This document shows positions 1 to 64,000 of a stretch of DNA of 64,000 nucleotides, piece after piece. The stretch is from NCBI GenBank assembly GCA_947852905.1, contig CANTVF010000004.1, positions 62,001-126,000 of the forward strand, read 5' to 3'. The DNA comes from an uncultured Tidjanibacter sp. Lineage in GTDB: Bacteria; Bacteroidota; Bacteroidia; Bacteroidales; Rikenellaceae. The stretch's first letter is position 1; every line of letters starts with the position of its first letter. The notes under the pieces are model-generated. The model searched no databases. It was not told where the DNA came from and saw only the letters and a program-made list of their open reading frames with translations. Both the position numbers and the translations under genes were made by a program.

Positions 1-190
1 CGACACAACCCAGCACACGAATCACCATGCAGAGACAAACCAACCGGCAATCCCGGCCTCAACGCCCCTCCAAACGTCTCCGGAAACACAACACAATGTG
101 TCCGGTACTTCTGCACTACAATTAAAACCTGTCCTGCATATATAACACTACATACGTCCGACACCGTTCATAGCGGCACTGTCATGTAAC

Positions 191-223
191 AAAAAAATCC
201 GGCGCGACAACAATCGCACCGGA
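191..223 (-). terminator. Rho-independent terminator of the regulator/membrane protein operon
   Basis: Read on the minus strand, a 10-bp stem with one mismatch (198-207 against 214-223, GC-rich) is followed by a run of seven T (191-197). It lies about 50 bp past the stop codon of the Xre-like regulator, so it should end that leftward transcript. Confidence 0.7.
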
Positions 224-272
224 CCTCGATCCCGACGGTACCGCACATGCGTGCCGGCTCCGCACCAAGAGT

Positions 273-479
273 TTATTCCCAGTCCTTGTCTTCGAGGGTA
301 AAGATCTCGTTCACGCTCTTGCCGAAAATATGAGATACTTTCAGCGCAAGCAACGTTGAGGGAACGTATTTACCCAATTCCATGGCATTGACCGTCTGAC
401 GGCTTACACCGGCTTTTTCGGCGAGCTGTTGCTGCGTCAGATCGTGGATAGCCCTTTGCACCTTTATATTATTTTTCAT
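273..479 (-). CDS. Small Xre/Cro-type helix-turn-helix transcriptional regulator
   Basis: A 68-residue protein that is almost entirely one HTH_3 domain. Residues about 15-40 contain the typical LTQQQLAEKAGVSRQTVNAM recognition region, followed by the usual second helix pair ending in SVNEIFTLED. This is the YozG-like single-domain type, a DNA-binding cytoplasmic regulator with no sensor domain. Its start overlaps the end of the upstream membrane protein gene by 11 bp, so translation is probably coupled. Such regulators commonly sit beside small multi-pass membrane proteins and are thought to control their own operon. The 20-bp perfect palindrome at 1611-1630 is a candidate operator. The family is certain; the target is not known. 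Confidence 0.9.
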   Translation of the reverse strand: MKNNIKVQRAIHDLTQQQLAEKAGVSRQTVNAMELGKYVPSTLLALKVSHIFGKSVNEIFTLEDKDWE

Positions 480-948
480 TTTTCGCAGACCATTTCAGAC
501 GCCACAAAGATATACGGAATACCAGTAAATATATAATCAACAGGAAAACCAAATTGAACATCGAGAGGTTATACAACACCAAAGACATCTGCGAGAAAAA
601 CGCCTGCGCGGACGCCAAATCCCGCGATATTCCCGACGACACAATCAGTCCGTAAACGACGAGCAGGAAAACGTAATCGGCTATGACGGCTATCATCATG
701 GACGAAAAACGGATATTGACCGTACACTCGTCCTCTCCCTTGACGCGCGAAAAGGCCACCATCAGCATTCCGAGCACCAATGCCGGAAGCCCGAGCGCAT
801 TGAATTGCGAAGAACTCATTACATACGAAATCCATATACCTCCCGGTTTGCCTCCGGTACACACATCAACGACCAGAAGAGCGTACAACCCTATCAGAAT
901 CCACCCGGCTACGGCAGTCCGGCGCGGCAATAAAAAAATCTTTTTCAT
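469..948 (-). CDS. Multi-pass membrane protein, paralog of the upstream gene
   Basis: About 159 residues from the chosen start (ATG at 948; an ATG at 954 is equally possible, while the longer open frame to 1008 would overlap the upstream gene). Four hydrophobic segments are visible, near residues 10-30, 45-65, 85-105 and 125-150. A conserved cytoplasmic stretch FSRVKGEDECT lies after the second segment. The neighbouring upstream protein has the same architecture and the matching stretch FSRERDEDEYT, so the two are tandem duplicates. The association with a small HTH regulator resembles the DUF2178-like two-gene modules of Firmicutes and Bacteroidota. Function unknown. Confidence 0.75.
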   Translation of the reverse strand: MKKIFLLPRRTAVAGWILIGLYALLVVDVCTGGKPGGIWISYVMSSSQFNALGLPALVLGMLMVAFSRVKGEDECTVNIRFSSMMIAVIADYVFLLVVYGLIVSSGISRDLASAQAFFSQMSLVLYNLSMFNLVFLLIIYLLVFRISLWRLKWSAKNEK

Positions 949-976
949 ATCCATTACGGTTATCGACGACAAACAT

Positions 977-1396
977 CTACTCGGCCTTCCGGACGGCATT
1001 GCGGGCACAGACGACCGCTATATTGAAAATCATGACATAAAGCACGATAGGCATGAAAACATTTACCAGTATCACAAACAGATAATCTATATCGTACACA
1101 CACCATGTCACTATTATAAGAACCGCGTAATTAACCGTCATCGACCATATCAGCGACGACATGCGCAGACGAGCCGTATACTCGTCCTCATCCCTTTCGC
1201 GCGAGAAAGCCACGATCAAAAGTCCGATGACCAACAGTGTCATTACTATTTCGTCGATAAACCCACCGAACGCCTTGTACATATCCGGCCACAAATCTAT
1301 GCTCCACAACAGGCAAAACGCCAATACGGCCGAAGGCGCCGTAACGATCCACCCCCATTTTTTCCATGAGTGCGGCAACAAGAAATCTCTTTTCAT
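977..1396 (-). CDS. Multi-pass membrane protein, first of a tandem paralogous pair
   Basis: About 139 residues from ATG 1396 (an ATG two codons earlier is possible). There are four predicted transmembrane segments and an acidic cytoplasmic loop with FSRERDEDEYTARLRMSS after the second. That loop aligns with the one in the downstream gene, as do the N-termini (MKRDFLLP here, MKKIFLLP there). It is the first gene of a leftward operon of membrane protein, membrane protein and HTH regulator, with gaps of under 30 bp. No enzymatic motif is visible. Function unknown. Confidence 0.75.
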   Translation of the reverse strand: MKRDFLLPHSWKKWGWIVTAPSAVLAFCLLWSIDLWPDMYKAFGGFIDEIVMTLLVIGLLIVAFSRERDEDEYTARLRMSSLIWSMTVNYAVLIIVTWCVYDIDYLFVILVNVFMPIVLYVMIFNIAVVCARNAVRKAE

Positions 1397-1852
1397 ACAC
1401 AAGATACATTAAACGTTGACACCATGTAACGACGGTACATGCGCAGACTGTTTCCGGATACCCCACGCCGAACATTCCGCCGGACGCATATTCTGCAAAC
1501 ATCGCTCTGCGGAACGTCGTCAACTACCGACATTTATTTCCGACCATGCCGGCAAGGTCGGAAACTCCACTCTCGCAAGCGAACGCCTACAGAAATCCAT
1601 CACGGCTCAAAAGTAAAATATATTTTACTTAATTACAAATTATTCTTACTTTTAATCAAGCAAACAAGACACACATCACACACATCTCGGCTACACAAAC
1701 CTGATTATCAACACAATAAACGAAACACAAAAAACTACAGTATTTTACACGGCGACACGCCGCAGTACAAGATTCCCAAACGTTCACGCCTCCCCGACCG
1801 AAAAACGAATGACAGACGACCGAGCATGCAATATGCATATCCGCATATAACC
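1397..1852. other. Intergenic region with a 20-bp perfect palindrome
   Basis: No convincing coding sequence is seen on either strand. The one clear structure is a perfect palindrome, AAGTAAAATATATTTTACTT, at 1611-1630, in the upstream region of the leftward regulator operon. It could be an operator for the Xre protein or part of a terminator-like structure; both are inference. Confidence 0.5.
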
Positions 1853-2021
1853 AAGGGGTTGTGTCAAAACGCTAAGTTTTAACGCAACCCCTTTAAGGTG
1901 TGTGAGAACGGGTAAAATGCAAGGCCGTGATTATGAAAAGCGACAGGAGTTTACAAAAAGCAAACGACTTAGCCTGATTCACGATAAAAACGCAACCGAT
2001 TGCCCGTTATGACACACAGGC
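1853..2021 (+). repeat. Dispersed hairpin element, copy 1
   Basis: One of four related intergenic elements. The head is a hairpin with 18-bp arms at 1853-1870 and 1876-1893 and loop GCTAA. The middle carries a second small hairpin (1949-1965, GTTTAC arm, 5-nt loop). The distal end reads GTTATGACACACAGG, which in reverse complement resembles the head sequence GGTTGTGTCAAAAC. There is no open reading frame. Other copies are at 38876, 54237 and (inverted) 56294. Confidence 0.8.
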
Positions 2022-2144
2022 GAATCTGAATGCCTATTTTACTCTCCGGACAAACGGTATCAGTATACGCCCTCTCCGTTCACAACAGACCGGACAACAT
2101 ATGATGCAAACCTACATCCGTATCGCGTCACGCACAAATGTCGC

Positions 2145-3494
2145 CTACTCCCGCTCCAGACGTTCCGCGATAGCACGCCCCTCTTTTTCGTAACCGGGCT
2201 TGCCGAGCAGAGCGAACATATTTTTCTTGTAGGCCTCCACGCCCGGCTGGTCGAAAGGATTTATGCCGAGCATATAACCGCTTATGCCGCACGCACGTTC
2301 GAAAAAATAGAGCAACGCACCGATATTATACTCGTCCACGCAGGGCAGCACTATGCGCATGTTGGGCACACCTCCGTCGGCATGAGCCAGCGAAACGCCC
2401 ATTTCGGCCATACGGTTGATCTCGTGCAGGCGTTTGCCCGCCACGAAATTGAGCCCGTCGGAATCTGTCTCCTCTCTGGCCACAACGATCTCGTGCCGAG
2501 GATGCTCCACGGAGACTACCGTCTCGAACATTATGCGTTCGCCTTCCTGTATGTACTGCCCCATGGAATGCAGATCGGTGGTATATGTAACGCTCGCGGG
2601 AAATATTCCGCGAGAACGTTTTCCCTCGCTTTCGCCGAACAACTGTTTCCACCACTCACCGAAATAACCGAGAGCCGGCTCGTAAGAGGCGAGTATCTCT
2701 ATCTTGTATCCGCGAGCATACAGTGTGTTACGTGCTGCGGCATATCGTGCGGCAGGATTGTAGGCAAAACCGACATCCGCACCGCAAGCCGTCCGCATGT
2801 CCTGCGCCCCGCGTACCAAAGCACGAATATCCGCTCCTGCCACGGCGAGCGGCAACAACCCTACAGGCGTCAGCACAGAATAACGCCCGCCGACATCGTC
2901 GGGTATCACGAACGTTTCGTATCCCTCCCTGTCGGCCTCGCCGCGCAACGCCCCCTTAGACGCATCGGTAACGGCCACTATGCGTTCCCGCGCGCCTTCG
3001 CGACCGTAACGACGTTCTATCTCGCCGCGCACGATACGGAAAGCTATAGCCGGCTCGGTAGTGGTACCCGACTTGGATATCACTATTGCGGCGAGCGAGC
3101 GACCACGCACCGCTTCCAGCAGCGACCACATGTAATCCTCGCTTATGTTCTGGCCGGCAAATATAACTTCCGGACCGGCGGCGCCTTTCATATACCCGAA
3201 CGGATCGCCCAAAGCCTCCATGACGGCTTTGGCGCCGAGGTATGAACCGCCTATACCTATCACCACGACCACATCGGCCAGTACGCGAAGACGGCTACCA
3301 GCAGCCTCTATTCCGTCAAGCACCTCATCCGTCAACGCTGTCGGCAACGATACCCAGCCCAGAAAACCGGCGCCCTCACCGGTACCGTCCTCCAACATAC
3401 GATTGGCTTTCTCTGCCGCCAGCGCATCTGGCGCAAACTCCCTCTCGAAACGCCGTCCCTGTCCGGCCGTTCCTCCGTATTCGAACTTTATCAT
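2145..3494 (-). CDS. pgi: Glucose-6-phosphate isomerase
   Basis: 449 residues, the usual length of the short bacterial PGI form. It interconverts glucose-6-phosphate and fructose-6-phosphate in the cytoplasm. Visible landmarks are the sugar-phosphate (SIS) motif [19 protein letters not shown] near residue 80, the [10 protein letters not shown] phosphate-binding loop near 140, the PGI signature [19 protein letters not shown] near 200, and the C-terminal signature with [20 protein letters not shown]. It is transcribed divergently from the mreB operon and separated from it by 226 bp. The first ATG of the frame gives the conserved N-terminus. Identification is secure. Confidence 0.96.
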
Positions 3495-3636
3495 AATCCT
3501 GTCCTTTCCGATTCTATTCCACCGTCCGCAAAACCCGCGCCGAAACAGCGGCTACATATATGTTCCGGACGTCATTATAATACGATGCAATTTACCATTT
3601 ATTTCGGTAAAGTTATGTATAAAGTACGCTTTTTTA

Positions 3637-3644
3637 TATATTTG
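3637..3644 (+). promoter_or_regulatory. Bacteroidota -7 promoter box for the mreB operon
   Basis: TATATTTG matches the TAnnTTTG box of the Bacteroidota primary sigma factor. It lies 77 bp before the mreB start and just after an AT-rich stretch. Placement is by pattern and position only. Confidence 0.6.
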
Positions 3645-3720
3645 TAAATTAATTGGGCATATCCATATCGGACTACCCAACCGATTGATACACGGGACTA
3701 TATACAAAAGAAAAGGACAA

Positions 3721-4740
3721 ATGGGAATGTTTTCGTTGACTCAGGAATTGGCCATAGACCTCGGAACGGCCAATACCCTAATACTATATAACGGCAAAGT
3801 GGTCGTGGACGAGCCGTCCATAATCGCAATGGACATACACACGGGCAAGGTGGTAGCCATAGGCGAACAGGCACAGCAGATGCACGGCAAGACTCACCAG
3901 AACATCAAGACTATCCGCCCGCTCAAGGACGGGGTGATAGCCGACTTCAACGCCGCCGAACTGATGTTGCGCGGCATGATCAAGAAGGTCAAGATGAACG
4001 GTCATCTGTTCAGTCCTTCGCTCCGCATGGTAATATGCATCCCTTCGGGCTCCACTAACGTGGAGATACGCACCGTACGCGAATCGGCCGAACACGCCGG
4101 AGGACGCGAGGTATACATGATATACGAGCCCATGGCCGCAGCGCTCGGCGCCGGACTCAACGTAGAGGCTCCGGAAGGCCACATGGTCATAGACATAGGC
4201 GGCGGTACGACGGAAATCGCTTGTATCTCGCTCGGCGGCATAGTATGCTCGGAGAGCATAGACGTTGCCGGCGACGTATTCACCGAGGAGATACAGAACT
4301 ATGTCCGCCAGCAGCACAACATACGCGTCGGCGACCGAACGGCCGAAAACATCAAGAAATCCATAGGGGCGGCCATTCCCGAACTGGAAGAGGCTCCGGA
4401 CGACTACGTCATCACCGGTCCCAACATTCTCACGGCACTGCCGACCACCGTATCGCTCTCCTATACCGAGATAGCCTATGCTCTCGAAAAATCGTTGCTC
4501 AAGATAGACGCGGCCATAATGAAGGTACTCGAAATGGTACCGCCGGAGCTGTATGCCGACATCGTGAAAAGCGGAATCTACCTTGCCGGCGGCGGCGCCC
4601 TCATCAAAGGTCTGGATAAACGTTTCTCGGAAAAGAACGGCATACAGTTCAACATAGCCGAAGACCCGCTGCGTGCCGTAGTGCGAGGTACGGGCATAGC
4701 GTTGAAGAACATCAACCAGTTCTCGTTCCTGATGAAATAG
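3721..4740 (+). CDS. mreB: Rod shape-determining protein MreB (actin homolog)
   Basis: 339 residues from ATG 3721, preceded by a purine-rich AAAGGAC. The upstream open extension is not conserved-looking and covers the promoter. Actin-fold ATP-binding motifs are present: phosphate-1 IDLGTANT (residue 12), phosphate-2 VIDIGGGTTEIA (near 157), and the adenosine motif GIYLAGGGALIKGL (near 285). MreB forms membrane-bound filaments that organise the elongation peptidoglycan machinery. It is the first gene of a five-gene operon encoding the whole core elongasome (MreB, MreC, MreD, PBP2, RodA). Confidence 0.97.
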   Translation: MGMFSLTQELAIDLGTANTLILYNGKVVVDEPSIIAMDIHTGKVVAIGEQAQQMHGKTHQNIKTIRPLKDGVIADFNAAELMLRGMIKKVKMNGHLFSPSLRMVICIPSGSTNVEIRTVRESAEHAGGREVYMIYEPMAAALGAGLNVEAPEGHMVIDIGGGTTEIACISLGGIVCSESIDVAGDVFTEEIQNYVRQQHNIRVGDRTAENIKKSIGAAIPELEEAPDDYVITGPNILTALPTTVSLSYTEIAYALEKSLLKIDAAIMKVLEMVPPELYADIVKSGIYLAGGGALIKGLDKRFSEKNGIQFNIAEDPLRAVVRGTGIALKNINQFSFLMK

Positions 4741-4890
4741 GGGCGTCGCGACGGAAGATTTCACGCGCCATAAAGCCGCCCGCCGGCGGCATTACGGACG
4801 GCACACGGTTGACACAAACGGCTGCCGGTTACAACAGCGAAAAGTCTCGCGACCGACTGCAATCACGGCAAGGCAAACATCGGGAAAGGA

Positions 4891-5733
4891 ATGTACAGGC
4901 TCGTCCAGTTTTTCAAAAAGTACTCTTCCGTACTCCTCTTCATAATACTCGAAGCGGGAGCTATCGGTTATTACGCCTCATCGACGAGCTATACGCGCGC
5001 GACCCTGCTCGCATCTTCCAACAAAGTAACCGCCGGGATACACGGCATATTCTCATCCATAGGAGATTACTTCACCCTCGGCCGTGAAAACAGGATGCTC
5101 ATGGAACGCCTCGCCGAGACGGAAACTCTCCTCTCGGCACTCTCCACGGCAAGAGATACCGCAACCATACCGGTCGCCGAGCCCGCCTACTACTACTCTA
5201 CGGCAACGGTCATCAGCAACTCCATTGCGCGTCAGGACAATTTCTTCGTAATAAACAAGGGGACGCGCGACGGCGTCGAAGAAAACATGGCCATACTGTC
5301 GGCCGACGGCTCCGTTGCCGGATACGTACGCAAATGCTCGGACAAATTCGCCGTCTGCATGTCCGCGCTCAACCGCGACTTCCGCATCGGAGGGCAGTTG
5401 AAAGGCAGCGAATATTTCGGCTCGGTTTACTGGGACGGCACCGACGCCCGCGAAATGACGATGGTGGATATTCCTACGTATGCCGACGTTTCGGTCGGCG
5501 ACACATTGCTATCGGCCTATTCTTCGAGATTCCCGCCCGATACGTTCATAGGAACCGTATCGTCGGTAAAGGAATCCGAAGACGGCACATACTACATTCT
5601 AAGAATACGTCTCGGAGCACGCATGAACGCTTTGGGCAACGTACTGCTCGTGAAATATACGGATTACGAAGAACTCGAAACTCTGGCCGGCGAATATTTC
5701 GCCGACTACGACACAAGAAACCCGCAAAAATAG
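4891..5733 (+). CDS. mreC: Rod shape-determining protein MreC
   Basis: 280 residues. An N-terminal membrane anchor (about residues 10-30) is followed by a helical region with EN.MLMERLAETETLL typical of the MreC coiled coil, then the periplasmic beta domain. That domain contains NSIARQDNFFVINKGTRDGV and later GTVSSVKESEDGTYY, both family-typical. MreC links MreB and MreD to PBP2 in the periplasm. It lies 150 bp downstream of mreB, and mreD starts 10 bp after its stop, supporting one operon. Identification is secure from both sequence and order. Confidence 0.94.
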   Translation: MYRLVQFFKKYSSVLLFIILEAGAIGYYASSTSYTRATLLASSNKVTAGIHGIFSSIGDYFTLGRENRMLMERLAETETLLSALSTARDTATIPVAEPAYYYSTATVISNSIARQDNFFVINKGTRDGVEENMAILSADGSVAGYVRKCSDKFAVCMSALNRDFRIGGQLKGSEYFGSVYWDGTDAREMTMVDIPTYADVSVGDTLLSAYSSRFPPDTFIGTVSSVKESEDGTYYILRIRLGARMNALGNVLLVKYTDYEELETLAGEYFADYDTRNPQK

Positions 5734-5743
5734 GACGGCTGAA

Positions 5744-6256
5744 ATGCACAGAAGAGGTGAATACGTATTGGTTTTCGCAGCTACGGTTTTGTTGCAGGCA
5801 TTCCTGTTCGACAACCTCAACCTGTCGCCATACCTATACCCGCTCATATACGTGGGATTTTTGTTGCTGCTTCCCACCGGCATGAATCACGCCCTACTGA
5901 TTCTGTGCGGATTCGTCACCGGTGTAACCGTAGATTTCCTTTCAGGCACAGCCGGACTGCACACCATAGCATCTACGGCAACGGCCTTCATACGTCCGGC
6001 CACAATCAACCTGACGATCGGTAAAGACACCGCAAACGAAAACGTGATGCCGTTACCGATAAATGTCGGGCGCGGCAAATGGCTCAAATACGCGGCGCTC
6101 GCCGTTTCGATCCACTGCATCATATTTTTCTGTTTTGAGGCCGCCACCACGGCATTCTTATGGTACACGCTCCTGAGGGCGGCCGGTAGCGCACTCGCCA
6201 CGTTCCTTCTCGTATGGTTCGCGGCTGTCATATATCCGGTACGCGGTTCGCATTGA
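5744..6256 (+). CDS. mreD: Rod shape-determining protein MreD
   Basis: 170 residues with five or six hydrophobic segments and the MreD-like acidic/helical pattern GFVTGVTVDFLSGTAGLHTIAS in the central region (positions about 58-80). It is an inner-membrane partner of MreC. MreD is poorly conserved in sequence, so the call rests on topology, length and its place between mreC and the PBP2 gene. The stop is 38 bp before the chosen start of the PBP2 gene. Confidence 0.9.
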   Translation: MHRRGEYVLVFAATVLLQAFLFDNLNLSPYLYPLIYVGFLLLLPTGMNHALLILCGFVTGVTVDFLSGTAGLHTIASTATAFIRPATINLTIGKDTANENVMPLPINVGRGKWLKYAALAVSIHCIIFFCFEAATTAFLWYTLLRAAGSALATFLLVWFAAVIYPVRGSH

Positions 6257-6294
6257 CAAGGTGCTATACCGAAGAACAAACACAAACCCCACGC

Positions 6295-8109
6295 ATGAAC
6301 AACAGAGCCAAAATAATATCGCTGGCAGTCGTCGCGGCATTCGCGATTCTGGTTCTGCGCCTGTTTTACATACAGGTGATCGACAGTTCATACAAATACG
6401 ACGCCCAGAACAACGTACTACGCCGTGAAGTGCAGCATCCACCGCGCGGCGAGGTATACGACCGCAACGGAGAACTGCTCGTCAGGAGTATCGCCTCCTA
6501 TGACCTGATGGCCATACCACGCGATGTCAAGGAGTTCGACACGTTGACGCTCGCACGCATAGCCGGCGTAACTCCGGAAAAGCTGAAACAGGAACTCGCC
6601 AAAGCCGCCAACTATTCCCGGCGCCGTCCCTCGGTGATCGTCAAACAGATGAGCCTCGAATCCAAACTGCTGTTCGACGAAGGCGACTTCTCCGGTTTCT
6701 ATACCGTATACCGCACGATGCGCTCCTATCCGCGCAAGATAGCCGGCAATCTGCTCGGCTACATAAGCGAAGTGGATGCCGCTACGATAGAACGCGACGA
6801 CTACTATCAGACAGGCGACTACCGCGGCATGTCCGGGATAGAACTGACCTACGAAGATGTACTGAGGGGCGAAAAGGGAATATCCGTCAGCGTAGTGGAC
6901 GTACACGGTATAACCAAAGGACCGTACATGGACGGCGCCGCCGATATAAGGGCCGTACCCGGCAAGGCCATAACCACCTCGCTCGACGCACGGTTGCAGG
7001 AGCTCGGCGAAGAACTCATGGAAGGTAAGGTCGGCAGTATCATAGCCATAGAGCCGTCCACCGGCGAAATACTCGTCATGGTCAGCAGCCCCGGCTACGA
7101 TCCGGACGAACTCGTCGGACGCGACCGCGGCAACAATTACATGAAACTGCTCGGCAATCCGCGCCGGCCGCTGTTCAATCGCGGCGTAATGTCCCGCTAT
7201 CCGCCCGGATCGACCTTCAAGGTAGTCAACGGTCTCATGGCATTGCAGGAGGGATCTGTAACCGGCAATCAAAAATATCCGTGTCACGGCGGCTATACCG
7301 TAGGCCGGGGACTCAAATGCCACAACCACTTCTCGCCCGTCAACATGCGTCAGGCCGTACAGACTTCGTGCAACACATACTTCTGCTATGTATTCCGCGA
7401 CTTCATAGACAACCAGAAATTCGGCGACCCGAAACAGGCTCTCGACGTATGGAACGAATACCTGTACAGTTTCGGTTTCGGTCGCAGCCTCGACAGCGAC
7501 CTGTCCGGCGAACTCTCCGGTTACGTGCCGACACGCGAATATTACGACAAGGCCTACCACAAACGGTGGAACTCACTGACCATATTGTCGCTCTCGATAG
7601 GTCAGGGAGAGTTGGGATGCACGCCGCTGCAGATGGCCAATCTCGCCACCATAATAGCCAACCGCGGATATTATTATACGCCGCACATCGTCAAACGCAT
7701 AGAAGGGAGAGATTCGATAGACAGCCGTTTCTACGAACGGCACCGCACCATGGTCGAAAGCCGCCACTTCGACGTAATAGTCGACGGCATGTACGACGCG
7801 GTACACAAAACAGGAGGTACCGGCTGGCGCGCCTACGTTCCCGGCCTCGACATATGCGGCAAAACCGGTACTGCGGAAAATCCACACGGTGCAGACCACT
7901 CCACATTCATGTGCTTCGCACCGAAGGACGACCCGAAGATAGCCGTATCGGTGTATGTGGAACACGGAGGTTTCGGGGGATCGGTCGCCGCGCCCATAGC
8001 GAGCCTCATAATAGAACAATACCTGACCGACACCATAACGCGTCCCGAAATGGTGGACGCCGTAAAACAAACGACCATACCCTATCCGTACTATGACAGG
8101 CAAAAGTAA
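6295..8109 (+). CDS. mrdA: Penicillin-binding protein 2 (elongation transpeptidase)
   Basis: 604 residues from ATG 6295. The open frame reaches back to 6214, but that would run into mreD, and the chosen start gives a basic tail plus transmembrane helix (residues 9-25). The N-terminal dimerisation domain is followed by the transpeptidase domain. The SxxK motif is in YPPGSTFKVVNG, with the catalytic serine about residue 307. SxN is in QTSCNTYF and KTG in CGKTGTAENP. It crosslinks peptidoglycan during lateral growth together with RodA. Its last codons overlap the rodA start by 17 bp, indicating translational coupling. Confidence 0.96.
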   Translation: MNNRAKIISLAVVAAFAILVLRLFYIQVIDSSYKYDAQNNVLRREVQHPPRGEVYDRNGELLVRSIASYDLMAIPRDVKEFDTLTLARIAGVTPEKLKQELAKAANYSRRRPSVIVKQMSLESKLLFDEGDFSGFYTVYRTMRSYPRKIAGNLLGYISEVDAATIERDDYYQTGDYRGMSGIELTYEDVLRGEKGISVSVVDVHGITKGPYMDGAADIRAVPGKAITTSLDARLQELGEELMEGKVGSIIAIEPSTGEILVMVSSPGYDPDELVGRDRGNNYMKLLGNPRRPLFNRGVMSRYPPGSTFKVVNGLMALQEGSVTGNQKYPCHGGYTVGRGLKCHNHFSPVNMRQAVQTSCNTYFCYVFRDFIDNQKFGDPKQALDVWNEYLYSFGFGRSLDSDLSGELSGYVPTREYYDKAYHKRWNSLTILSLSIGQGELGCTPLQMANLATIIANRGYYYTPHIVKRIEGRDSIDSRFYERHRTMVESRHFDVIVDGMYDAVHKTGGTGWRAYVPGLDICGKTGTAENPHGADHSTFMCFAPKDDPKIAVSVYVEHGGFGGSVAAPIASLIIEQYLTDTITRPEMVDAVKQTTIPYPYYDRQK

Positions 8110-9541
8110 CAAAACGGCGGAAAGCGGACTCGACTGGGTATCGGTGGCCATATTCTTCGGCCTGATGATAATCGGATGGCTGAACATATACGCCGCCGTA
8201 TTCGACGAATCCGCAACGGGAGGCTTCACATTCTCCTCCCGATACGGCTCGCAGCTCGTCTGGATAGGCATATGCACGCTGGCGGCAATAGTCATAATGC
8301 TGATAGACGAAATATACTATCACGTACTCGCCTACCCGATATATTTTCTGATGCTGCTCGTGCTGCTGGTAACGCTCGCCGTCGGCACTACTGTCAACGG
8401 CGCACAATCGTGGCTACGCATAGGCGGCTTCTCGGTACAACCGGCAGAGTTCGCCAAATTCGCCACGGCACTGGCATTGGCGCGCTATATGAGCTCATAC
8501 AGTTTCTCGATGAGCGACTGGAAAAGCAAACTGGCTGCCGCCGCCATATTCGGCGTACCTATGGTCATCATTCTGCTGCAAAACGACGCAGGATCGGCAA
8601 TAGTGTTCGCCTCGTTTCTCGTCGTATTCTACCGCGAAGGATTCAACGGCTGGTTTTACGTGGCCGCAGGAATGTTGGTATTCCTTTTCGTATTTTCGTT
8701 CATTTGGACGCCGACAGTACTTCTGGCCGCCATCATCGTGATATGTACCGCCATAGAAGGTATAATGAACGGTGGCTGGAAAAGGAACATACGCTATCTC
8801 GCCGCCGTTGGATTCGTATCCGCCACGATATGTCTTGCAGCATCGCTCATCTCCGGACGCGTGCTCGACTATTATTGGTTTCTGCTCGGCAGCGCCCTCG
8901 CATCGCTGGCCGCGGTCGGTATATACGCATGGCGTACCACACTGTACAACATATTCATCAGCATCGGCATGCTGGTCGGCTCCATAGCATTCACCGGCAT
9001 GGTGGATGCCGTATTCGCCCACATGAAACTACACCAGCAGAAACGTATCCTGAACCTGCTCGGCGTGGAAAGCGATCCACAATTCTGGGGTTACAACGTC
9101 AACCAGTCCAAAATAGCCATAGGATCGGGCGGATTCTTCGGCAAAGGTTATCTTCAAGGCACGCAGACGAAATACGATTTCGTTCCGGAACAAAGTACCG
9201 ACTTCATATTCTGCACGGTAGGAGAAGAGTGGGGTTTCGTCGGCTCGGTCATAGTACTCGGACTGTTCTGCTGGCTGATACTCCGTCTCATACGCATGGG
9301 TGAACGCCAACAGGAGGCTTTCGGACGGGTATACTGTTACGGAGTAGCGGCAATATTCCTCTTCCACGTACTCGTCAACGTCGGCATGACGATAGGCATC
9401 ATGCCTGTCATAGGCATTCCGCTGCCGCTGTTCAGCTACGGCGGCTCGTCGCTGCTCGCCTTCACGCTGCTCTTTTTCGTCGCCGTGAAACTCGACTCTC
9501 ACGGGCGCGAAGGAATAGCCCGTTCACGCAACCTGCAATAG
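8093..9541 (+). CDS. rodA: Peptidoglycan glycosyltransferase RodA (SEDS family)
   Basis: 482 residues with about ten transmembrane segments. SEDS landmarks are seen: GAQSWLRIGGFSVQPAEFAK near residue 105, QNDAGSAIVF near 163, a late KIAIGSGGFFGKGYLQGTQ near 342, the E-rich FVPEQSTDFIFCTVGEEWGF near 363, and the C-terminal PLPLFSYGGSSLLAF. RodA polymerises lipid II and pairs with PBP2, encoded just upstream with a 17-bp overlap. It is somewhat longer than E. coli RodA (370 residues). The extra sequence is a membrane segment insertion around residues 190-280, a form common in Bacteroidota. Confidence 0.95.
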   Translation: MTGKSNKTAESGLDWVSVAIFFGLMIIGWLNIYAAVFDESATGGFTFSSRYGSQLVWIGICTLAAIVIMLIDEIYYHVLAYPIYFLMLLVLLVTLAVGTTVNGAQSWLRIGGFSVQPAEFAKFATALALARYMSSYSFSMSDWKSKLAAAAIFGVPMVIILLQNDAGSAIVFASFLVVFYREGFNGWFYVAAGMLVFLFVFSFIWTPTVLLAAIIVICTAIEGIMNGGWKRNIRYLAAVGFVSATICLAASLISGRVLDYYWFLLGSALASLAAVGIYAWRTTLYNIFISIGMLVGSIAFTGMVDAVFAHMKLHQQKRILNLLGVESDPQFWGYNVNQSKIAIGSGGFFGKGYLQGTQTKYDFVPEQSTDFIFCTVGEEWGFVGSVIVLGLFCWLILRLIRMGERQQEAFGRVYCYGVAAIFLFHVLVNVGMTIGIMPVIGIPLPLFSYGGSSLLAFTLLFFVAVKLDSHGREGIARSRNLQ

Positions 9542-9620
9542 AAAGCATTACAGTAGCCGCAAACCCAAGAAAACAGAAAAAATATTTCGTAAAACGATAA
9601 CAACCCACATGTTTTTACGA

Positions 9621-9628
9621 TAACTTTG
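9621..9628 (+). promoter_or_regulatory. Bacteroidota -7 promoter box for the M13 peptidase gene
   Basis: TAACTTTG, matching TAnnTTTG, lies 50 bp before the start codon at 9678. It separates this gene from the rodA operon. Confidence 0.6.
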
Positions 9629-9677
9629 TGCCTTGCATACCAATGTAGAACATAAATCTCTTTTAACAATAATTAAT

Positions 9678-11726
9678 ATGAAAAGGACAATGATCGTTTC
9701 TGCCCTGTTGGTAGCCGGCATGATCGGTATGACCGGTTGCGGCAACGAACAGAAAGGCAACGCAAAGGTTCCGGCGATAGATCCCGCCAACATGGACCTC
9801 TCCGTAAAACCGGGAACAGATTTCTATCTCTATTCGAACGGCGGCTGGATGCAGAAAAACCAGCTCAAACCGGAATATTCCCGCTACGGCATTTTCGATA
9901 TGCTGACCAACAACAACCTCGAACAGCTGCACGCAATAGTGGACGAAGTCCGCAGCGTCGAACAGCCCGCAGGCTCGTCGGCACAGAAGATAGCCACACT
10001 CTACAATCTCGGTATGGACAGCGTCACCCTCAACGCACAGGGCGCAGCTCCTATCCGTGCATATCTGGAGAGCATCGAGGCTATCAAGGATAACAAGGAA
10101 ATGACCGAAATGTTCGCCAAGATGCACAAACAGGGCTTCGCACCCTATTTCGTAACATTCGTAGACGCCGATGAGAAAAACAGCTCGATGAATATCGCCA
10201 CTCTCTATCAGGCCGGCCTCGGCATGGGCGACCGCGACTATTATCTCGGTAACGACGAAGATACCAAAGCCATTCGCGAAGCATACAAGAAATATATACA
10301 CGACCTGTTCGTGCTCGCCGGCTACGATGAAGCCACCGCAGAAAAAGCCGTCGCTTCCGTCATGAAGATCGAGAACAAGATCGCCAAAGCGTCGTACAGC
10401 CGCGAAGCTCTCCGCGACTCGCATAACAACTACACCAAGATGACTGCCGAAGCATGGAAGAAAGCCGACAAATCGTTCGACTGGGACACCTATTTCGCAG
10501 CCATGAATATCCCGATGAGCGATGAGATAGTAATCAAACAGACTGGCTTCTTCAATCAGCTCGCCAAAGACATGGCCGACGTAACTCTCGACGACCAGAA
10601 ACTTTATGCACAGTTCAACCTGATCAGCAATGCCGCTCCCTACCTCAGCGACGATTTCGTAAACACCAATTTCGAATTCAACGGTCGCGTAATGTCGGGA
10701 CGCGAACAGCTCCAACCCCGCTGGAAACGTGCCCTCAGCACTACCGAAGGCGCTATGGGCGAGGCTCTCGGCGAGCTCTATGTAGAGAAATATTTCCCGG
10801 CTTCCTCGAAAGAGAAGATGCTGGAACTCGTCCGTAACCTTCAGGGCGCCCTCAGCGAAAGGATAGCTCAACTGGAATGGATGAGCGACGAAACCAAAGC
10901 CCGCGCACAGGAAAAACTCGCCAACTTCTACGTGAAGATCGGCTATCCGGACGAATGGCGCGACTACTCGGCTCTGGAGATAAAAGGCGACGAATCCTAT
11001 TGGGCCAACATACTCCGCTCCAACGAATTCGAAATGAACGACATGCTCTCGAAAGCCGGCACACCGGTAGACAAGAACAAATGGCACATGAATCCGCAGA
11101 TGGTCAATGCATATTACAACCCGACCACCAACGAGATATGCTTCCCGGCCGGTATTCTCCAGCCTCCGTTCTTCAATCCCGATGCCGACGATGCCGTTAA
11201 CTACGGAGCCATAGGTGTCGTTATCGGTCACGAAATGACCCACGGATTCGACGACCAAGGCCGCAACTACGACAAAGACGGTAACATGAACGACTGGTGG
11301 ACCAAAGAGGACGCTGCCAAATTCAACGAAAGGGCACAGGTTCTCGTAGATCAGTTCAATGCGGTAGAGGTAGCCGACGGAGTATACGCCAACGGAGCGT
11401 TCACGCTCGGTGAAAACATCGCGGATCAGGGCGGTCTTCTCGTAGCCCGTCTGGCTTACGAAAACAGCCTTAAGGACAAGGAACGTCCCGCACCTATAGA
11501 CGGACTCACCGACGCGCAGCGCTTCTACATAGCCTACGCAAGCGTATGGGCACAGAACATACGTCCTGAAGAAATTCTGCGTCTCACCAAAATAGACCCG
11601 CACGCCCTCGGCGTCAACCGCGTCAACGTCACCCTGCGCAACATCGACGACTTCTACGAAGCATTCGACATAGTAGAAGGCGACCCGATGTACCTCGCAC
11701 CGGAAAAGAGGGTCAACGTCTGGTAA
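9678..11726 (+). CDS. M13 family (neprilysin/PepO-like) zinc metallopeptidase, lipoprotein
   Basis: 682 residues from ATG 9678; the longer frame from 9633 would start inside the promoter region. A signal peptide ends in the lipobox GMTGC (Cys about residue 18), so export and lipid anchoring are expected. The zinc site HExxH is in VIGHEMTHGFDDQG near residue 518, and the third ligand is in ENIADQGG near 580. The substrate-binding NAYYNPTTNEICFPAGIL lies near 475. M13 enzymes are oligopeptidases that cleave peptides on the amino side of hydrophobic residues. It is monocistronic, with its own promoter and a terminator after it. Confidence 0.95.
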   Translation: MKRTMIVSALLVAGMIGMTGCGNEQKGNAKVPAIDPANMDLSVKPGTDFYLYSNGGWMQKNQLKPEYSRYGIFDMLTNNNLEQLHAIVDEVRSVEQPAGSSAQKIATLYNLGMDSVTLNAQGAAPIRAYLESIEAIKDNKEMTEMFAKMHKQGFAPYFVTFVDADEKNSSMNIATLYQAGLGMGDRDYYLGNDEDTKAIREAYKKYIHDLFVLAGYDEATAEKAVASVMKIENKIAKASYSREALRDSHNNYTKMTAEAWKKADKSFDWDTYFAAMNIPMSDEIVIKQTGFFNQLAKDMADVTLDDQKLYAQFNLISNAAPYLSDDFVNTNFEFNGRVMSGREQLQPRWKRALSTTEGAMGEALGELYVEKYFPASSKEKMLELVRNLQGALSERIAQLEWMSDETKARAQEKLANFYVKIGYPDEWRDYSALEIKGDESYWANILRSNEFEMNDMLSKAGTPVDKNKWHMNPQMVNAYYNPTTNEICFPAGILQPPFFNPDADDAVNYGAIGVVIGHEMTHGFDDQGRNYDKDGNMNDWWTKEDAAKFNERAQVLVDQFNAVEVADGVYANGAFTLGENIADQGGLLVARLAYENSLKDKERPAPIDGLTDAQRFYIAYASVWAQNIRPEEILRLTKIDPHALGVNRVNVTLRNIDDFYEAFDIVEGDPMYLAPEKRVNVW

Positions 11727-11782
11727 CACATCTCGGTGCGTCATTCGCACATCATATAACAACAAACACGAAACCGTTATCG

Positions 11783-11820
11783 GAGGCGGCGCTCACAGAG
11801 AGTGCCGCCCCCGTTTTTTT
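11783..11820 (+). terminator. Rho-independent terminator of the M13 peptidase gene
   Basis: The GC-rich stem GGCGGCGCTC / GAGTGCCGCC has one mismatch and a 6-nt loop, followed by a run of seven T. It sits 57 bp after the stop codon. Confidence 0.8.
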
Positions 11821-11893
11821 ATTACGGCAATACGGGCAACCGGACTCAATAGTCAAAAATCAAAATGTACCCGCAACTAACGACTCTTTTCGC

Positions 11894-11901
11894 TACATTT
11901 G
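11894..11901 (+). promoter_or_regulatory. Bacteroidota -7 promoter box upstream of tag
   Basis: TACATTTG matches TAnnTTTG. It is about 170 bp before the tag start, which implies a long leader or an additional closer promoter. Confidence 0.45.
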
Positions 11902-12064
11902 CAAAGACGGAACATAAATCTCCGGATATTATCCTTATCCCGCATCGGCACTACATAAGCCCCATGCGAACAATATACCGCAGACAGGAAAGATGCGAAC
12001 AGATATCGCCACAGCTTTACACTGTTGCAGACAATAAAGAATATAAGGAAAATTACGAATCGAC

Positions 12065-12637
12065 ATGGAAGATATGATAAACGGACGTTGCGGCTGGTGC
12101 GGCACAGACGAACTTTATGTGAGATACCATGACCAAGAATGGGGACGACCGGTTACGGACGATAAGACGTTATTCGAGTTCCTGGTACTCGAAAGTGCTC
12201 AAGCGGGCTTGAGCTGGATAACTATTCTCCGAAAACGCGAAGGCTACCGCAAAGCCTTTCACGGTTTCGACGCAGAATCGGTAGCACGAATGACAGACGA
12301 CGACGTCAGGCGATTGATGCAATTCGACGGTATCGTTCGCAACAGTCTCAAAATCAAAGCCACGATAACGAATGCACGGTTGTTCCTCGAAATACAAAAG
12401 GAATTCGGCAGTTTCTACGAATATACGCTGTCTTTCTTTCCGGACAGAAAACCGATCATCAACACTTTCCGGTCATTGACTGAAATACCCACATCGTCGC
12501 CCGAATCGGATGCCATGAGCAAGGACATGAAAAAGCGCGGGTTCAAATTCTTCGGAACAACGATTTGTTATGCCCATTTACAGGCCACCGGGTTCATCAA
12601 CGACCATCTGACAGACTGCATCTGCCGTAAAGGATAG
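12065..12637 (+). CDS. tag: DNA-3-methyladenine glycosylase I
   Basis: 190 residues, the family's usual length. It removes 3-methyladenine from alkylated DNA. The N-terminal RCGWCGTDELYVRYHDQEWG, the active-site region LFEFLVLESAQAGLSWITIL and LRKREGYRKAFHGFD are diagnostic of Tag. The zinc site of the family (N-terminal Cys and His, C-terminal His and Cys) is represented by CGWC and the DHLTDCICR tail. ATG 12065 is used, though ATG 12074 is possible. The last seven codons overlap the first copy of a 43-bp tandem repeat, so the extreme C-terminus may be derived from the repeat. An AlkD-like gene lies nearby at 13.3 kb. Confidence 0.95.
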   Translation: MEDMINGRCGWCGTDELYVRYHDQEWGRPVTDDKTLFEFLVLESAQAGLSWITILRKREGYRKAFHGFDAESVARMTDDDVRRLMQFDGIVRNSLKIKATITNARLFLEIQKEFGSFYEYTLSFFPDRKPIINTFRSLTEIPTSSPESDAMSKDMKKRGFKFFGTTICYAHLQATGFINDHLTDCICRKG

Positions 12638-12713
12638 TACTTCACATACGACCGGACATAGCATCTGCCGTAAAGGATAGTACTCCACATACGACCGGAC
12701 ATAGCATCTGCCG
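12619..12713. repeat. 43-bp tandem direct repeat at the 3' end of tag
   Basis: Two nearly identical 43-bp units (12619-12661 and 12662-12704, one C/T difference) are followed by a 9-bp partial third unit. The first unit contains the tag stop codon, so the array begins inside the coding sequence and extends into the intergenic region. Confidence 0.9.
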
Positions 12714-13292
12714 CTATCCGGCAATAGACAACGTCAGGAAATTGTCCGGAACAAGTCCCTATCGGAAATACGCGCATACCCTTGCTGCGGGTTATGTTTG
12801 CACTCTCTCCGAAAAACTTTCGGCAAACGGGTATATCCATTTCCACTTATCGGCAAACACGGCAACGAAAATCATGCAAACGTTTTCGTTACCCAAACGA
12901 CATCAGTCTAAATGACACGCATCAGTTTGCCTTACCTCTTCCGATATTCGCATATAATATAAGTCTCGACATAGGTTACATTAGAAACCCATATCGAGAC
13001 TTATCCGATAACATGACATGCCGCCCCCGAACGTGGACGCCGCATATATTTATAAACAATCGCAAATATCCGACACACGACTCCGTTCAGTCGTGAACAA
13101 CTAACCGTACCGAAAAATCCGTTTCTACCAGAAGCCGGCAGCCGTACGCAGTCGACACCGCCGAAAATACAGATAATGGAATGCAGCCAACGTTTTCAGC
13201 TCCGATTGAGCAACGTGTTAGTCTCATTCTTTTAAGCAATGCTCCATGTAAAATTGCCTGACTCCGTACCAACCGTTGCGGCTCGACTACAG
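12714..13292. other. Intergenic region with an orphan promoter box and a long inverted repeat
   Basis: No supported gene is seen. A TAnnTTTG match (TATGTTTG, 12793-12800) reads rightward without a coding sequence after it. It is followed by a small hairpin, CCGAAA-AAC-TTTCGG (12809-12823). A long inverted repeat lies at 12961-13002: arms AAGTCTCGACATAGGTT and its complement with two mismatches, 8-nt loop. The spacing would fit a non-coding transcript of about 200 nt, but this is inference. Confidence 0.35.
12961..13002. repeat. Long inverted repeat (17-bp arms)
   Basis: Arms 12961-12977 and 12986-13002 pair with two mismatches around an 8-nt loop. No T tract flanks it in either direction, so it is not a standard intrinsic terminator. 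Confidence 0.75.
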
Positions 13293-13862
13293 CTACGCCT
13301 CAATTTCGAGGCGAAACATCAGATTTTCTGCCGCATTACGCACCAATGCATCCTCCGAACGGACAAATTCAGATGCAATATCCACGAACTTATCTTTGCG
13401 CGCGTTTCCGAGAACAACCATTCGCGCCACCGTGAGCAATGCACAATACTGAAGCAGCACGGGAGCCTTATCATCCAACCACGCATCCACGATATCATCG
13501 CCGACCGCACTGCGCGACAACAACGAAAACGCAAGATTCTCGGCCAACTCCGCATTCGTAACCCCCGCACCCCAGAATGCCAACTCCTCGGCAGTAACCG
13601 CCATGGGGTCGGCTATGACATAAGCGGCCAGTCGCAGTTCCCGGATCTGCTGCCCGTAAAGAAACTTTGCGAACTCATGGTCCGGAGCGAATCCCTGCGC
13701 AGCCGTGCGCACCGCATGCAGACTGACGCCCCAATTACACGGATAATGAATTCCGCGTCTCTCCATGCTTTCGGTCACGGCACCGTTCATATTACGTTTG
13801 AGCACACGCATCAACGCCGCCATTTTACCGGTGTTGCCTCCGGCTCTCACCTCCGACGACAT
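13293..13862 (-). CDS. AlkD-like DNA alkylation repair protein (HEAT-repeat family)
   Basis: 189 residues from ATG 13862, which overlaps the upstream stop as TAATG and so indicates translational coupling. The protein is mostly helical. Characteristic family stretches are CNWGVSLHAVRTAAQGF near residue 45 and DHEFAKFLYGQQIRELRLAA followed by IADP near 65-90, as in the DNA_alkylation (AlkC/AlkD) superfamily. Members bind alkylated bases with HEAT-like repeats. Whether this one is catalytically active cannot be judged, because the aromatic/acidic pocket residues are not certain by eye. Tag, encoded nearby, has a related repair role. Confidence 0.75.
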   Translation of the reverse strand: MSSEVRAGGNTGKMAALMRVLKRNMNGAVTESMERRGIHYPCNWGVSLHAVRTAAQGFAPDHEFAKFLYGQQIRELRLAAYVIADPMAVTAEELAFWGAGVTNAELAENLAFSLLSRSAVGDDIVDAWLDDKAPVLLQYCALLTVARMVVLGNARKDKFVDIASEFVRSEDALVRNAAENLMFRLEIEA

Positions 13863-14773
13863 TACCACGCGCTTTTTACCGCCAACACTGTCCTCACTCC
13901 GTACTGAAGAACGGGAATAGTGGCCGAACCGAGTTCATCGCGTCCCAACACGACACGACACTCAACCATATCCGGCACAGCGAACTCCGCCTCGCCCGAC
14001 TTGGGATTACCGCGACGCGATGCTGGATACAATGCAGCGGCAACCCCCTGAGGCCGGCACTCCAGAACTACAGGCTCGCCGGACAAATCGTCTGAAGGCA
14101 ACAGCCCTGTATCCTCCCTGAAACGGCACACGACGGCCGTCATTTCCCCCGCCACGGGAGTGATGCAATAACGCACCGTATATGTCGTTTCGGTCTGTTT
14201 ACCGAAGAAAAGTTCCATATACTCTTTCTCCATGCGATCCATACGTCTCAATGCCGGCTCCAATCCTGCCCCGAATATGGTCTCGGCATACTGTCCGGTA
14301 ATCATCTCCGTCTTTCTTTTACGCAGGTCGAAAATAGTCCGCGCAGCCTCCTCTACCGAAGGATTGGCTGCCGACATCCTGTCGGGCAATACCTTAGGAA
14401 AGTCCGCACCCTCTCCGTCGACGACCATTACCGTTTTAGGCTCAGGCAATTCTCCGGGCGACATATCGGCAGGATGCGCCGGATCGTAATAACTAACCCT
14501 CGCAGAACGTAACGTATAAGTCTCCTTGTCCGCCAAAGGAGCTATCACGCCGAAATATTTCTGTGCATAACGTGCATAAGGTCCCGTCTTCACGACCTCC
14601 CTCGTCACGGTAATATCAATTACCACCGTAGTGGAAGGAATCATGCGCACCATAGTTCCGTACTCTCCGGGTACCTCCCCAATGCGTATAAGGTCGAGCG
14701 TCTGCCCTTCGGCCGGCACTCCGCCCAAAGCTGCCATCGCAAGGGCTGCCAACATATAACCGATCTTTTTCAT
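13862..14773 (-). CDS. DUF4831 family secreted protein
   Basis: 303 residues from ATG 14773, chosen because it begins a clean signal peptide (MKKIGYMLAALAMAALGG, cleavage near PAEGQ). The longer frame adds a non-conserved 23-residue lead. The middle contains PYARYAQKYFGVIAPLADKE and TIFDLRKRKTEMITGQYAE, patterns I recognise from the DUF4831 family of Bacteroidota periplasmic or outer-membrane-associated proteins of unknown function. It is translationally coupled to the downstream AlkD-like gene, although no functional link is obvious. Confidence 0.75.
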   Translation of the reverse strand: MKKIGYMLAALAMAALGGVPAEGQTLDLIRIGEVPGEYGTMVRMIPSTTVVIDITVTREVVKTGPYARYAQKYFGVIAPLADKETYTLRSARVSYYDPAHPADMSPGELPEPKTVMVVDGEGADFPKVLPDRMSAANPSVEEAARTIFDLRKRKTEMITGQYAETIFGAGLEPALRRMDRMEKEYMELFFGKQTETTYTVRYCITPVAGEMTAVVCRFREDTGLLPSDDLSGEPVVLECRPQGVAAALYPASRRGNPKSGEAEFAVPDMVECRVVLGRDELGSATIPVLQYGVRTVLAVKSAW

Positions 14774-14926
14774 AACCGCGATATTTATATTGTCGATATA
14801 ATCCATGAAATTCCGGACACAGCACGCCGCGTTCAGTGCCAACGTCCTGCTATTTCCGGATGCGCCGGAACATTCAAGTCTTTTACAAAGCTAACTCTTT
14901 TTACCAGAATACGTCCCGGATACAGA

Positions 14927-15673
14927 TTAAAATTTCAGATAAAAGTCGCGCGTCAGCGCCGCATACTCCTCGGTATAATGCCCGCCGGGACTGTTTTCTA
15001 TGACCAGCCGGTCGACCGTTCCATGTCCGGAAGCATTTTCTTCCCGCACCAGTTCCAGCATGACGCGCTTCGGCGGCAGTGTCGGCAAAGAGTGCACATA
15101 AGTCCGTCGTGCCGGGACGAGTCCGCGCGCGGCGGCTACCGCCACGAAAAAAGCCTCGTTGTCGGCCGGCAGTATGACCGAAAACATACCGTCGGCACCC
15201 AGCAGCCTCGCGACGCAATCCGCCAGATCGCCGTAAGTCAGTTCCCGCGCATGACGCGCCGCGGTACGCGCTGCCGACGGCGAAGAGAGCGAATCCACGA
15301 ACCACGGCGGATTGGCAACTATATGATCGTAAAGTCCGCCGTCCTCCGGAACGAAATCGTGTACGTCCGCATGGTATATCCCTATCCTGTCTCCCCACGG
15401 CGATGCCGCAACGTTCTCACGCGCCTGTCCCGCACTTCCGGCATCTATCTCCACCGCGTCTATCCTCACGTTCCCACCGCCCGCAACACATTCGGTACGC
15501 TGGGCGATCATCAGGGCGATCAATCCCGTACCGGTACCTATATCCAGATACCGCCGGTGAGACGTCACGATCCGCGCCCATGCACCTATCAACACGCCGT
15601 CGGTACCGACTTTCATGGCCGCACCGTTCTGAGCTATACAGAAACGCTTGAATCTGAACCAACCGTTACCCAA
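14927..15673 (-). CDS. trmN6: tRNA1(Val) (adenine(37)-N6)-methyltransferase TrmN6
   Basis: 248 residues. A class I SAM-dependent methyltransferase: motif I is YLDIGTGTGLIALMIAQR (near residue 43), and the N6-adenine motif IV is NPPW in HIVANPPWFVDS (near 122). The N-terminal FRFKRFCIAQNGAAMKVGTD is typical of the YfiC/TrmN6 group, with K-V-G-T-D preceding motif X. It methylates A37 of valine tRNA in E. coli; the same role is inferred here. The gene stands alone, with intergenic sequence on both sides. Confidence 0.88.
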   Translation of the reverse strand: MGNGWFRFKRFCIAQNGAAMKVGTDGVLIGAWARIVTSHRRYLDIGTGTGLIALMIAQRTECVAGGGNVRIDAVEIDAGSAGQARENVAASPWGDRIGIYHADVHDFVPEDGGLYDHIVANPPWFVDSLSSPSAARTAARHARELTYGDLADCVARLLGADGMFSVILPADNEAFFVAVAAARGLVPARRTYVHSLPTLPPKRVMLELVREENASGHGTVDRLVIENSPGGHYTEEYAALTRDFYLKF

Positions 15674-15847
15674 ACCGCAAAAATTTACCTAAGAAACCCT
15701 GCATCGACAACCAGCGACCATGCCACTATCGCGCAAAGGCTATCTTTATACGATACAAAATACGAAAATCGGACTCTCACATCCGCCGTCAGAAGCTCCA
15801 AACGCACGTCATGCATTCAACGGCTATCGCAGCGCTACGGTCTGCAA

Positions 15848-16621
15848 TCAATGCCGATACTCTATAAGACGTTTCTCCATGGTTACCGCATCCGCCGGAC
15901 TGTCATCTACGGTCACGTATTTCACACGACATATCCAGTTTCCGCAATTGTCGACCGCAATATAATCATACGTTTCACAAGACCCGACTACACCATTCGA
16001 AGTCTTTGCCGTAAGGAGCTTCCCGTCACCGTCATATTCATATTCCGTCACGCTTTTGCCGCGGCCGTCGTTCCACTCGCATGTTTCACGTACTATCCGC
16101 CCTTTACGCATCGTACTACGGACCATAGACGACACTCCGTCGGGATACGTCGTCAGTATTTCGCTGCGGCGACCGTTACGCCGCATTGTAGTTCGCAATA
16201 GCTCTCCCTCCTGCGAATATTCGCGCTCGGTACCGTTGCTATCCTCATCGTATTCGATTACCGACATTCGGTCTGCACCGTATCTTACCGAATGCACCGC
16301 CACGCTATCCTGACGACCGTCGGCATCATAATACACCTCGTGCCATTCGGACAATCCTCCGTCCGCACCCCGTATCTCCCGGTAGACCTCACGCCCGGCA
16401 TCGTCTGTCCGCACCATAACACTGCCCAGAAAACGACCGGCCTCCGCCTTTCCGTCATTCTCCGCGACATCGAAATACATTGTAGTGACACTCGCCGCAT
16501 TGTCCACGTCAAGTCCGACGGCTCCATACGACCCGCCGCAGGCGCAAAGACACACGACTGCCGCAACGACAGCGACCGCCTCCACAAAAAAATATGATAC
16601 CTTACCGGACATGACCGTCAT
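15848..16621 (-). CDS. Lipoprotein with YD-like repeats, function unknown
   Basis: 257 residues. A signal peptide ends in the lipobox VCLCACGG, so lipid anchoring is predicted. The body contains several short tyrosine-aspartate units (VYYDADGRQD, IEYDEDSNGT, YEYDGDGKLL) resembling the RHS/YD repeats that make extended beta structure. ATG 16621 overlaps the stop of the upstream TIGR02757 gene as ATGA, so it is the last gene of a coupled leftward operon (folP, lolD, TIGR02757, lipoprotein). No enzymatic residues are evident, and the name of the family is not clear. Confidence 0.8.
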   Translation of the reverse strand: MTVMSGKVSYFFVEAVAVVAAVVCLCACGGSYGAVGLDVDNAASVTTMYFDVAENDGKAEAGRFLGSVMVRTDDAGREVYREIRGADGGLSEWHEVYYDADGRQDSVAVHSVRYGADRMSVIEYDEDSNGTEREYSQEGELLRTTMRRNGRRSEILTTYPDGVSSMVRSTMRKGRIVRETCEWNDGRGKSVTEYEYDGDGKLLTAKTSNGVVGSCETYDYIAVDNCGNWICRVKYVTVDDSPADAVTMEKRLIEYRH

Positions 16622-17394
16622 TTATCTTTCAGATAACCGTCTATCCCCGCACCGAAAAGGGCGAAATCGTATTTCACCGGATCGGCCGGATCGAATCCGC
16701 GCAGAGTTTCCGTAACCTCTTCCACCGCACGCCAGTCGTTCTGCCTACGTTCCATAAGTCCCAACGCACGCGACATGTTGCCGCTGTGAACGTCTAGCGG
16801 TAAATAGAGCGCCGAAGCCGGAATACGTTTCCACATGCCGAAATCCACTCCGCGGCCGTCGTCGCGTACCATCCAACGCAAGTACATGTTCAGACGTTTA
16901 CACGACGCCTTCTTGTCTATCGACGACACGTGTTTCTCGCAATGCACCGGATGTTCGGCAGCGAAAAACTCGCGACGGAACTCCGACAATACCTGCCTGA
17001 GATCGCCGCAAGCCTCGTAACGGTCCTCGAAGAAACGGCCTATGCCTCCCTTCTCGGCATACATGCGACGCATGGCACGCACGAACGCAGCGAAATCGTG
17101 TCCGTTGAAAGTCCTGTGCACGAACTTCTCCAGCGTCCGCAACTCGTCGTCGGACGCATTCATGGTAAAATCGTAAGGGACGTCGTCCATGAACTGCATC
17201 ATTCTGCGGCAGCTCTTCACTATGGCCTTGCGATTGCCCCACGCTATGGTCGCGGCCAGAAAGCCGGCTATCTCGCGATCCTCCCTGCCGGTATACATAT
17301 GCGGCACCGATATGGGGTCGTCGGCTATGAAGTCCGGAGTATTGTATTTGTCATGGAGCGCATCGAGCAACTCCTTCAGTTCATTCCTTTCCAT
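16618..17394 (-). CDS. TIGR02757 family protein
   Basis: 258 residues from ATG 17394; a GTG at 17433 overlapping the lolD stop is an alternative start. Typical stretches of this Bacteroidota-wide family are the N-terminal LLDALHDKYNTPDFIADDPI, then REDREIAGFLAATIAWGNRK near residue 40, and KRLNMYLRWMVRDDGRGVDFG near 165. The last has the look of a DNA glycosylase/HhH-related fold. The biochemical role is not established. It is coupled with lolD upstream and the lipoprotein downstream. Confidence 0.85.
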   Translation of the reverse strand: MERNELKELLDALHDKYNTPDFIADDPISVPHMYTGREDREIAGFLAATIAWGNRKAIVKSCRRMMQFMDDVPYDFTMNASDDELRTLEKFVHRTFNGHDFAAFVRAMRRMYAEKGGIGRFFEDRYEACGDLRQVLSEFRREFFAAEHPVHCEKHVSSIDKKASCKRLNMYLRWMVRDDGRGVDFGMWKRIPASALYLPLDVHSGNMSRALGLMERRQNDWRAVEEVTETLRGFDPADPVKYDFALFGAGIDGYLKDK

Positions 17395-17429
17395 ACGGTA
17401 TTCATTTCCCGCCGCGAAGGGGCGGCATG

Positions 17430-18086
17430 TCACTGTTCCACTATATGACCGTCGCTCATGACTATGCGCCGGTCGCTCATATGCGCCAGACCGTCATCAT
17501 GAGTGACTATTACGACCGTCTGACCCAACTTGTCGCGCAACTCGAAAAACAGACGATGAATCTCTTCGCGGTTACGGGAATCCAGATTGCCGGAAGGCTC
17601 GTCGGCCAGCAATACCGACGGCGAATTTACGAGCGCCCTCGCAATCGCCACCCGCTGCTGCTCTCCGCCCGAAAGTTCCGCCGGTTTATGCGACGCCCTG
17701 TGCGCCATACCGAGCATATCGAGCAATTCCCGCGCACGCGCTTCGACCTCGCCGCGGTCACGACGGCCTATATAGCCCGGCATGCATACATTCTCGAACG
17801 CGGTGAACTCCGGCAGCAAGTGGTGGAACTGGAATACGAATCCTATCCTTCGGTTGCGAAAATCGGACAACTCCCTGTCGCTAAGACGACCAGTAGGTAT
17901 TCCGTCTATTCTCACCTCGCCGCTGTCGGCAGCGCTCAACGTACCGAGTATCTGAAGCAGCGTGGTCTTTCCGGCTCCGCTGGCGCCCACGATACAAACC
18001 ACCTCGCCGCGCTCTACGGTCAGCGACACACCTTTAAGCACCTCCAGTCCGCCGTAGCTCTTATGCACATCGACGGCATCTATCAT
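17430..18086 (-). CDS. lolD: ABC transporter ATP-binding protein, LolD-like
   Basis: 218 residues from ATG 18086 (the frame extends 7 codons further up). It is a complete ABC ATPase: Walker [12 protein letters not shown] (near residue 37), Q-loop [10 protein letters not shown], signature [15 protein letters not shown] (near 138), Walker [10 protein letters not shown] and the H-loop VIVTHD. The length and [18 protein letters not shown] fit the LolD/MacB subfamily, which drives lipoprotein release from the inner membrane. The permease partner is not in this window, so the lipoprotein-sorting role is inferred from the subfamily. Confidence 0.85.
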
Positions 18087-18225
18087 CTTGTAACTGTCTC
18101 TTCCCATTCCAATCCGTCACCGTACCGCAGCACGGCAATATTTTATTACCACAAATACCCCGCAGACGCCCTTTCGGACAACGGCAATCAGCCGTACCGT
18201 CTCCTCACCGTTCTGCGGCAGCCCG

Positions 18226-19074
18226 TCAGCGCACAGTCTCGTCCGACATGTAATAACCGAACAGCTTTACAGTCTCGACCGCAGCCTTGACATCGTGTAC
18301 GCGCAGTATGGCCGCGCCCTGCCTCAGACACTCCCAATGAAGCGCCGTCGTTCCGTTCAACGCCTCCGCAGGTGTTATATCGAGTACTTTATAAATCATA
18401 GACTTGCGCGACACTCCGGCCAATACCGGATAGCCGAGCGAAACTATGCTATCCATACCGGCCAGAAGATCGTAATTCTGCCGAGTAGTCTTGGCGAAAC
18501 CGAATCCCGGATCGAGTATTATCTGAGATATGCCTGCACGCCGTGCAGCCTCGGCACGCGATGCGAGATAAGAGGCCACTTCGGCCGCAATATCTCCGTA
18601 CTGCGTCCGCCGTTGCATATCGGCCGGCGTACCTCGCATGTGCATGGCTATATAAGGCACTCCGAACGATGCGGCGACATCCATGATACGGGGATCGAGT
18701 TCTCCGGCCGAAATGTCGTTGACGATACATGCCCCGAATTTATCCAACACTCCCGCGGCCACACCGCTACGGAAAGTATCCAACGACACCGGCATGTCCG
18801 GCAACACTTCGCGTATAATACCAACGGCCTGAGACACGCGGCGCAACTCCTCCTCTGCTGATACGTCGTCCGCACCCGGCCGGGAAGAATATCCGCCGAC
18901 ATCTATTATGTCGGCGCCCTCTGCCGCCGCCTGCATCACCCTTTCGCGTATAGCTTCGGCCTCCTGAGTCCGACTTCCGCTATAGAACGAATCCGGCGTC
19001 ACGTTTACGATAGCCATGACGGCAGGACGACCGGATAAAATCTCCCGACCGCCTATATTGATTCCTGTACACAT
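18226..19074 (-). CDS. folP: Dihydropteroate synthase
   Basis: 282 residues. It condenses p-aminobenzoate with the pterin diphosphate in folate synthesis and is the sulfonamide target. Both family signatures are present: AIVNVTPDSFYSGSRT near residue 22, and ADIIDVGGYSSRPGAD near 54. Further motifs are VSLDTFRSGVA, VNDIS, and the C-terminal DPGFGFAKT and GVSRKSMI (pterin and phosphate binding). It is the first gene of a leftward cluster with lolD. The window also encodes thyA and a dihydrofolate reductase at 39-40 kb, the consumer end of the pathway. Confidence 0.96.
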   Translation of the reverse strand: MCTGINIGGREILSGRPAVMAIVNVTPDSFYSGSRTQEAEAIRERVMQAAAEGADIIDVGGYSSRPGADDVSAEEELRRVSQAVGIIREVLPDMPVSLDTFRSGVAAGVLDKFGACIVNDISAGELDPRIMDVAASFGVPYIAMHMRGTPADMQRRTQYGDIAAEVASYLASRAEAARRAGISQIILDPGFGFAKTTRQNYDLLAGMDSIVSLGYPVLAGVSRKSMIYKVLDITPAEALNGTTALHWECLRQGAAILRVHDVKAAVETVKLFGYYMSDETVR

Positions 19075-19218
19075 ATCATCGAAAGGAAAAATTAAACTTT
19101 ACACCGTACAGACACGACCTCGTTACCGCTATATCAATAATCCCGGCATACGCACCTACATTGCATACGGCCGGCGACGACGCTAAAAACAGCTATACCG
19201 CAACGGCACGCATACCGC

Positions 19219-19818
19219 CTATGACGAACGCCCGTTGCAGAACATCTCGTCGAGCCTCAACACCTGCTCCCACAGGCTGTGTTCTTCATCGTTCACTATG
19301 ACATGGTCGGCACGTTCAATCCGTACGGATTCCTTCATTTGGTTAGCCATGCGTGATTTTACCTTATATGGTGTAGTGTTATCACGGTCTATCGCACGGC
19401 GCAACCGCAAAAATTCGGGTGCAGATACGGCGACGGAAGTATCCACGAATCCGGCAAGAGGCGATTCGAAAAGTATCGCGCTCTCGACAAGCACATACGC
19501 ATCGCCGGCATGCGCCGCCACCCAACGTTCGCAATCCTCCATAACGGCCGGATGCACTATTGCATCGAGATCGTATAATGCCTGCTTATCCCCGAACACC
19601 TTCGAGGCGAGATAAGCCCTGTCGAGTTCGCCGTTTCCATAACATTCGGCGCCGAATCTTTCCGATACAGCCTTCACCACCGCTTCGTCGGAAACCATGA
19701 TGCGCTTGGCCGCCGAATCGGAATCGTAAACATCCCGCCCCAACATGGAAAACAGACGGCAAACGAGACTCTTACCGCTACCTATTCCCCCGGTAACACC
19801 CACCTTCAAAATATCCAT
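19219..19818 (-). CDS. coaE: Dephospho-CoA kinase
   Basis: 199 residues. It performs the last step of coenzyme A synthesis. The P-loop GVTGGIGSGKSLVCRLF is at residues 7-23, followed by RDVYDSDSAAKRIM (substrate-binding DSD) and the lid/base region HPAVMEDCERW near 92. It begins 2 bp after the ybbR-like gene stop, so the two are co-transcribed, an order also seen elsewhere in Bacteroidota. Confidence 0.95.
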   Translation of the reverse strand: MDILKVGVTGGIGSGKSLVCRLFSMLGRDVYDSDSAAKRIMVSDEAVVKAVSERFGAECYGNGELDRAYLASKVFGDKQALYDLDAIVHPAVMEDCERWVAAHAGDAYVLVESAILFESPLAGFVDTSVAVSAPEFLRLRRAIDRDNTTPYKVKSRMANQMKESVRIERADHVIVNDEEHSLWEQVLRLDEMFCNGRSS

Positions 19819-19820
19819 GA

Positions 19821-20342
19821 CTACAATTCTATCTCCGGCACAGGTCCCACCGACAATATTTTCAGTTCCGTATTACGCGCCGATATGGCATTCTGCAACG
19901 AATAGGGCGATATCACCACCCAGCCCGGATTCAAGGCAGACGGGGAAACGTCCAGATCGCTCCACCGCAACTCCAGCGGCTTACCCTTATGGAACTTGCG
20001 ACCGAACAGGCGCGTACCCTGCCCTTCCACCATACAATCCACCTCGAACTCGTATCCCTCGACCGAAACGGTTATCGGAATATCCGTCTTGTATGTATGG
20101 TTAAGTTTTATCACATACCACGCAGCGAACGACAGGAACAACACCACGAGGAACGGTACGGATACGAACTTGCGCAGTCTCGCCCATACCGGCTCCCATA
20201 TACGCATCACCCACGCCTTGAAGCGCTCCCAAATCCGGGCCAAACGATGTTTACGTTCATTACCGGATACGGGCAAACGTTCTTCGCCCGATACGGTATC
20301 GTCCGAATCATAATGCTTTTTAGAAAATTTTCCTGTCGCCAT
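19821..20342 (-). CDS. YbbR-like domain protein, short form
   Basis: 173 residues. A basic cytoplasmic N-terminus of about 55 residues leads into one transmembrane helix (VPFLVVLFLSFAAWYVIKL). A periplasmic region follows with the beginning of a YbbR-like beta domain (DIPITVSVEGYEFE). Usual Bacteroidota YbbR-like proteins next to coaE are nearly twice as long, so this one has apparently kept a single repeat. The assignment relies on the membrane-anchor pattern and linkage with coaE. Function in this phylum is unknown; in Firmicutes, YbbR (CdaR) regulates the c-di-AMP cyclase. Confidence 0.65.
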   Translation of the reverse strand: MATGKFSKKHYDSDDTVSGEERLPVSGNERKHRLARIWERFKAWVMRIWEPVWARLRKFVSVPFLVVLFLSFAAWYVIKLNHTYKTDIPITVSVEGYEFEVDCMVEGQGTRLFGRKFHKGKPLELRWSDLDVSPSALNPGWVVISPYSLQNAISARNTELKILSVGPVPEIEL

Positions 20343-20555
20343 TTTTTTCTTTCACCAATAAATACGTCACTCAAAAACAAACCCTTCGCACCCTATTCCG
20401 CCATAATTGCCGTATCCGACCGCTCACCGCAAACCCTACGTTACGGTTCTGCATTCCCGTTCTAAAACCGACCGTGCGATACCCACCACCTATGGCAGGT
20501 GACGGCATCGCACGTAGCAATACGCATGTTCCGGCGCAATACGCAACGCCTGCGA

Positions 20556-21170
20556 CTATTTTCCGGAACCGGATTTTTCCTCCGCATAACGCGCATTCAA
20601 CGCGGCAAGCACATCCTGCGTTATATCCATCTGAGGATCGGCATGAAGTATCGGACCGGCTGCCGACGTGCTTATTATCATCGAATATTTATAATCAGCA
20701 TTGAACTCTTTCAGATAATCCATTACGGCATAATAGATGCGGTTGTTCATAACCTGTTCCTCTTCGGCCAGTTCGCCCATCATGCGCTCGCGCGTGGCCA
20801 TCAGGTCCTGCTCCTGCTTTATGAGTTTCTGCTGCATCTCTTCCGCAGTAGCTCTTGTAACCAAACCTTTCTGCACCTTGTCCTGAGCGTCCAACATGTC
20901 GCTCTCCAGTTTCTGGTATTTGGCAGTCAACTCCCTGTCCGCTTTGGAGGCTTTCGCCTGAAAAGCGTTGCGCAAATCCTCCGCCAACTGGTAGTGCAAC
21001 ATCAGCGAATCTATCTGAATATAAGCAACCGGAAGCGAGGCATGGGTTCCCGCAACCGCTTCAGCCGTCTCCGTCGCTGCGACTTCGTCATTTCCGGCAA
21101 CGTTTTTCTGGCTATTCTGGCATGCGGTAAAAGCTAAAGCCACCGCAACCGCAACGAGCATCTTTTTCAT
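20556..21170 (-). CDS. OmpH/Skp-family periplasmic chaperone, lipoprotein form
   Basis: 204 residues. The lipoprotein signal MKKMLVAVAVALAFTAC is followed by a low-complexity Ala/Glu/Thr linker. Then comes the Skp fold: the VAYIQIDSLM beta strand near residue 48, a long charged coiled coil (about 60-150, with KYQKLESDMLDAQDKVQKG) and the closing strand YSMIISTSAAGPILHAD. Skp proteins hold unfolded outer-membrane proteins in the periplasm. A lipidated form is common in this phylum. A minus-strand TATATTTG box at 21207-21214 lies 37 bp upstream. Confidence 0.88.
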   Translation of the reverse strand: MKKMLVAVAVALAFTACQNSQKNVAGNDEVAATETAEAVAGTHASLPVAYIQIDSLMLHYQLAEDLRNAFQAKASKADRELTAKYQKLESDMLDAQDKVQKGLVTRATAEEMQQKLIKQEQDLMATRERMMGELAEEEQVMNNRIYYAVMDYLKEFNADYKYSMIISTSAAGPILHADPQMDITQDVLAALNARYAEEKSGSGK

Positions 21171-21206
21171 TACAGTCCGTTTTAATTATTCCGTTTTTAT
21201 TAGACG

Positions 21207-21214
21207 CAAATATA
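21207..21214 (-). promoter_or_regulatory. Leftward -7 promoter box for the Skp-like gene
   Basis: CAAATATA on the plus strand is TATATTTG on the minus strand, matching TAnnTTTG, 37 bp before the start codon. It sits 12 bp from the rightward ruvA box, forming a compact divergent promoter. Confidence 0.55.
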
Positions 21215-21225
21215 TGAATTTTCTT

Positions 21226-21233
21226 TATGTTTG
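21226..21233 (+). promoter_or_regulatory. Rightward -7 promoter box for ruvA
   Basis: TATGTTTG matches TAnnTTTG, 128 bp before the ruvA start. It is paired back to back with the leftward Skp promoter. Confidence 0.5.
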
Positions 21234-21360
21234 CACGAAGATAAACGGCAAAATCGGGAGAAGGGAATTTATCCGGACGACATTTCCATACGATAGAAAC
21301 GCCGCCGGAAAAAAGCAACCCTACATACCGTCATGCCCCGACAGCAAAACGACCGGACAA

Positions 21361-21954
21361 ATGTACGATTACATACAAGGCGCAGTGGCGGAACTCACAC
21401 CCGCGTACGCGGTAATAGAAACAGGCGGCATAGGCTACTATCTCATAATATCGCTCCAGACGTATGCCGAAATAGAAAACATGGAGAATGCCAGACTGTA
21501 CACGCATTTCACGGTACGCGAGGATGCACAAGTACTCTACGGTTTCGCTTCGCGGCAGGAACGCGACATATTCCGTCTGCTGATAAGCGTATCCGGCGTA
21601 GGCGGAAATACGGCACGCATGATCCTGTCGACCTACTCCCCCGCGGAACTGGCCAACATAATCAGTACCGAGAACGCCGTATTATTGAAGAACGTCAAAG
21701 GGCTCGGCCTCAAGACCGCCCAGAAAATAATCGTGGAACTGAAAGACAAGACCGCAGGCATAGCCTCTGGAGGAGAGACGCCGACGGCTGCACGACAGAC
21801 TAACGACAGCGAACAATATGCCGAAGCGGTGGCGGCTCTCGCCATGCTCGGTTTCGGCAAAGCCCCGTCAGAAAAAGCCGTAAAGGCAATCGTACAGGAA
21901 AACCCCGCGCTCGGCGTGGAAGACATAATAAGATTAGCACTCAAAAGGTTGTAA
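21361..21954 (+). CDS. ruvA: Holliday junction branch migration protein RuvA
   Basis: 197 residues from ATG 21361. The open frame extends back to 21214, but the conserved RuvA N-terminus begins MYDYIQGAVAELTPAYAVIE. The OB-fold domain I ends near residue 63, where VREDAQVLYGFASRQER precedes the tandem helix-hairpin-helix domain II (LLISVSGVGGNTARMIL and NVKGLGLKTAQKIIVEL). Domain III, which contacts RuvB, is at the C-terminus. RuvA tetramers hold the four-way junction open for RuvB-driven migration. ruvB is not adjacent here. Confidence 0.96.
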   Translation: MYDYIQGAVAELTPAYAVIETGGIGYYLIISLQTYAEIENMENARLYTHFTVREDAQVLYGFASRQERDIFRLLISVSGVGGNTARMILSTYSPAELANIISTENAVLLKNVKGLGLKTAQKIIVELKDKTAGIASGGETPTAARQTNDSEQYAEAVAALAMLGFGKAPSEKAVKAIVQENPALGVEDIIRLALKRL

Positions 21955-22004
21955 CCGACACTTCCCAGAAAACAAATCACTTATTATATTTAAAACTGAA
22001 AGAC

Positions 22005-22577
22005 ATGAAAAAAATCGTCATCGCACTGTTCGCATCGCTTTTCGTCTTAGGGGCACACGCACAAGACGACGCCATGATTCCACTGAACTACGCCAACACC
22101 CCGCAGGAAGAGGTGTACAAATATGAAGGCAACGTCATGAGATGTTATCAATGGCTACAGGACACTCCGCTCGACAAAATGCAGTTCGAACGCAAAATCG
22201 TAACCGAATTCGCCTTCGGTTGGGTACTCATCACCCCTTCGATATATATCGAACTTGTGACAAACGCCGTAGAATTCCTGAACGACGCCGATGAAAACAT
22301 GACGTCGATCTACCTCTGCGGATATGCGAACTACCTTCTCGACAAAAAGAAAGCGGAAGGCATACTGAACACCCCGACGGTAATCGGAACAACCCGTGAA
22401 GAGGTCATAAACGCTACGGAATACGCCATAGACGCCTGTCTGCAATTTTATGAAAAGAACAGGGAGTCGTACCAGCGTATTCCCGGTCTGGAAAGTTTCA
22501 AGAAGATGAAAAAGAAAGGGACATTCGAGGAATACATCTCCTCGCAGGTACCCGAAAACTTCCAGCCCAGAAACTGA
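22005..22577 (+). CDS. Secreted protein of unknown function
   Basis: 190 residues with a clear signal peptide (MKKIVIALFASLFVLGAHAQ, type I cleavage after AHA). The mature part is rich in aromatic and acidic residues and appears mostly helical, for example YEGNVMRCYQWLQDTPLDKM and LCGYANYLLDKKKAEGIL. I recognise no domain. It lies 50 bp after ruvA and is followed by a strong terminator at 22657, so it is probably the distal gene of a ruvA transcript. Signal, composition and codon use look like a genuine gene. Confidence 0.8.
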   Translation: MKKIVIALFASLFVLGAHAQDDAMIPLNYANTPQEEVYKYEGNVMRCYQWLQDTPLDKMQFERKIVTEFAFGWVLITPSIYIELVTNAVEFLNDADENMTSIYLCGYANYLLDKKKAEGILNTPTVIGTTREEVINATEYAIDACLQFYEKNRESYQRIPGLESFKKMKKKGTFEEYISSQVPENFQPRN

Positions 22578-22656
22578 TTCAGATAACAAATACAGCAACC
22601 GTATTTGCGTCTGCACGCGGACACTCGGACACTGCCGCACAGACATTAACTAAACC

Positions 22657-22690
22657 AATACCCCGGAGGCGGATCTCCGGGGTATTTTTT
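22657..22690 (+). terminator. Strong rho-independent terminator
   Basis: The perfect 12-bp stem AATACCCCGGAG / CTCCGGGGTATT has a 6-nt loop and is followed by T residues. It sits 80 bp after the secreted-protein gene. Confidence 0.85.
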
Positions 22691-22913
22691 AAGGCTGCCG
22701 GCAAACAGCGATGCCGACGGACGAAATGGTAAAACACGAAACAACTACTCCCGCCTCACACAACCGCCCGTTAACATACGCGACATATCCGCCCGCAACG
22801 CACCGATAACAGCATCGCTACTCCTTATTATAAACGATGACAATCAATATAAAAAAATACATATACGAGTATCGTTTTCCAATAGTTTATTGCCGACTTT
22901 ACAAATAAACCCT

Positions 22914-22921
22914 TAAATTTG
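22914..22921 (+). promoter_or_regulatory. Bacteroidota -7 promoter box for the phosphate transporter
   Basis: TAAATTTG, matching TAnnTTTG, lies 31 bp before the start codon of the PiT gene. Confidence 0.55.
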
Positions 22922-22952
22922 CTTCAAATTTTTCTTACGAGAATGTGACAAT

Positions 22953-25187
22953 ATGGATACTATCTACACTATCATCGTAATCATTCTACTCGCTCTCGCC
23001 GTACTGGGACTTGTCGTAGGGGTTTCCAACGACGCGGTCAACTTCCTCAACTCGGCAATAGGCTCCAAAGCCGCCTCACGCCGGGTAATTTTCACGATAG
23101 CTTCGGTAGGTATCCTGTTCGGAACGATGACTTCGAGCGGAATGATGGAAGTAGCCCGAAGCGGGGTATTTTATCCTGAAATGTTCACATTCCGAGACGT
23201 CATGATGCTGTTTCTCGGCGTCATGTTCGCCAACGTAATACTCCTCGATCTGTTCAACACATTCGGTCTGCCTACATCCACCACCGTATCTTTAGTATTC
23301 GGATTGCTGGGTGCCGCAGTAGCTGTGACATCCATGAAGATAAGCGCCGATCCCTCCTTAACGGCTGCTGACATGTCCAATTTCATAAACTCCGGGAAAG
23401 CGCTCGTCATCATATCCGGCATTTTGGCCTCGGTAGTCATTGCGTTCGTTGTCGGCGCCATAGTCATGTTCATAAGCCGACTGATATTCACTTTCCGGTA
23501 CCAAAAAGTACTCACCCGTTTCGGTGCGGTATGGTGCGGAATAGCATTCACGGCCATCGCCTATTTCGCCTTGTTCAAAGGTCTGAAAGATTCCGGTATC
23601 ATAGCCCAATCGTTTTTCGACATGCTGTCGCAACACATGACCGTTGTGCTGATAGCTTTCTGGGCACTCAGCTCGCTCGTCATGTTCGTACTGCAACTGC
23701 TCAAAGTCAACATACTGAAAGTAACGATACTCGCAGGAACATTCTCTCTTGCTCTGGCATTCGCAGGCAACGACCTCGTCAACTTCATAGGTGTTCCGAT
23801 AGCCGGTCTGGACTCTTACAAGATAGCTCTCGCCGCAGGAGGCGACGACACCATGTTAATGGGCAAACTCAGCGAACCCGTCGTAGCCAACCATCTGCTG
23901 TTGCTTGCCGCAGGCATCGTCATGGTAATAACGTTATGGACATCCAAAAAGGCACAGAGCGTAAGCGAAACGGAAATCAATCTCGCCAAACAGGACGAAG
24001 GCACAGAAAGATTCGGATCGTCGCTCTTCTCACGTTCCATAGTGCGCGTCGCACTGAGCGTCAACAGGTGGTACGAAGACCATGCACCCGAATCGTTCCA
24101 GAGAGCCATAAACAAACGATTTATTCCCCTGCGCCCGAAAGACAAGGGAATGCATGCCCATTTCGACCTCATACGCGCCACAGTCAATCTTACGGTAGCC
24201 TCCATACTAATAGCTACTGCGACCTCGCTGAAACTCCCGCTTTCTACCACATACGTAACCTTCATGGTAGCCATGGGTAGCTCGCTGGCCGACAAGGCTT
24301 GGGGACGGGAAAGCGCCGTATACCGCATCACGGGAGTGATCACTGTCATAGCCGGCTGGTTCGTAACCGCGCTTGTAGCATTCATCATAGCGCTGCTGGT
24401 GACATATCTGCTGTTATGGGGCGGAACGTGGGGCGTAATAATAGTATCTGCCCTGTGCATCGGCATGTTCATACAGAGCTCCATAACCCATAAACGCCGC
24501 AAAGCCAAAGAACACAAAACCGAAGAAATAGTATCAGCTTCGGGTAACAATACCCAGGACGTAATGGCCAACATAGTGACCGAAATCAGCGATACTATGG
24601 CCAAAGCTACCGAAATATACAGCAAAACCATAATGGCGACCCTGAACGAGGACCGCAAGACCCTCCGCCTCATGGTACGCGAGTCGAACGATCTGTTCTA
24701 CAACGCCCGCGAAAAGAAATACGCCCTACTGCCGACGCTTCAGAAACTGCATGACAATTACATAGAGGCAGGACATTTCTACGTACAAGTTGTCGATTAC
24801 ATAAGCGAAATGTCCAAAGCGCTCGTACACATAACGCGTCCGTGCTACGAACATATCGACAACAACCATAAGGGCATGAGCGAGGAACAGGTAGCCGACC
24901 TGCTCCGTATCAATGACGACGTATCAAAAATCTACGACCGCATCACCTCTATGCTGCGCAACAACAATTTCGAGGATACGCACATAGTTCTTGAAATGCG
25001 CGATGATCTTTTCGTCACGATAGACGAGGCGATAAAGAACCAGTTGCGCCGAATACAGACGAAGTCTACGAGTACGAAAGCCAGCATGTTGTATCTCACC
25101 ATACTTAACGAAACGAAAACAATGGTGTTGCAGTCCCGCAACCTGCTCAAGTCGCAACGTTCGTTCATCGAACATCAGGAACTCTGA
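22953..25187 (+). CDS. Inorganic phosphate transporter PiT with C-terminal PhoU-like domain
   Basis: 744 residues. Residues 1-510 form the PiT permease with about twelve hydrophobic segments. The first signature is GVSNDAVNFLNSAIGSKAA (residue 23) with GLPTSTTVSLVFGLLGA (near 108). The inverted second copy is LAFAGNDLVNFIGVPIAG (near 269) and LPLSTTYVTFMVAMGSSLAD (near 430). Residues about 530-744 form a soluble helical region (VMANIVTEISDTMAKATEIY, then RNLLKSQRSFIEHQEL) like PhoU. PhoU-like regulators are usually separate proteins; the fusion is known in Bacteroidota. It imports phosphate with protons or sodium. The gene has its own promoter and terminator. Confidence 0.93.
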   Translation: MDTIYTIIVIILLALAVLGLVVGVSNDAVNFLNSAIGSKAASRRVIFTIASVGILFGTMTSSGMMEVARSGVFYPEMFTFRDVMMLFLGVMFANVILLDLFNTFGLPTSTTVSLVFGLLGAAVAVTSMKISADPSLTAADMSNFINSGKALVIISGILASVVIAFVVGAIVMFISRLIFTFRYQKVLTRFGAVWCGIAFTAIAYFALFKGLKDSGIIAQSFFDMLSQHMTVVLIAFWALSSLVMFVLQLLKVNILKVTILAGTFSLALAFAGNDLVNFIGVPIAGLDSYKIALAAGGDDTMLMGKLSEPVVANHLLLLAAGIVMVITLWTSKKAQSVSETEINLAKQDEGTERFGSSLFSRSIVRVALSVNRWYEDHAPESFQRAINKRFIPLRPKDKGMHAHFDLIRATVNLTVASILIATATSLKLPLSTTYVTFMVAMGSSLADKAWGRESAVYRITGVITVIAGWFVTALVAFIIALLVTYLLLWGGTWGVIIVSALCIGMFIQSSITHKRRKAKEHKTEEIVSASGNNTQDVMANIVTEISDTMAKATEIYSKTIMATLNEDRKTLRLMVRESNDLFYNAREKKYALLPTLQKLHDNYIEAGHFYVQVVDYISEMSKALVHITRPCYEHIDNNHKGMSEEQVADLLRINDDVSKIYDRITSMLRNNNFEDTHIVLEMRDDLFVTIDEAIKNQLRRIQTKSTSTKASMLYLTILNETKTMVLQSRNLLKSQRSFIEHQEL

Positions 25188-25265
25188 CCGGCTGCACACA
25201 GTCCGCTCCATTGCCCGTAAGCGGAAGAAAACTGACAGAAAGACACTCTCTCGGCATAAACAATT

Positions 25266-25293
25266 AAAAGACCGCAAAGATTGCGGTCTTTTT
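25266..25293 (+). terminator. Rho-independent terminator of the phosphate transporter
   Basis: The perfect 12-bp stem AAAAGACCGCAA / TTGCGGTCTTTT has a 3-nt loop and ends in T residues, 79 bp after the stop codon. Confidence 0.85.
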
Positions 25294-25711
25294 CAATAAT
25301 TAGTCGAAGTGCAATAATTAATACCTACGAAACCGGAGGCACCGTTATCGCGCATGTTACACACGCTTTACAGATTCGACCTAATGCCTCGACATACGTA
25401 CCCGTCGCAACTTTATCGTACATACTTCAATTACAGAATCACGACACCACTTATCAAATAAAGCACAATCCACCGATCAAGGAATTGCACTCTTACCGCG
25501 CCGACCAGAACATCATACTTCGTCTCCCGGCACGATATTACGTCTGATTCCCTGCCGGCCTATATATTGAATGTCCGAATCTCCCGACAATACAGGCGTC
25601 AAAACTCTCTCATTTTGGTAACTATCGGCATTAATACAGACCGACAAACAACGCATGCAACAAATTCTGTCAGTAATTACATCAAATACATATAAAAGTA
25701 ATTAACGCCCA
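25294..25711. other. Intergenic stretch without recognised features
   Basis: AT-richer sequence between the PiT terminator and the duplicated nifJ 3' end. No open frame with protein-like composition, RNA gene or clear promoter was found on either strand. Confidence 0.5.
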
Positions 25712-25853
25712 CTGTCATTACATTCCGAATACGGCAGATCGTAACGGAAACGGCTACGCATGAATAACCGCAAATCCAGAATAAACAAAGGCGCCACAAT
25801 CGTGACGCCTTTGCACATGAGAATATGATAGATTATCTGATGTAATCCATTTC
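25712..25853 (-). repeat. Decayed duplicate of the nifJ 3' end and terminator
   Basis: This stretch repeats 25882-26025 at an offset of 170-172 bp with scattered changes. It contains a second copy of the terminator hairpin (25787-25812). On the minus strand it keeps a coding remnant reading MDYIR-stop where the real nifJ ends MDYSK-stop. It is a partial tandem duplication of the gene end and its downstream region. Confidence 0.85.
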
Positions 25854-25950
25854 CACAAAACAACGCAACTATCATAATGCCATGACATTCTGTTCCGCAA
25901 ACGGTAGACTGTAACGGAAACGGCTACGCATGAATAAACGCAAATCAAGA

Positions 25951-25984
25951 ATAAAAACAAAGGCGCCACAATCGTGACGCCTTT
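25951..25984 (-). terminator. Rho-independent terminator of nifJ
   Basis: On the minus strand, an AAAGGCGTCAC / GTGGCGCCTTT stem (one mismatch, short loop) is followed by GTTTTTAT. It begins about 20 bp past the nifJ stop codon. A second copy of the same hairpin lies 172 bp further downstream at 25787-25812. Confidence 0.75.
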
Positions 25985-26004
25985 GCAAATAAGAATATGA
26001 TCGA

Positions 26005-29000
26005 CTATTTGCTGTAATCCATATTCGCGAGACGGAGATAACTGTTGTAACGCCATTTGGCATTCTCCTCTGCGGCGGCGAACAGTTCCTGAGCTTCGGC
26101 AGGGAACATCTTCGCCAACGAAGTATAACGCACCTCGTCGTTCAGGAATGCTTGGAACTTGCTCCAATCCGGCTCCTTGGAATCGAGACGGAACGGATTT
26201 TCCCCCTTCTCCGCCAATTCGGGATTGTACCTCCACAAGTGCCAGTAACCGCAGGCTACGGCCTGTTTGCCGACAGTCTGAGTGTGCGACATACCGCCCT
26301 TGATACCGTGGTTGATACACGGAGCGTAAGCTATGATGAGCGACGGGCCGTGGTAAGCCTCGGCTTCGCGGATAACCTGCAACAGCTGATTCTGGTTGGC
26401 ACCTATCGAAACCTGAGCGACATAAACGTAACCGTAGGTCATTGCGATAGCGCCGAGGTCTTTCTTGCGAATCCTCTTACCAGCCGACGCGAATTTGGCG
26501 ACGGCACCCACGGGAGTGGCCTTGGAAGACTGACCGCCAGTATTGGAATACACTTCGGTGTCGACAACGAGAATATTGACATCCTGACCGGATGCTATGA
26601 CGTGGTCAAGACCGCCGAAACCTATATCGTAACCCCAGCCGTCACCGCCGAATATCCACTGCGACTTCTTGGCAAGATTGTCTTTCATGGCAAGGATTTC
26701 GCGGCATGTATCGCAACCGCAGGCCTCCATCATGGGTATGAGCCTGTCACAAACAGCGGCATTCTGCAAAGTATCGTGGCGTGTCGCGATCCATTCGCCC
26801 ATGACAGCCTTGAGTTCCGGCGAACATTTCTGGCAATTATCCATCGCATAACGCATCTTCTCCTCGATGCGATCGCGCAGTTTTTCGACCGCTATATGCA
26901 TGCCCAGACCGAACTCGGCATTATCCTCGAAGAGGGAGTTAGCCCACGACGGACCGTGACCGGCGGCATTCGTACAATAAGGCGTCGAAGGAGCCGATCC
27001 GCTGTATATCGAAGAACATCCCGTAGCGTTGGCAACCATCATCTTGTCGCCGAACAACTGGGTTATGGTCTTTATGTAAGGCGTTTCGCCGCAACCGGCA
27101 CAAGCGCCTGAGAACTCGAACAACGGCTGCGAGAACTGGCTGCCCTTCACGGTCTTGGTCTTGTCGATAACGGTATCCTTATAACCTACCTTGTTGTGCA
27201 TGTATTCCCAATTCTCCACCTCTTGGAGCTGCGTTTCGACAGGCTCCATCTTGAGCGCCTTATTGGGTGCGGGACATACGTCGGCACAGTTGCCGCAACC
27301 GGTACAGTCGAGCGGAGTAACCTGTATACGGAAACGGTATTCCTTGGTAGCGCCCTGTCCCTGTATAGTCCTGACGGAAGCTGGAGCCGCAGCGGCTTCG
27401 GCCTCGGTCAGAAGGAACGGACGGATAGCAGCATGAGGACAAACGTATGCGCACTGATTGCACTGGATACAGTTGTCAGGATTCCACTGCGGAACGTTGA
27501 CGGCGATTCCTCGTTTCTCATAAGCGGCCGTACCGCTGTCCCACGTTCCGTCCTCGCGGCCGAGGAACGCGCTCACGGGCAGATCGTCGCCCTTGAGACC
27601 GTTGATCGGCTCCACCACCTTACGCACGAACTCAGGTGCGGCGGCATTCGAAGAAGCAACCGTTCTCTTAGCATCCAGATCGGCCCACTCGGCAGGTACT
27701 TCCACCTTGTGTACCATTTCGCCGCCCTTGTCTACCGCGGCATAGTTCATGTTCACTATATCCTCGCCCTTACGTCCGTAGCTCTTATAGATGAATTTCT
27801 TCATCTGTTCTACAGCCACTTCGTAAGGGATGACATTGGCGATCTTGAAGAACGCAGCCTGCATGATAGTGTTGGTACGGTTGCCCAATCCTATTTCTGC
27901 GGCGATTTTGGTAGCGTTTATGATATAGAAATTGATATTGTTCTTGGCAAGATATGCCTTCATGTGATCGGGAAGCGACTCCTTTATGGCATCCACGTCC
28001 TGCAGGCTGTTGAGAAGGAACGAACCGCCCTTTTTCAATCCCTTGAGAACGTCATATTTATCCACGTAGGAAGGCACGTGACACGCCACGAAGTCGGGGG
28101 TCGTTACCAGATAAGGCGAGGTTATCACGCTGTCGCCGAAACGGAGATGCGAAGCGGTATAACCGCCGGACTTTTTGGAGTCGTAGCTGAAATATGCCTG
28201 ACAATATTTGTCGGTAGTATCGCCTATTATCTTGATAGAGTTCTTGTTGGCACCCACCGTACCGTCTGCGCCCAGACCGTAGAACACGGCTTCGAACGTA
28301 CCCGGTTTGGCCATCGAAACCTCTTCGCCCACCGGAAGCGAGGTAAAGGTCACGTCATCCACTATACCTACCGTAAAATGATTTTTCGACTCGGCGGCAC
28401 GCAGATTGGCGAACACGGCGAGCATCTGTGCCGGAGTGGTATCCTTAGACGAAAGTCCGTAACGGCCTCCGATAATTTCCGGAGCATCGGGACGACCGTA
28501 GAATACGTCCTTAACATCGAGATAAAGCGGTTCGCCGCTGGCCCCCGGCTCCTTGGTACGGTCGAGCACGCATATTTTCCTGACAGTAGATGGAACTACG
28601 TCGAGAAGGTATTTTGCCGAGAAAGGACGATAGAGGTGAACTGTCACCACACCGACCTTTTCTCCCTGCGAACGGAGATAATCGACTGTCTCCTTGAGGG
28701 TTTCGGTAACGGATCCCATGGCCACCACGATCCTTTCGGCATCTTCGGCGCCATAATAAGTGAACGGTTTGTATTCGCGTCCGGTAATGGCGCTTATTTG
28801 CTTCATGGCATCGTTCACCATGTCGGGCACCGCATCATAATAACGGTTGCAAGCCTCGCGGGCCTGGAAATATATGTCGGGATTCTGAGCGGTACCGCGC
28901 GTAACGGGATGCTCAGGACGAAGCGCACGGGCACGGAAAGCGGCCAGAGCATCCTTATCTATAAGGTGCATCAGATCGTCCTGCTCCATAAGCTCCACTT

Positions 29001-29547
29001 TCTGTATCTCATGAGAGGTACGGAATCCGTCGAAGAAATGCACGAACGGTACCCGCGACTTGATAGCCACGAGATGCGCTACGCCGGCCAGATCCATGAC
29101 TTCCTGTACGCTGGCTGTCGAAAGCATGGCAAAACCGGTCTGACGGGCAGCCATAACATCCTGATGGTCGCCGAATATGGAAAGAGCATGCGAAGCGAGA
29201 GCGCGTGCCGACACATGGAACACACCCGGAAGCAACTCGCCGGCGATCTTATACATATTGGGAATCATGAGCAGCAAACCCTGCGATGCGGTAAAGGTGG
29301 TACTGAGCGCGCCGGCCTGCAAGGATCCGTGCAAAGCACCGGCGGCACCGGCTTCGGACTGCATTTCCACGACCTTGACGGTTTCGCCGAAAATGTTTTT
29401 ACGCCCTGCGGCGGACCATTCGTCTACCAGTTCGGCCATAGTCGAGGACGGTGTGATCGGATAGATAGCCGCCACTTCGCTGAACATATAAGCCACATGC
29501 GCAGCAGCGTAGTTTCCGTCACAGGTAATAAATTTTTTCTCTTTCAT
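26005..29547 (-). CDS. nifJ: Pyruvate:ferredoxin (flavodoxin) oxidoreductase
   Basis: 1180 residues from ATG 29547, where the family N-terminus MKEKKFITCDGNYAAAHVAY starts; the 14-codon upstream extension is not conserved. It is a single-chain homodimeric PFOR: pyrimidine-binding domain (YPITPSSTMAELVDEW), gamma domain, and ferredoxin domain with CIQCNQCAYVCP (near residue 690) and CTGCGNCADVCP (near 748). The C-terminal TPP domain has GDGWGYDIGFGGLDH and TEVYSNTGGQSSKATP. The extra proximal cluster cysteines are in GACAGCGETP. It oxidises pyruvate to acetyl-CoA and CO2, reducing ferredoxin, which marks anaerobic metabolism. Confidence 0.97.
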   Translation of the reverse strand: MKEKKFITCDGNYAAAHVAYMFSEVAAIYPITPSSTMAELVDEWSAAGRKNIFGETVKVVEMQSEAGAAGALHGSLQAGALSTTFTASQGLLLMIPNMYKIAGELLPGVFHVSARALASHALSIFGDHQDVMAARQTGFAMLSTASVQEVMDLAGVAHLVAIKSRVPFVHFFDGFRTSHEIQKVELMEQDDLMHLIDKDALAAFRARALRPEHPVTRGTAQNPDIYFQAREACNRYYDAVPDMVNDAMKQISAITGREYKPFTYYGAEDAERIVVAMGSVTETLKETVDYLRSQGEKVGVVTVHLYRPFSAKYLLDVVPSTVRKICVLDRTKEPGASGEPLYLDVKDVFYGRPDAPEIIGGRYGLSSKDTTPAQMLAVFANLRAAESKNHFTVGIVDDVTFTSLPVGEEVSMAKPGTFEAVFYGLGADGTVGANKNSIKIIGDTTDKYCQAYFSYDSKKSGGYTASHLRFGDSVITSPYLVTTPDFVACHVPSYVDKYDVLKGLKKGGSFLLNSLQDVDAIKESLPDHMKAYLAKNNINFYIINATKIAAEIGLGNRTNTIMQAAFFKIANVIPYEVAVEQMKKFIYKSYGRKGEDIVNMNYAAVDKGGEMVHKVEVPAEWADLDAKRTVASSNAAAPEFVRKVVEPINGLKGDDLPVSAFLGREDGTWDSGTAAYEKRGIAVNVPQWNPDNCIQCNQCAYVCPHAAIRPFLLTEAEAAAAPASVRTIQGQGATKEYRFRIQVTPLDCTGCGNCADVCPAPNKALKMEPVETQLQEVENWEYMHNKVGYKDTVIDKTKTVKGSQFSQPLFEFSGACAGCGETPYIKTITQLFGDKMMVANATGCSSIYSGSAPSTPYCTNAAGHGPSWANSLFEDNAEFGLGMHIAVEKLRDRIEEKMRYAMDNCQKCSPELKAVMGEWIATRHDTLQNAAVCDRLIPMMEACGCDTCREILAMKDNLAKKSQWIFGGDGWGYDIGFGGLDHVIASGQDVNILVVDTEVYSNTGGQSSKATPVGAVAKFASAGKRIRKKDLGAIAMTYGYVYVAQVSIGANQNQLLQVIREAEAYHGPSLIIAYAPCINHGIKGGMSHTQTVGKQAVACGYWHLWRYNPELAEKGENPFRLDSKEPDWSKFQAFLNDEVRYTSLAKMFPAEAQELFAAAEENAKWRYNSYLRLANMDYSK

Positions 29548-29636
29548 ACTTACCAAAGATTGGTTTTGTTGTTTCAGGTTTGGATTCAAACTCCTTGTTC
29601 CGGCAGGTTAGGGTTCCGACCGGAAAAATTCCGTTG

Positions 29637-29644
29637 CAAAGATA
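29637..29644 (-). promoter_or_regulatory. Leftward -7 promoter box for nifJ
   Basis: CAAAGATA on the plus strand is TATCTTTG on the minus strand, matching TAnnTTTG, 90 bp before the nifJ start codon. Confidence 0.6.
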
Positions 29645-29768
29645 TAGCAAAAAAACGGGATAAACCGATTTTTTCATACCTATCTTACATTACGCCGCCG
29701 CGATAAAAACATAACAACCGCAGCTTGCCGAAAAACGCCCTGCCTATTGCAAGCTACGGATAGTTGTA

Positions 29769-29776
29769 TACTTTTG
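29769..29776 (+). promoter_or_regulatory. -7 promoter box for the beta-barrel gene
   Basis: TACTTTTG matches TAnnTTTG, 26 bp before the start codon of the downstream gene. Confidence 0.55.
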
Positions 29777-29801
29777 CGTAAACTTTTATCCGCCCCGACC
29801 C

Positions 29802-30464
29802 ATGAAATACACCATTATCACCGCCCTTCTGCTGGCGATCCTGCTTCCGCAAACGACGACCGCCACAGCAAACCCCGGCGACAAATTCTCATTCAACGGT
29901 TTCTCTGGAGGCATGACCCTGCACTGCGGATACCTGTGGGGCGGCCGGATGACATTCCCGACCCTCGGAGGCGACATTTCATCACAGAGCATGCGCGGAG
30001 TCCCCATAGGCATAGGCGGCTCAGCAAAACTCCATTTCGGAAACCATCTGCGGATAGGTGCCGAAGGATACAGCACCAAACTGAAATACGGCGATTTCGG
30101 CAGCAGCCTGTCGCTCGGCTGGGGCGGTCTGTCGGCCGACTGGCAAATACGGTCAGGCAGGTTTCTGCCTTATGCGGGCATAACGGTGGGCGGTGGCAGC
30201 GCGACCGATCTCGTATTCGCCAAATCGCCCGTCCACGGTGACGATACCGTCATGGCCGACGGCAACATAGCTTATCGCAAATACGGATTCGCAGCCATAG
30301 TCCCGTTCATCGGCGTTGAGTTCGAGGTCTCCCGACGCATGCGTCTCGTGCTGAAGGCCGACTGGCTGATAAAAACGGGCAGCCCGTCGCGAAGTTTTCC
30401 TTCCGGTCCCCGTATCTACTTCGGTTTCTCGTTCTACCACGCCCACGCCTCTGAAAAACGTTAG
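29802..30464 (+). CDS. Outer-membrane beta-barrel protein, function unknown
   Basis: 220 residues. A signal peptide (MKYTIITALLLAILLPQTTT, cleavage near TATA) precedes a series of alternating amphipathic strands rich in Gly and aromatic residues, for example GLSADWQIRSGRFLPYAGIT and YGFAAIVPFIGVEFEVSRRM. It ends near IYFGFSFYH. This is the pattern of small eight-stranded barrels (OmpW/PorT-like). It is monocistronic, with its own promoter. I cannot name a family. It has no obvious link to the nifJ gene, from which it diverges. Confidence 0.75.
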   Translation: MKYTIITALLLAILLPQTTTATANPGDKFSFNGFSGGMTLHCGYLWGGRMTFPTLGGDISSQSMRGVPIGIGGSAKLHFGNHLRIGAEGYSTKLKYGDFGSSLSLGWGGLSADWQIRSGRFLPYAGITVGGGSATDLVFAKSPVHGDDTVMADGNIAYRKYGFAAIVPFIGVEFEVSRRMRLVLKADWLIKTGSPSRSFPSGPRIYFGFSFYHAHASEKR

Positions 30465-30548
30465 CGGCATAACGTGAAAAACGACAGTAAATCCGCTACT
30501 AACGGCAGATTCATCTTAACTTTATCCCGCATGCGCAGCCTTTGACGC

Positions 30549-30969
30549 ATGCGGTCGCTTTCGTTTATACACAATCCGCACGACGTTATAAAAAAATACC
30601 TCTTCATTACCTTAACACTCCTACTGTCCGTAGGCATATGCCGTGGACATAAATACGCACGTGTACGAATTTTCACCGACCGAACGACCCAAATATCCGT
30701 TTCCGGAAACATAGACGGCTCTTTCCAGCCGTTCGCATATCCCGTAGCTGAATACGTGGCATCTCCCGACTCGCCCGCCACCTATGAATGCGAAATAAAT
30801 AGACTGGACATTTCTGAAAATACAACCCGCCGAGGGCATACGCAGACTCCTGCTCCTGCCGAGCGACAGTATTCTGAATAATATAAGGGGAAAATTGTTC
30901 GACAGAGAGAATGCCGCAATACCTATATATGTCCTGTTGTCTCCGAACGGCACCGTACTCTGCCCCTAA
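30549..30969 (+). pseudogene. Frameshifted secreted protein gene (possible TlpA/thioredoxin-related fragment)
   Basis: Reading frame 1 starts at ATG 30549 with a long-headed signal peptide (VIKKYLFITLTLLLSVGICRG) and continues with protein-like sequence to about NRLDI (near 30803). From 30805 the next frame (+1) continues WTFLKIQPAEGIRRLLLLPS and later AIPIYVLLSPNGTVLCP to a stop at 30967. The two halves read as one secreted protein of about 140 residues split by a frameshift near 30795-30805. The IPIYVLLSPNGTVL ending is thioredoxin-like, but no CxxC is present. A sequencing error cannot be excluded. Confidence 0.6.
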
Positions 30970-31351
30970 CGAGCCGAACGGAAGAACTCTCACGGACACC
31001 GCCAGAATTATGAGATAAATTAAAGCCGCACACGCTGCCACGGATAATTAACCGTATAAGCCGAAAGATACTATAATATTTGCTCTCAACCCATACATTA
31101 CCGACACGGAGGAGCTATTATCCGGAAATCACAACTGCTCGAATATGCAACGCGGCAAAAAACAGTCATGCCCGAACGAGCCGAACTGAAAAGCTCTCAA
31201 ATACGCTGACAAAATATCTACCCCAAAGATATACTGAATATACTAACATGATTGTCGTCAACCGAATATACGCAGCGTATCGGTCGCATACCCGCCACAT
31301 GAATCTGTATCTACGCCACACAGCACAGTTTTACCGCACACGGCAGAGGAG
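30970..31351. other. Intergenic stretch without recognised features
   Basis: Convergent space between the frameshifted gene and the glycosyltransferase. No plausible frame, RNA gene or strong terminator was recognised. Confidence 0.45.
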
Positions 31352-32281
31352 TCAATATTTCCCAGAGATTCCGGTAAGAAGCCCGGCCGTTATACGGCTC
31401 CGCATCAAAACGAGATACCCTGCTTTGGAAGGTTGCCCGCGCAAAAGGTAACCGCACGACAACACCGCAACGCCTCCCCATTTTATCGCCTCGGCAAAAA
31501 GTCTCTTAGCATACGCCATAGGCGAGACTGATTTGGTACGCATGCGTTCGCTGACACCTATATTCCTACACAGTCGCTCGAAATATCCGCGGGTAAGACG
31601 TTCTGGATTTATCAAGTGATATATCACGGCGTCGGGCAGATAGATTATCTTCTCTCCGCCGCTTTTCAGTCTCATGAAAAACTCCTTCTCTTCGCCGGCC
31701 AACAGTTTTCCGCCGCAACGCCCCAACGACACGTCGTACCCGCCGTACCGTTCCACTACGCTCCGCCGGAATCCGTGATTGCCGCCGCCGAAAAATTTAC
31801 CGGCGGGAAACTCGGTGACCTCATCGCCGAGATCGAGCACACCGGCTATAGCCCGCTCCGTATATTTAGACATCCAAGCCGGCGGCTCGCTTTCCATACG
31901 CGACAATATTCGTCCGCCGGCAGCCGAAACGTCTTTCCGCGACTCGAACAGTTCGTAATACTCTTCGAGAAAACGTGGCACCACAACCTCGTCGTCATCT
32001 ATCACGACGATATATTCGCCACGGCTTTCCGCCACCCCCCTGTTGCGCGCGGCAGAGACACCCTGACGCATTTCATTCACCATACGCACATCCAATTCAG
32101 GGTGCGCAGCCGCATATTCGGCAAACCTCCCGGCGGTCTCGTCTGTCGAATTGTTATTGACGACCACCACCTCCCACAAATCCGCCGGCAGCGTCTGACA
32201 CAACAACGAATCGAGAGTAACGGTCAATTTATGTCCACGATTATATGTCGCTATAACAAGCGTAAGTTTCTTGTCTATCAT
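31352..32281 (-). CDS. Glycosyltransferase family 2 protein
   Basis: 309 residues from ATG 32281; the frame extends upstream to 32359, but the GT-A fold starts at MIDKKLTLVIATYNRGHKL. Nucleotide-binding VVVVNNNSTDETAG lies near residue 40, the metal-binding DxD-type VIDDDEVVVPRF near 95, and the acceptor region with FFGGGNHGFRRS near 165. GEEKEFFMRLKSGGEKI contains the catalytic acidic ED/EK-type motif. It transfers a sugar from a nucleotide donor, probably for surface polysaccharide; no polysaccharide operon is around it, so the product is unknown. Confidence 0.9.
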   Translation of the reverse strand: MIDKKLTLVIATYNRGHKLTVTLDSLLCQTLPADLWEVVVVNNNSTDETAGRFAEYAAAHPELDVRMVNEMRQGVSAARNRGVAESRGEYIVVIDDDEVVVPRFLEEYYELFESRKDVSAAGGRILSRMESEPPAWMSKYTERAIAGVLDLGDEVTEFPAGKFFGGGNHGFRRSVVERYGGYDVSLGRCGGKLLAGEEKEFFMRLKSGGEKIIYLPDAVIYHLINPERLTRGYFERLCRNIGVSERMRTKSVSPMAYAKRLFAEAIKWGGVAVLSCGYLLRGQPSKAGYLVLMRSRITAGLLTGISGKY

Positions 32282-32360
32282 ATACCATATATTCTGACGC
32301 ACGCGACGCACCACAAATACGACATTCCCACGCCGCCACGCCGATGCATAAACAGTCACT

Positions 32361-32368
32361 CAAAGGTA
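32361..32368 (-). promoter_or_regulatory. Leftward -7 promoter box for the glycosyltransferase
   Basis: CAAAGGTA on the plus strand is TACCTTTG on the minus strand. It lies 80 bp before the chosen start and overlaps the spurious N-terminal extension, which supports the shorter protein. Confidence 0.5.
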
Positions 32369-32407
32369 ACGACTTGCCTGCAACAAAGCAATCGACGGAG
32401 AAGAAAT

Positions 32408-32716
32408 CTAAAAACTGTATCCTATCCCAAAACCGACAGACCGATTGCCCATGAAAGCTACGTCACGGTCTGCACGCAATGCATTTATAAGTCCGTATTT
32501 TATAGCCTGCATGTATCTGGGGATGCCGTTACCGCAATCGTATCCTATCATAATGCCGGCGCCTATATCCCCGCGCTGTAAAGATCTACTGCCGCTATTT
32601 TTACGATATAAATCTATTAACCCGGTTTTATCGTTAGCCCTCATTCAGAGACCTAAATACGGAATGATTCCTAATATAAGCTCTTCCAACGGCAACCGAA
32701 CGGATCGACGACTATA
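32408..32716 (-). pseudogene. Remnant of an outer-membrane beta-barrel gene (C-terminal part, internal stop)
   Basis: One minus-strand frame covers 32716-32408 with a single TGA at 32645-32647. Before it the frame reads RLPLEELILGIIPYLGL. After it come SLQRGDIGAGIMIGYDCGN, MQAIKYGLINALRADRD and the terminal NRSVGFGIGYSF. A final aromatic residue and alternating strands are the hallmark of Bacteroidota outer-membrane barrels (PorT-like). The N-terminal two thirds and signal peptide are missing. The gene is therefore truncated and interrupted. Confidence 0.6.
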
Positions 32717-32884
32717 TCATACCGACAACCAAAGCGTTGTTAAAATCTACAGACATGACTATACAACAAATAAGCGACGAACTAAATTTCCCGTCGTAAT
32801 CCTTCCTCGACAAATTTTTCAAACGGCTTAACGGAGTTTCCCAAAAAACATTTCGTAACGAGAAGTATCCGTCTCAAGATATAT

Positions 32885-32922
32885 AAAAAAAATCAGGGCA
32901 ACCTTTACAGTCGCCCTGATTT
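32885..32922 (-). terminator. Terminator downstream of tRNA-fMet
   Basis: On the minus strand an AATCAGGGC / GCCCTGATT stem is followed by a run of eight T (32885-32892). It begins 3 nt after the tRNA 3' end. Confidence 0.85.
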
Positions 32923-32924
32923 AG

Positions 32925-32997
32925 TAGCGGGGGGAGGACTCGAACCTCCGGCCTTTGGGTTATGAGCCCAACGAGCTACCAACTGCTCCACCCCGCG
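32925..32997 (-). tRNA. Initiator tRNA-fMet (anticodon CAT)
   Basis: A 73-nt cloverleaf read on the minus strand, starting CGCGGGGTGGAGCAGTTGG. The anticodon loop CTCATAA gives CAT. Two initiator hallmarks are visible: an unpaired first position (C1 against T72) and three consecutive G-C pairs at the bottom of the anticodon stem (GGG/CCC). The T arm is GGAGGTTCGAGTCCTCC. The discriminator base is A and CCA is not encoded. It has its own promoter box upstream and a terminator immediately after. Confidence 0.95.
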
Positions 32998-33000
32998 ATG

Positions 33001-33374
33001 TATCTTTCCTGCCCGAAAGCAGCTTCTATCGCTTTAGATCCGCCGAAACCAGAATTCCAGAACATCCATGTTTCCCGCTTTCGACGGTGCAAAGATAACA
33101 ATAAATTCCGGTTCCGCAAGACATTTTTCGAACAAATCGCGGCGCCGCATTTTACGAAAACATATAACCGACTAACCTACAAACACATGCCACGACGTTT
33201 TTTCTCTACGTTCTTCTGTCTGCACCGACCGCCGACCTGAACAGATACGCAAATGCATGGCCACATGATTATCGTGCGCATCCACGCCAGTAAATACCGT
33301 CTTGTCGAGTGTCTCGTCTTCGGTATAAATCACAGTCCCCTCCGCTGTTATCCGATTACTACCGCCACTACCCG
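33001..33374. other. Intergenic region upstream of tRNA-fMet
   Basis: It contains the tRNA promoter box (33090-33097, minus strand). The remainder up to the Hdr operon end shows no supported gene or structure. Confidence 0.5.
33090..33097 (-). promoter_or_regulatory. Leftward -7 promoter box for tRNA-fMet
   Basis: CAAAGATA on the plus strand is TATCTTTG on the minus strand, 93 bp before the tRNA 5' end. It is identical to the box before nifJ. Confidence 0.55.
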
Positions 33375-35168
33375 TCAGGTACCGCTTACCTGCAACCTCT
33401 CGGCCACTATCTGCGATATGTCGGCCACAGGCAACGTAGCATTGCGTACTATGGCTTTCTTGCACAGAGGACATGCAGTGACTATACAACCCGCGCCGGT
33501 ACGTTCCAGTTCCGTGGTCATGGCAGCCCCTATCCTCAACTGCTGTCCGTCGTCTATGACGGTATTGGCGAGACTGCTGCCGCAACACATCGCATCGCTG
33601 CGCGAATGCTCCGGCTCCACCAGTTTTCCTGCCATGCCCAATATTTGCCGCGGCTCGTCGTAAATGCCGCTGCCGCGTCCCAGTTCGCACGGATCGTGGT
33701 ATGTATATACGGTATCGCCAGCATTCAGCGCGATGCGCCCCTGCTCCAACAGCCGCAGAATATACTCCGTATGGTGCAGTACCTCTATGCCCTCGAGCGC
33801 ATAATCTTCCCTGAACACCTTGAGGCATATCGGACACGACGTCACGAGCGTACTTATACCGTGTGCCGCGAACTGCTCCTTGTTATACTCCATTATGCGC
33901 CGGGCGGCATTCACCTCTCCGGACAACTTCAACGGACGGCCGCAACACGACGCACCGTCCCGGTCAGCCCACCACACGTCCTCTCCAGCCGCGGCGAATA
34001 TACGCTCCATGGAACGCAGCGTAACCGGCGTCAGCAAAGTCATGCAACCGGCAAAATAGCCCACTCGTCCGGACCCCGAAGAACGGTCCGTTCCTTTCAG
34101 ATAATCATAACGTGTCAGCGCCGGAGAATCGACGCGCTCCTGCCGGCTGTTGCTCCGGAGCGTATTCAACTCTATCCCTACAGGACATTTCACCTCGCAA
34201 CGGCCGCACATCAGACAGTTGTCCAGCACCTTGTCGGACAACCGGCCGTAACGCCTGTCACGCAGAAAATATACCGATTGCACGTCGCCTATACCGAGAT
34301 CGCGCTGCAACTGACACGGATCTATACATATACCGCAACGCGAACATGCCTGTATCTGAAAATTGTCGAAACTTTTCGTGTGGTCGCCGCTGCGGACCTT
34401 GTAACGGCGCAGGAAGATAAGCGGTATCTCGGTAAATATGTGCATGTACCTCGAAAAAGGCATGGCCACGAAAAACGTACCGAGAGCGAACGAATAGAGC
34501 CACCACAGTACAGAATTGACACCGGCAATAACAGCAGGATCCATATGTGCCGCTATCAGATCGCCCAATCCCCCGGTAAGGAAACCGCCGTTGTGCTTTA
34601 TGGCGGCCATGAAGCTCTCCGCCGCAAGCCTCAAAGGGAACACGAACCAAAGTGCCGTAAGGGCGACACGGTCTACGAGGACATGGCGCGTAGTACGTTT
34701 CATACCCATAGCCCGCGAACGCACTCTCTTGAACCATGCGAGCACCACGCCCGAAAGCACCATGAGCAGCAACAGATCCATAACGGTAGCGAACGGATTG
34801 CCGCCGGCATGTGCGCCCGGATCGAAATACCTGAAGAACACGTGTGCATGCAACGGTGTTCCGGCACCGAGTTCCACGGCAGCCTCGATCCACCCCACGA
34901 CTATAAGCAGGAACCACCCGAAAGCGAGGCTCATGTGCATATACCCGAGCAAAGGATTGACGCGGAATATCTTTCTGTGCAGAAGGCTTTCGCTTATCAC
35001 CTCCCATACGGCCTTGGGCGTAGCCGAGGTGAACACGCCTTTACTTATGGCGCGCTTATCCTCCGACGGCAGCAACCATATCCACCGGCACCATTTCCAC
35101 GCGATGACGGCGAACATGAATACCGTACCCGCCAGAAAGGGAATGACGAAACTATCGTAATATGCCAT
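33375..35168 (-). CDS. Membrane-bound Hdr-like Fe-S protein (HdrE-type membrane domain fused to HdrD-type domain)
   Basis: 597 residues from ATG 35168, preceded by GAGGG. Residues 1-250 hold about five or six transmembrane helices with a cytochrome-b/NarI-like layout (HMSLAFGWFLLIVVGW). Two [4Fe-4S] motifs follow: CSRCGICIDPCQ (near 282) and CLMCGRCEVKCP (near 324). The C-terminal half has two CCG-type cysteine domains: YFAGCMTLL..CCGRPLKL..CPICLKVF and YHDPCELGRG..MCCGSSLAN..CPLCKKA. This is the arrangement of HdrDE or Hmc-type quinone-linked reductases. It is the last gene of the operon and its likely membrane anchor. Confidence 0.88.
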   Translation of the reverse strand: MAYYDSFVIPFLAGTVFMFAVIAWKWCRWIWLLPSEDKRAISKGVFTSATPKAVWEVISESLLHRKIFRVNPLLGYMHMSLAFGWFLLIVVGWIEAAVELGAGTPLHAHVFFRYFDPGAHAGGNPFATVMDLLLLMVLSGVVLAWFKRVRSRAMGMKRTTRHVLVDRVALTALWFVFPLRLAAESFMAAIKHNGGFLTGGLGDLIAAHMDPAVIAGVNSVLWWLYSFALGTFFVAMPFSRYMHIFTEIPLIFLRRYKVRSGDHTKSFDNFQIQACSRCGICIDPCQLQRDLGIGDVQSVYFLRDRRYGRLSDKVLDNCLMCGRCEVKCPVGIELNTLRSNSRQERVDSPALTRYDYLKGTDRSSGSGRVGYFAGCMTLLTPVTLRSMERIFAAAGEDVWWADRDGASCCGRPLKLSGEVNAARRIMEYNKEQFAAHGISTLVTSCPICLKVFREDYALEGIEVLHHTEYILRLLEQGRIALNAGDTVYTYHDPCELGRGSGIYDEPRQILGMAGKLVEPEHSRSDAMCCGSSLANTVIDDGQQLRIGAAMTTELERTGAGCIVTACPLCKKAIVRNATLPVADISQIVAERLQVSGT

Positions 35169-35190
35169 AACAAACAAACCCTCGCCGGGA

Positions 35191-35520
35191 TCAATAATCG
35201 CCCAGCACCCTTTTAATCTTTATTACCACGGCTCTCGTATTTATGCCACGCGGACACACCAGACGGCATTTTCCGCACAGCATACACTTGTCCATCTGTT
35301 CGTAAACCTCGCGGTATTCGCCGCGCCGCACAAGAGTATGCATCTTGCGGAAATTGAAATCCGTAAGATTGCCGGCGGTACACGTAGCCGTACAACCGCC
35401 GCACGCGATGCATGTCTTCAACTCAGGCACCTCCTGCAACAGCCGTTCGGCAGGCACCTGATCGTTCGTATCGAGATTTATAGCGCGAGGCTTTGATATT
35501 GAAAAACCGAATTGCGGCAT
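35191..35520 (-). CDS. Ferredoxin-like 4Fe-4S dicluster protein (HdrC-like)
   Basis: 109 residues with two cysteine motifs, CIACGGCTATCTAGN (near residue 37) and CMLCGKCRLVCPRGI (near 79). The spacing and the helical linker between them match the HdrC fold, which relays electrons between the flavin subunit and the CCG-domain subunit. It lies 22 bp before the membrane subunit and 114 bp after the HdrA-like gene. The operon has a second, longer HdrC-like gene at its head, so two electron-relay subunits exist. Confidence 0.87.
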   Translation of the reverse strand: MPQFGFSISKPRAINLDTNDQVPAERLLQEVPELKTCIACGGCTATCTAGNLTDFNFRKMHTLVRRGEYREVYEQMDKCMLCGKCRLVCPRGINTRAVVIKIKRVLGDY

Positions 35521-35634
35521 AATTTTCCAAAATTACCGTTCCGGCCGCTTCTATTTCATACATCCGCGGACGGAATCGCACCCTATTGTCAAACAAGTCA
35601 TCACACTCTTTCGGAGCGTCTTCTCTATCCCCTT

Positions 35635-36642
35635 CTACAGGCCGAGATAGCTCGCCACTCTGGCGGCCACCGCGACGCCCTCGTTAAGACTCTCGCCTAT
35701 ATTTTTCGGCGCAGTGACCGTCCCGGCATAAAATATTCCCTTGCGGCCTGAAGAGACATTGCCCAGAAAGCTGTCCTGCGGTTGCATGAATCCGTTGTCG
35801 GCCACCGTAAGCCCGCCGCTGCCGGCAAAAGCAACATTACGTGAACCGCCCTTCATGCCGACTATCAGCACGAGCATGTCTACCGTCATCTTCAACGGAC
35901 GCCCGACGAGCGTATCCTCGGCCTTTATCTGCACCCTTCCGTCTATTGTCTGACTCGCTTCGGATATGCGCCCGCGCACGAAATTGATGTTGTATTCGAG
36001 CTGGGCACGCCGATACAACTCCTCGTAACCCGGACCGAACATCCGTATATCCATGTAAAAATTATATATCTCGGCCGACGGGAACATCTCCTTCATCTCG
36101 ATAGCCTGTTTCACGCCGGTAATGCAACACACCTTGGAACAATGGTGCGCCCCGACCTTCTCATCGCGCGATCCCACGCAATGCAGAAAGGCTATACGCT
36201 GCGGGACGCCGCCCTGTGCCGTAGCCACACGTCCCTCGTTGAACATGCGCTCGACGTCCACGGTAGTGAACACGTTGTCGTATATACCGTAACCGTATTC
36301 TTCCTTTATACGGGCATCGAACACATCGAATCCGGAACATATCACCGTGGCTCCGCCTTCTATGCATTCGCCGCCACGCAACACCGCGCCCCCTTCGGAG
36401 AGACACTCCACCTCGGCTCCGGTACGCACCTCTATTCCGGCACGGGCGATACCTTCACGCAACGGCTCCAGAACTTCCGCGGCCGGGGTAAACGTCGGAA
36501 ACAGACGATGCCAGTCCCGCAGCTTGCCTCCGAGCCTCTCCTCCTTTTCCAGTATCACGGGTTCCGCCCCTCTCTCCTTGAGCGCCAGCGCAGCCTGCAT
36601 TCCCGCCACGCCGCCGCCTATTATCACAACTCTTTTGTCCAT
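35635..36642 (-). CDS. HdrA-like FAD-dependent oxidoreductase
   Basis: 335 residues. The FAD-binding Rossmann motif VVIIGGGVAGMQAALAL is at the N-terminus. In the middle is the HdrA signature FLHCVGSRDE with GAHHCSKVCC (near residue 175). The C-terminal FAD motif is GIFYAGTVTAPKNIGESLNEG. It lacks the extra ferredoxin and N-terminal domains of methanogen HdrA (about 650 residues), so it is a short form similar to QmoA-type subunits. It is probably the flavin subunit of the complex encoded here; the electron donor is not identified. Confidence 0.88.
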   Translation of the reverse strand: MDKRVVIIGGGVAGMQAALALKERGAEPVILEKEERLGGKLRDWHRLFPTFTPAAEVLEPLREGIARAGIEVRTGAEVECLSEGGAVLRGGECIEGGATVICSGFDVFDARIKEEYGYGIYDNVFTTVDVERMFNEGRVATAQGGVPQRIAFLHCVGSRDEKVGAHHCSKVCCITGVKQAIEMKEMFPSAEIYNFYMDIRMFGPGYEELYRRAQLEYNINFVRGRISEASQTIDGRVQIKAEDTLVGRPLKMTVDMLVLIVGMKGGSRNVAFAGSGGLTVADNGFMQPQDSFLGNVSSGRKGIFYAGTVTAPKNIGESLNEGVAVAARVASYLGL

Positions 36643-36694
36643 ATGCAGAACATACCTCTTCTTTAACTATACGTCGTCACCTGCATGCGACCGA

Positions 36695-37756
36695 TCATTC
36701 CGCCCCCATGTTGACCATGGCAGGCTCCGGGCAACCTATATACCGACCGTTGGTAACCAAATATTTCGCGGCAGGATCGTAATCGACGCCCAACTTGTTG
36801 AGCAACGGCTCTACATCGACCTGATGCATCTGCAGACCGAGTTCCCACGGATCGTAACCGAGCACCAGTCCGGCCAGCTCCTCATACGTCAATACCGGTA
36901 TGCCGCGGCCGTCCTCGCCGTAGGTCGTTCCCTCTATCTCGGCTATAGTATATTGCCAACGGTCGAGGAACATGGCGCAACCGGGACAGTTGGCCACTAT
37001 GAAATCGGGCTTGAACGGAGCCATGGACTCGAACTTCTTCTGCGAATTGGCTACAGAATATCCCCTGTTGGCCTGCACCAGATAATTGCGGAACCCAAAG
37101 CCGCAGCAATGTCTGCGCTCCGGATAGTCCACAACGCTGCCGCCCCACGCCTCGATCATGCCCGCCAGCACGTACGGAAACTCCACACCGCCGATACCCT
37201 CGCGCGGAAATATCTTGGCGTAATGGCAGCCTATATGCTCGACACCCCTGAGAGGCTCGCCAGTGAAACGGTTTACGAGACGGTGTTTCGCACGACGTCC
37301 GATCTCCTCCCTGTGATGAAAGATTATGTCGGAAGCATGGGAAACGTTACGCGGCTTGCGGAACTCGCGGCCGGTAGCCTTATACAGATTTTCCCTCACC
37401 TTGGCTTCGATATCGGGGAACTCGTTCCACGTCTCCAAAGTTTCAGTATACACTCCGAAAGAGGTTATGCACGACACGGCGGCATTCTCGTAACCGGCTT
37501 CGGTCATCATGGCGAACTGACGCGCCACCACGGTCATTATCGTTTCGTAAGGCACTATATCGGAATGGTAGCCGATACCCGTACAGGACGTATGCGCCGG
37601 ATCGTCGAATATGTCGCGACCGAGCTCCTCGCCCACTATCTTAAGGAACGCCTTTTCCGAACCGGGAAAGAAATTCTGCCGTATGCAACTGCGCAGATAA
37701 TAATAGCGGTCGTCCGCCACCTCTTTCTGGTACTCCTTCCAGCTGTTTCTTCTCAT
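36695..37756 (-). CDS. HdrB-like CCG-domain protein
   Basis: 353 residues. Two cysteine-rich CCG-type regions are seen: an N-terminal one with YYLRSCIRQN, HTSCTGIGYHS and AAVSCITSFG, and a C-terminal one with HIGCHYAKIF, RRHCCGFGFRN and VANCPGCAMFLD. These are the ligands of the noncubane 4Fe-4S clusters that split disulfides in HdrB of methanogens. The substrate here cannot be a methanogen heterodisulfide, so the real acceptor or donor is unknown. It is followed 52 bp later by the HdrA-like gene. Confidence 0.85.
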   Translation of the reverse strand: MRRNSWKEYQKEVADDRYYYLRSCIRQNFFPGSEKAFLKIVGEELGRDIFDDPAHTSCTGIGYHSDIVPYETIMTVVARQFAMMTEAGYENAAVSCITSFGVYTETLETWNEFPDIEAKVRENLYKATGREFRKPRNVSHASDIIFHHREEIGRRAKHRLVNRFTGEPLRGVEHIGCHYAKIFPREGIGGVEFPYVLAGMIEAWGGSVVDYPERRHCCGFGFRNYLVQANRGYSVANSQKKFESMAPFKPDFIVANCPGCAMFLDRWQYTIAEIEGTTYGEDGRGIPVLTYEELAGLVLGYDPWELGLQMHQVDVEPLLNKLGVDYDPAAKYLVTNGRYIGCPEPAMVNMGAE

Positions 37757-37816
37757 TTTATTCTGCTTTCTCTTTACCGCGACACAGCTGTCACTCCCTG
37801 AGCTATCCGGCGGGAA

Positions 37817-38512
37817 TCAATGGTGACAGTTGTTGTTTTCGGTATAGGTATACATAAGGTATTTCTCGTCGGCGCCGTCGAAACCCAGTTCTCTGGCCTT
37901 CTTGTCCGAATACCGCTCTATGGCATCGAACATCTCCATGCCGCCCGTCACCTCGAATATGCGCCGTATCTCCTGCAACGAATCGTCCGCTATACGACGC
38001 ATGGCTCCCGGACCTTCGTTCATGTATGTCGGATTGAACATTGTGTACACCTCCTTGTCGTGTTCATGGATCCATTTCCATACCGGTCCCTGCTCCTGAT
38101 GACGCTCCGGCAACACCATTCTCGGCGTGACACAATATCCCGTATTCAGAATATGTTCGCCTATCATCTTCTTGAGAGCGAACTGCTGACGCCCCTTTTC
38201 CGATTCGGTGAAAAAGCCGAGCTTCTGCGACAGGTTGCGCAATGCCTGTATAACGTATCCGGGAGTATTTCCCCTCGGACAACGCGGACGACACGACATG
38301 CACTCTCCGCAGTACCATATGGTCTCGCTGCGCAACAGAGCCTCTATAGCATCGTCGTCCTGCGTCTGCACCGTACTGACGATCTGACGCGGATCATAAT
38401 TGTAAAATTCCGCGGCAGGACACACGGCGGTACACACGCCGCAGTTCATACACGCCTTCAACCCTTCGCGCATACGAACGTCCTCCATCAGCATATCGTA
38501 ATATTTCCCCAT
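37817..38512 (-). CDS. HdrC-like iron-sulfur protein
   Basis: 231 residues from ATG 38512 (an alternative start lies three codons upstream). Two 4Fe-4S motifs, CMNCGVCTAVCPA (near residue 21) and CGECMSCRPRCPRGN (near 67), have HdrC spacing. A C-terminal region of about 130 residues (GEHILNTGYCVTPRMVLPE, HEHDKEVYTMFNPTYMNEGP) is longer than in plain HdrC. It is the first gene of the five-gene leftward Hdr-like operon, with a TATTTTTG promoter box upstream. It probably links the flavin and CCG subunits. Confidence 0.87.
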   Translation of the reverse strand: MGKYYDMLMEDVRMREGLKACMNCGVCTAVCPAAEFYNYDPRQIVSTVQTQDDDAIEALLRSETIWYCGECMSCRPRCPRGNTPGYVIQALRNLSQKLGFFTESEKGRQQFALKKMIGEHILNTGYCVTPRMVLPERHQEQGPVWKWIHEHDKEVYTMFNPTYMNEGPGAMRRIADDSLQEIRRIFEVTGGMEMFDAIERYSDKKARELGFDGADEKYLMYTYTENNNCHH

Positions 38513-38521
38513 ATCTCGCAC

Positions 38522-38875
38522 ACTGTTTTCCCGCCATGCAGCCGTATCAACGATTACTTACCCAACCGGCTGCCGGCATACATATCGGATTAATCCTCCG
38601 CACATTACCGCAACAGAACGCCGCATAGTACGACGGCATGCTTCCGACAAACAAAAATACCGCCATTCCACTGTACCTCCCGGTAGCGATAAAACCTATT
38701 TTCAATAGGTATAAATACCTACTGCACCACGATTATCAAAACACCACCAACCGGCCATATACTATCCGGTACAGTTTGCGACACATTCATGAACACGGCG
38801 AGCGCCGAAAGCAACGGCATGTCGGACACCGGTTACGGTACACCTGAGACATTATACAATGTCCTTCCATAATCA
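38522..38875. other. Intergenic region with the Hdr operon promoter
   Basis: No gene is supported. The minus-strand TAnnTTTG match at 38652-38659 (TATTTTTG) is the best candidate promoter of the Hdr-like operon. The region ends at dispersed hairpin element copy 2. Confidence 0.45.
38652..38659 (-). promoter_or_regulatory. Leftward -7 promoter box for the Hdr-like operon
   Basis: CAAAAATA on the plus strand is TATTTTTG on the minus strand, 140 bp before the first Hdr gene. Confidence 0.4.
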
Positions 38876-39044
38876 AAAATGGGTTGTGTTAAAACTTAGC
38901 GTTTTAACACAACCCATTTTAAGATGTGTAAGAACGGTAAAATGAAAGGCAGTAAGTGTGAAGGCGGCAAATGTTTACGGAAAGTAAACGACTTAGCCCG
39001 AATCACTATACAAACGTAGCGGATTGCCAGTTACGACACACCGG
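38876..39044 (+). repeat. Dispersed hairpin element, copy 2
   Basis: The head hairpin is perfect: 20-bp arms at 38876-38895 and 38901-38920 with loop TTAGC, the reverse complement of the copy 1 loop. The internal hairpin GTTTAC-GGAAA-GTAAAC is perfect at 38973-38989. The distal end is TTACGACACACCGG. It lies between the Hdr operon promoter region and the 3' end of the dihydrofolate reductase gene. Confidence 0.85.
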
Positions 39045-39100
39045 CTTTTAACTTACATACATAAAACGGCGGGACTCTCCCAGTCCATGCTCCGTACATT

Positions 39101-39586
39101 TTACCCTATTCTCTCCCAATCGGTATACTCGAACGGATAGGGAAAATTCTTTCCAGATTCATGACGTTCCCGCGACAGCAGACGCCACCGGCTGCGATCC
39201 CACTCCGGGAAATGGGTGTCGCCCTCATAGTCGTGCTCTACGGTCGTAAGATACAGTTTGTCGGCCAAAGGCATTGCCTGCCGGTATATCTGTCCGCCGC
39301 CCGTAATGAACACCTCCTCCGATGCCGGGAAAAGCGCGACGGCCTCCTCTATCGAGCCTACCACGGTAACTCCCTGCGGAGCATAACCGCTTTGACGGGT
39401 GACGACGACATTCGTCCTGTTGGGCAACGGCTTGCCCAACGACTCGAAAGTCTTGCGTCCCATGATTACGGGATGTCCGCTGGTTATCCTTTTAAACCTT
39501 TGCAAATCTTCCGAAATATGCCACAGCAGCGAATTGCCGCCACCTATGACGCCGTTCCGGGCAACGGCCACTATAATTGAAATCAT
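39101..39586 (-). CDS. folA: Dihydrofolate reductase
   Basis: 161 residues, normal length. It reduces dihydrofolate with NADPH. The N-terminal active site is [20 protein letters not shown] (residues 8-27), and [20 protein letters not shown] follows near 37 (NADPH binding). [20 protein letters not shown] lies near 92, with [17 protein letters not shown] after it. The start overlaps the thyA stop by 4 bp, so the two are coupled. This makes biochemical sense because ThyA produces the dihydrofolate that this enzyme recycles. Confidence 0.96.
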
Positions 39587-40377
39587 ACCGCTATAGGTGC
39601 TTTTATCGCAGGATACGGATCGTAACCTTCGAGGGTGAAATCTTCGTAACGGAACCCCGTTATGGAATCTACGGCCGGATTGAGTTTCATGACGGGCAGT
39701 TTCCGCGGAGTACGCGCAAGCTGTTCATCGACCTGTTCCATATGGTTGAGGTAAATATGCGTATCGCCGAACGTATGCACGAATTCGCCCGGCTTCAATC
39801 CCGTCACCTGAGCCATCATCATGGTTAGCAGGGCGTATGACGCTATGTTGAAAGGCACGCCGAGAAATACGTCGGCGCTCCGCTGGTAGAGCTGGCAAGA
39901 CAGCCTGCCCTCGGCTACATAGAACTGGAACAGTGCATGACACGGCGGCAACGCCATCCGGTCTATATCGGCCACGTTCCACGCGCTGACTATGTGTCGG
40001 CGGGAATCAGGATTGTTCCGAATAGAGTCCACCACAGCGGCGATCTGGTCGATATGACGACCATCGGGAGCAGGCCAGCTCCGCCACTGATAACCGTATA
40101 TGGGACCGAGGTCGCCGTCAGGCGAGGCCCATTCGTCCCATATCGTGACCTTATTGTCGTGCAGATACCCTATATTGGTATCGCCCGAAAGGAACCAGAG
40201 CAATTCGTGTATTATCGAACGCAAATGGAGCTTTTTGGTAGTAAGCAACGGAAAGCCCTCCGATAGATCGAAACGCATCTGATAACCGAAAATGCTTTTC
40301 GTTCCCGTACCGGTACGGTCGCTTTTAACTACGCCTTCCGCCTTGATTTTCTTGAGTAGATCGAGATACTGTTGCAT
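39583..40377 (-). CDS. thyA: Thymidylate synthase
   Basis: 264 residues, the standard ThyA length. It converts dUMP to dTMP using methylenetetrahydrofolate. The catalytic cysteine is in [12 protein letters not shown] (near residue 146). Other signatures are [20 protein letters not shown] (22-41), [19 protein letters not shown] and the nucleotide-binding [20 protein letters not shown] (near 165). It is coupled to folA downstream and sits 54 bp after the M16 peptidase pair. Confidence 0.97.
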
Positions 40378-40431
40378 AATATATATACGCCCCTATTCGG
40401 GACTTAAAGTTCGACAATCCATACCGACGCA

Positions 40432-41730
40432 TCAACGACGCGCCCCGACGACGACGGTCGTAAGATCCTCCGGTGCGAGATAACGCCGGGCGAGCTCCCT
40501 CACCCGTTGCGGCGTGATTCCGCGCACCTGTTCGATAAACGACGTTATATAACCGTTATCGAAACCGTTCTGCAGGTTTTCTATCGTCACGTCGGCCACT
40601 CCGAATGGGCCGTCCATAATGCGCATGACCTCGCCGGCCATTATGTTTTTCACCAAAGCCAGTTCCTCGGCGGGCATCTCCTCCCGTCTCAACTTCTCCA
40701 CCTCGGCCATTATATCTTCCAGCGCGGCATCGGTAAACTGCGCACCCACTTCCGTCGCCATGGCTATGTAACCGCTTCTGTCGAAATTGACCATGGCCGA
40801 ATAAGCCCCGTAAGTGTAGCCGTGCTCCTCGCGCAGAGTTCTTACCAGACGCGAGCCGAAATATCCGCCGAGCGCCATGGCCACGACCTGCATACCGATA
40901 AAGTCGGCATGTCCGCGCGGGAACAATACCCGACCGACCCTTATGGCCGACTGCACGGCTTTCGGAAACTCCTCCTCTGCACGTGCGACACCGGCAGGCT
41001 CTGGAAACCGGACATCCGCCACCGCAGCGCCTGTAGGCAGCTCGCCTACAAAACGTGCCAGAGTTTCGAGCTTCTTATCGTCCACATCGCCGCTTACGAC
41101 CACGAAACAGTTGGCGGCCGTATAGAACTTCCCGTAAAAACCGCGCACGTCATCCCGCGACAAGGTGTCGTAGGCAGACTCCGGCGACGACACTCCGTAA
41201 GGGTGCGACGCGCCGTAAATCGACCGACCGAACAACTCCCTCGCCACGAAATCCACCTTGGTACGGTTTATGGCGAGATTCTGACGGCTCTTGTCGCAAT
41301 ATACGCGCAACTCATCCTCCGGGAACGCCGGCTCCAAAAGTATCTCTTTGGCAAGCGCCATGGTATCGTCGAAAAAACGTGTAAGGCAAACGAACGTCAC
41401 CACGCTCCAGTCGCGGTCGATAGAGACGTCGAAATAGGACCCGTAATAATCCAGCCTTTCGGCTATCTGTACGGCGGTCATATTGCGGCTGCCTTCGGAA
41501 AGATTGTTGGCAGTAGCCGACGCACAGAAAGGTACCGTCTGCCATGCGCTTCCGGCACGAAACACGAAGCTCACGCGCACCACGCCGTATCCCGCCGCAC
41601 GCAGCGAGTATATCCGTACCCCTGCGGGCGATCCGTACAATTCGGCATTCATTATGCCGACGTTTTGCGGTATGACCACTTCCGGTTGCCGGCTCCTGTC
41701 GGGAGCCACTGCACGGTCAGTTATTTCCAT
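40432..41730 (-). CDS. M16 family peptidase, non-catalytic subunit
   Basis: 432 residues with the two-domain M16 fold. The zinc motif expected near residue 75 is absent: where an HxxEH should be, the sequence reads CASATANNLSEGSRNM. The C-terminal half keeps the R/Y pair region GGYFGSRLVRTLREEHGYTY (near 283), which in bipartite M16 peptidases completes the substrate pocket. Together with the active subunit encoded directly upstream (41816-43057), this makes a typical heterodimeric M16B peptidase. Confidence 0.9.
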   Translation of the reverse strand: MEITDRAVAPDRSRQPEVVIPQNVGIMNAELYGSPAGVRIYSLRAAGYGVVRVSFVFRAGSAWQTVPFCASATANNLSEGSRNMTAVQIAERLDYYGSYFDVSIDRDWSVVTFVCLTRFFDDTMALAKEILLEPAFPEDELRVYCDKSRQNLAINRTKVDFVARELFGRSIYGASHPYGVSSPESAYDTLSRDDVRGFYGKFYTAANCFVVVSGDVDDKKLETLARFVGELPTGAAVADVRFPEPAGVARAEEEFPKAVQSAIRVGRVLFPRGHADFIGMQVVAMALGGYFGSRLVRTLREEHGYTYGAYSAMVNFDRSGYIAMATEVGAQFTDAALEDIMAEVEKLRREEMPAEELALVKNIMAGEVMRIMDGPFGVADVTIENLQNGFDNGYITSFIEQVRGITPQRVRELARRYLAPEDLTTVVVGARR

Positions 41731-41815
41731 ACTATAATATTAAATGTCCGTTTTATCAGAAAATGCAGTCCGCCTACACATACTCCCTGACGGCTCCGCC
41801 TACCCGGCATACATC

Positions 41816-43057
41816 TCAATCCCTGCCGCCGCGTATGACGAGCGTGGAACTGTTCTCCCTGCGGAACAGCCTGCCGGCAGTCTCCATTATATCGGAAGCC
41901 CCGACACTCCTGTACGCATCGAGTTCGCTGTTCACGAGTTCCAAATCGCCCAGCATGGCATAGTAACCGAGATTCAATGCCTTGTTCATCACGTTCAACT
42001 CGCCGTAGAGCATGTTGGCTTCGAACTTGTTGCGTATCTTCTCCAGTTCTTCGGCGGAAACCGGCTCGTTTGCGAGACGTTCCAACTCTCCCCACATAGC
42101 CTCTTCTCCACTGGCGATCTCCACGCCCGGCATCAACTGGCCGTTCATGACGAACAGTCCCGGATCCACATCGCCGGTAATATAGGCATTGACACCCGAA
42201 AACAGTCTGCGCCTGCGGACGAGTTCGTTGTACATGCGCGCCGAGGTACCGCCCGCCAGCAGATCGCTCATGACATCGCCGCAATAATAATCACGGCTCA
42301 GCCGGTCGCCCATATGGAAAGCGATGGTAATCTGTACGGCCGGAACATCCCTCTCGACTTCCAGTCTGCGCGCCTGCCTCTGTTCCGGTTCGGCCGCCAG
42401 AGTGTCCACAGGCGCCGGCGACGATTCGAGACCGCCGAACCATTTCTCGGCCAAGGCGAACACCTCCTCCGGGTCAAGATCGGCCGATACGGAAAGGATG
42501 GCGTTCGACGGCTCGTAATAACGTCTGTAGAAAGCCCGCACATCGTCGAGCGTAGCCTCGCGGACATGCTCCGGCGTCAACCCTATCGTCGGCCAGCGGT
42601 AATTGTGTACCTCGTATGCCAGCGCCCGCAGCAGCAGCCACTGTTCGCCGTAAGGCTGATTCAGATAACGCTGGTTGTACTCCTCTATGACTACCGACTT
42701 TTCCGTTTCGAGCTTTTCCTCCGTTATGTCGAGTCCGGTCATACGATCGGACTCCAGCCAGAAAGCCGTTTCGATATTGTCTTTCGGCAACGTTATGTAA
42801 TAATCCGTATAATCGTTATTGGTAAAGGCGTTGTTTTCGCCGCAAGCCCTCTGCACGGGCAGATCGAAATCCGGTATGCGGCGCGTTCCGCGGAACATCA
42901 GATGTTCGAAAAGATGGGCGAATCCGGTGCGCGAGGGATTTTCGTTGCGCGCCCCCACGCAATAGAGCATGTTGACTGCGGCCAACGCGGAGAGGCGGTC
43001 GCGGTTGGCCACGACCCGCAAGCCGTTCGAGAGTTTATGTTCGGAATACGTTATCAT
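41816..43057 (-). CDS. M16 family zinc peptidase, catalytic subunit
   Basis: 413 residues. The inverted zinc motif HLFEH is in TGFAHLFEHLMFRGTRR (near residue 48), and the distal glutamate is in EKLETEKSVVIEEYNQR (about 120). The C-terminal M16 domain follows. No signal peptide is visible, so the protein is likely cytoplasmic or its export signal is not recognisable. It is the first gene of the leftward cluster M16A, M16B, thyA, folA; a TAACTTTG box lies 76 bp upstream on the minus strand. Confidence 0.94.
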   Translation of the reverse strand: MITYSEHKLSNGLRVVANRDRLSALAAVNMLYCVGARNENPSRTGFAHLFEHLMFRGTRRIPDFDLPVQRACGENNAFTNNDYTDYYITLPKDNIETAFWLESDRMTGLDITEEKLETEKSVVIEEYNQRYLNQPYGEQWLLLRALAYEVHNYRWPTIGLTPEHVREATLDDVRAFYRRYYEPSNAILSVSADLDPEEVFALAEKWFGGLESSPAPVDTLAAEPEQRQARRLEVERDVPAVQITIAFHMGDRLSRDYYCGDVMSDLLAGGTSARMYNELVRRRRLFSGVNAYITGDVDPGLFVMNGQLMPGVEIASGEEAMWGELERLANEPVSAEELEKIRNKFEANMLYGELNVMNKALNLGYYAMLGDLELVNSELDAYRSVGASDIMETAGRLFRRENSSTLVIRGGRD

Positions 43058-43132
43058 ACTCTGACGATTTTATGCCGGTACGGCAGTACCGTCACCGGAA
43101 ATATCGCATGCGCCTACTGAAGACACATGCAG

Positions 43133-43140
43133 CAAAGTTA
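43133..43140 (-). promoter_or_regulatory. Leftward -7 promoter box for the M16 peptidase genes
   Basis: CAAAGTTA on the plus strand is TAACTTTG on the minus strand. A TTG-type -33 element occurs about 19 bp upstream on the same strand. It diverges from the aldehyde dehydrogenase promoter. Confidence 0.6.
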
Positions 43141-43214
43141 ATTAAAGGTATCGGGAATTTGCAACAATCGCGCCTTTTTCAGTCTCAGCGCAAAGAAAGT
43201 CCCGCCGATAACGT

Positions 43215-43222
43215 TATCTTTG
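43215..43222 (+). promoter_or_regulatory. -7 promoter box for the aldehyde dehydrogenase gene
   Basis: TATCTTTG matches TAnnTTTG, 77 bp before the start codon. Confidence 0.6.
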
Positions 43223-43298
43223 ACTTTGCGACGCGACAGGCCACGAATACACGGTATACGAACGGATACGCGCCGCACAACACAACTGAACATATTTT

Positions 43299-44669
43299 AT
43301 GGAAAGCGACACACGTAAAAAATTCGACGCCATGCGCGACTTTTTCGCCAGCGGCGCGACACGCGACACGGCCGTCCGCAGGGAAGGTCTCCGACGCCTT
43401 CACGATGCCATAGTCCGCCACGAAGCCGACATAGCACAGGCGCTCATGACCGACCTGCACAAATCCGCCGAAGAGGCATACATAAGCGAAACAGGTATCG
43501 TACTGGCGGAAATACGCTGGCAGATACGCCACTTGCGACGCCTCGCCAGACCGAAATACGTCCGCACGCCACTGTTCCTGCTACCCTCCGCGAGCTGCCT
43601 GATACGCGAGCCCAAAGGCGTCGTGCTGGTAATATCGCCGTGGAACTATCCGCTGCAACTGTCGCTCGACCCGATAGTCGGAGCCGTGGCGGCCGGCTGC
43701 TGCGTAATACTGAAACCATCCTCCACATCGGCAGCGACCACGAGCATTCTGAAAACCGTAATAACCGAGGCTTTCCCCGAAGAGTACGTCTGCATAATGG
43801 ACGGCGGACACGAACAGACCGCCGAACTGCTCTCCATGCGTTTCGACCACATATTTTTCACCGGAGGCGCCACATTCGGGCGCACAGTAGCCGAACAAGC
43901 CGCACGCAACCTCGTCCCCGTAACCCTCGAACTCGGCGGCAAAAGCCCGTGCATAGTGGACAACGCCGCCGACATAGACCTCGCGGCACGCAAAATAACA
44001 TGGGGAAAACTGATGAACGCCGGACAGACATGTATAGCCCCGGACTACCTACTCGTCCACAGGTCGGTGCGCGACGCGCTCGTCGAACGTATTCAATACT
44101 ATACATCGAAATTCTATGCTCCCGACCCGCGCAGCTGTCCTCACTATCCGCGTATCATCTCCGACAAGGCTTTCTCACGACTGGAAAGTTATCTCGACGG
44201 TGTATCCTACATAAGTTGCGGAGGGAAGCCCGACGCCGCGGAACGTTTCTTCCCGCCGACACTGGTACTGGATCCCGATCCCGAATCGCCGCTCATGCGG
44301 CAGGAGATATTCGGCCCCATACTGCCCGTACTGACATTCGACGAACTCGACAGCGCCATAGATTTCGTCAACGGCCGCGAACGCCCCCTCGCGCTATACT
44401 ATTTCGGACGCAGACGCACAGGTCTGCACGTACTCTCGCGCACGATTTCCGGCGGAGCCTGCATAAACGACACCATAGTACACATATCCAATCCGAACCT
44501 GCCGTTCGGCGGCACAGGGGCGAGCGGCATGGGACGTTACCACGGCCGGCATTCCTTCGAGACATTCTCCAACCTCCGCGCAACGGTATTTTCGCCGCGC
44601 CGCACGGACGTAACTCTCCGCTATCCGCCCTACAAACGCAGTTTCAGACTATTGAGAAAATTACTCTGA
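43299..44669 (+). CDS. NAD(P)-dependent aldehyde dehydrogenase, class 3-like
   Basis: 456 residues. It oxidises aldehydes to carboxylates. The catalytic cysteine is in NAGQTCIAPDYLLV (near residue 243) and the general base glutamate in VTLELGGKSPCIVD (near 210). The cofactor-binding GVVLVISPWNYPLQLSLDPI is near 108, and FFTGGATFGRTVAEQAARN near 188. The overall length, and a C-terminus ending in a hydrophobic/basic tail (YKRSFRLLRKLL), fit the class 3 fatty-aldehyde group often loosely bound to membranes. The gene is monocistronic. The physiological aldehyde is unknown. Confidence 0.93.
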   Translation: MESDTRKKFDAMRDFFASGATRDTAVRREGLRRLHDAIVRHEADIAQALMTDLHKSAEEAYISETGIVLAEIRWQIRHLRRLARPKYVRTPLFLLPSASCLIREPKGVVLVISPWNYPLQLSLDPIVGAVAAGCCVILKPSSTSAATTSILKTVITEAFPEEYVCIMDGGHEQTAELLSMRFDHIFFTGGATFGRTVAEQAARNLVPVTLELGGKSPCIVDNAADIDLAARKITWGKLMNAGQTCIAPDYLLVHRSVRDALVERIQYYTSKFYAPDPRSCPHYPRIISDKAFSRLESYLDGVSYISCGGKPDAAERFFPPTLVLDPDPESPLMRQEIFGPILPVLTFDELDSAIDFVNGRERPLALYYFGRRRTGLHVLSRTISGGACINDTIVHISNPNLPFGGTGASGMGRYHGRHSFETFSNLRATVFSPRRTDVTLRYPPYKRSFRLLRKLL

Positions 44670-44922
44670 AAACGCACGGAGGGAAATAACAATTCCTCCG
44701 CAGACACGTTATGACAGAACTATATCCAGCATAAAATACGGTTTCACCGACCTGTAGACACTGCAACTTGCTGCGACTTTTCGTATAATTGCAATCCCGT
44801 TGCCGAGACGAGGCGCACCGCCGGACGCCACGGCAACGAAACGGACGAAACACAGCCAGTCGCTATACCGCATACGAAAGTTATCCCTTGTGCGGAACGA
44901 CAGGCGACATAAACGGATAGAC

Positions 44923-45375
44923 ATGGAATTTCTTCTCGACTACGGCTACATAGGCCTTTTCATAGGCGCCTTTCTGGCAGCCACCATACTGCCCATGAGT
45001 TCGGACGTACTCATGGTCGGTTTGCTCGCCATAGGCGGCAATCCGTACATATCCGTCATAGTAGCCTCGATCGGCAACTGGCTCGGAGGCCTCACCTCCT
45101 ACTGGCTCGGCCGTGCCGGAAAATGGGAGTGGATCGAAAAGTATTTCAAGGTAAAACGAGAAACAATAGAAAAACATCAGGATAAGGTTTCCCGTTACGG
45201 CAGTCTGCTCGCCCTGTTCACATGGGTACCCTTCGTAGGCGACGTCATGGCCATAGCGCTCGGCTTCTACAGAGTTGATGCCCGTAAAGTCACGGTCTTC
45301 ATGCTCATCGGCAAAAGCGCCCGTTTCATCATGTGGGCATTGCTCTACTACCTCGTGAGGCCGCTTTTCGGATAA
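44923..45375 (+). CDS. YqaA-type DedA/SNARE-associated family membrane protein
   Basis: 150 residues from ATG 44923; the open frame runs back to 44800, but the extension is hydrophilic and unlike the family. Four membrane segments are seen. GLFIGAFLAATILPMSSDVL (near residue 10) and the loop IGNWLGGLTSYWLGRAGKW (near 50) carry the family pattern. FTWVPFVGDVMAIALGFYRV (near 98) corresponds to the re-entrant arginine/proline loop. DedA-like proteins are linked to lipid scrambling and proton-driven transport; the YqaA branch has no firm function. Confidence 0.85.
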   Translation: MEFLLDYGYIGLFIGAFLAATILPMSSDVLMVGLLAIGGNPYISVIVASIGNWLGGLTSYWLGRAGKWEWIEKYFKVKRETIEKHQDKVSRYGSLLALFTWVPFVGDVMAIALGFYRVDARKVTVFMLIGKSARFIMWALLYYLVRPLFG

Positions 45376-45711
45376 GCGCCACCGGACTTACTCCGACCTA
45401 TCATTAGCGCGAAAAACGGGAAACGCCCCTTGTTAAAACAATCTCTGAATAAAGTTCCGACCGGAGCGACTTTAAATTTAGGTAAAAAAACAGTCTTTCC
45501 AAAATAAATAGGGGTCGCGACGCTCGATTTTATCGTTTTAACCATTATATTTGCGTCGGACACATGCACACCTGCGGAACATAATTACGCACCGGGGGAT
45601 AAAAACGATCCGACGGTGCAACATTTACGACCGCAGAAGCGTCTATATACTAAAGTGCCGGACATAAGATCTAGCCAACAATTTTTTAACTTATACTAAA
45701 TATTCAAAGCA
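45376..45711. other. Intergenic region and leader of the first large lipoprotein gene
   Basis: The promoter box TATATTTG (45546-45553) implies a leader of about 150 nt before the lipoprotein start at 45712. No other gene is seen. Confidence 0.45.
45546..45553 (+). promoter_or_regulatory. -7 promoter box for the first large lipoprotein gene
   Basis: TATATTTG matches TAnnTTTG and gives a leader of about 150 nt. Confidence 0.55.
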
Positions 45712-47343
45712 ATGAAAAAGTATCTTTTGATGCTCGCTGCAGGCGCGGCATTATTGATGACAGGATGCCAAAAACCCGATAATGGGGACGATGGCGGCGG
45801 AACAACCCCTATACCCGGCGAAACCATTACCGCCAAACTCAACGGCGCACAGTATTACGGCGAAGTGCTCGCCAAGGATACCGGCTGCTACAATATCGAA
45901 CTCTCCAACGGTAACAACGTACTCCGTCTCTCTTTCGTAAGCACCGTATCGGCAGACCCCGACAAGGCCAAACTGCAGGGCGGTACATACAACAAGGCTA
46001 CCGGCGAGGAATACACGATGAAAACCTATTTCTTCACGGCTGAAGACGATAAAAACCACGATAAGTACGGTACCTACTATTCGGTAAACGGAACTGAAAC
46101 CGCCATTACGGACGGTACCGTAAACGTGACCGCTTCGGCAGGCGGCTATACTATCAAAGCCGAGCTCAAAGCAGGCGAAACCGAAATCAACTGGCAGTAC
46201 AGCGGTCAGATCGAGTTCGAAAACCTTGCCGGTGAAGCTCCTATCGCCCCCGTAGTAGCTGACCAGTACAACGCTATCTACAACGGTGAATACAGTCTTT
46301 CCGAAAAACCGCTCGCACTGGTATACGTCATGATGGCCAACTCTGCAAGCCCTTATACCCGTTGCCAGATCGCAATTACGGTACCCATGCCCGAAGACGT
46401 CGACAAGGTTGCCATACCGACCGGAAAGTTCTCGTTCACCGAATATGCCAATGCTGAAAATCAGGTTTTGGCCGGTACGATAGACGGCGGTCAGATACTT
46501 TACACCACCGTAGTTTCGACATCTCCGACGACCGGTTACTTCGCAGGCGGCTACCTTCTCAAATCGGGTGAGGTTACCATAGATAAGAATGCCGACGGTA
46601 CCTACAACGTACATGTACTTGCAAACGGTACAAAAGTCGCTGCTGACGGCGGCAGCCTCGGCAATTACGAGAACATAGAGTGGACGCTCGAAAACGCAAA
46701 ACTCGGCGAATACGCGATGGACGGTACTAACCCCTCGACCAACATCACCGAAGACAAGACGTTCACCAACGAAGATCTTCCCAACACCAACTTCACAAGT
46801 TTCGTCGACAGTACGACCGCTCCTACCATGATCTTGTGGAGGTTCGTATTCTCCAACGGCGATATCGAGTTCTCGGCCAACGACCAGACCCAGAGCCTCA
46901 ATGTCAAAGGTAACGAAGGCGATGCAGTGGAACTTCAGTTCGTAAGCGATTACAGCGAAGACATCTCTGTAATGTACGGCGAATATACGTTCGACTGGAA
47001 TGCCGCTCCCGGCTCGGCTTGCGCAGCTCAGCCCGGCGTTACTGACTACTTCACTCCGTTCGGCGGTTGCTGGTATCTCGGCATCGGCCCGAATGAGGAC
47101 GGACAGCTCGCAGCTCTCGAATATGCAGGTATCGTTCCCGGCAAAGAAAGCAAACTCAAAATATCCGGCGACGCTGAGAACATAACCTTCGAGTTCGAGA
47201 TGTACGACAAGCACGGCAAGAAAGTTTCCGGTACGAAAGTTCTGGAAATAACGGAAACCGCAGCAGCTACGAAAGCAGCTACTTCGATGCCCGCATACAT
47301 TCCTGCAACAGCGTCATCGTTCGCACCCGTTTCGATCCGCTAA
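45712..47343 (+). CDS. Large surface/periplasmic lipoprotein, first of a paralogous pair
   Basis: 543 residues. The lipoprotein signal MKKYLLMLAAGAALLMTGC is followed by an acidic Gly/Asp/Thr/Pro linker (KPDNGDDGGGTTPIPGE). The acidic residues after the Cys resemble the export signal that sends Bacteroidota lipoproteins to the cell surface. The body shows beta-rich modules beginning AQYYGEVLAKDTGCYNIELS. The module at the C-terminus carries FTPFGGCWYLGIGPNEDGQL and a HGKKVSGTKVLEI motif. Every recognisable block recurs in the downstream gene. No catalytic residues are recognised. Confidence 0.85.
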   Translation: MKKYLLMLAAGAALLMTGCQKPDNGDDGGGTTPIPGETITAKLNGAQYYGEVLAKDTGCYNIELSNGNNVLRLSFVSTVSADPDKAKLQGGTYNKATGEEYTMKTYFFTAEDDKNHDKYGTYYSVNGTETAITDGTVNVTASAGGYTIKAELKAGETEINWQYSGQIEFENLAGEAPIAPVVADQYNAIYNGEYSLSEKPLALVYVMMANSASPYTRCQIAITVPMPEDVDKVAIPTGKFSFTEYANAENQVLAGTIDGGQILYTTVVSTSPTTGYFAGGYLLKSGEVTIDKNADGTYNVHVLANGTKVAADGGSLGNYENIEWTLENAKLGEYAMDGTNPSTNITEDKTFTNEDLPNTNFTSFVDSTTAPTMILWRFVFSNGDIEFSANDQTQSLNVKGNEGDAVELQFVSDYSEDISVMYGEYTFDWNAAPGSACAAQPGVTDYFTPFGGCWYLGIGPNEDGQLAALEYAGIVPGKESKLKISGDAENITFEFEMYDKHGKKVSGTKVLEITETAAATKAATSMPAYIPATASSFAPVSIR

Positions 47344-47366
47344 GCGACGGATTACGAAATAATGCC

Positions 47367-47399
47367 AAAAGTCCTCCCCGCAACGGGGAGGACTTTTTT
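47367..47399 (+). terminator. Rho-independent terminator of the first large lipoprotein gene
   Basis: The perfect 14-bp stem AAAAGTCCTCCCCG / CGGGGAGGACTTTT has a CAA loop and a T tract, 24 bp after the stop. Confidence 0.9.
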
Positions 47400-47439
47400 A
47401 TTTGTCCGGCCAACCTCTGCCGAAACACATAAAACCCGC

Positions 47440-47619
<180 letters not shown>

Positions 47620-48147
47620 GACGACAACGATACAATAAACCGCACCGGAAGTCCGACGTCATTACACGTAAATCGGAAAACATCACCATAAAGTAAGCTG
47701 ACCGGAATTACTCTCGCGGGCAACCATACTTACATACACACCATTTCGCTTTCGACAAGGCTTGCGAATGAGCAATACGAAAGTATTGCGTTAAAGGCAG
47801 CTCTGTCCGCCACTGTCGATACTCGTCATTTCCCATGACAGACCATATCACTGCACTAATTATTTCTTGTTATCTTGTGTACGATTAAATATTAAATGGC
47901 TATCTTTGTAAGGTTTGCCGCCATGACCGGAAGTCGTATGACGTAGTGCGAGAAGTCGCTTACGGCTGCACTGCGGAAAGTCGCGATAAATTTTAAATAA
48001 ATTTAGGTGGACGTGCAACATATGAGGACGCAGATGCGTCTTTATACGGTAACGATACGAAACAAACAGCGTCCGGACGGATGCCGGACTTAAACGGAAA
48101 TCAGTTCATAACAATTTTATTATTTTAATTTTAAACAGCTTTTTACT
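47620..48147. other. Intergenic region and long leader of the second large lipoprotein gene
   Basis: It holds a perfect GAAA-tetraloop hairpin (47772-47789, GCAATAC stem) and the promoter box at 47901. A leader of about 235 nt follows, with several short stems, for example GACGC-AGAT-GCGTC near 48030. No coding sequence is evident. Confidence 0.5.
47901..47908 (+). promoter_or_regulatory. -7 promoter box for the second large lipoprotein gene
   Basis: TATCTTTG matches TAnnTTTG and predicts a long leader of about 235 nt before the start at 48148. Confidence 0.55.
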
Positions 48148-49845
48148 ATGAAAAAGTACTTAGCACTTTTCTCGGCAGCGATCCTCGCCCTCGGCATGGT
48201 TTCGTGTAAAGACGATAATGGTGGCGGCGGCGGAGTGACTCCACCTACCCCCGGACAAGGTATAACCTTCACCACCGCTAGCGATGCCTTTTATTACGGA
48301 CAAAAATACGGCGACGACACCAACAACGGTTGCTTCTCGTTTGTACTTACCAATAACGAAGGCGACAAATTGCGCATCGACTGCTTCGGTTCGAAACAGC
48401 TCAACGACAGCAACGCCAAACTGACCAACGGCGAGTACAAGCTCGGCACCACAGAGGAGCACGCTCCGCGTACGTTCTTCGTAGCCAAAGCCGAAACCGA
48501 CGAAGCCGGTACCATCTACTGGAAAAACGATGTGGCTTCGCTCATCACCGACGGTAAGATGACTGTATCTCCCGACGGCGGCGCTACCAAGATCGATATA
48601 GCATTCATGGCCGGCGAAACCGAAATCAACGCTTCATTCTCCGGAACCATAAAATTCAAACCCGACATCGACTATCCGCCCCATGAAGCTACCATAGAAG
48701 CTATAGATTTCACCGGTAACTACTACGGCGACAAGAGCGCAGGCCAAACCGAAAGCGGTCTGTTCATCGTAACAATGGTAGCCGAAGGTACTTTCGACGC
48801 AGAAATGAAAAGCGTTCGCGTACTCCAGTTCGAAGGTTTCATGGATCTTCCCGAAAACAATCTCGAAGCTACCCTTCCGGAAGGTACTTACACGATCAAC
48901 CCCGCGAACTCCAACCCTGAGAAATACGATACCATGGAGGCTCTGACCCTCAACCCCGGCGTTCTCTACCAGAATACCGCACTCGGTTCGGTTGAATTCG
49001 TAACCGATGAACTCGGTCAGTTATCCTACGGTTGGCTTATCAAGGAAGGTACTTTGGAAGTAAAATACGAAGGCGACAACTATGTCCTCACCGCAAAGGT
49101 AAAAGGGCAGAGGTCTGACCTCAAGGCTTCGATCCAAAAGGAAGAACTCGAAGAATTCACCTATACCTACACCGGTCCGCGCAAGCCTATGCTCGACTAT
49201 GCCGATCCGCTCAGTAACGGCGTAGATGGAAACCTCAATGTGGGTGAACTCACCTATGACGGAATCCTTCAGGCCGTATCCCTCAAAGACCAGATCGGTT
49301 ACGACCTTACATTATGGGCATATTATCTGTTCGGCGAAGGCGTTGAGGCTTCCGTAGACGGCAACAACCTCGACATCACCGGCGAAGGCGAAATGATGAT
49401 AATCGCATTGTGGGGTCCGAACCAGAGCAGCACCAAGCCTGAAGGCGAATTCCAAATGGGTCCCGGTTTCGGTCTCTTCTATGAAGATAAAAACATAGCT
49501 ATGCCCGGTAACCCGACTCTCGGCGACCAAGGCATAAGCCCGAACGACGGCTGCTGGTACACCTACATCAAGCGCGAAGGTCAGATGATCAACATTAACC
49601 AGTACGCAGGCGCAATGCCCGAAAAAGGCTTCGTCAAGACCAGCAACGAGGGCAATACCCACAAAATGGAATTCGAATTCCACGACAGGTACGGTCACGT
49701 AATCACCGGCTCGTATGCAGGCGAGATAACCATTCTCGGCAGCTCGACCGCCAGTGCTTCAGCAACTTCCGGAAACTATATTCCTACCGTTCCGGTAAAC
49801 CTGTCGATGCTTCACGTAGAGCCTCTGCACATCAACGTAAGGTAA
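48148..49845 (+). CDS. Large surface/periplasmic lipoprotein, second of a paralogous pair
   Basis: 565 residues. The signal MKKYLALFSAAILALGMVSC leads into the acidic/glycine linker KDDNGGGGGVTPPTPGQG. The organisation parallels the upstream paralog: an N-terminal module with FYYGQKYGDDTNNGCFSFVL and a second with FTGNYYGDKSAGQTESGLFI. A C-terminal module has ISPNDGCWYTYIKREGQM and DRYGHVITGSYAGEI, matching GGCWYLGIGPNEDGQ and DKHGKKVSGTKVLEI in the paralog. Divergence is considerable, so the duplication is not recent. Surface exposure is likely; function unknown. Confidence 0.85.
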   Translation: MKKYLALFSAAILALGMVSCKDDNGGGGGVTPPTPGQGITFTTASDAFYYGQKYGDDTNNGCFSFVLTNNEGDKLRIDCFGSKQLNDSNAKLTNGEYKLGTTEEHAPRTFFVAKAETDEAGTIYWKNDVASLITDGKMTVSPDGGATKIDIAFMAGETEINASFSGTIKFKPDIDYPPHEATIEAIDFTGNYYGDKSAGQTESGLFIVTMVAEGTFDAEMKSVRVLQFEGFMDLPENNLEATLPEGTYTINPANSNPEKYDTMEALTLNPGVLYQNTALGSVEFVTDELGQLSYGWLIKEGTLEVKYEGDNYVLTAKVKGQRSDLKASIQKEELEEFTYTYTGPRKPMLDYADPLSNGVDGNLNVGELTYDGILQAVSLKDQIGYDLTLWAYYLFGEGVEASVDGNNLDITGEGEMMIIALWGPNQSSTKPEGEFQMGPGFGLFYEDKNIAMPGNPTLGDQGISPNDGCWYTYIKREGQMININQYAGAMPEKGFVKTSNEGNTHKMEFEFHDRYGHVITGSYAGEITILGSSTASASATSGNYIPTVPVNLSMLHVEPLHINVR

Positions 49846-49867
49846 TCCGTACATACCACACAAATCC

Positions 49868-49899
49868 AAGCGCAGCCCGAAATCGGGCTGCGCTTTTTT
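49868..49899 (+). terminator. Rho-independent terminator of the second large lipoprotein gene
   Basis: AAGCGCAGCCCGA / TCGGGCTGCGCTT form a perfect 13-bp stem with an AA-only loop, ending in six T. Confidence 0.9.
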
Positions 49900-50309
49900 C
49901 GTATTTCATTTTTATGGAAAACACCACCAAATACTATCCAAATGCGAGCGGCAATACAGCCGGAAATGGAGGGTTACGGGATATTTCTGAACAGTCCGGA
50001 TATCTAAAACATTACCGCAGGTTTAAATATACAAATCCATAACTGTCGTAAGCATACCGGTATGATGCGAGCCTCCTACTCCTACCCCCAATGCCAGTAA
50101 CCGGACACGTCGTACGATGCGGAAATAAAACAAATCCGCAAGTCCGCAAAATTTGTTGGACATAATCCGGTATTTTTATTAACTTTGTGGCGGAAAAATG
50201 TAGACCGCCGCCAAATGCGCCAAAATACGGACAGCGTACAATAATCCGCATTCAGGACAGCGCCATTCCGGTCTACTATTGTTGAATCTTATACGGCACT
50301 GTATGGACG
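49900..50309. other. Intergenic region upstream of mqnA
   Basis: It contains the promoter box at 50180. No gene or RNA was recognised in the remaining sequence. Confidence 0.5.
50180..50187 (+). promoter_or_regulatory. -7 promoter box for mqnA
   Basis: TAACTTTG matches TAnnTTTG. A TTTG at 50152 is a possible upstream element, though the spacing is a little long. Confidence 0.5.
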
Positions 50310-51080
50310 ATGGCCATTCTCAATACAAAGATCGCTGCGGTATCATATCTGAATACCGTGCCGTTTGTTTACGGCATTCAGCACGCTGATTCCCTGCGTG
50401 CCGAACTTCTGTTGGCACCCCCTGCCGAGTGTGCCAGAAATTACCTTTCGAAAAAAGCCGACATAGCCCTCGTCCCCGTAGGTTCGTTGCCGCTTTTCAA
50501 CGACGCCGAAATCGTCACCAATTATTGTATAGGTGCGGAAAAAAGCGTACGTACCGTCACGGTAATGAGCAACTCGCCCATAAGCGAAATCGAAAACCTC
50601 TGGCTCGACTCCCACTCCATGACTTCGGCATTGCTCGTCAAGATACTCGCTGCCGAACTGTGGAACATAAAACCGCAGTGGAAGGAACTCTCCGATTACT
50701 CTATAGTCCAGTCTTCGGCCGAAAAGGACGCATTTTTGCTCATCGGAGACAAGGTATTTCCGTATGAAGGAAAATTCCGCTACACATACGATCTGGCGGA
50801 CTGCTGGCGGGAGCTGACCGGCAAACCGTTCGTATTCGCCGTATGGATAGCCCGCAAATGTACCGATCCGGAGTTGATAGATGCACTCGAAGCCGCGCTC
50901 GAAACCGGCGTCGAACGAATCTGGGAAGCCATAGTGGAATACGGCCACGACGACAAGGATTATGCATATCCGTATCTTACCGAAAACATAGATTTTCTTT
51001 TCGACTATCAAAAACGACAGGCGCTCGCGCTCTACTGGGACAAAGGCCAGAAGTTCGCCCCACGCGCCAATCCCGGCTGA
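50310..51080 (+). CDS. mqnA: Chorismate dehydratase (futalosine-pathway menaquinone synthesis)
   Basis: 256 residues. A periplasmic-binding-protein-like fold without a signal peptide, as in the MqnA/MqnD family. The N-terminal KIAAVSYLNTVPFVYGI, the KADIALVPVGSLPL stretch (near residue 52) and DLADCWRELTGKPFVFAVWI (near 160) are family-typical. MqnA dehydrates chorismate to 3-enolpyruvylbenzoate, the first step of the futalosine route to menaquinone. MqnD is a close relative, but the SYLNTVPF start favours MqnA. The rest of the pathway is not in the window. Confidence 0.88.
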   Translation: MAILNTKIAAVSYLNTVPFVYGIQHADSLRAELLLAPPAECARNYLSKKADIALVPVGSLPLFNDAEIVTNYCIGAEKSVRTVTVMSNSPISEIENLWLDSHSMTSALLVKILAAELWNIKPQWKELSDYSIVQSSAEKDAFLLIGDKVFPYEGKFRYTYDLADCWRELTGKPFVFAVWIARKCTDPELIDALEAALETGVERIWEAIVEYGHDDKDYAYPYLTENIDFLFDYQKRQALALYWDKGQKFAPRANPG

Positions 51081-51193
51081 AGGAGTGTTTACGGGTTTTA
51101 GTTCCCCGCTGTGTCGACCGCACTGCCGGTCACGGACAAGGGGATCAGTCAACGTAATACACAACCGCCCGTAACGGGTTAAAAGCCGAGAAC

Positions 51194-52144
51194 ATGATCA
51201 CCATATATCTGAAACAATACAACAAGATCGTCCGTAATCCGGACCTCGAAATATTCGAGGAATTGGGTTATGACGACATCTTGTGGATCGATCTGCTGAA
51301 TCCGTCGATCAAGGAACAGAAAGAAGTCGAAAACTTCATGGAACTGAGTCTTCAGACACGACAGCAGGTGGAAGAAATCGAGACATCCTCGAAATATTCT
51401 GAAACGGAAAACGCCGTATTCTCGAATGCCGACTTTTTCGTAACGTCGCCTGAAGGAATCAAGGTGGAGCCGGTATCGTTCGTCATAAGCGAAGGCGTAC
51501 TCATCACGGTACGTCAGTCCGAATTCCGCACATTTACCGAGGCCGAAAAGAAATTACAGATAAACTCGCGGTCGTACACTACCGGATACCACCTGTTCGT
51601 TTCGATATTGGAGATACGAATAGATGCCGACGCCGACGCCGTGGAATCGGTCTCGAAACAGATCGCAGCCCTCAGTAAGGACATAGGCGGAAAAGACAAG
51701 GTCTCGCAGGAAGAGATCAAACACATAAGCCGCCTACAGGAAAGCACCATGATGATCCGCGAGGTCATTTTCGACCGGCAGCGCCTGCTCTCCGGCATAC
51801 TGAAGAGCGAACGTTTCCCGAACGATATTTACCCCCGTCTGCAACTCATGCTGCGCGACGTGAACTCGATAGTCAGCCATGCAGACTTCAGCTTTGAACG
51901 ACTCGACTATCTGCGCGAAACCGCACTGGGACTTATCAATCTGGAATTGAACAATACGACCAAGATATTTACCATGGCATCGGTGTTCTTCATGCCGGCG
52001 ACGCTCATAGCGAGCATATACGGCATGAACTTCGCATTCATGCCGGAACTGCACTCCAAATTCGGCTATCCGGGAGCATTGTTGTGCATGGTGCTGGTGT
52101 CGTTCGTATGCTACCGTTTTTTCAAACACAAAAAATGGCTCTGA
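51194..52144 (+). CDS. corA: Magnesium/cobalt transporter CorA
   Basis: 316 residues. The large cytoplasmic N-terminal domain is followed by the stalk helix (LQESTMMIREVIFDRQRLLS) and two C-terminal transmembrane segments. The pore signature GMN is in ASIYGMNFAFMPEL (near residue 277), followed by the conserved outer-loop glutamate. The protein ends in a basic tail, KHKKWL. CorA forms a pentameric channel for Mg2+. It lies 113 bp after mqnA with no clear terminator between them. Confidence 0.95.
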   Translation: MITIYLKQYNKIVRNPDLEIFEELGYDDILWIDLLNPSIKEQKEVENFMELSLQTRQQVEEIETSSKYSETENAVFSNADFFVTSPEGIKVEPVSFVISEGVLITVRQSEFRTFTEAEKKLQINSRSYTTGYHLFVSILEIRIDADADAVESVSKQIAALSKDIGGKDKVSQEEIKHISRLQESTMMIREVIFDRQRLLSGILKSERFPNDIYPRLQLMLRDVNSIVSHADFSFERLDYLRETALGLINLELNNTTKIFTMASVFFMPATLIASIYGMNFAFMPELHSKFGYPGALLCMVLVSFVCYRFFKHKKWL

Positions 52145-52198
52145 AACGCTCAAGATACAAGTCTCGCGTGAAGAGCAAACGTATAAACTTTTAAGGTC

Positions 52199-52972
52199 AT
52201 GGCTACCAAACTTTACGAAAACATAATCTTCGGACCGGTACACAGCCGACGTCTGGGACTGTCTCTGGGTGTCAACCTGCTCCCTCTGAATTGTAAACTG
52301 TGTTCGTTCAACTGCATATATTGCGAATGCGGATGGACCGAAAGCGGACACGCACCGCGTTTCAACCGACGTGAAGATGTCGCCCGGCTGCTGAAAGAGA
52401 AACTTCAGGAAATGTCCGCGGCAGGCACTCCGCCCGACGTGATAACATTCGCCGGCAACGGAGAGCCCACCATGCACCCCCTGTTCGAGGAGATCATCGA
52501 TGACGTAATCGGCATCCGCGACCAGTACGCTCCGGAAGCAAAGGTATCAGTACTAACCAACGGTACCATGATAGGCCGCGAAAGCGTGAGACGTGCGTTG
52601 ATGCGCGTGGACAACAACATCGTAAAACTCGACTCGGCGTTCGACGAAACCGTTCGCCTGATAGACGAGCCGCTCGGCGCATACAGCGTGGCCGAAACGG
52701 TGAAATTCATGAAAATGTTCGACGGCAGTCTTATCGTACAGACCATGTTCCTGCGCGGCGTGTTCGACGGCAAAACGGTAGACAACACCACGGAACGCGA
52801 AGTCGACGCATGGCTATCACTGATCGGAGAGATACGCCCTCGTCAGGTGATGATCTACACGATAGACCGCGACACCCCTGCGCCTGATCTCGAGAAAGTT
52901 CCCGTCGCAGAATTGAACAAGATAGCCGACCGGGTACGTGCGCTCGGCATAGAGTGTTCCGTTGCCGGATAA
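52199..52972 (+). CDS. Radical SAM protein, COG0731-like
   Basis: 257 residues. The radical-SAM cysteine motif CxxxCxxC is in CKLCSFNCIYCECGW (near residue 37). The GGE-like element is in ITFAGNGEPTMHPLFEEI (near 82), and later VSVLTNGTMIG and NNIVKLDSAFDE complete the TIM-barrel pattern. The N-terminal IIFGPVHSRRLGLSLGVNLL is typical of the group related to wyosine-type or tRNA-modifying enzymes and PFL-activase-like proteins. The substrate is unknown. It is 32 bp upstream of prfB. Confidence 0.88.
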   Translation: MATKLYENIIFGPVHSRRLGLSLGVNLLPLNCKLCSFNCIYCECGWTESGHAPRFNRREDVARLLKEKLQEMSAAGTPPDVITFAGNGEPTMHPLFEEIIDDVIGIRDQYAPEAKVSVLTNGTMIGRESVRRALMRVDNNIVKLDSAFDETVRLIDEPLGAYSVAETVKFMKMFDGSLIVQTMFLRGVFDGKTVDNTTEREVDAWLSLIGEIRPRQVMIYTIDRDTPAPDLEKVPVAELNKIADRVRALGIECSVAG

Positions 52973-53004
52973 TCCTCGACCACCCACACTCCTACGAAAA
53001 CAAA

Positions 53005-54117
53005 ATGATAACGACCGAACAGATCAAAGAGCTCGTCAAACGGAGCGAAGCCCTGCACCGCCACCTCGCCATAGACGACAAGATGATAGAATTGGACGAG
53101 GAACAGTCCAAAACCCTTGCGCCCGACTTCTGGGACAAACCGGAAGAGGCCGAACGGCAGCTCAAGAAAGTGGCCGGCATAAAAAGCTGGATCGACGACT
53201 ACCGCAAAATAGAGAGTCTGTGCGCCGACCTCGAACTGATGCCCGATTTCGTCCGTGAAGGCGGAGCGTCGGAAGAAGAGCTCGACACGCTCTACGGCGA
53301 CACACTCTCACGTATCGAAGCGCTCGAAATGCGCAACATGCTACGCGGCGAGGAGGACAAGATGGGAGCCATAATGGACATAAATTCCGGCGCAGGAGGC
53401 ACCGAAAGTCTCGACTGGGCTTCCATGCTGCTGAGAATGTATACGAGGTGGGGAGAACTGAACGGTTACAAGGTGCGTATCGCCGACATGCAACCCGGCG
53501 AGGAGGTCGGCGTCAAGTCGGCCACCATAGAATTCGAAGGGGACTATGCCTACGGATTTCTAAAAAGCGAAAGCGGCGTACACCGTATGGTGCGCCTCTC
53601 GCCTTTCAACGCCAACAACAAACGTCAAACCACGTTCGCATCGGTATTCGTATCGCCGGCCGTGGACGATACCATAGAGATAAACATCAACCCGGCCGAC
53701 ATAGAATGGGACACCTACCGTAGTAGTGGTGCGGGCGGTCAGAACGTAAACAAGGTAGAAACCGGAGTACGTCTACGATACAGTTCAAAGGATCCGGATA
53801 CGGGGGAGCCTATCGAATACCTGATCGAAAACACCGAGACGCGGTCACAGCTCATGAACCGCGAAAATGCCATGCGTATACTCAAATCGAAACTGTACCA
53901 GAGGGAACTCGACAAGCGACAGGCATTGCAAAACCAGCTCGAAGGCCAGAAGAAAAAAATAGAATGGGGTTCGCAGATACGCAGCTACGTTTTCGACGAC
54001 CGCCGTGTCAAAGACCACCGCACCGGACACCAGACCTCCGACGTGGAACGTGTCATGGACGGTGAAATAGACGATTTCATAAAAGCCTATCTAATGGAAT
54101 TCGGCGCACAGGCCTGA
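53005..54117 (+). CDS. prfB: Peptide chain release factor 2
   Basis: 370 residues from ATG 53005; the frame extends 17 codons upstream, into the end of the radical SAM gene, without conservation. The stop-codon recognition tripeptide SPF is in RLSPFNANNKRQTTF (near residue 195) and the catalytic GGQ in SSGAGGQNVNKVETGVRL (near 240). The protein recognises UGA and UAA stop codons. The frame is continuous through the region of codon 20-30, where many bacteria have the CTTTGA programmed +1 frameshift; here HRHLAIDDKM is read in frame, so autoregulation by frameshifting is absent. Confidence 0.95.
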   Translation: MITTEQIKELVKRSEALHRHLAIDDKMIELDEEQSKTLAPDFWDKPEEAERQLKKVAGIKSWIDDYRKIESLCADLELMPDFVREGGASEEELDTLYGDTLSRIEALEMRNMLRGEEDKMGAIMDINSGAGGTESLDWASMLLRMYTRWGELNGYKVRIADMQPGEEVGVKSATIEFEGDYAYGFLKSESGVHRMVRLSPFNANNKRQTTFASVFVSPAVDDTIEININPADIEWDTYRSSGAGGQNVNKVETGVRLRYSSKDPDTGEPIEYLIENTETRSQLMNRENAMRILKSKLYQRELDKRQALQNQLEGQKKKIEWGSQIRSYVFDDRRVKDHRTGHQTSDVERVMDGEIDDFIKAYLMEFGAQA

Positions 54118-54236
54118 GCAACAGCCATTAACGAACGACATGACGCCGCGAAATGATTCGTGCGGCGTACAAATTCCGGGAAACGGAGAAACGGAAAAAC
54201 ATACATGCCGACAGTATCTTCCAACACGTCAGTAAT

Positions 54237-54404
54237 AAATGGGTTGTGTCAAAACGCTAAGTTTTAACGCAGCCCATTTAAGTTTTATACAAACCGGGCA
54301 AAATGCAATGCCGTGAGTGTGAGGACAACAAGAATTTACAGCAAGTAAACGACTCCGTCCGCTTCACGATAAAAACGCAGCAGATTGCCCGTTGCGACAC
54401 ACCG
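54237..54404 (+). repeat. Dispersed hairpin element, copy 3
   Basis: The head hairpin is at 54237-54279 (arms AAATGGGTTGTGTCAAAAC and near-complement, loop GCTAA). The internal hairpin ATTTAC-AGCAA-GTAAAC is at 54334-54350. The distal end is TTGCGACACACCG. It lies between prfB and the convergent small lipoprotein gene. Confidence 0.85.
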
Positions 54405-54534
54405 TCTCGTCATATTATTATGGTGTTGTCAGTATAATGACCTCCCGACCCGACTCACCCCGACAACTATGTCCGGCAGTCGACAACGACAGCCGTGAAG
54501 CACTTTCCCAAGGCTCCCCACCAGCTTATAACCG

Positions 54535-55074
54535 TTACGGAAAAGTCTGGCCGTCGGCTGCGATGCGGATGGTACATTTGCGCGGAAGTCCGCCAGCCGT
54601 TTCGGCCGGAAGCTCGAACTCCGCAACCATATCCAACATTATTGGCTGATAAGCCGGAGAACAACGCGTATCGCGGATGCCGCGCACCACATCGGCTTCG
54701 AAAGAGAGATTTTCAGTGAATAGTTCATCTACAAATTCTCCGAAGCGGAAAGATACCACACCATGCAGGTCGAGATCGACAGCCTCTATAGTTCCGGACA
54801 AAGGTACATTATACACTTTAAAATACAGGTCGTTATCGCCCGAAACATAAATATCGCATTCTTCACCGTTTTCCTGTATGGAAACTTGCGCCTCGAAAGC
54901 CTCGCAAAATTCGGCCAATCCCTCTATCGTACCTGTCCCGAAATAATACCCGGTAGCGGTAGACATAAGCGTTGCTTCATAATCTTTCAGAAACCCGCAC
55001 GGATCGAAAATCCTGCACCCGGTCTGAAGCGTACACAGCACCGCTATACAACAGATCATGTAAATCTTTTTCAT
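54535..55074 (-). CDS. Small lipoprotein, second of a tandem paralogous pair
   Basis: 179 residues from ATG 55074. The signal MKKIYMICCIAVLCTLQTGC gives a lipidated protein. The C-terminal half contains PIMLDMVAEFELPAETAGG followed by RKCTIRIAADG, matching PVMLDLVAEFDMPAVNAGE and RRCTIRVEADR in the upstream gene. A central GYYFGTGTIEGL corresponds to DFYGYGTITCSD there. Beta-rich; no domain is recognised. It is separated from the paralog by 157 bp and transcribed in the same direction. Confidence 0.78.
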   Translation of the reverse strand: MKKIYMICCIAVLCTLQTGCRIFDPCGFLKDYEATLMSTATGYYFGTGTIEGLAEFCEAFEAQVSIQENGEECDIYVSGDNDLYFKVYNVPLSGTIEAVDLDLHGVVSFRFGEFVDELFTENLSFEADVVRGIRDTRCSPAYQPIMLDMVAEFELPAETAGGLPRKCTIRIAADGQTFP

Positions 55075-55231
55075 ACACCACATATTTAAATTTTATGCCG
55101 AATGGCCATCTTCAATATCGGGACGCCTCGATTGCACAAGAATTTTGCCGTATCGTCTGAGACAAAAATAGGACAACCCAATAAAAATCCTACAGTACTC
55201 AACTGTAAAACATCATAATACCCATACTCGC

Positions 55232-55765
55232 TTACGGTCGCACTACAGGAGTAATCTCCCTGTCTGCCTCGACACGAATCGTACACCTGCGGGGCTGCTC
55301 GCCGGCATTCACGGCAGGCATGTCGAATTCCGCTACCAAATCCAACATTACAGGAACAGTCATCGGCTGGAAACGGGTACGACTGCCTTGCATTATGGTG
55401 AGTCGGAAAAGCAATTCCTGCGTCACATCGCCCATATCGGTAAAATAAAACGGGAACTCCTTATCTATCTCAAGCCATACGGCTTCATCGGTATCGGACA
55501 ACGGAATATTCTGCACGCCGAAAACATAAATTCCATCGTACACATGAACCGAAAGAGCGCACATACCCTCACCGACATCCGAGATGCACACCTCCGCTCT
55601 AAATGTATTATGTCGGCCATCGCTGCACGTTATCGTTCCGTAACCATAGAAGTCGCCCACTGAAATCGGAGGCAGTTCGCGTTTTCCACCGAAATCCCAA
55701 CTGTTCCAACAACCTGTCAACGACAGGCATAACGTCGCACAAAAAATCGCATACCATCTCTTCAT
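55232..55765 (-). CDS. Small lipoprotein, first of a tandem paralogous pair
   Basis: 177 residues from ATG 55765, where the signal peptide MKRWYAIFCATLCLSLTGC starts; the open frame extends 24 codons further without conserved features. The mature protein is beta-rich with a cysteine in CTIRVEADREI shared with its paralog. Function unknown. The pair probably arose by tandem duplication and has diverged in the central part (VHVYDGIYVFGVQNIPLSDT here, VSGDNDLYFKVYNVPLSGT there). Confidence 0.78.
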   Translation of the reverse strand: MKRWYAIFCATLCLSLTGCWNSWDFGGKRELPPISVGDFYGYGTITCSDGRHNTFRAEVCISDVGEGMCALSVHVYDGIYVFGVQNIPLSDTDEAVWLEIDKEFPFYFTDMGDVTQELLFRLTIMQGSRTRFQPMTVPVMLDLVAEFDMPAVNAGEQPRRCTIRVEADREITPVVRP

Positions 55766-55837
55766 ACACGTAACATTTAAAGTTAAACCCTCAAGACGGA
55801 ATCCGGAAATCACAGTCCCTGAACGACGCCTCATCAT

Positions 55838-56293
55838 ATAGACGTATCAAGCAAAGATTTCGTTGCATCGATTTCCCCAAAAACGAGAAATACAGGAGAT
55901 AAAAACAGTTAAATATCGCAATCGTCATTATACGAAACACAGATACGAACAGGTCATGCCTGCCGCACGTCAGCACGTAATCAACCCAGTCCGAAAATAC
56001 CGTATAACCGTCTGCACACTTTCACTTCTACCCTAACGACAGGCACAAGAGATAGCATGCACAGCAACCAGTCGTCACTGTCCGGAAACACCATATCACC
56101 GGCCGCATACATGCTTCTCATGTTTCCCGAACGACAAACACGCGCTGCAACCAATACCACACCGTTGTCGCCTATAGGACAGCACAGTCATCAGGTACCG
56201 TCAAGGACGATTGGCGCGTATCAGGCTAAAGATCAGGCACCAGCATAGTCAGTCATCGGGTACATCCGTCGAGACACCGACTTATAAAAACAT
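55838..56293. other. Intergenic region without recognised genes
   Basis: Upstream space of the small lipoprotein genes. No supported coding sequence or RNA was found up to the inverted hairpin element at 56294. Confidence 0.5.
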
Positions 56294-56463
56294 GACGGGT
56301 TGTCATAACGTACTGTCCGCTACGTTCGTATCGTGACTCGGGATAAGCCAGTTTACTTTCCGCAAACTTATGTAACCCAACACTCATGGCTTTGTATTTC
56401 CCCCGTTTCTTACAAAACTTCAAGGGGTTGCGTCAAAACGTTAAGTTTTGACGCAACCCCTTG
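56294..56463 (-). repeat. Dispersed hairpin element, copy 4 (inverted)
   Basis: In opposite orientation to the other three. The head hairpin at 56423-56463 has perfect 18-bp arms (AAGGGGTTGCGTCAAAAC) and loop GTTAA. The internal hairpin is at 56351-56367 (GTTTAC / GCAAAC). The distal end GTTATGACAACCCG is at 56294-56308. It lies 41 bp past the frr stop codon, so its head hairpin could also act in 3'-end formation. Confidence 0.85.
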
Positions 56464-56504
56464 AACATACACGATAGCGGGCAGCCTCAACTGCCGCACC
56501 CGTA

Positions 56505-57068
56505 TTATACGGTCATTATCTCCTTTTCCTTTTCGGCAAGCGCCTCTTCGATCTGCTTGCTGTAACGGTCGGTCAGCTTCTGAGCCTCGGCTTCGCCGTC
56601 CTTGGCCATATCTTCGGGCATACCGTCCTTCTGCGCACTCTTGAAAGCGTCCACAGCTTCACGGCGGGCATTCCTAACGCTCACGCGGGCGGTTTCGCCT
56701 TCGGCCTTCACCTGCTTGACGAGTTCCTTACGACGATCCTCCGTAAGCGCCGGTATGGACAGACGTATGTGCTCGCCGTTGTTCGAAGGCGTCAAACCGA
56801 TATTAGCCACGAGTATGGCCTTCTCTATGGCCGGAATCATATTTTTCTCCCACGGCTGTATCAGAATGGTCTTTGCGTCCGGCACTGTCACGCTCGCCAC
56901 CTGCGTAACGGGCGTCTGAGAGCCGTAATAATCCACCATAATGCCTTTCAATACATTGGGACTGGCCTTACCCGCCCTGATTCCCAAAAGAGCCTCGACA
57001 AGATGTTCCATGGTTTTCTTCATCTTATCCTCGGCGATGTCCAATATCAAGGTTACTTCTTCCGTCAT
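56505..57068 (-). CDS. frr: Ribosome recycling factor
   Basis: 187 residues, the standard length. It splits post-termination ribosomes with EF-G. The N-terminal three-helix start [20 protein letters not shown], then [20 protein letters not shown] (near residue 33), and the C-terminal [20 protein letters not shown] followed by VRNARREA are diagnostic. It is the last gene of the leftward cluster pyrH, tlpA-like, frr. In most bacteria pyrH and frr are adjacent, so the thioredoxin gene is an insertion. Confidence 0.97.
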
Positions 57069-57131
57069 AAGTATTCAGATTTTATGCAGCTTTTATATTT
57101 GAGTCAACAGATGAAACGTCCGTCGGGCGGA

Positions 57132-57647
57132 TCACAACAGTTTTTCTATGCGGTCGACCATCTCGTCAAACTCGCCGTTCTCGTCGTATCCCACCACATA
57201 GAACGCCACCTTTCCGTCCTTGCCTATCACGAAATTACGCGGCACGTATTTTTCGGCGAACAGCGAATATATCTTCCTGCCGGGATCGACGGCAACAGGG
57301 AAATCGTACCCGTTACGTTCCATGAATTTGCGAACCGTATCCGGATCGTCGTCTATGGATATGGGCAGCAATACGAAATCCTTACCCGCGAAACGGTCGA
57401 TAACGTCTTTCTGAAGCCGCGCGAATTCTTTGCGGCAGGGAGGACACCACGTCGCCCAGAAATTGACAAGTACCACCTTGCCCTCCAACGCCTCGAACGT
57501 CAGACTGCTTCCGTCCAACATCTGTATCGAAACCGCCGGAACGGCATCGCCGTCCTTTATCAACGTACTTTTTTCGATATCGCCCTGAGCGAAACACATC
57601 GCCGCGCTCGCCAACAAAACGCCTATTACGGCAAAAAACTTTTTCAT
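57132..57647 (-). CDS. TlpA-like secreted thioredoxin-fold protein
   Basis: 171 residues. Signal peptide MKKFFAVIGVLLASAAMCFA with cleavage near AQGD. The thioredoxin active site is in NFWATWCPPCRKEFARL (CxxC near residue 71), the cis-Pro region in EKYVPRNFVIGKDGKVAFYV (near 132). Such TlpA/ResA-type proteins are periplasmic disulfide reductants, often serving cytochrome c maturation or general reduction of exported proteins. Located between pyrH and frr with gaps of 61 bp on both sides, so likely co-transcribed. Confidence 0.92.
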   Translation of the reverse strand: MKKFFAVIGVLLASAAMCFAQGDIEKSTLIKDGDAVPAVSIQMLDGSSLTFEALEGKVVLVNFWATWCPPCRKEFARLQKDVIDRFAGKDFVLLPISIDDDPDTVRKFMERNGYDFPVAVDPGRKIYSLFAEKYVPRNFVIGKDGKVAFYVVGYDENGEFDEMVDRIEKLL

Positions 57648-57708
57648 AATTACGAATCGCTTTAAAGGTTACACACACCGTAGAGCGTTAACGGCAAAAA
57701 CCGTTCCG

Positions 57709-58416
57709 TCATTCATGCACGAGAGTACCTATCCCCTCGCCGCGCACCACCTTATGCAGATTGCCGGGAGTATCCATATCGAACACTATGATAGGCAATC
57801 CGTTCTCGCGGCACAACGTAAATGCGGTGAGATCCATGATTCTGAGTCCGCGCCCGTAAACCTCCGAGAACGTTATGTCGTCGAAACGCACGGCATCCGG
57901 ATTCTTCTCCGGATCGGAATCGTATATACCGTCTACCCGCGTCCCCTTCAACAGAACTTCAGCCTCTATCTCTATGCCGCGCAAAGCCGACGCGCTGTCA
58001 GTAGTAAAATACGGATTAGAGGTACCGCCGCCGATTATGACCACGTATCCTCTCTGCAGGTAATCTATGGCCTTGTCTTTGGAATAATACTCTCCTATCG
58101 GCTCCATACATATTGATGTCAGAACTTTGGCCTGCACCCCCTGTGCACGAAGGGCTGATTGCAGAGCCAACGAGTTGATGACCGTGGCGAGCATTCCCAT
58201 CTGGTCTCCCTTCACGCGGTCGAATCCCTTGTCCGCCCCCTGTATACCTCGGAATATGTTACCGCCGCCTATCACGATACCCACTTCAACGCCAGCCTCA
58301 ACGATGCCTCGTATCTGTTCGGCATAGGAGCGCAACACTTCGGCCGACAAACCGTATTCGCCGTCGCCGGCAAGCGATTCGCCGCTCAGTTTCAACAATA
58401 CTCTCTTATATTTCAT
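57709..58416 (-). CDS. pyrH: UMP kinase
   Basis: 235 residues from ATG 58416 (MKYKRVLLKLSGESLAGD); a TTG three codons earlier is possible. It phosphorylates UMP to UDP. The amino-acid-kinase fold motifs are GIVIGGGNIFRGIQGAD (near residue 46), GDQMGMLATVINSLALQSAL (near 70), and VVIIGGGTSNPYFTTDSASA (near 128) with YDSDPEKNP. The C-terminal GLRIMDLTAFTLCRENGLPI completes the family. First gene of the pyrH, tlpA-like, frr cluster and divergent from dxs. Confidence 0.96.
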   Translation of the reverse strand: MKYKRVLLKLSGESLAGDGEYGLSAEVLRSYAEQIRGIVEAGVEVGIVIGGGNIFRGIQGADKGFDRVKGDQMGMLATVINSLALQSALRAQGVQAKVLTSICMEPIGEYYSKDKAIDYLQRGYVVIIGGGTSNPYFTTDSASALRGIEIEAEVLLKGTRVDGIYDSDPEKNPDAVRFDDITFSEVYGRGLRIMDLTAFTLCRENGLPIIVFDMDTPGNLHKVVRGEGIGTLVHE

Positions 58417-58492
58417 ATCGCTCAACTGTCTTTACAAAAACGTTATTCGACACGAAGGTACGATTTTTTCGCGGAAAGTAGTTATAATTGGG

Positions 58493-58500
58493 TATCTTTG
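58493..58500 (+). promoter_or_regulatory. -7 promoter box for dxs
   Basis: TATCTTTG matches TAnnTTTG, 23 bp before the start codon, implying a short leader. Confidence 0.6.
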
Positions 58501-58522
58501 TCGGTGTTTATCAAACCTAACC

Positions 58523-60406
58523 ATGACACGAACGGGTTATAAATATCTCGACCACATAAACTCCCCGGAAGACCTGCGCAAATTGTCTATCCAGCAGATG
58601 ACGGAACTGACGGCCGAAATCAGGGACTTCATGGTATCAGAGCTGTCGGTCAATCCCGGCCATCTGGGATCGAGCCTCGGCGCAGTGGAACTCGCCACAG
58701 CTCTGCACTACGTATACAATACTCCGGAAGACAAGATAGTATGGGACGTCGGGCATCAGGCCTACGCCCACAAGATACTTACCGGTCGTCGCGAGGCGTT
58801 CCATACCAACCGCAAGTTGAACGGCATAAGCGGATTCCCGCGCATGGAGGAGAGTCCTTACGACGCGTTCGGCGGCGGACACGCCTCGGTATCCATTTCG
58901 GCAGCCCTCGGCATGGCACAGGCCAACAAACTGAAAGGCATACATCGGAACGTGATAGCCGTCATCGGCGACGGCGCCATGACGGGCGGTCTTGCATACG
59001 AGGGACTCAACAATGCCGGAGCATCGAACGCCGACATACTGGTGATTCTGAACGACAACAACATGTCCATAAGCCCCAACGTGGGCGCCATGAAGGAATA
59101 CCTGCTAAGCATCACCACCTCAAAACGTTACAACAGACTGAAAAACAAGGTCTGGAACGCCATGTCAGGCATGCCCGGCCTCCGACGCGGCATACAGAAC
59201 TTCGGAAACGTCGTCAAACAGAGCATACTGAAACAGAGCAATCTGTTCGAAAGCCTCAATTTCCGGTATTTCGGCCCCGTAGACGGCCACGATCTCAAGT
59301 CGCTCGTACGGGTTCTCGAAGATCTGCGCCATATTCCGGGTCCGAAACTGCTTCACGTACTCACCCGCAAGGGCAAAGGATACAAACCTGCCGAATGCAA
59401 CTCCCCGATATGGCACGCCCCCGGCAGATTCAACCCCGAAACCGGCGAACTGCTCGTCAACCCCGGAGACAATAAACCCGACCGCTATCAGGACGTATTC
59501 GGATACACCCTGCTGGAACTCGCAAAACTCGACGAGCGCGTCGTCGGCGTCACACCGGCAATGCTCACCGGCAGTTCCATGGATATACTGCAAAAGGAAA
59601 TGCCGGAACGTTGTTTCGATGTCGGCATAGCCGAAGGCCATGCGGTCACTTTCTCCGCCGGTCTCGCGTCGGCAGGCCTCATACCATTCTGCAACATATA
59701 TTCGTCGTTCATGCAGAGGGCGTTCGACAACGTAATACACGATGTCGCAATACAGCAACTTCCGGTGGTCATGTGCCTCGACCGTGCCGGTCTCGTAGGC
59801 GAGGACGGCGTCACTCACCACGGAGCATACGACCTGTCGTATATGCGCACCGTACCCGGTCTGACAATAGCCTCCCCCACGAACGAATCCGAACTTAAGG
59901 ACCTCATGTACACCGCACTCATGGCCGAAAGACCGTTCGTAATACGCTATCCGCGCGGCAAGGGCATCGGCTCCGACTGGAGCGGCGATTTTCGTCGGAT
60001 GGAAATAGGCAAGGGCATCACGCTGCGCAAAGGCGAAGACGTGGCGGTCATAACCATAGGCCCCGTAACCAATGACGCTCTGAAAGCTGCCGAAAAGGCT
60101 GCCGAAGAGGGCATATCGGCGGAAATAATCGACCTACGTTTCCTGAAACCTATAGACGAGGCCCTGCTGCACGATGCCGGCAAACGCTTCGACCGTATCG
60201 TAACGGTGGAGGACGGTACCGTAGAGGGCGGAATGGGAAGTGCCGTCGCCGAATTCATGACCGAACACGGATATAAAGCATCAGTAACCCGCCTCGGCAT
60301 ACCCGACCGATTCATACACCACGGCACCATATCCGAACTGCGCCATATGTGCGGTTACGACACCGAAGGCATACTCGATGCGATAAGACAATCGGCAAAA
60401 CGTTAA
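58523..60406 (+). CDS. dxs: 1-deoxy-D-xylulose-5-phosphate synthase
   Basis: 627 residues. It condenses pyruvate and glyceraldehyde-3-phosphate, the entry step of the MEP isoprenoid pathway and a source for thiamine and pyridoxal. N-terminal VNPGHLGSSLGAVELATALH (near residue 42) holds the conserved His. TPP binding is in VIGDGAMTGGLAYEGLNNAG (near 150) with the closing NDNNMSISPNVGAM. The transketolase central domain has DVGIAEGHAVTFSAGLA (near 367) and DRAGLVGEDGVTHHGAYDLS (near 419). Full length, with its own promoter. Confidence 0.97.
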   Translation: MTRTGYKYLDHINSPEDLRKLSIQQMTELTAEIRDFMVSELSVNPGHLGSSLGAVELATALHYVYNTPEDKIVWDVGHQAYAHKILTGRREAFHTNRKLNGISGFPRMEESPYDAFGGGHASVSISAALGMAQANKLKGIHRNVIAVIGDGAMTGGLAYEGLNNAGASNADILVILNDNNMSISPNVGAMKEYLLSITTSKRYNRLKNKVWNAMSGMPGLRRGIQNFGNVVKQSILKQSNLFESLNFRYFGPVDGHDLKSLVRVLEDLRHIPGPKLLHVLTRKGKGYKPAECNSPIWHAPGRFNPETGELLVNPGDNKPDRYQDVFGYTLLELAKLDERVVGVTPAMLTGSSMDILQKEMPERCFDVGIAEGHAVTFSAGLASAGLIPFCNIYSSFMQRAFDNVIHDVAIQQLPVVMCLDRAGLVGEDGVTHHGAYDLSYMRTVPGLTIASPTNESELKDLMYTALMAERPFVIRYPRGKGIGSDWSGDFRRMEIGKGITLRKGEDVAVITIGPVTNDALKAAEKAAEEGISAEIIDLRFLKPIDEALLHDAGKRFDRIVTVEDGTVEGGMGSAVAEFMTEHGYKASVTRLGIPDRFIHHGTISELRHMCGYDTEGILDAIRQSAKR

Positions 60407-60769
60407 TGGCATACGACAACAACGATCTTTTGCATAATACGATAGCCTAATCCATAATTGTTTGCACGGAAGCAAGCGATGCAAAACCGAACTGCATGGT
60501 AATAACCGAAAAGCGTCCATTTGGAGACAGTACCGAACCAATACGATAAACGACTTACGGAATGTACCCGACAGCAAGTCTCACAGGCCGTTTCCGTACA
60601 GGCCGGATGACAATATATCACAGGCCGCATCGCAACAGAATATAGAGACAGGACCACTGCACATAGGAATTGCCGACGGAATCAGACTAAAGACGGGGAA
60701 CACTCCCCAGCCGTATCGACAAGTCGCAGACCGTGCTATCGGGAAGCGGGAATAAGGGTCTAAGGTTAG
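60407..60769. other. Intergenic stretch downstream of dxs
   Basis: No clear gene, terminator hairpin or RNA was recognised between the dxs stop and the degenerate reading frame that follows. Confidence 0.45.
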
Positions 60770-61111
60770 CATTCCGGTAATTACATAGATAGATCTCTAT
60801 ACTACAATGCGAAGCTAACGGGTACCATATATGTTTTCGCTGCCGATATGGCGTTCGAAAAACTCTTAGTCAATTCCGGAGGATAACGCCGTATCGCTAT
60901 ATTATCGTGACGCAGACACGGTCTATCGGTAGATAATACAGCGAAAATAGTCCTATCCGACAAATCGAAAATCGAACTCGAAATCAACGACAAGGTAACG
61001 GTACAGTCCGACGGCAGAAGTTATCTGAAATATACCGGAGATGTCAAGATAATACGCTTGCAGGACGATGACGTACAGACGACGGAAGAATTGATTATCA
61101 AAGTTATCTAA
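60770..61111 (+). pseudogene. Degenerate protein-coding remnant (two in-frame stops)
   Basis: One plus-strand frame from 60770 to the TAA at 61109 reads like protein but has stops at 60884-60886 and 60908-60910. The first block contains KLTGTIYVFAADMAFEKLL. The second, longer block contains NTAKIVLSDKSKIELEINDK and later YLKYTGDVKIIRLQDDDVQ and TTEELIIKVI. The alternating polar/hydrophobic beta pattern and charged turns are unlikely by chance. It lacks a start codon in the second block. No family is recognised; probably a decayed small protein gene. Confidence 0.42.
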
Positions 61112-61262
61112 CGCGAATATACCGACCCACCCCCAAACAGCGATGAATATACACATAAAAATTCTCGCTCCGATCTCAGAAATCGACGACTGCTTCAACC
61201 GCACCGAGACGTCGCAAATCATAAAAACCGTCCCAACATTTTGCAGATTTTCAATTAATCCC

Positions 61263-61270
61263 TATATTTG
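61263..61270 (+). promoter_or_regulatory. -7 promoter box for tRNA-Leu
   Basis: TATATTTG, matching TAnnTTTG, ends 11 bp before the first base of the tRNA. Confidence 0.65.
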
Positions 61271-61281
61271 CACACCTTATT

Positions 61282-61363
61282 GCCCAGATGGCGGAATTGG
61301 TAGACGCGCTGGTCTCAAACACCAGTGGAGCGATCCGTGCCGGTTCGATCCCGGCTCTGGGTA
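61282..61363 (+). tRNA. tRNA-Leu (anticodon CAA)
   Basis: An 82-nt class II tRNA. The acceptor stem is GCCCAGA / TCTGGGT with a G-T first pair. The D arm GCGGAATTGGTAGACGC is typical of leucine tRNAs. The anticodon stem CTGGT / ACCAG carries loop CTCAAAC, giving CAA. A variable arm follows (TGGAGCGATCCGT region), then the T arm CCGGTTCGATCCCGG, discriminator A. CCA is not encoded. It has its own promoter and a long terminator. Confidence 0.96.
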
Positions 61364-61370
61364 CAATCAC

Positions 61371-61413
61371 AATCTCCGTATGATTAACTATAATCATACG
61401 GAGATTTTATTTT
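61371..61413 (+). terminator. Terminator of tRNA-Leu
   Basis: A perfect 16-bp stem (61371-61386 with 61391-61406) and 4-nt loop, followed by TTATTTT. It starts 7 bp after the tRNA. Confidence 0.9.
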
Positions 61414-61523
61414 ACATAATACGCATTCGACACGTCTCTCAATCCAGACAAGGGATTCCATTCATATCATCATGAACCCGACAATACCCATGGCCATCAG
61501 ACTGTTATGATGCCAGATTCCGT

Positions 61524-62063
61524 TTATAAAATAAACGGAATCACTTTTATACCACGCCGACTGTCTACAAAACCTTGAAAAACCAATTCTCCCTTATATG
61601 TAAAATTATAATGCCACATCAAATACGGATCTTTTATAATATACATCTTAATGGACTGTTTATTAATGCACTTAAATTCTTTTGTACGGTCAGTTAATGC
61701 ATATAATACCGAAGGAATATCTTTTATCACAAACAACACATTATCTACAGAAACATATCCAGCACTATTCACATATGGACAATAGGTACCTGTAATATTC
61801 TCAATATTTAAGTAAGTATTACTACTGGCCACATCATCTGTAGAAGAGTAAATTATATAATTAAACTTTCTATCAAAAGAGGCATTATCCATAATGTTAT
61901 GGATCTGATGCAGCAAATCGTCTCTCAATTGCAACTCAGGCAATACATAAACATCATATTTGTCATTCGAGTATTGCTGCGCATAAGATTTCCCTGCCAT
62001 ACAAACAACCGCAGCCAACAGCATTAGCCTATAAACATAAAACCTAATCAGGGAAAGTTCCAT
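61524..62063 (-). CDS. Secreted protein of unknown function
   Basis: 179 residues from ATG 62063 (the frame opens further up, but this start gives a signal peptide: LMLLAAVVCMAGKSYAQQ, cleavage after SYA). The mature part has YSNDKYDVYVLPELQLRDDL and ends with YKGELVFQGFVDSRRGIKVI. TonB-like C-terminal domains can show a similar KVxPxL ending, but the match is weak. It is in the AT-rich block, separate from the next gene by about 120 bp. Function unknown. Confidence 0.7.
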   Translation of the reverse strand: MELSLIRFYVYRLMLLAAVVCMAGKSYAQQYSNDKYDVYVLPELQLRDDLLHQIHNIMDNASFDRKFNYIIYSSTDDVASSNTYLNIENITGTYCPYVNSAGYVSVDNVLFVIKDIPSVLYALTDRTKEFKCINKQSIKMYIIKDPYLMWHYNFTYKGELVFQGFVDSRRGIKVIPFIL

Positions 62064-62184
62064 TTTATAAAATATAACTGGCAGCAAACATTGAAATCTA
62101 CTCTGCAATGCATCTATTATTATCAGTTTCAGACGCTTCCCACCTTACAAATGACTTAAATACACACAACTATTCAATCACGAC

Positions 62185-62841
62185 CTAATTGTTGCAGTCT
62201 AACCACCCCCTGCGCACGGCACGCACATAATAGAATGGCGTATAGACAATATTCAAAAATACCAACAAAATAATGCGCCACTTTTTATCATACTCATAAT
62301 TAACAATCAAACATTTGACCCACAAAATCATAAAAGCCAAACAACAAACGGTAGTCACGACAACAAAAACAGTATTAGTTATATTATAACCGTATCCGAT
62401 TATGTAAAGCGCAACATAAATGATATTCAAAACAGCACAAACGCCGAAAAACACTTTCATTCGCTTATAATACCGGACAGAACGATAATGTTGACAAGAC
62501 CTTTCTGCTACAGACACGTCCGCATTATCATCGGATGCATTCTGTTTTTCGCACTCATCATCAGTACGCTTATCCAACCACCCCATACGCAAAGCTCTAA
62601 CATAATAAAACGGCACATATCCGATCGACAAGAACAATAACAAATAAGCATAAATACCCTTATCATATTTATTACGAATGACAAAGCATTTAATCCACAA
62701 TGCCAGAAACCCGACGAAACAAACCGTCAAAAATCCTTTCAGGATATCTTCATTACATTGTATATCCGCCATACGCAATACGACCGGAACAGTCACAAAT
62801 AAAATATCCAAAACCGCACAAATGCCCCAAAACAGTTTCAT
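62185..62841 (-). CDS. Membrane protein with internal tandem duplication
   Basis: 218 residues made of two homologous halves. The first (about residues 1-90) starts MKLFWGICAVLDILFVTVPV and ends VPFYYVRALRMGWLD. The second (about 127-218) starts MKVFFGVCAVLNIIYVALYI and ends TPFYYVRAVRRGWLD. Each half has three hydrophobic segments, with LWIKCFVIRNKYDK against LWVKCLIVNYEYDK between them. The linker is polar (DDECEKQNASDDNADVS). The internal Met of the second half suggests that two adjacent genes fused. No domain is recognised. Confidence 0.8.
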   Translation of the reverse strand: MKLFWGICAVLDILFVTVPVVLRMADIQCNEDILKGFLTVCFVGFLALWIKCFVIRNKYDKGIYAYLLLFLSIGYVPFYYVRALRMGWLDKRTDDECEKQNASDDNADVSVAERSCQHYRSVRYYKRMKVFFGVCAVLNIIYVALYIIGYGYNITNTVFVVVTTVCCLAFMILWVKCLIVNYEYDKKWRIILLVFLNIVYTPFYYVRAVRRGWLDCNN

Positions 62842-63030
62842 GGCAAAATTCGTTTAATATCGACAATAAGCCTACAGACCAATAGATTATTAAATATACA
62901 AAAAAAGTGACGCAGATTCCCAACCGCACCCTCAAAGGAGCAAAGTCAAATAGCAGGCTTTTACTTGATACGTTCCGAAATAATGGCGAAACTACGATAG
63001 TCCGCCATTAAAGATAGTAAAATAGGTGAA

Positions 63031-63498
63031 TTACTGATACAGTAACCGAATTAAAGGATTCTGGTAAACAATATATAGCATCACGAACAGAATCGCCCAA
63101 ACTGCCATAAACAACAATATACCTACCCATGTCACTCGACGAATAATATTACCTTCGACAACATCCGTATGAGTTACAATATCGCCGAGACGACGCTTCT
63201 TAAGAAACAACACAACAAGTTCTATAGGCCACACCACTATAAACAAGTTACGGACTAACGCGCGAAACTCGCTAACAGGATGAAAACTATCTGCATCAAC
63301 GACCGATAAGCCGCAGATCCGACGCCCAAGACTACGACCGGTAAAAATATCCCGACAGAAAAACACTGCGAACACAATCGAAACCAATGCAAGACCAGCT
63401 ACATACCCTATGTAACGAATGCAGATTTGAAACACGGCTCCAAACAATGAAACCAATATCAAATCTATTAAAAATGCCACCAATCGTTTACCTATCAT
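63031..63498 (-). CDS. RDD family membrane protein
   Basis: 155 residues. The RDD signature is present: an Arg and Asp in the first helix (KRLVAFLIDLILVSLFG), GRSLGRRICGLSVVD after the second helix, and LGDIVTHTDVVEG further on. Four hydrophobic segments are expected. RDD proteins have mostly unknown roles; some act as ion or solute exchangers. It sits in the AT-rich block directly downstream of a small two-helix protein gene, with a 19-bp gap, so the genes from 64 kb leftward are probably one operon. Confidence 0.85.
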   Translation of the reverse strand: MIGKRLVAFLIDLILVSLFGAVFQICIRYIGYVAGLALVSIVFAVFFCRDIFTGRSLGRRICGLSVVDADSFHPVSEFRALVRNLFIVVWPIELVVLFLKKRRLGDIVTHTDVVEGNIIRRVTWVGILLFMAVWAILFVMLYIVYQNPLIRLLYQ

Positions 63499-63517
63499 AA
63501 ATAAAAACTTAAAATAG

Positions 63518-63709
63518 TTAATGTATTATCACCCAACGATCTATCTTTTTCCTAAATATAAGACACAATATACCGCATAACATGATGAAAGCACCCGCGC
63601 CAACACCCTCCCAGAATATTGGAGTTTTATAAAAAACATTATCTAAAATAGTAGCCAAACCGCCGATAATAAGCAATACATAAACGATTATTTTCTTAAT
63701 AGACACCAT
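63518..63709 (-). CDS. Small two-helix membrane protein
   Basis: 63 residues from ATG 63709. Two hydrophobic segments (KIIVYVLLIIGGLATIL and GAGAFIMLCGILCLIF) are joined by a short loop and followed by a basic end (RKKIDRWVIIH). It starts 2 bp after the upstream gene's stop. No family recognised; a small inner-membrane protein is the most that can be said. Confidence 0.65.
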   Translation of the reverse strand: MVSIKKIIVYVLLIIGGLATILDNVFYKTPIFWEGVGAGAFIMLCGILCLIFRKKIDRWVIIH

Positions 63710-63711
63710 AA

Positions 63712-64000
63712 TCAATTATTCAATATTTCATTTAACCCTTGAGTTAACAACTCAAAATCAAAATGCAGACTTATTCCAATAATCCCTTTAAAATCAAACC
63801 CTATACTACCTGACGATACATCATTAGTATTTGTTGTCTGACTATCATCAACCTCATAATTTCCATTACTTTGTCGATACGCTTGTTCTGTCATTACGTT
63901 ATTCACAGAGATAAACGGCTGAACTTCAATACTGTTTGTTGTAACCACCGTAGCTGTATTATTATCATTTTCAGAGACTTCCTGCTTTGTTTCAAAAGAA
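63712..64000 (-). CDS. Partial gene, C-terminal part only; unknown function
   Basis: The frame is open to the window edge, so the 5' end lies beyond 64000. The visible 95 residues are rich in Asn, Thr and Ser (EVSENDNNTATVVTTNSIEV, then DDSQTTNTNDVSSGSIGF) and end GISLHFDFELLTQGLNEIL followed by NN. No domain is recognised. An internal GTG at 63948 could be taken as a start, but the sequence upstream of it continues in the same style. Confidence 0.6.
   Translation of the reverse strand, partial: SFETKQEVSENDNNTATVVTTNSIEVQPFISVNNVMTEQAYRQSNGNYEVDDSQTTNTNDVSSGSIGFDFKGIIGISLHFDFELLTQGLNEILNN

What the first reader, a model, noticed from the sequence alone, without database searches (positions are those of the whole stretch)
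1853..56463. Four-copy dispersed element of about 170 bp with head hairpin, internal hairpin and inverted ends
Seen directly: copies at 1853-2021, 38876-39044, 54237-54404 and, inverted, 56294-56463 align along their whole length. Each starts with a 41-45 bp hairpin built on GGGTTGTGTCAAAAC. Each carries a second hairpin (GTTTAC, 5-nt loop, GTAAAC) in which three of the changes keep G-T or G-C pairing. Each ends in TTAYGACACACCGG, which resembles the head in inverted orientation. All copies are intergenic. Inference: a MITE-like non-autonomous mobile element, or a family of structured RNAs spread by one. The pairing-preserving changes favour selection on structure. No transposase is in the window.
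Basis: partly seen in the sequence, partly recalled or inferred. Interest (0 to 1): 0.78.

Follow-up and report, generated by a model that had tools for sequence, protein, structure and literature searches.

The report
ERIC-like mobile repeats reused as terminators
The four copies belong to about fifty in this bacterium's genome, the remains of a small piece of jumping DNA with relatives in many other Bacteroidota, and one end of each copy seems to have been kept as a signal that stops gene transcription.

Summary
The genome (unnamed; same family as an Alistipes) holds about 50 full-length copies, not four. Relatives that I read lack them and have empty sites with hairpins of their own. It is a fossil MITE family with two fates. 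The head hairpin keeps pairing by compensatory change (30 double changes against 6.6 shuffled) and often sits just after stop codons; the 120-bp body does not (25 against 20). So the head probably serves as a terminator while the body decays.

A body model finds relatives in 41 of 393 Bacteroidales genomes: one conserved palindromic core, different terminal repeats per subfamily. In some relatives these ends equal those of ISNCY_1-type insertion sequences, within one genome too, and 15 of 18 scorable copies have matching target duplications: MITEs mobilised in trans.

A Bacteroidales-only profile over 196 kb of E. coli K-12 returns three ERIC-type elements at the top (E 2e-7 to 1.5e-4; next 3.2), but the signal rests on a 22-bp core hairpin. 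Five transposase families searched are absent from this genome.

The parts
1853..1893 (+). Copy 1, head hairpin (contains the left terminal repeat); likely terminator
1897..2018 (+). Copy 1, palindromic ERIC-like body; right terminal repeat at its end (copy 1853-2021 in all). Gene at 2145-3494 (minus, glucose-6-phosphate isomerase) reads into the tail
38878..38919 (+). Copy 2, head hairpin
38923..39042 (+). Copy 2, body (copy 38878-39045 in all). Gene at 39101-39571 (minus, dihydrofolate reductase) reads into the tail
54238..54278 (+). Copy 3, head hairpin, 120 bp after the stop of prfB (52954-54117)
54282..54402 (+). Copy 3, body (copy 54238-54406 in all)
56422..56462 (-). Copy 4, head hairpin, 42 bp after the stop of frr (56505-57068, minus), which reads into it
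56297..56418 (-). Copy 4, body (copy 56294-56462 in all)

Best explanation
The unit is a fossil MITE of about 170 bp: a left end folded into a head hairpin, an ERIC-like palindromic body, and a right end (consensus ends GGGGTTGTGTCAAAAC and, inverted, GACGGTGTGTCATAAC). It was copied in bulk by a transposase acting in trans, in a lineage split off from its known relatives, and then stopped. Copies near gene 3' ends survived. The head hairpin now works as an intrinsic terminator, mainly for the gene before it, and is held in pairing by compensatory mutation, while the body decays. Shown: copy number, patchiness, empty sites, head compensation, lack of clear body compensation, position after genes; in relatives, target duplications and ends shared with ISNCY_1-type insertion sequences. 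Inferred: termination itself, and that a transposase of a similar kind moved the subfamily of this genome, whose ends differ from those of the insertion sequences found.
For: About 50 copies with near star-like divergence. Matches in 7 of 200 family genomes, 2 of 22 listed same-genus genomes. No element after prfB in 5 of 5 relatives read, nor after frr in the 4 of 8 where I could place the stop. Head pairs: 30 double changes against 6.6 +- 2.2 shuffled, broken 74 against 111 +- 3.6; body 25 against 20.1 +- 3.7 and 336 against 347 +- 6.1. Upstream gene reads into the head in 43 of 49 copies, 18 of these 43 with the stop 16-27 bp before it; 29 of 47 convergent, 0 divergent, against 4 of 48 convergent junctions in the window. 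Head folding -24.1 kcal/mol against -8.9 for random 49-mers. In relatives: 15 of 18 scorable copies with identical bases on both sides (shuffled 2.4, maximum 8); ends equal to ISNCY_1-type insertion sequences, within G279 (17 of 18 bases) and at both ends within G471 (first 15 bases; 19 of 21).
Against: No target duplication detectable in this genome. No match here to PF12762, PF01797, PF01609, PF05598 or NF033593, so the mover of this subfamily is not seen; other families were not searched and a draft assembly may hide one. Only about three T follow the head on the forward strand. One relative (L156, G053) has after prfB a terminator whose stem shares GGGGTTGCG/CGCAACCCC with the head, so the head may descend from a common kind of terminator. 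A cruder gene caller gave 38 of 49 and 6 divergent; in 27 elements of other genera the upstream gene reads into the head in only 15. No RNA data.
Confidence: 0.72

Rival explanations
1. A family of functional structured RNAs (regulators or leaders) in which the whole 170 bp is under selection at each place.
For: Strong predicted fold of the consensus; body palindrome strongly covarying between subfamilies; conserved core motifs.
Against: Within this genome body pairs are not compensated beyond chance; no Rfam match; absent from most of the genus; copies lie after genes, not before them.
Confidence: 0.08
2. The head is a native kind of terminator of this lineage and only the body is mobile; bodies inserted beside, or travelled with, terminators.
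For: Body-like matches without a matching head in G122, G027 and G138; headless elements in G279; one relative with a similar terminator stem.
Against: In this genome no head without a body was found except one 48-bp match at a contig end; heads with bodies share the same sequence in several genera; in the TAG-ended subfamilies the left terminal repeat is the head's left arm and the target duplication lies outside the head.
Confidence: 0.12
3. A REP/BIME-type repeat moved by a RAYT (Y1) transposase.
For: Palindromic, intergenic, after genes.
Against: No Y1_Tnp match in six element-bearing genomes, with the control ringing in 5 of 14 named genomes; much longer unit; duplications in relatives.
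Confidence: 0.03

Closest known systems
ERIC (enterobacterial repetitive intergenic consensus; IRU, RU-1)
   Same: Intergenic palindrome of similar length (127 bp; the body here about 120), central core hairpin GGAGnTTACnnnnGTAAnTGAC, terminal inverted repeats, target with TA (PMC2229807 part 1).
   Different: Outside the 22-bp core no significant similarity; ERIC has no separate head hairpin in the copies read; other ends; other phylum.
MITECca01 of Cardinium (Bacteroidota)
   Same: Small non-autonomous element tied to an insertion sequence by shared ends (PMC9769881, passages).
   Different: About 240 bp, IS982 family, one strain; no ERIC core or head mentioned in the passages seen.
Porphyromonas gingivalis MITEs (MITE464/PgRS, BrickBuilt) and ISPg4
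   Same: Copies in G371 and G505 end in GAGACTGTTGCA, the end listed for ISPg4 and MITE464/PgRS (PMC4596501 Table 2, passages).
   Different: Those are described as built of 41- or 23-nt tandem repeats; the ERIC-like core is not mentioned in the passages seen.
ISNCY_1-type insertion sequences (NCBIfam NF033593)
   Same: Same terminal repeats and TANNTA-type flanks as some subfamilies.
   Different: Encode a transposase; do not contain the body.

Membership tests
MITE | short, non-coding, many dispersed copies | tested here: met
   50 copies of about 165 bp
MITE | terminal inverted repeats | tested here: met
   21 alignments
MITE | target-site duplication | tested here: inconclusive
   not in this genome; 15 of 18 scorable copies in relatives
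MITE | ends shared with an autonomous element | tested here: inconclusive
   yes in G279 and G471; no partner found in this genome
MITE | empty sites in relatives | tested here: met
   5 of 5 after prfB, 4 of 4 placed after frr
ERIC | central core hairpin | tested here: met
   three top hits of the profile in K-12 are ERIC-type, E 1.9e-7 to 1.5e-4
ERIC | sequence similarity over the whole 127 bp | tested here: not met
   no hit with the core masked; weak pairwise scores
REP/RAYT | Y1 transposase in the genome | tested here: not met
   0 of 6 genomes
Intrinsic terminator (head) | stable G+C-rich hairpin after a gene's stop | tested here: met
Intrinsic terminator (head) | U-tract after the hairpin | tested here: inconclusive
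   about three T forward; T-rich on the other strand through A-rich left flanks
Intrinsic terminator (head) | terminates transcription | not testable with these tools
   needs RNA 3' ends
Known structured RNA | match to an Rfam family | tested here: not met

The most novel reading that the evidence does not exclude
ERIC of enterobacteria and these Bacteroidota elements are one ancient superfamily: a conserved palindromic core, recognised by a host factor or needed for transposition, that swaps its terminal repeats and so rides on different transposases (ISNCY_1-type in some lineages, an IS5-like one in others), with copies reused locally as terminators. That would name the type of transposase to look for behind ERIC.
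Probability: 0.35. Interest if true: 0.86.

Novelty: new variant of a known kind. Interest (0 to 1): 0.7.

Why it matters
ERIC is widely used for strain typing (own knowledge), yet I met no mobiliser for it in the searches and the passages. Relatives with the same core hairpin, 82, 121 and 82 matches per genome in three genomes, clean duplications and insertion sequences with equal ends make the movement of such elements testable in the laboratory. The two-speed decay inside one genome (head compensated, body not) is a clear case of a mobile element's end being kept as a regulatory part. The searches listed no description of such a family in Bacteroidales; the library lacks most subscription papers.

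Tried and rejected
Rfam: only two tRNAs in the window at the curated threshold; below it, for copy 1, only unrelated eukaryotic families. Plasmids and phages: no match with copy 1; viral contigs: 0 for the tail pattern. Target duplications in this genome: none. Insertion into a hairpin loop: flanks no more complementary than shuffled. Partner transposases in this genome: none of five families. In G505 the stretches around six DDE_Tnp_1 matches show GAGACTGTTGCA once, as the start of another element copy, not as the ends of an insertion sequence. Insertion-sequence ends were recognised in 7 of the 10 over-cut-off NF033593 loci. First ERIC comparisons were weak: pairwise Z 2.6 and 3.4, below the best of 1000 shuffles; a 21-row profile did not list ERIC; model R2 gave 13.6 bits on the core alone. 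Only the order-wide profiles were significant. A tie of A-rich left flanks to converging genes: p 0.084, not significant.
Full report
Observation. The window lies in a 2.24-Mb, 17-contig draft genome. BLAST with copy 1 found 40 long places and a covariance model from 41 copies found 50 (90 matches, namely 50 over the whole model, one 48-bp match at a contig end, and 39 partial ones over the palindromic heads of those copies on the other strand; 150 of 413 candidates scored). Mean pairwise identity of the 41 is 0.72, near the 0.69 expected for a star-like burst.

Relatives. Of 200 genomes of the family, 7 matched a consensus copy, the own genome included; among the 22 same-genus genomes listed, 2 did (few candidates scored per genome). 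Exact tail matches in a named collection lie in two uncultured Bacteroidales MAGs and one uncultured Alistipes MAG, 5 stretches; one contig of the latter has the length and element of G151, a genome of the same family as the window's, so the host is probably of the Alistipes family (inference). The 4.1-kb region with copies 3 and 4 matched 22 of 23 genus genomes, own included. In five relatives read after prfB, and in the four of eight where I could place the frr stop, there is no element; by eye each shows a hairpin of its own there. One of them (L156, G053) has a stem GGGGTTGCG/CGCAACCCC like the head's, the others are unlike it.

Two fates within one genome. The consensus folds into a 41-bp head hairpin and a long body palindrome. 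Head pairs: 30 cells changed on both sides with pairing kept, against 6.6 +- 2.2 in 500 shuffles (maximum 16); broken cells 74 against 111 +- 3.6 (minimum 100). Body pairs: 25 against 20.1 +- 3.7, and 336 against 347 +- 6.1. The count of structure pairs on the joint structure gives 89.9% of cells paired in the head and 69-85% in the body helices. Divergence from the consensus is 0.126 in head stems, 0.161 in the body arms, 0.185 inside the body and 0.437 in the head loop. So the head is maintained and the body, in this genome, is not visibly so. The counts use 41 of about 50 copies, those BLAST found, plus window copy 4.

Position. With a codon-usage caller trained on the same stretches, the upstream gene reads into the head in 43 of 49 copies; in 18 of the 43 the stop lies 16-27 bp before the head; of 47 copies with both neighbours called, 29 are convergent, 18 co-directional, none divergent. 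In the window only 4 of 48 gene junctions are convergent. A cruder longest-ORF caller gave 38 of 49 and 6 divergent. In 27 elements of other genera the upstream gene reads in for 15 (longest-ORF caller), so the bias may be special to this lineage. In the window, copies 3 and 4 lie after prfB and frr; copies 1 and 2 have their tails toward the 3' ends of the genes for glucose-6-phosphate isomerase and dihydrofolate reductase. Heads fold at -24.1 kcal/mol on average (range -36.9 to -8.9) against -8.9 for random 49-mers of the same loci. Left flanks are A-rich and right flanks T-rich over 7-9 bp; the tie to a converging gene is not significant (p 0.084).

The superfamily. A body model (R2, 21 rows) matched 41 of 393 Bacteroidales genomes in 33 of 205 genera; an order-wide model (R3, 50 rows) matched 36 of 392 genomes of the phylum in 5 of 179 genera. 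Both used stricter filters and 9 scored candidates per genome. Searched more fully, G279, G284 and G471 hold 82, 121 and 82 matches. The copies read share one architecture: left end, usually folded into a head hairpin; palindromic body with ACAAGGC, the core GGAGnnTACnnnnGTAnnTGAC and AACGCAG; right end. The core stem covaries (TTTAC/GTAAA, CGTAC/GTACG, TGTAC/GTACA, CATAC/GTATG). Over 50 rows 93.4% of cells pair against 71.2% shuffled, and 260 cells changed on both sides against 83.6 +- 6.9 (the structure came from the same alignment). Ends differ by subfamily: GGTTGTGTCAAAAC here, TAGTGYC..AAGAAAAC, TAGWGTYTGTCNATAA, GAGACTGTTGCA, and a headless AAGGGGACTTCTAAAAAT form in G279.

Mobility. Among 47 elements examined, 18 had TAG...CTA ends that my pattern recognised; the two bases outside are identical in 15 of 18 against 2.4 in shuffles (maximum 8 in 10000), with TA beyond them in 16 of 18 on either side. 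Insertion sequences with an ISNCY_1-type transposase (NF033593; L232 332 bits over a cut-off of 325) have ends of the same kind: TAGTGCCACTAAGAAAAC in G279, TAGTGTCTGAAAGAAAACT in G242, TAGTGTCTGTCCATAA in G284, TAGAGTCTGTCAATA and TAGAGTTTGTCTATAAAGTCG in G471. Four element ends match an insertion sequence of another genome over 18 of 18 bases, and the G279 element matches that genome's own over 17 of 18; a G355 element reaches 15 of 18. In G471 one subfamily, read from two copies each cut by a contig end (L367, L370), has the first 15 bases of the left end and 19 of 21 bases of the right end of that genome's own insertion sequence, whose two ends differ. Five insertion-sequence loci tested do not contain the body; a sixth locus has an element beside the transposase gene. 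Against a simple rule: NF033593 matches at E<=0.001 are not enriched in element-bearing genomes (14 of 41 against 131 of 393), and 5 of 10 genomes with an over-cut-off match show no element. Copies in G371 and G505 end in GAGACTGTTGCA, the end given for ISPg4 in PMC4596501 (passages). This genome has no match to five transposase families; the subfamily here looks dead, though a draft assembly may hide a copy.

ERIC. The body recalled the enterobacterial ERIC. A 50-row profile of Bacteroidales elements only, run with all filters off over four K-12 stretches (196 kb), gives three top hits: between metR and metE (E 1.9e-7), pgk and fbaA (6.6e-5), ybhI and ybhJ (1.5e-4); the next is 3.2 (a 68-row profile agrees). 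The last two stretches were chosen because ERIC lies there in other strains; the first was blind, and I call it ERIC by its core. Reversed K-12 gives 1.3 at best and 50 column-permuted models 0.051 at best. With the 22-bp core masked none of the three is among the ten best rows. So what is shown is a shared core hairpin at a similar relative place, not full-length homology; convergence or exchange of a module is possible. Narrower comparisons were negative or weak.

Literature. Seen: PMC2229807 part 1 of 3; passages of PMC4596501, PMC10969869, PMC9769881, PMC5771137; search listings. The 2024 MITE review places ERIC in Enterobacteriaceae and Vibrionaceae and has no word beginning 'Bacteroid' in its main text.

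Verdict. A MITE family, part of a widespread ERIC-like superfamily of Bacteroidota that my searches did not find described, with its head probably reused as a terminator in this genome.

Noticed in passing
L364, L365 (G284) and L371 (G471), interior of the element: Short palindromes (such as CCTGTCTACCGACAGGTAG, seen by eye) sit inside the core or body of some copies, as if a REP-like repeat had inserted into the MITE.
   Followed up: no
L089, L090, L091: Shortened forms: L091 keeps only the two ends as a 40-bp palindrome, L089 lacks most of the body, L090 has the right end alone.
   Followed up: partly
G009, contigs C119, C225, C92, C114: Four matches to the head hairpin alone, without the body, in another genus of the family: heads left behind after loss of the body, or terminators of the same sequence.
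   Followed up: no
L156 (G053), after prfB: A terminator stem GGGGTTGCG/CGCAACCCC without element, like the head of copy 4; it may hint at where the head came from.
   Followed up: no
G000, whole genome: No match to any of five transposase families searched, which is unusual beside some 50 MITE copies.
   Followed up: partly
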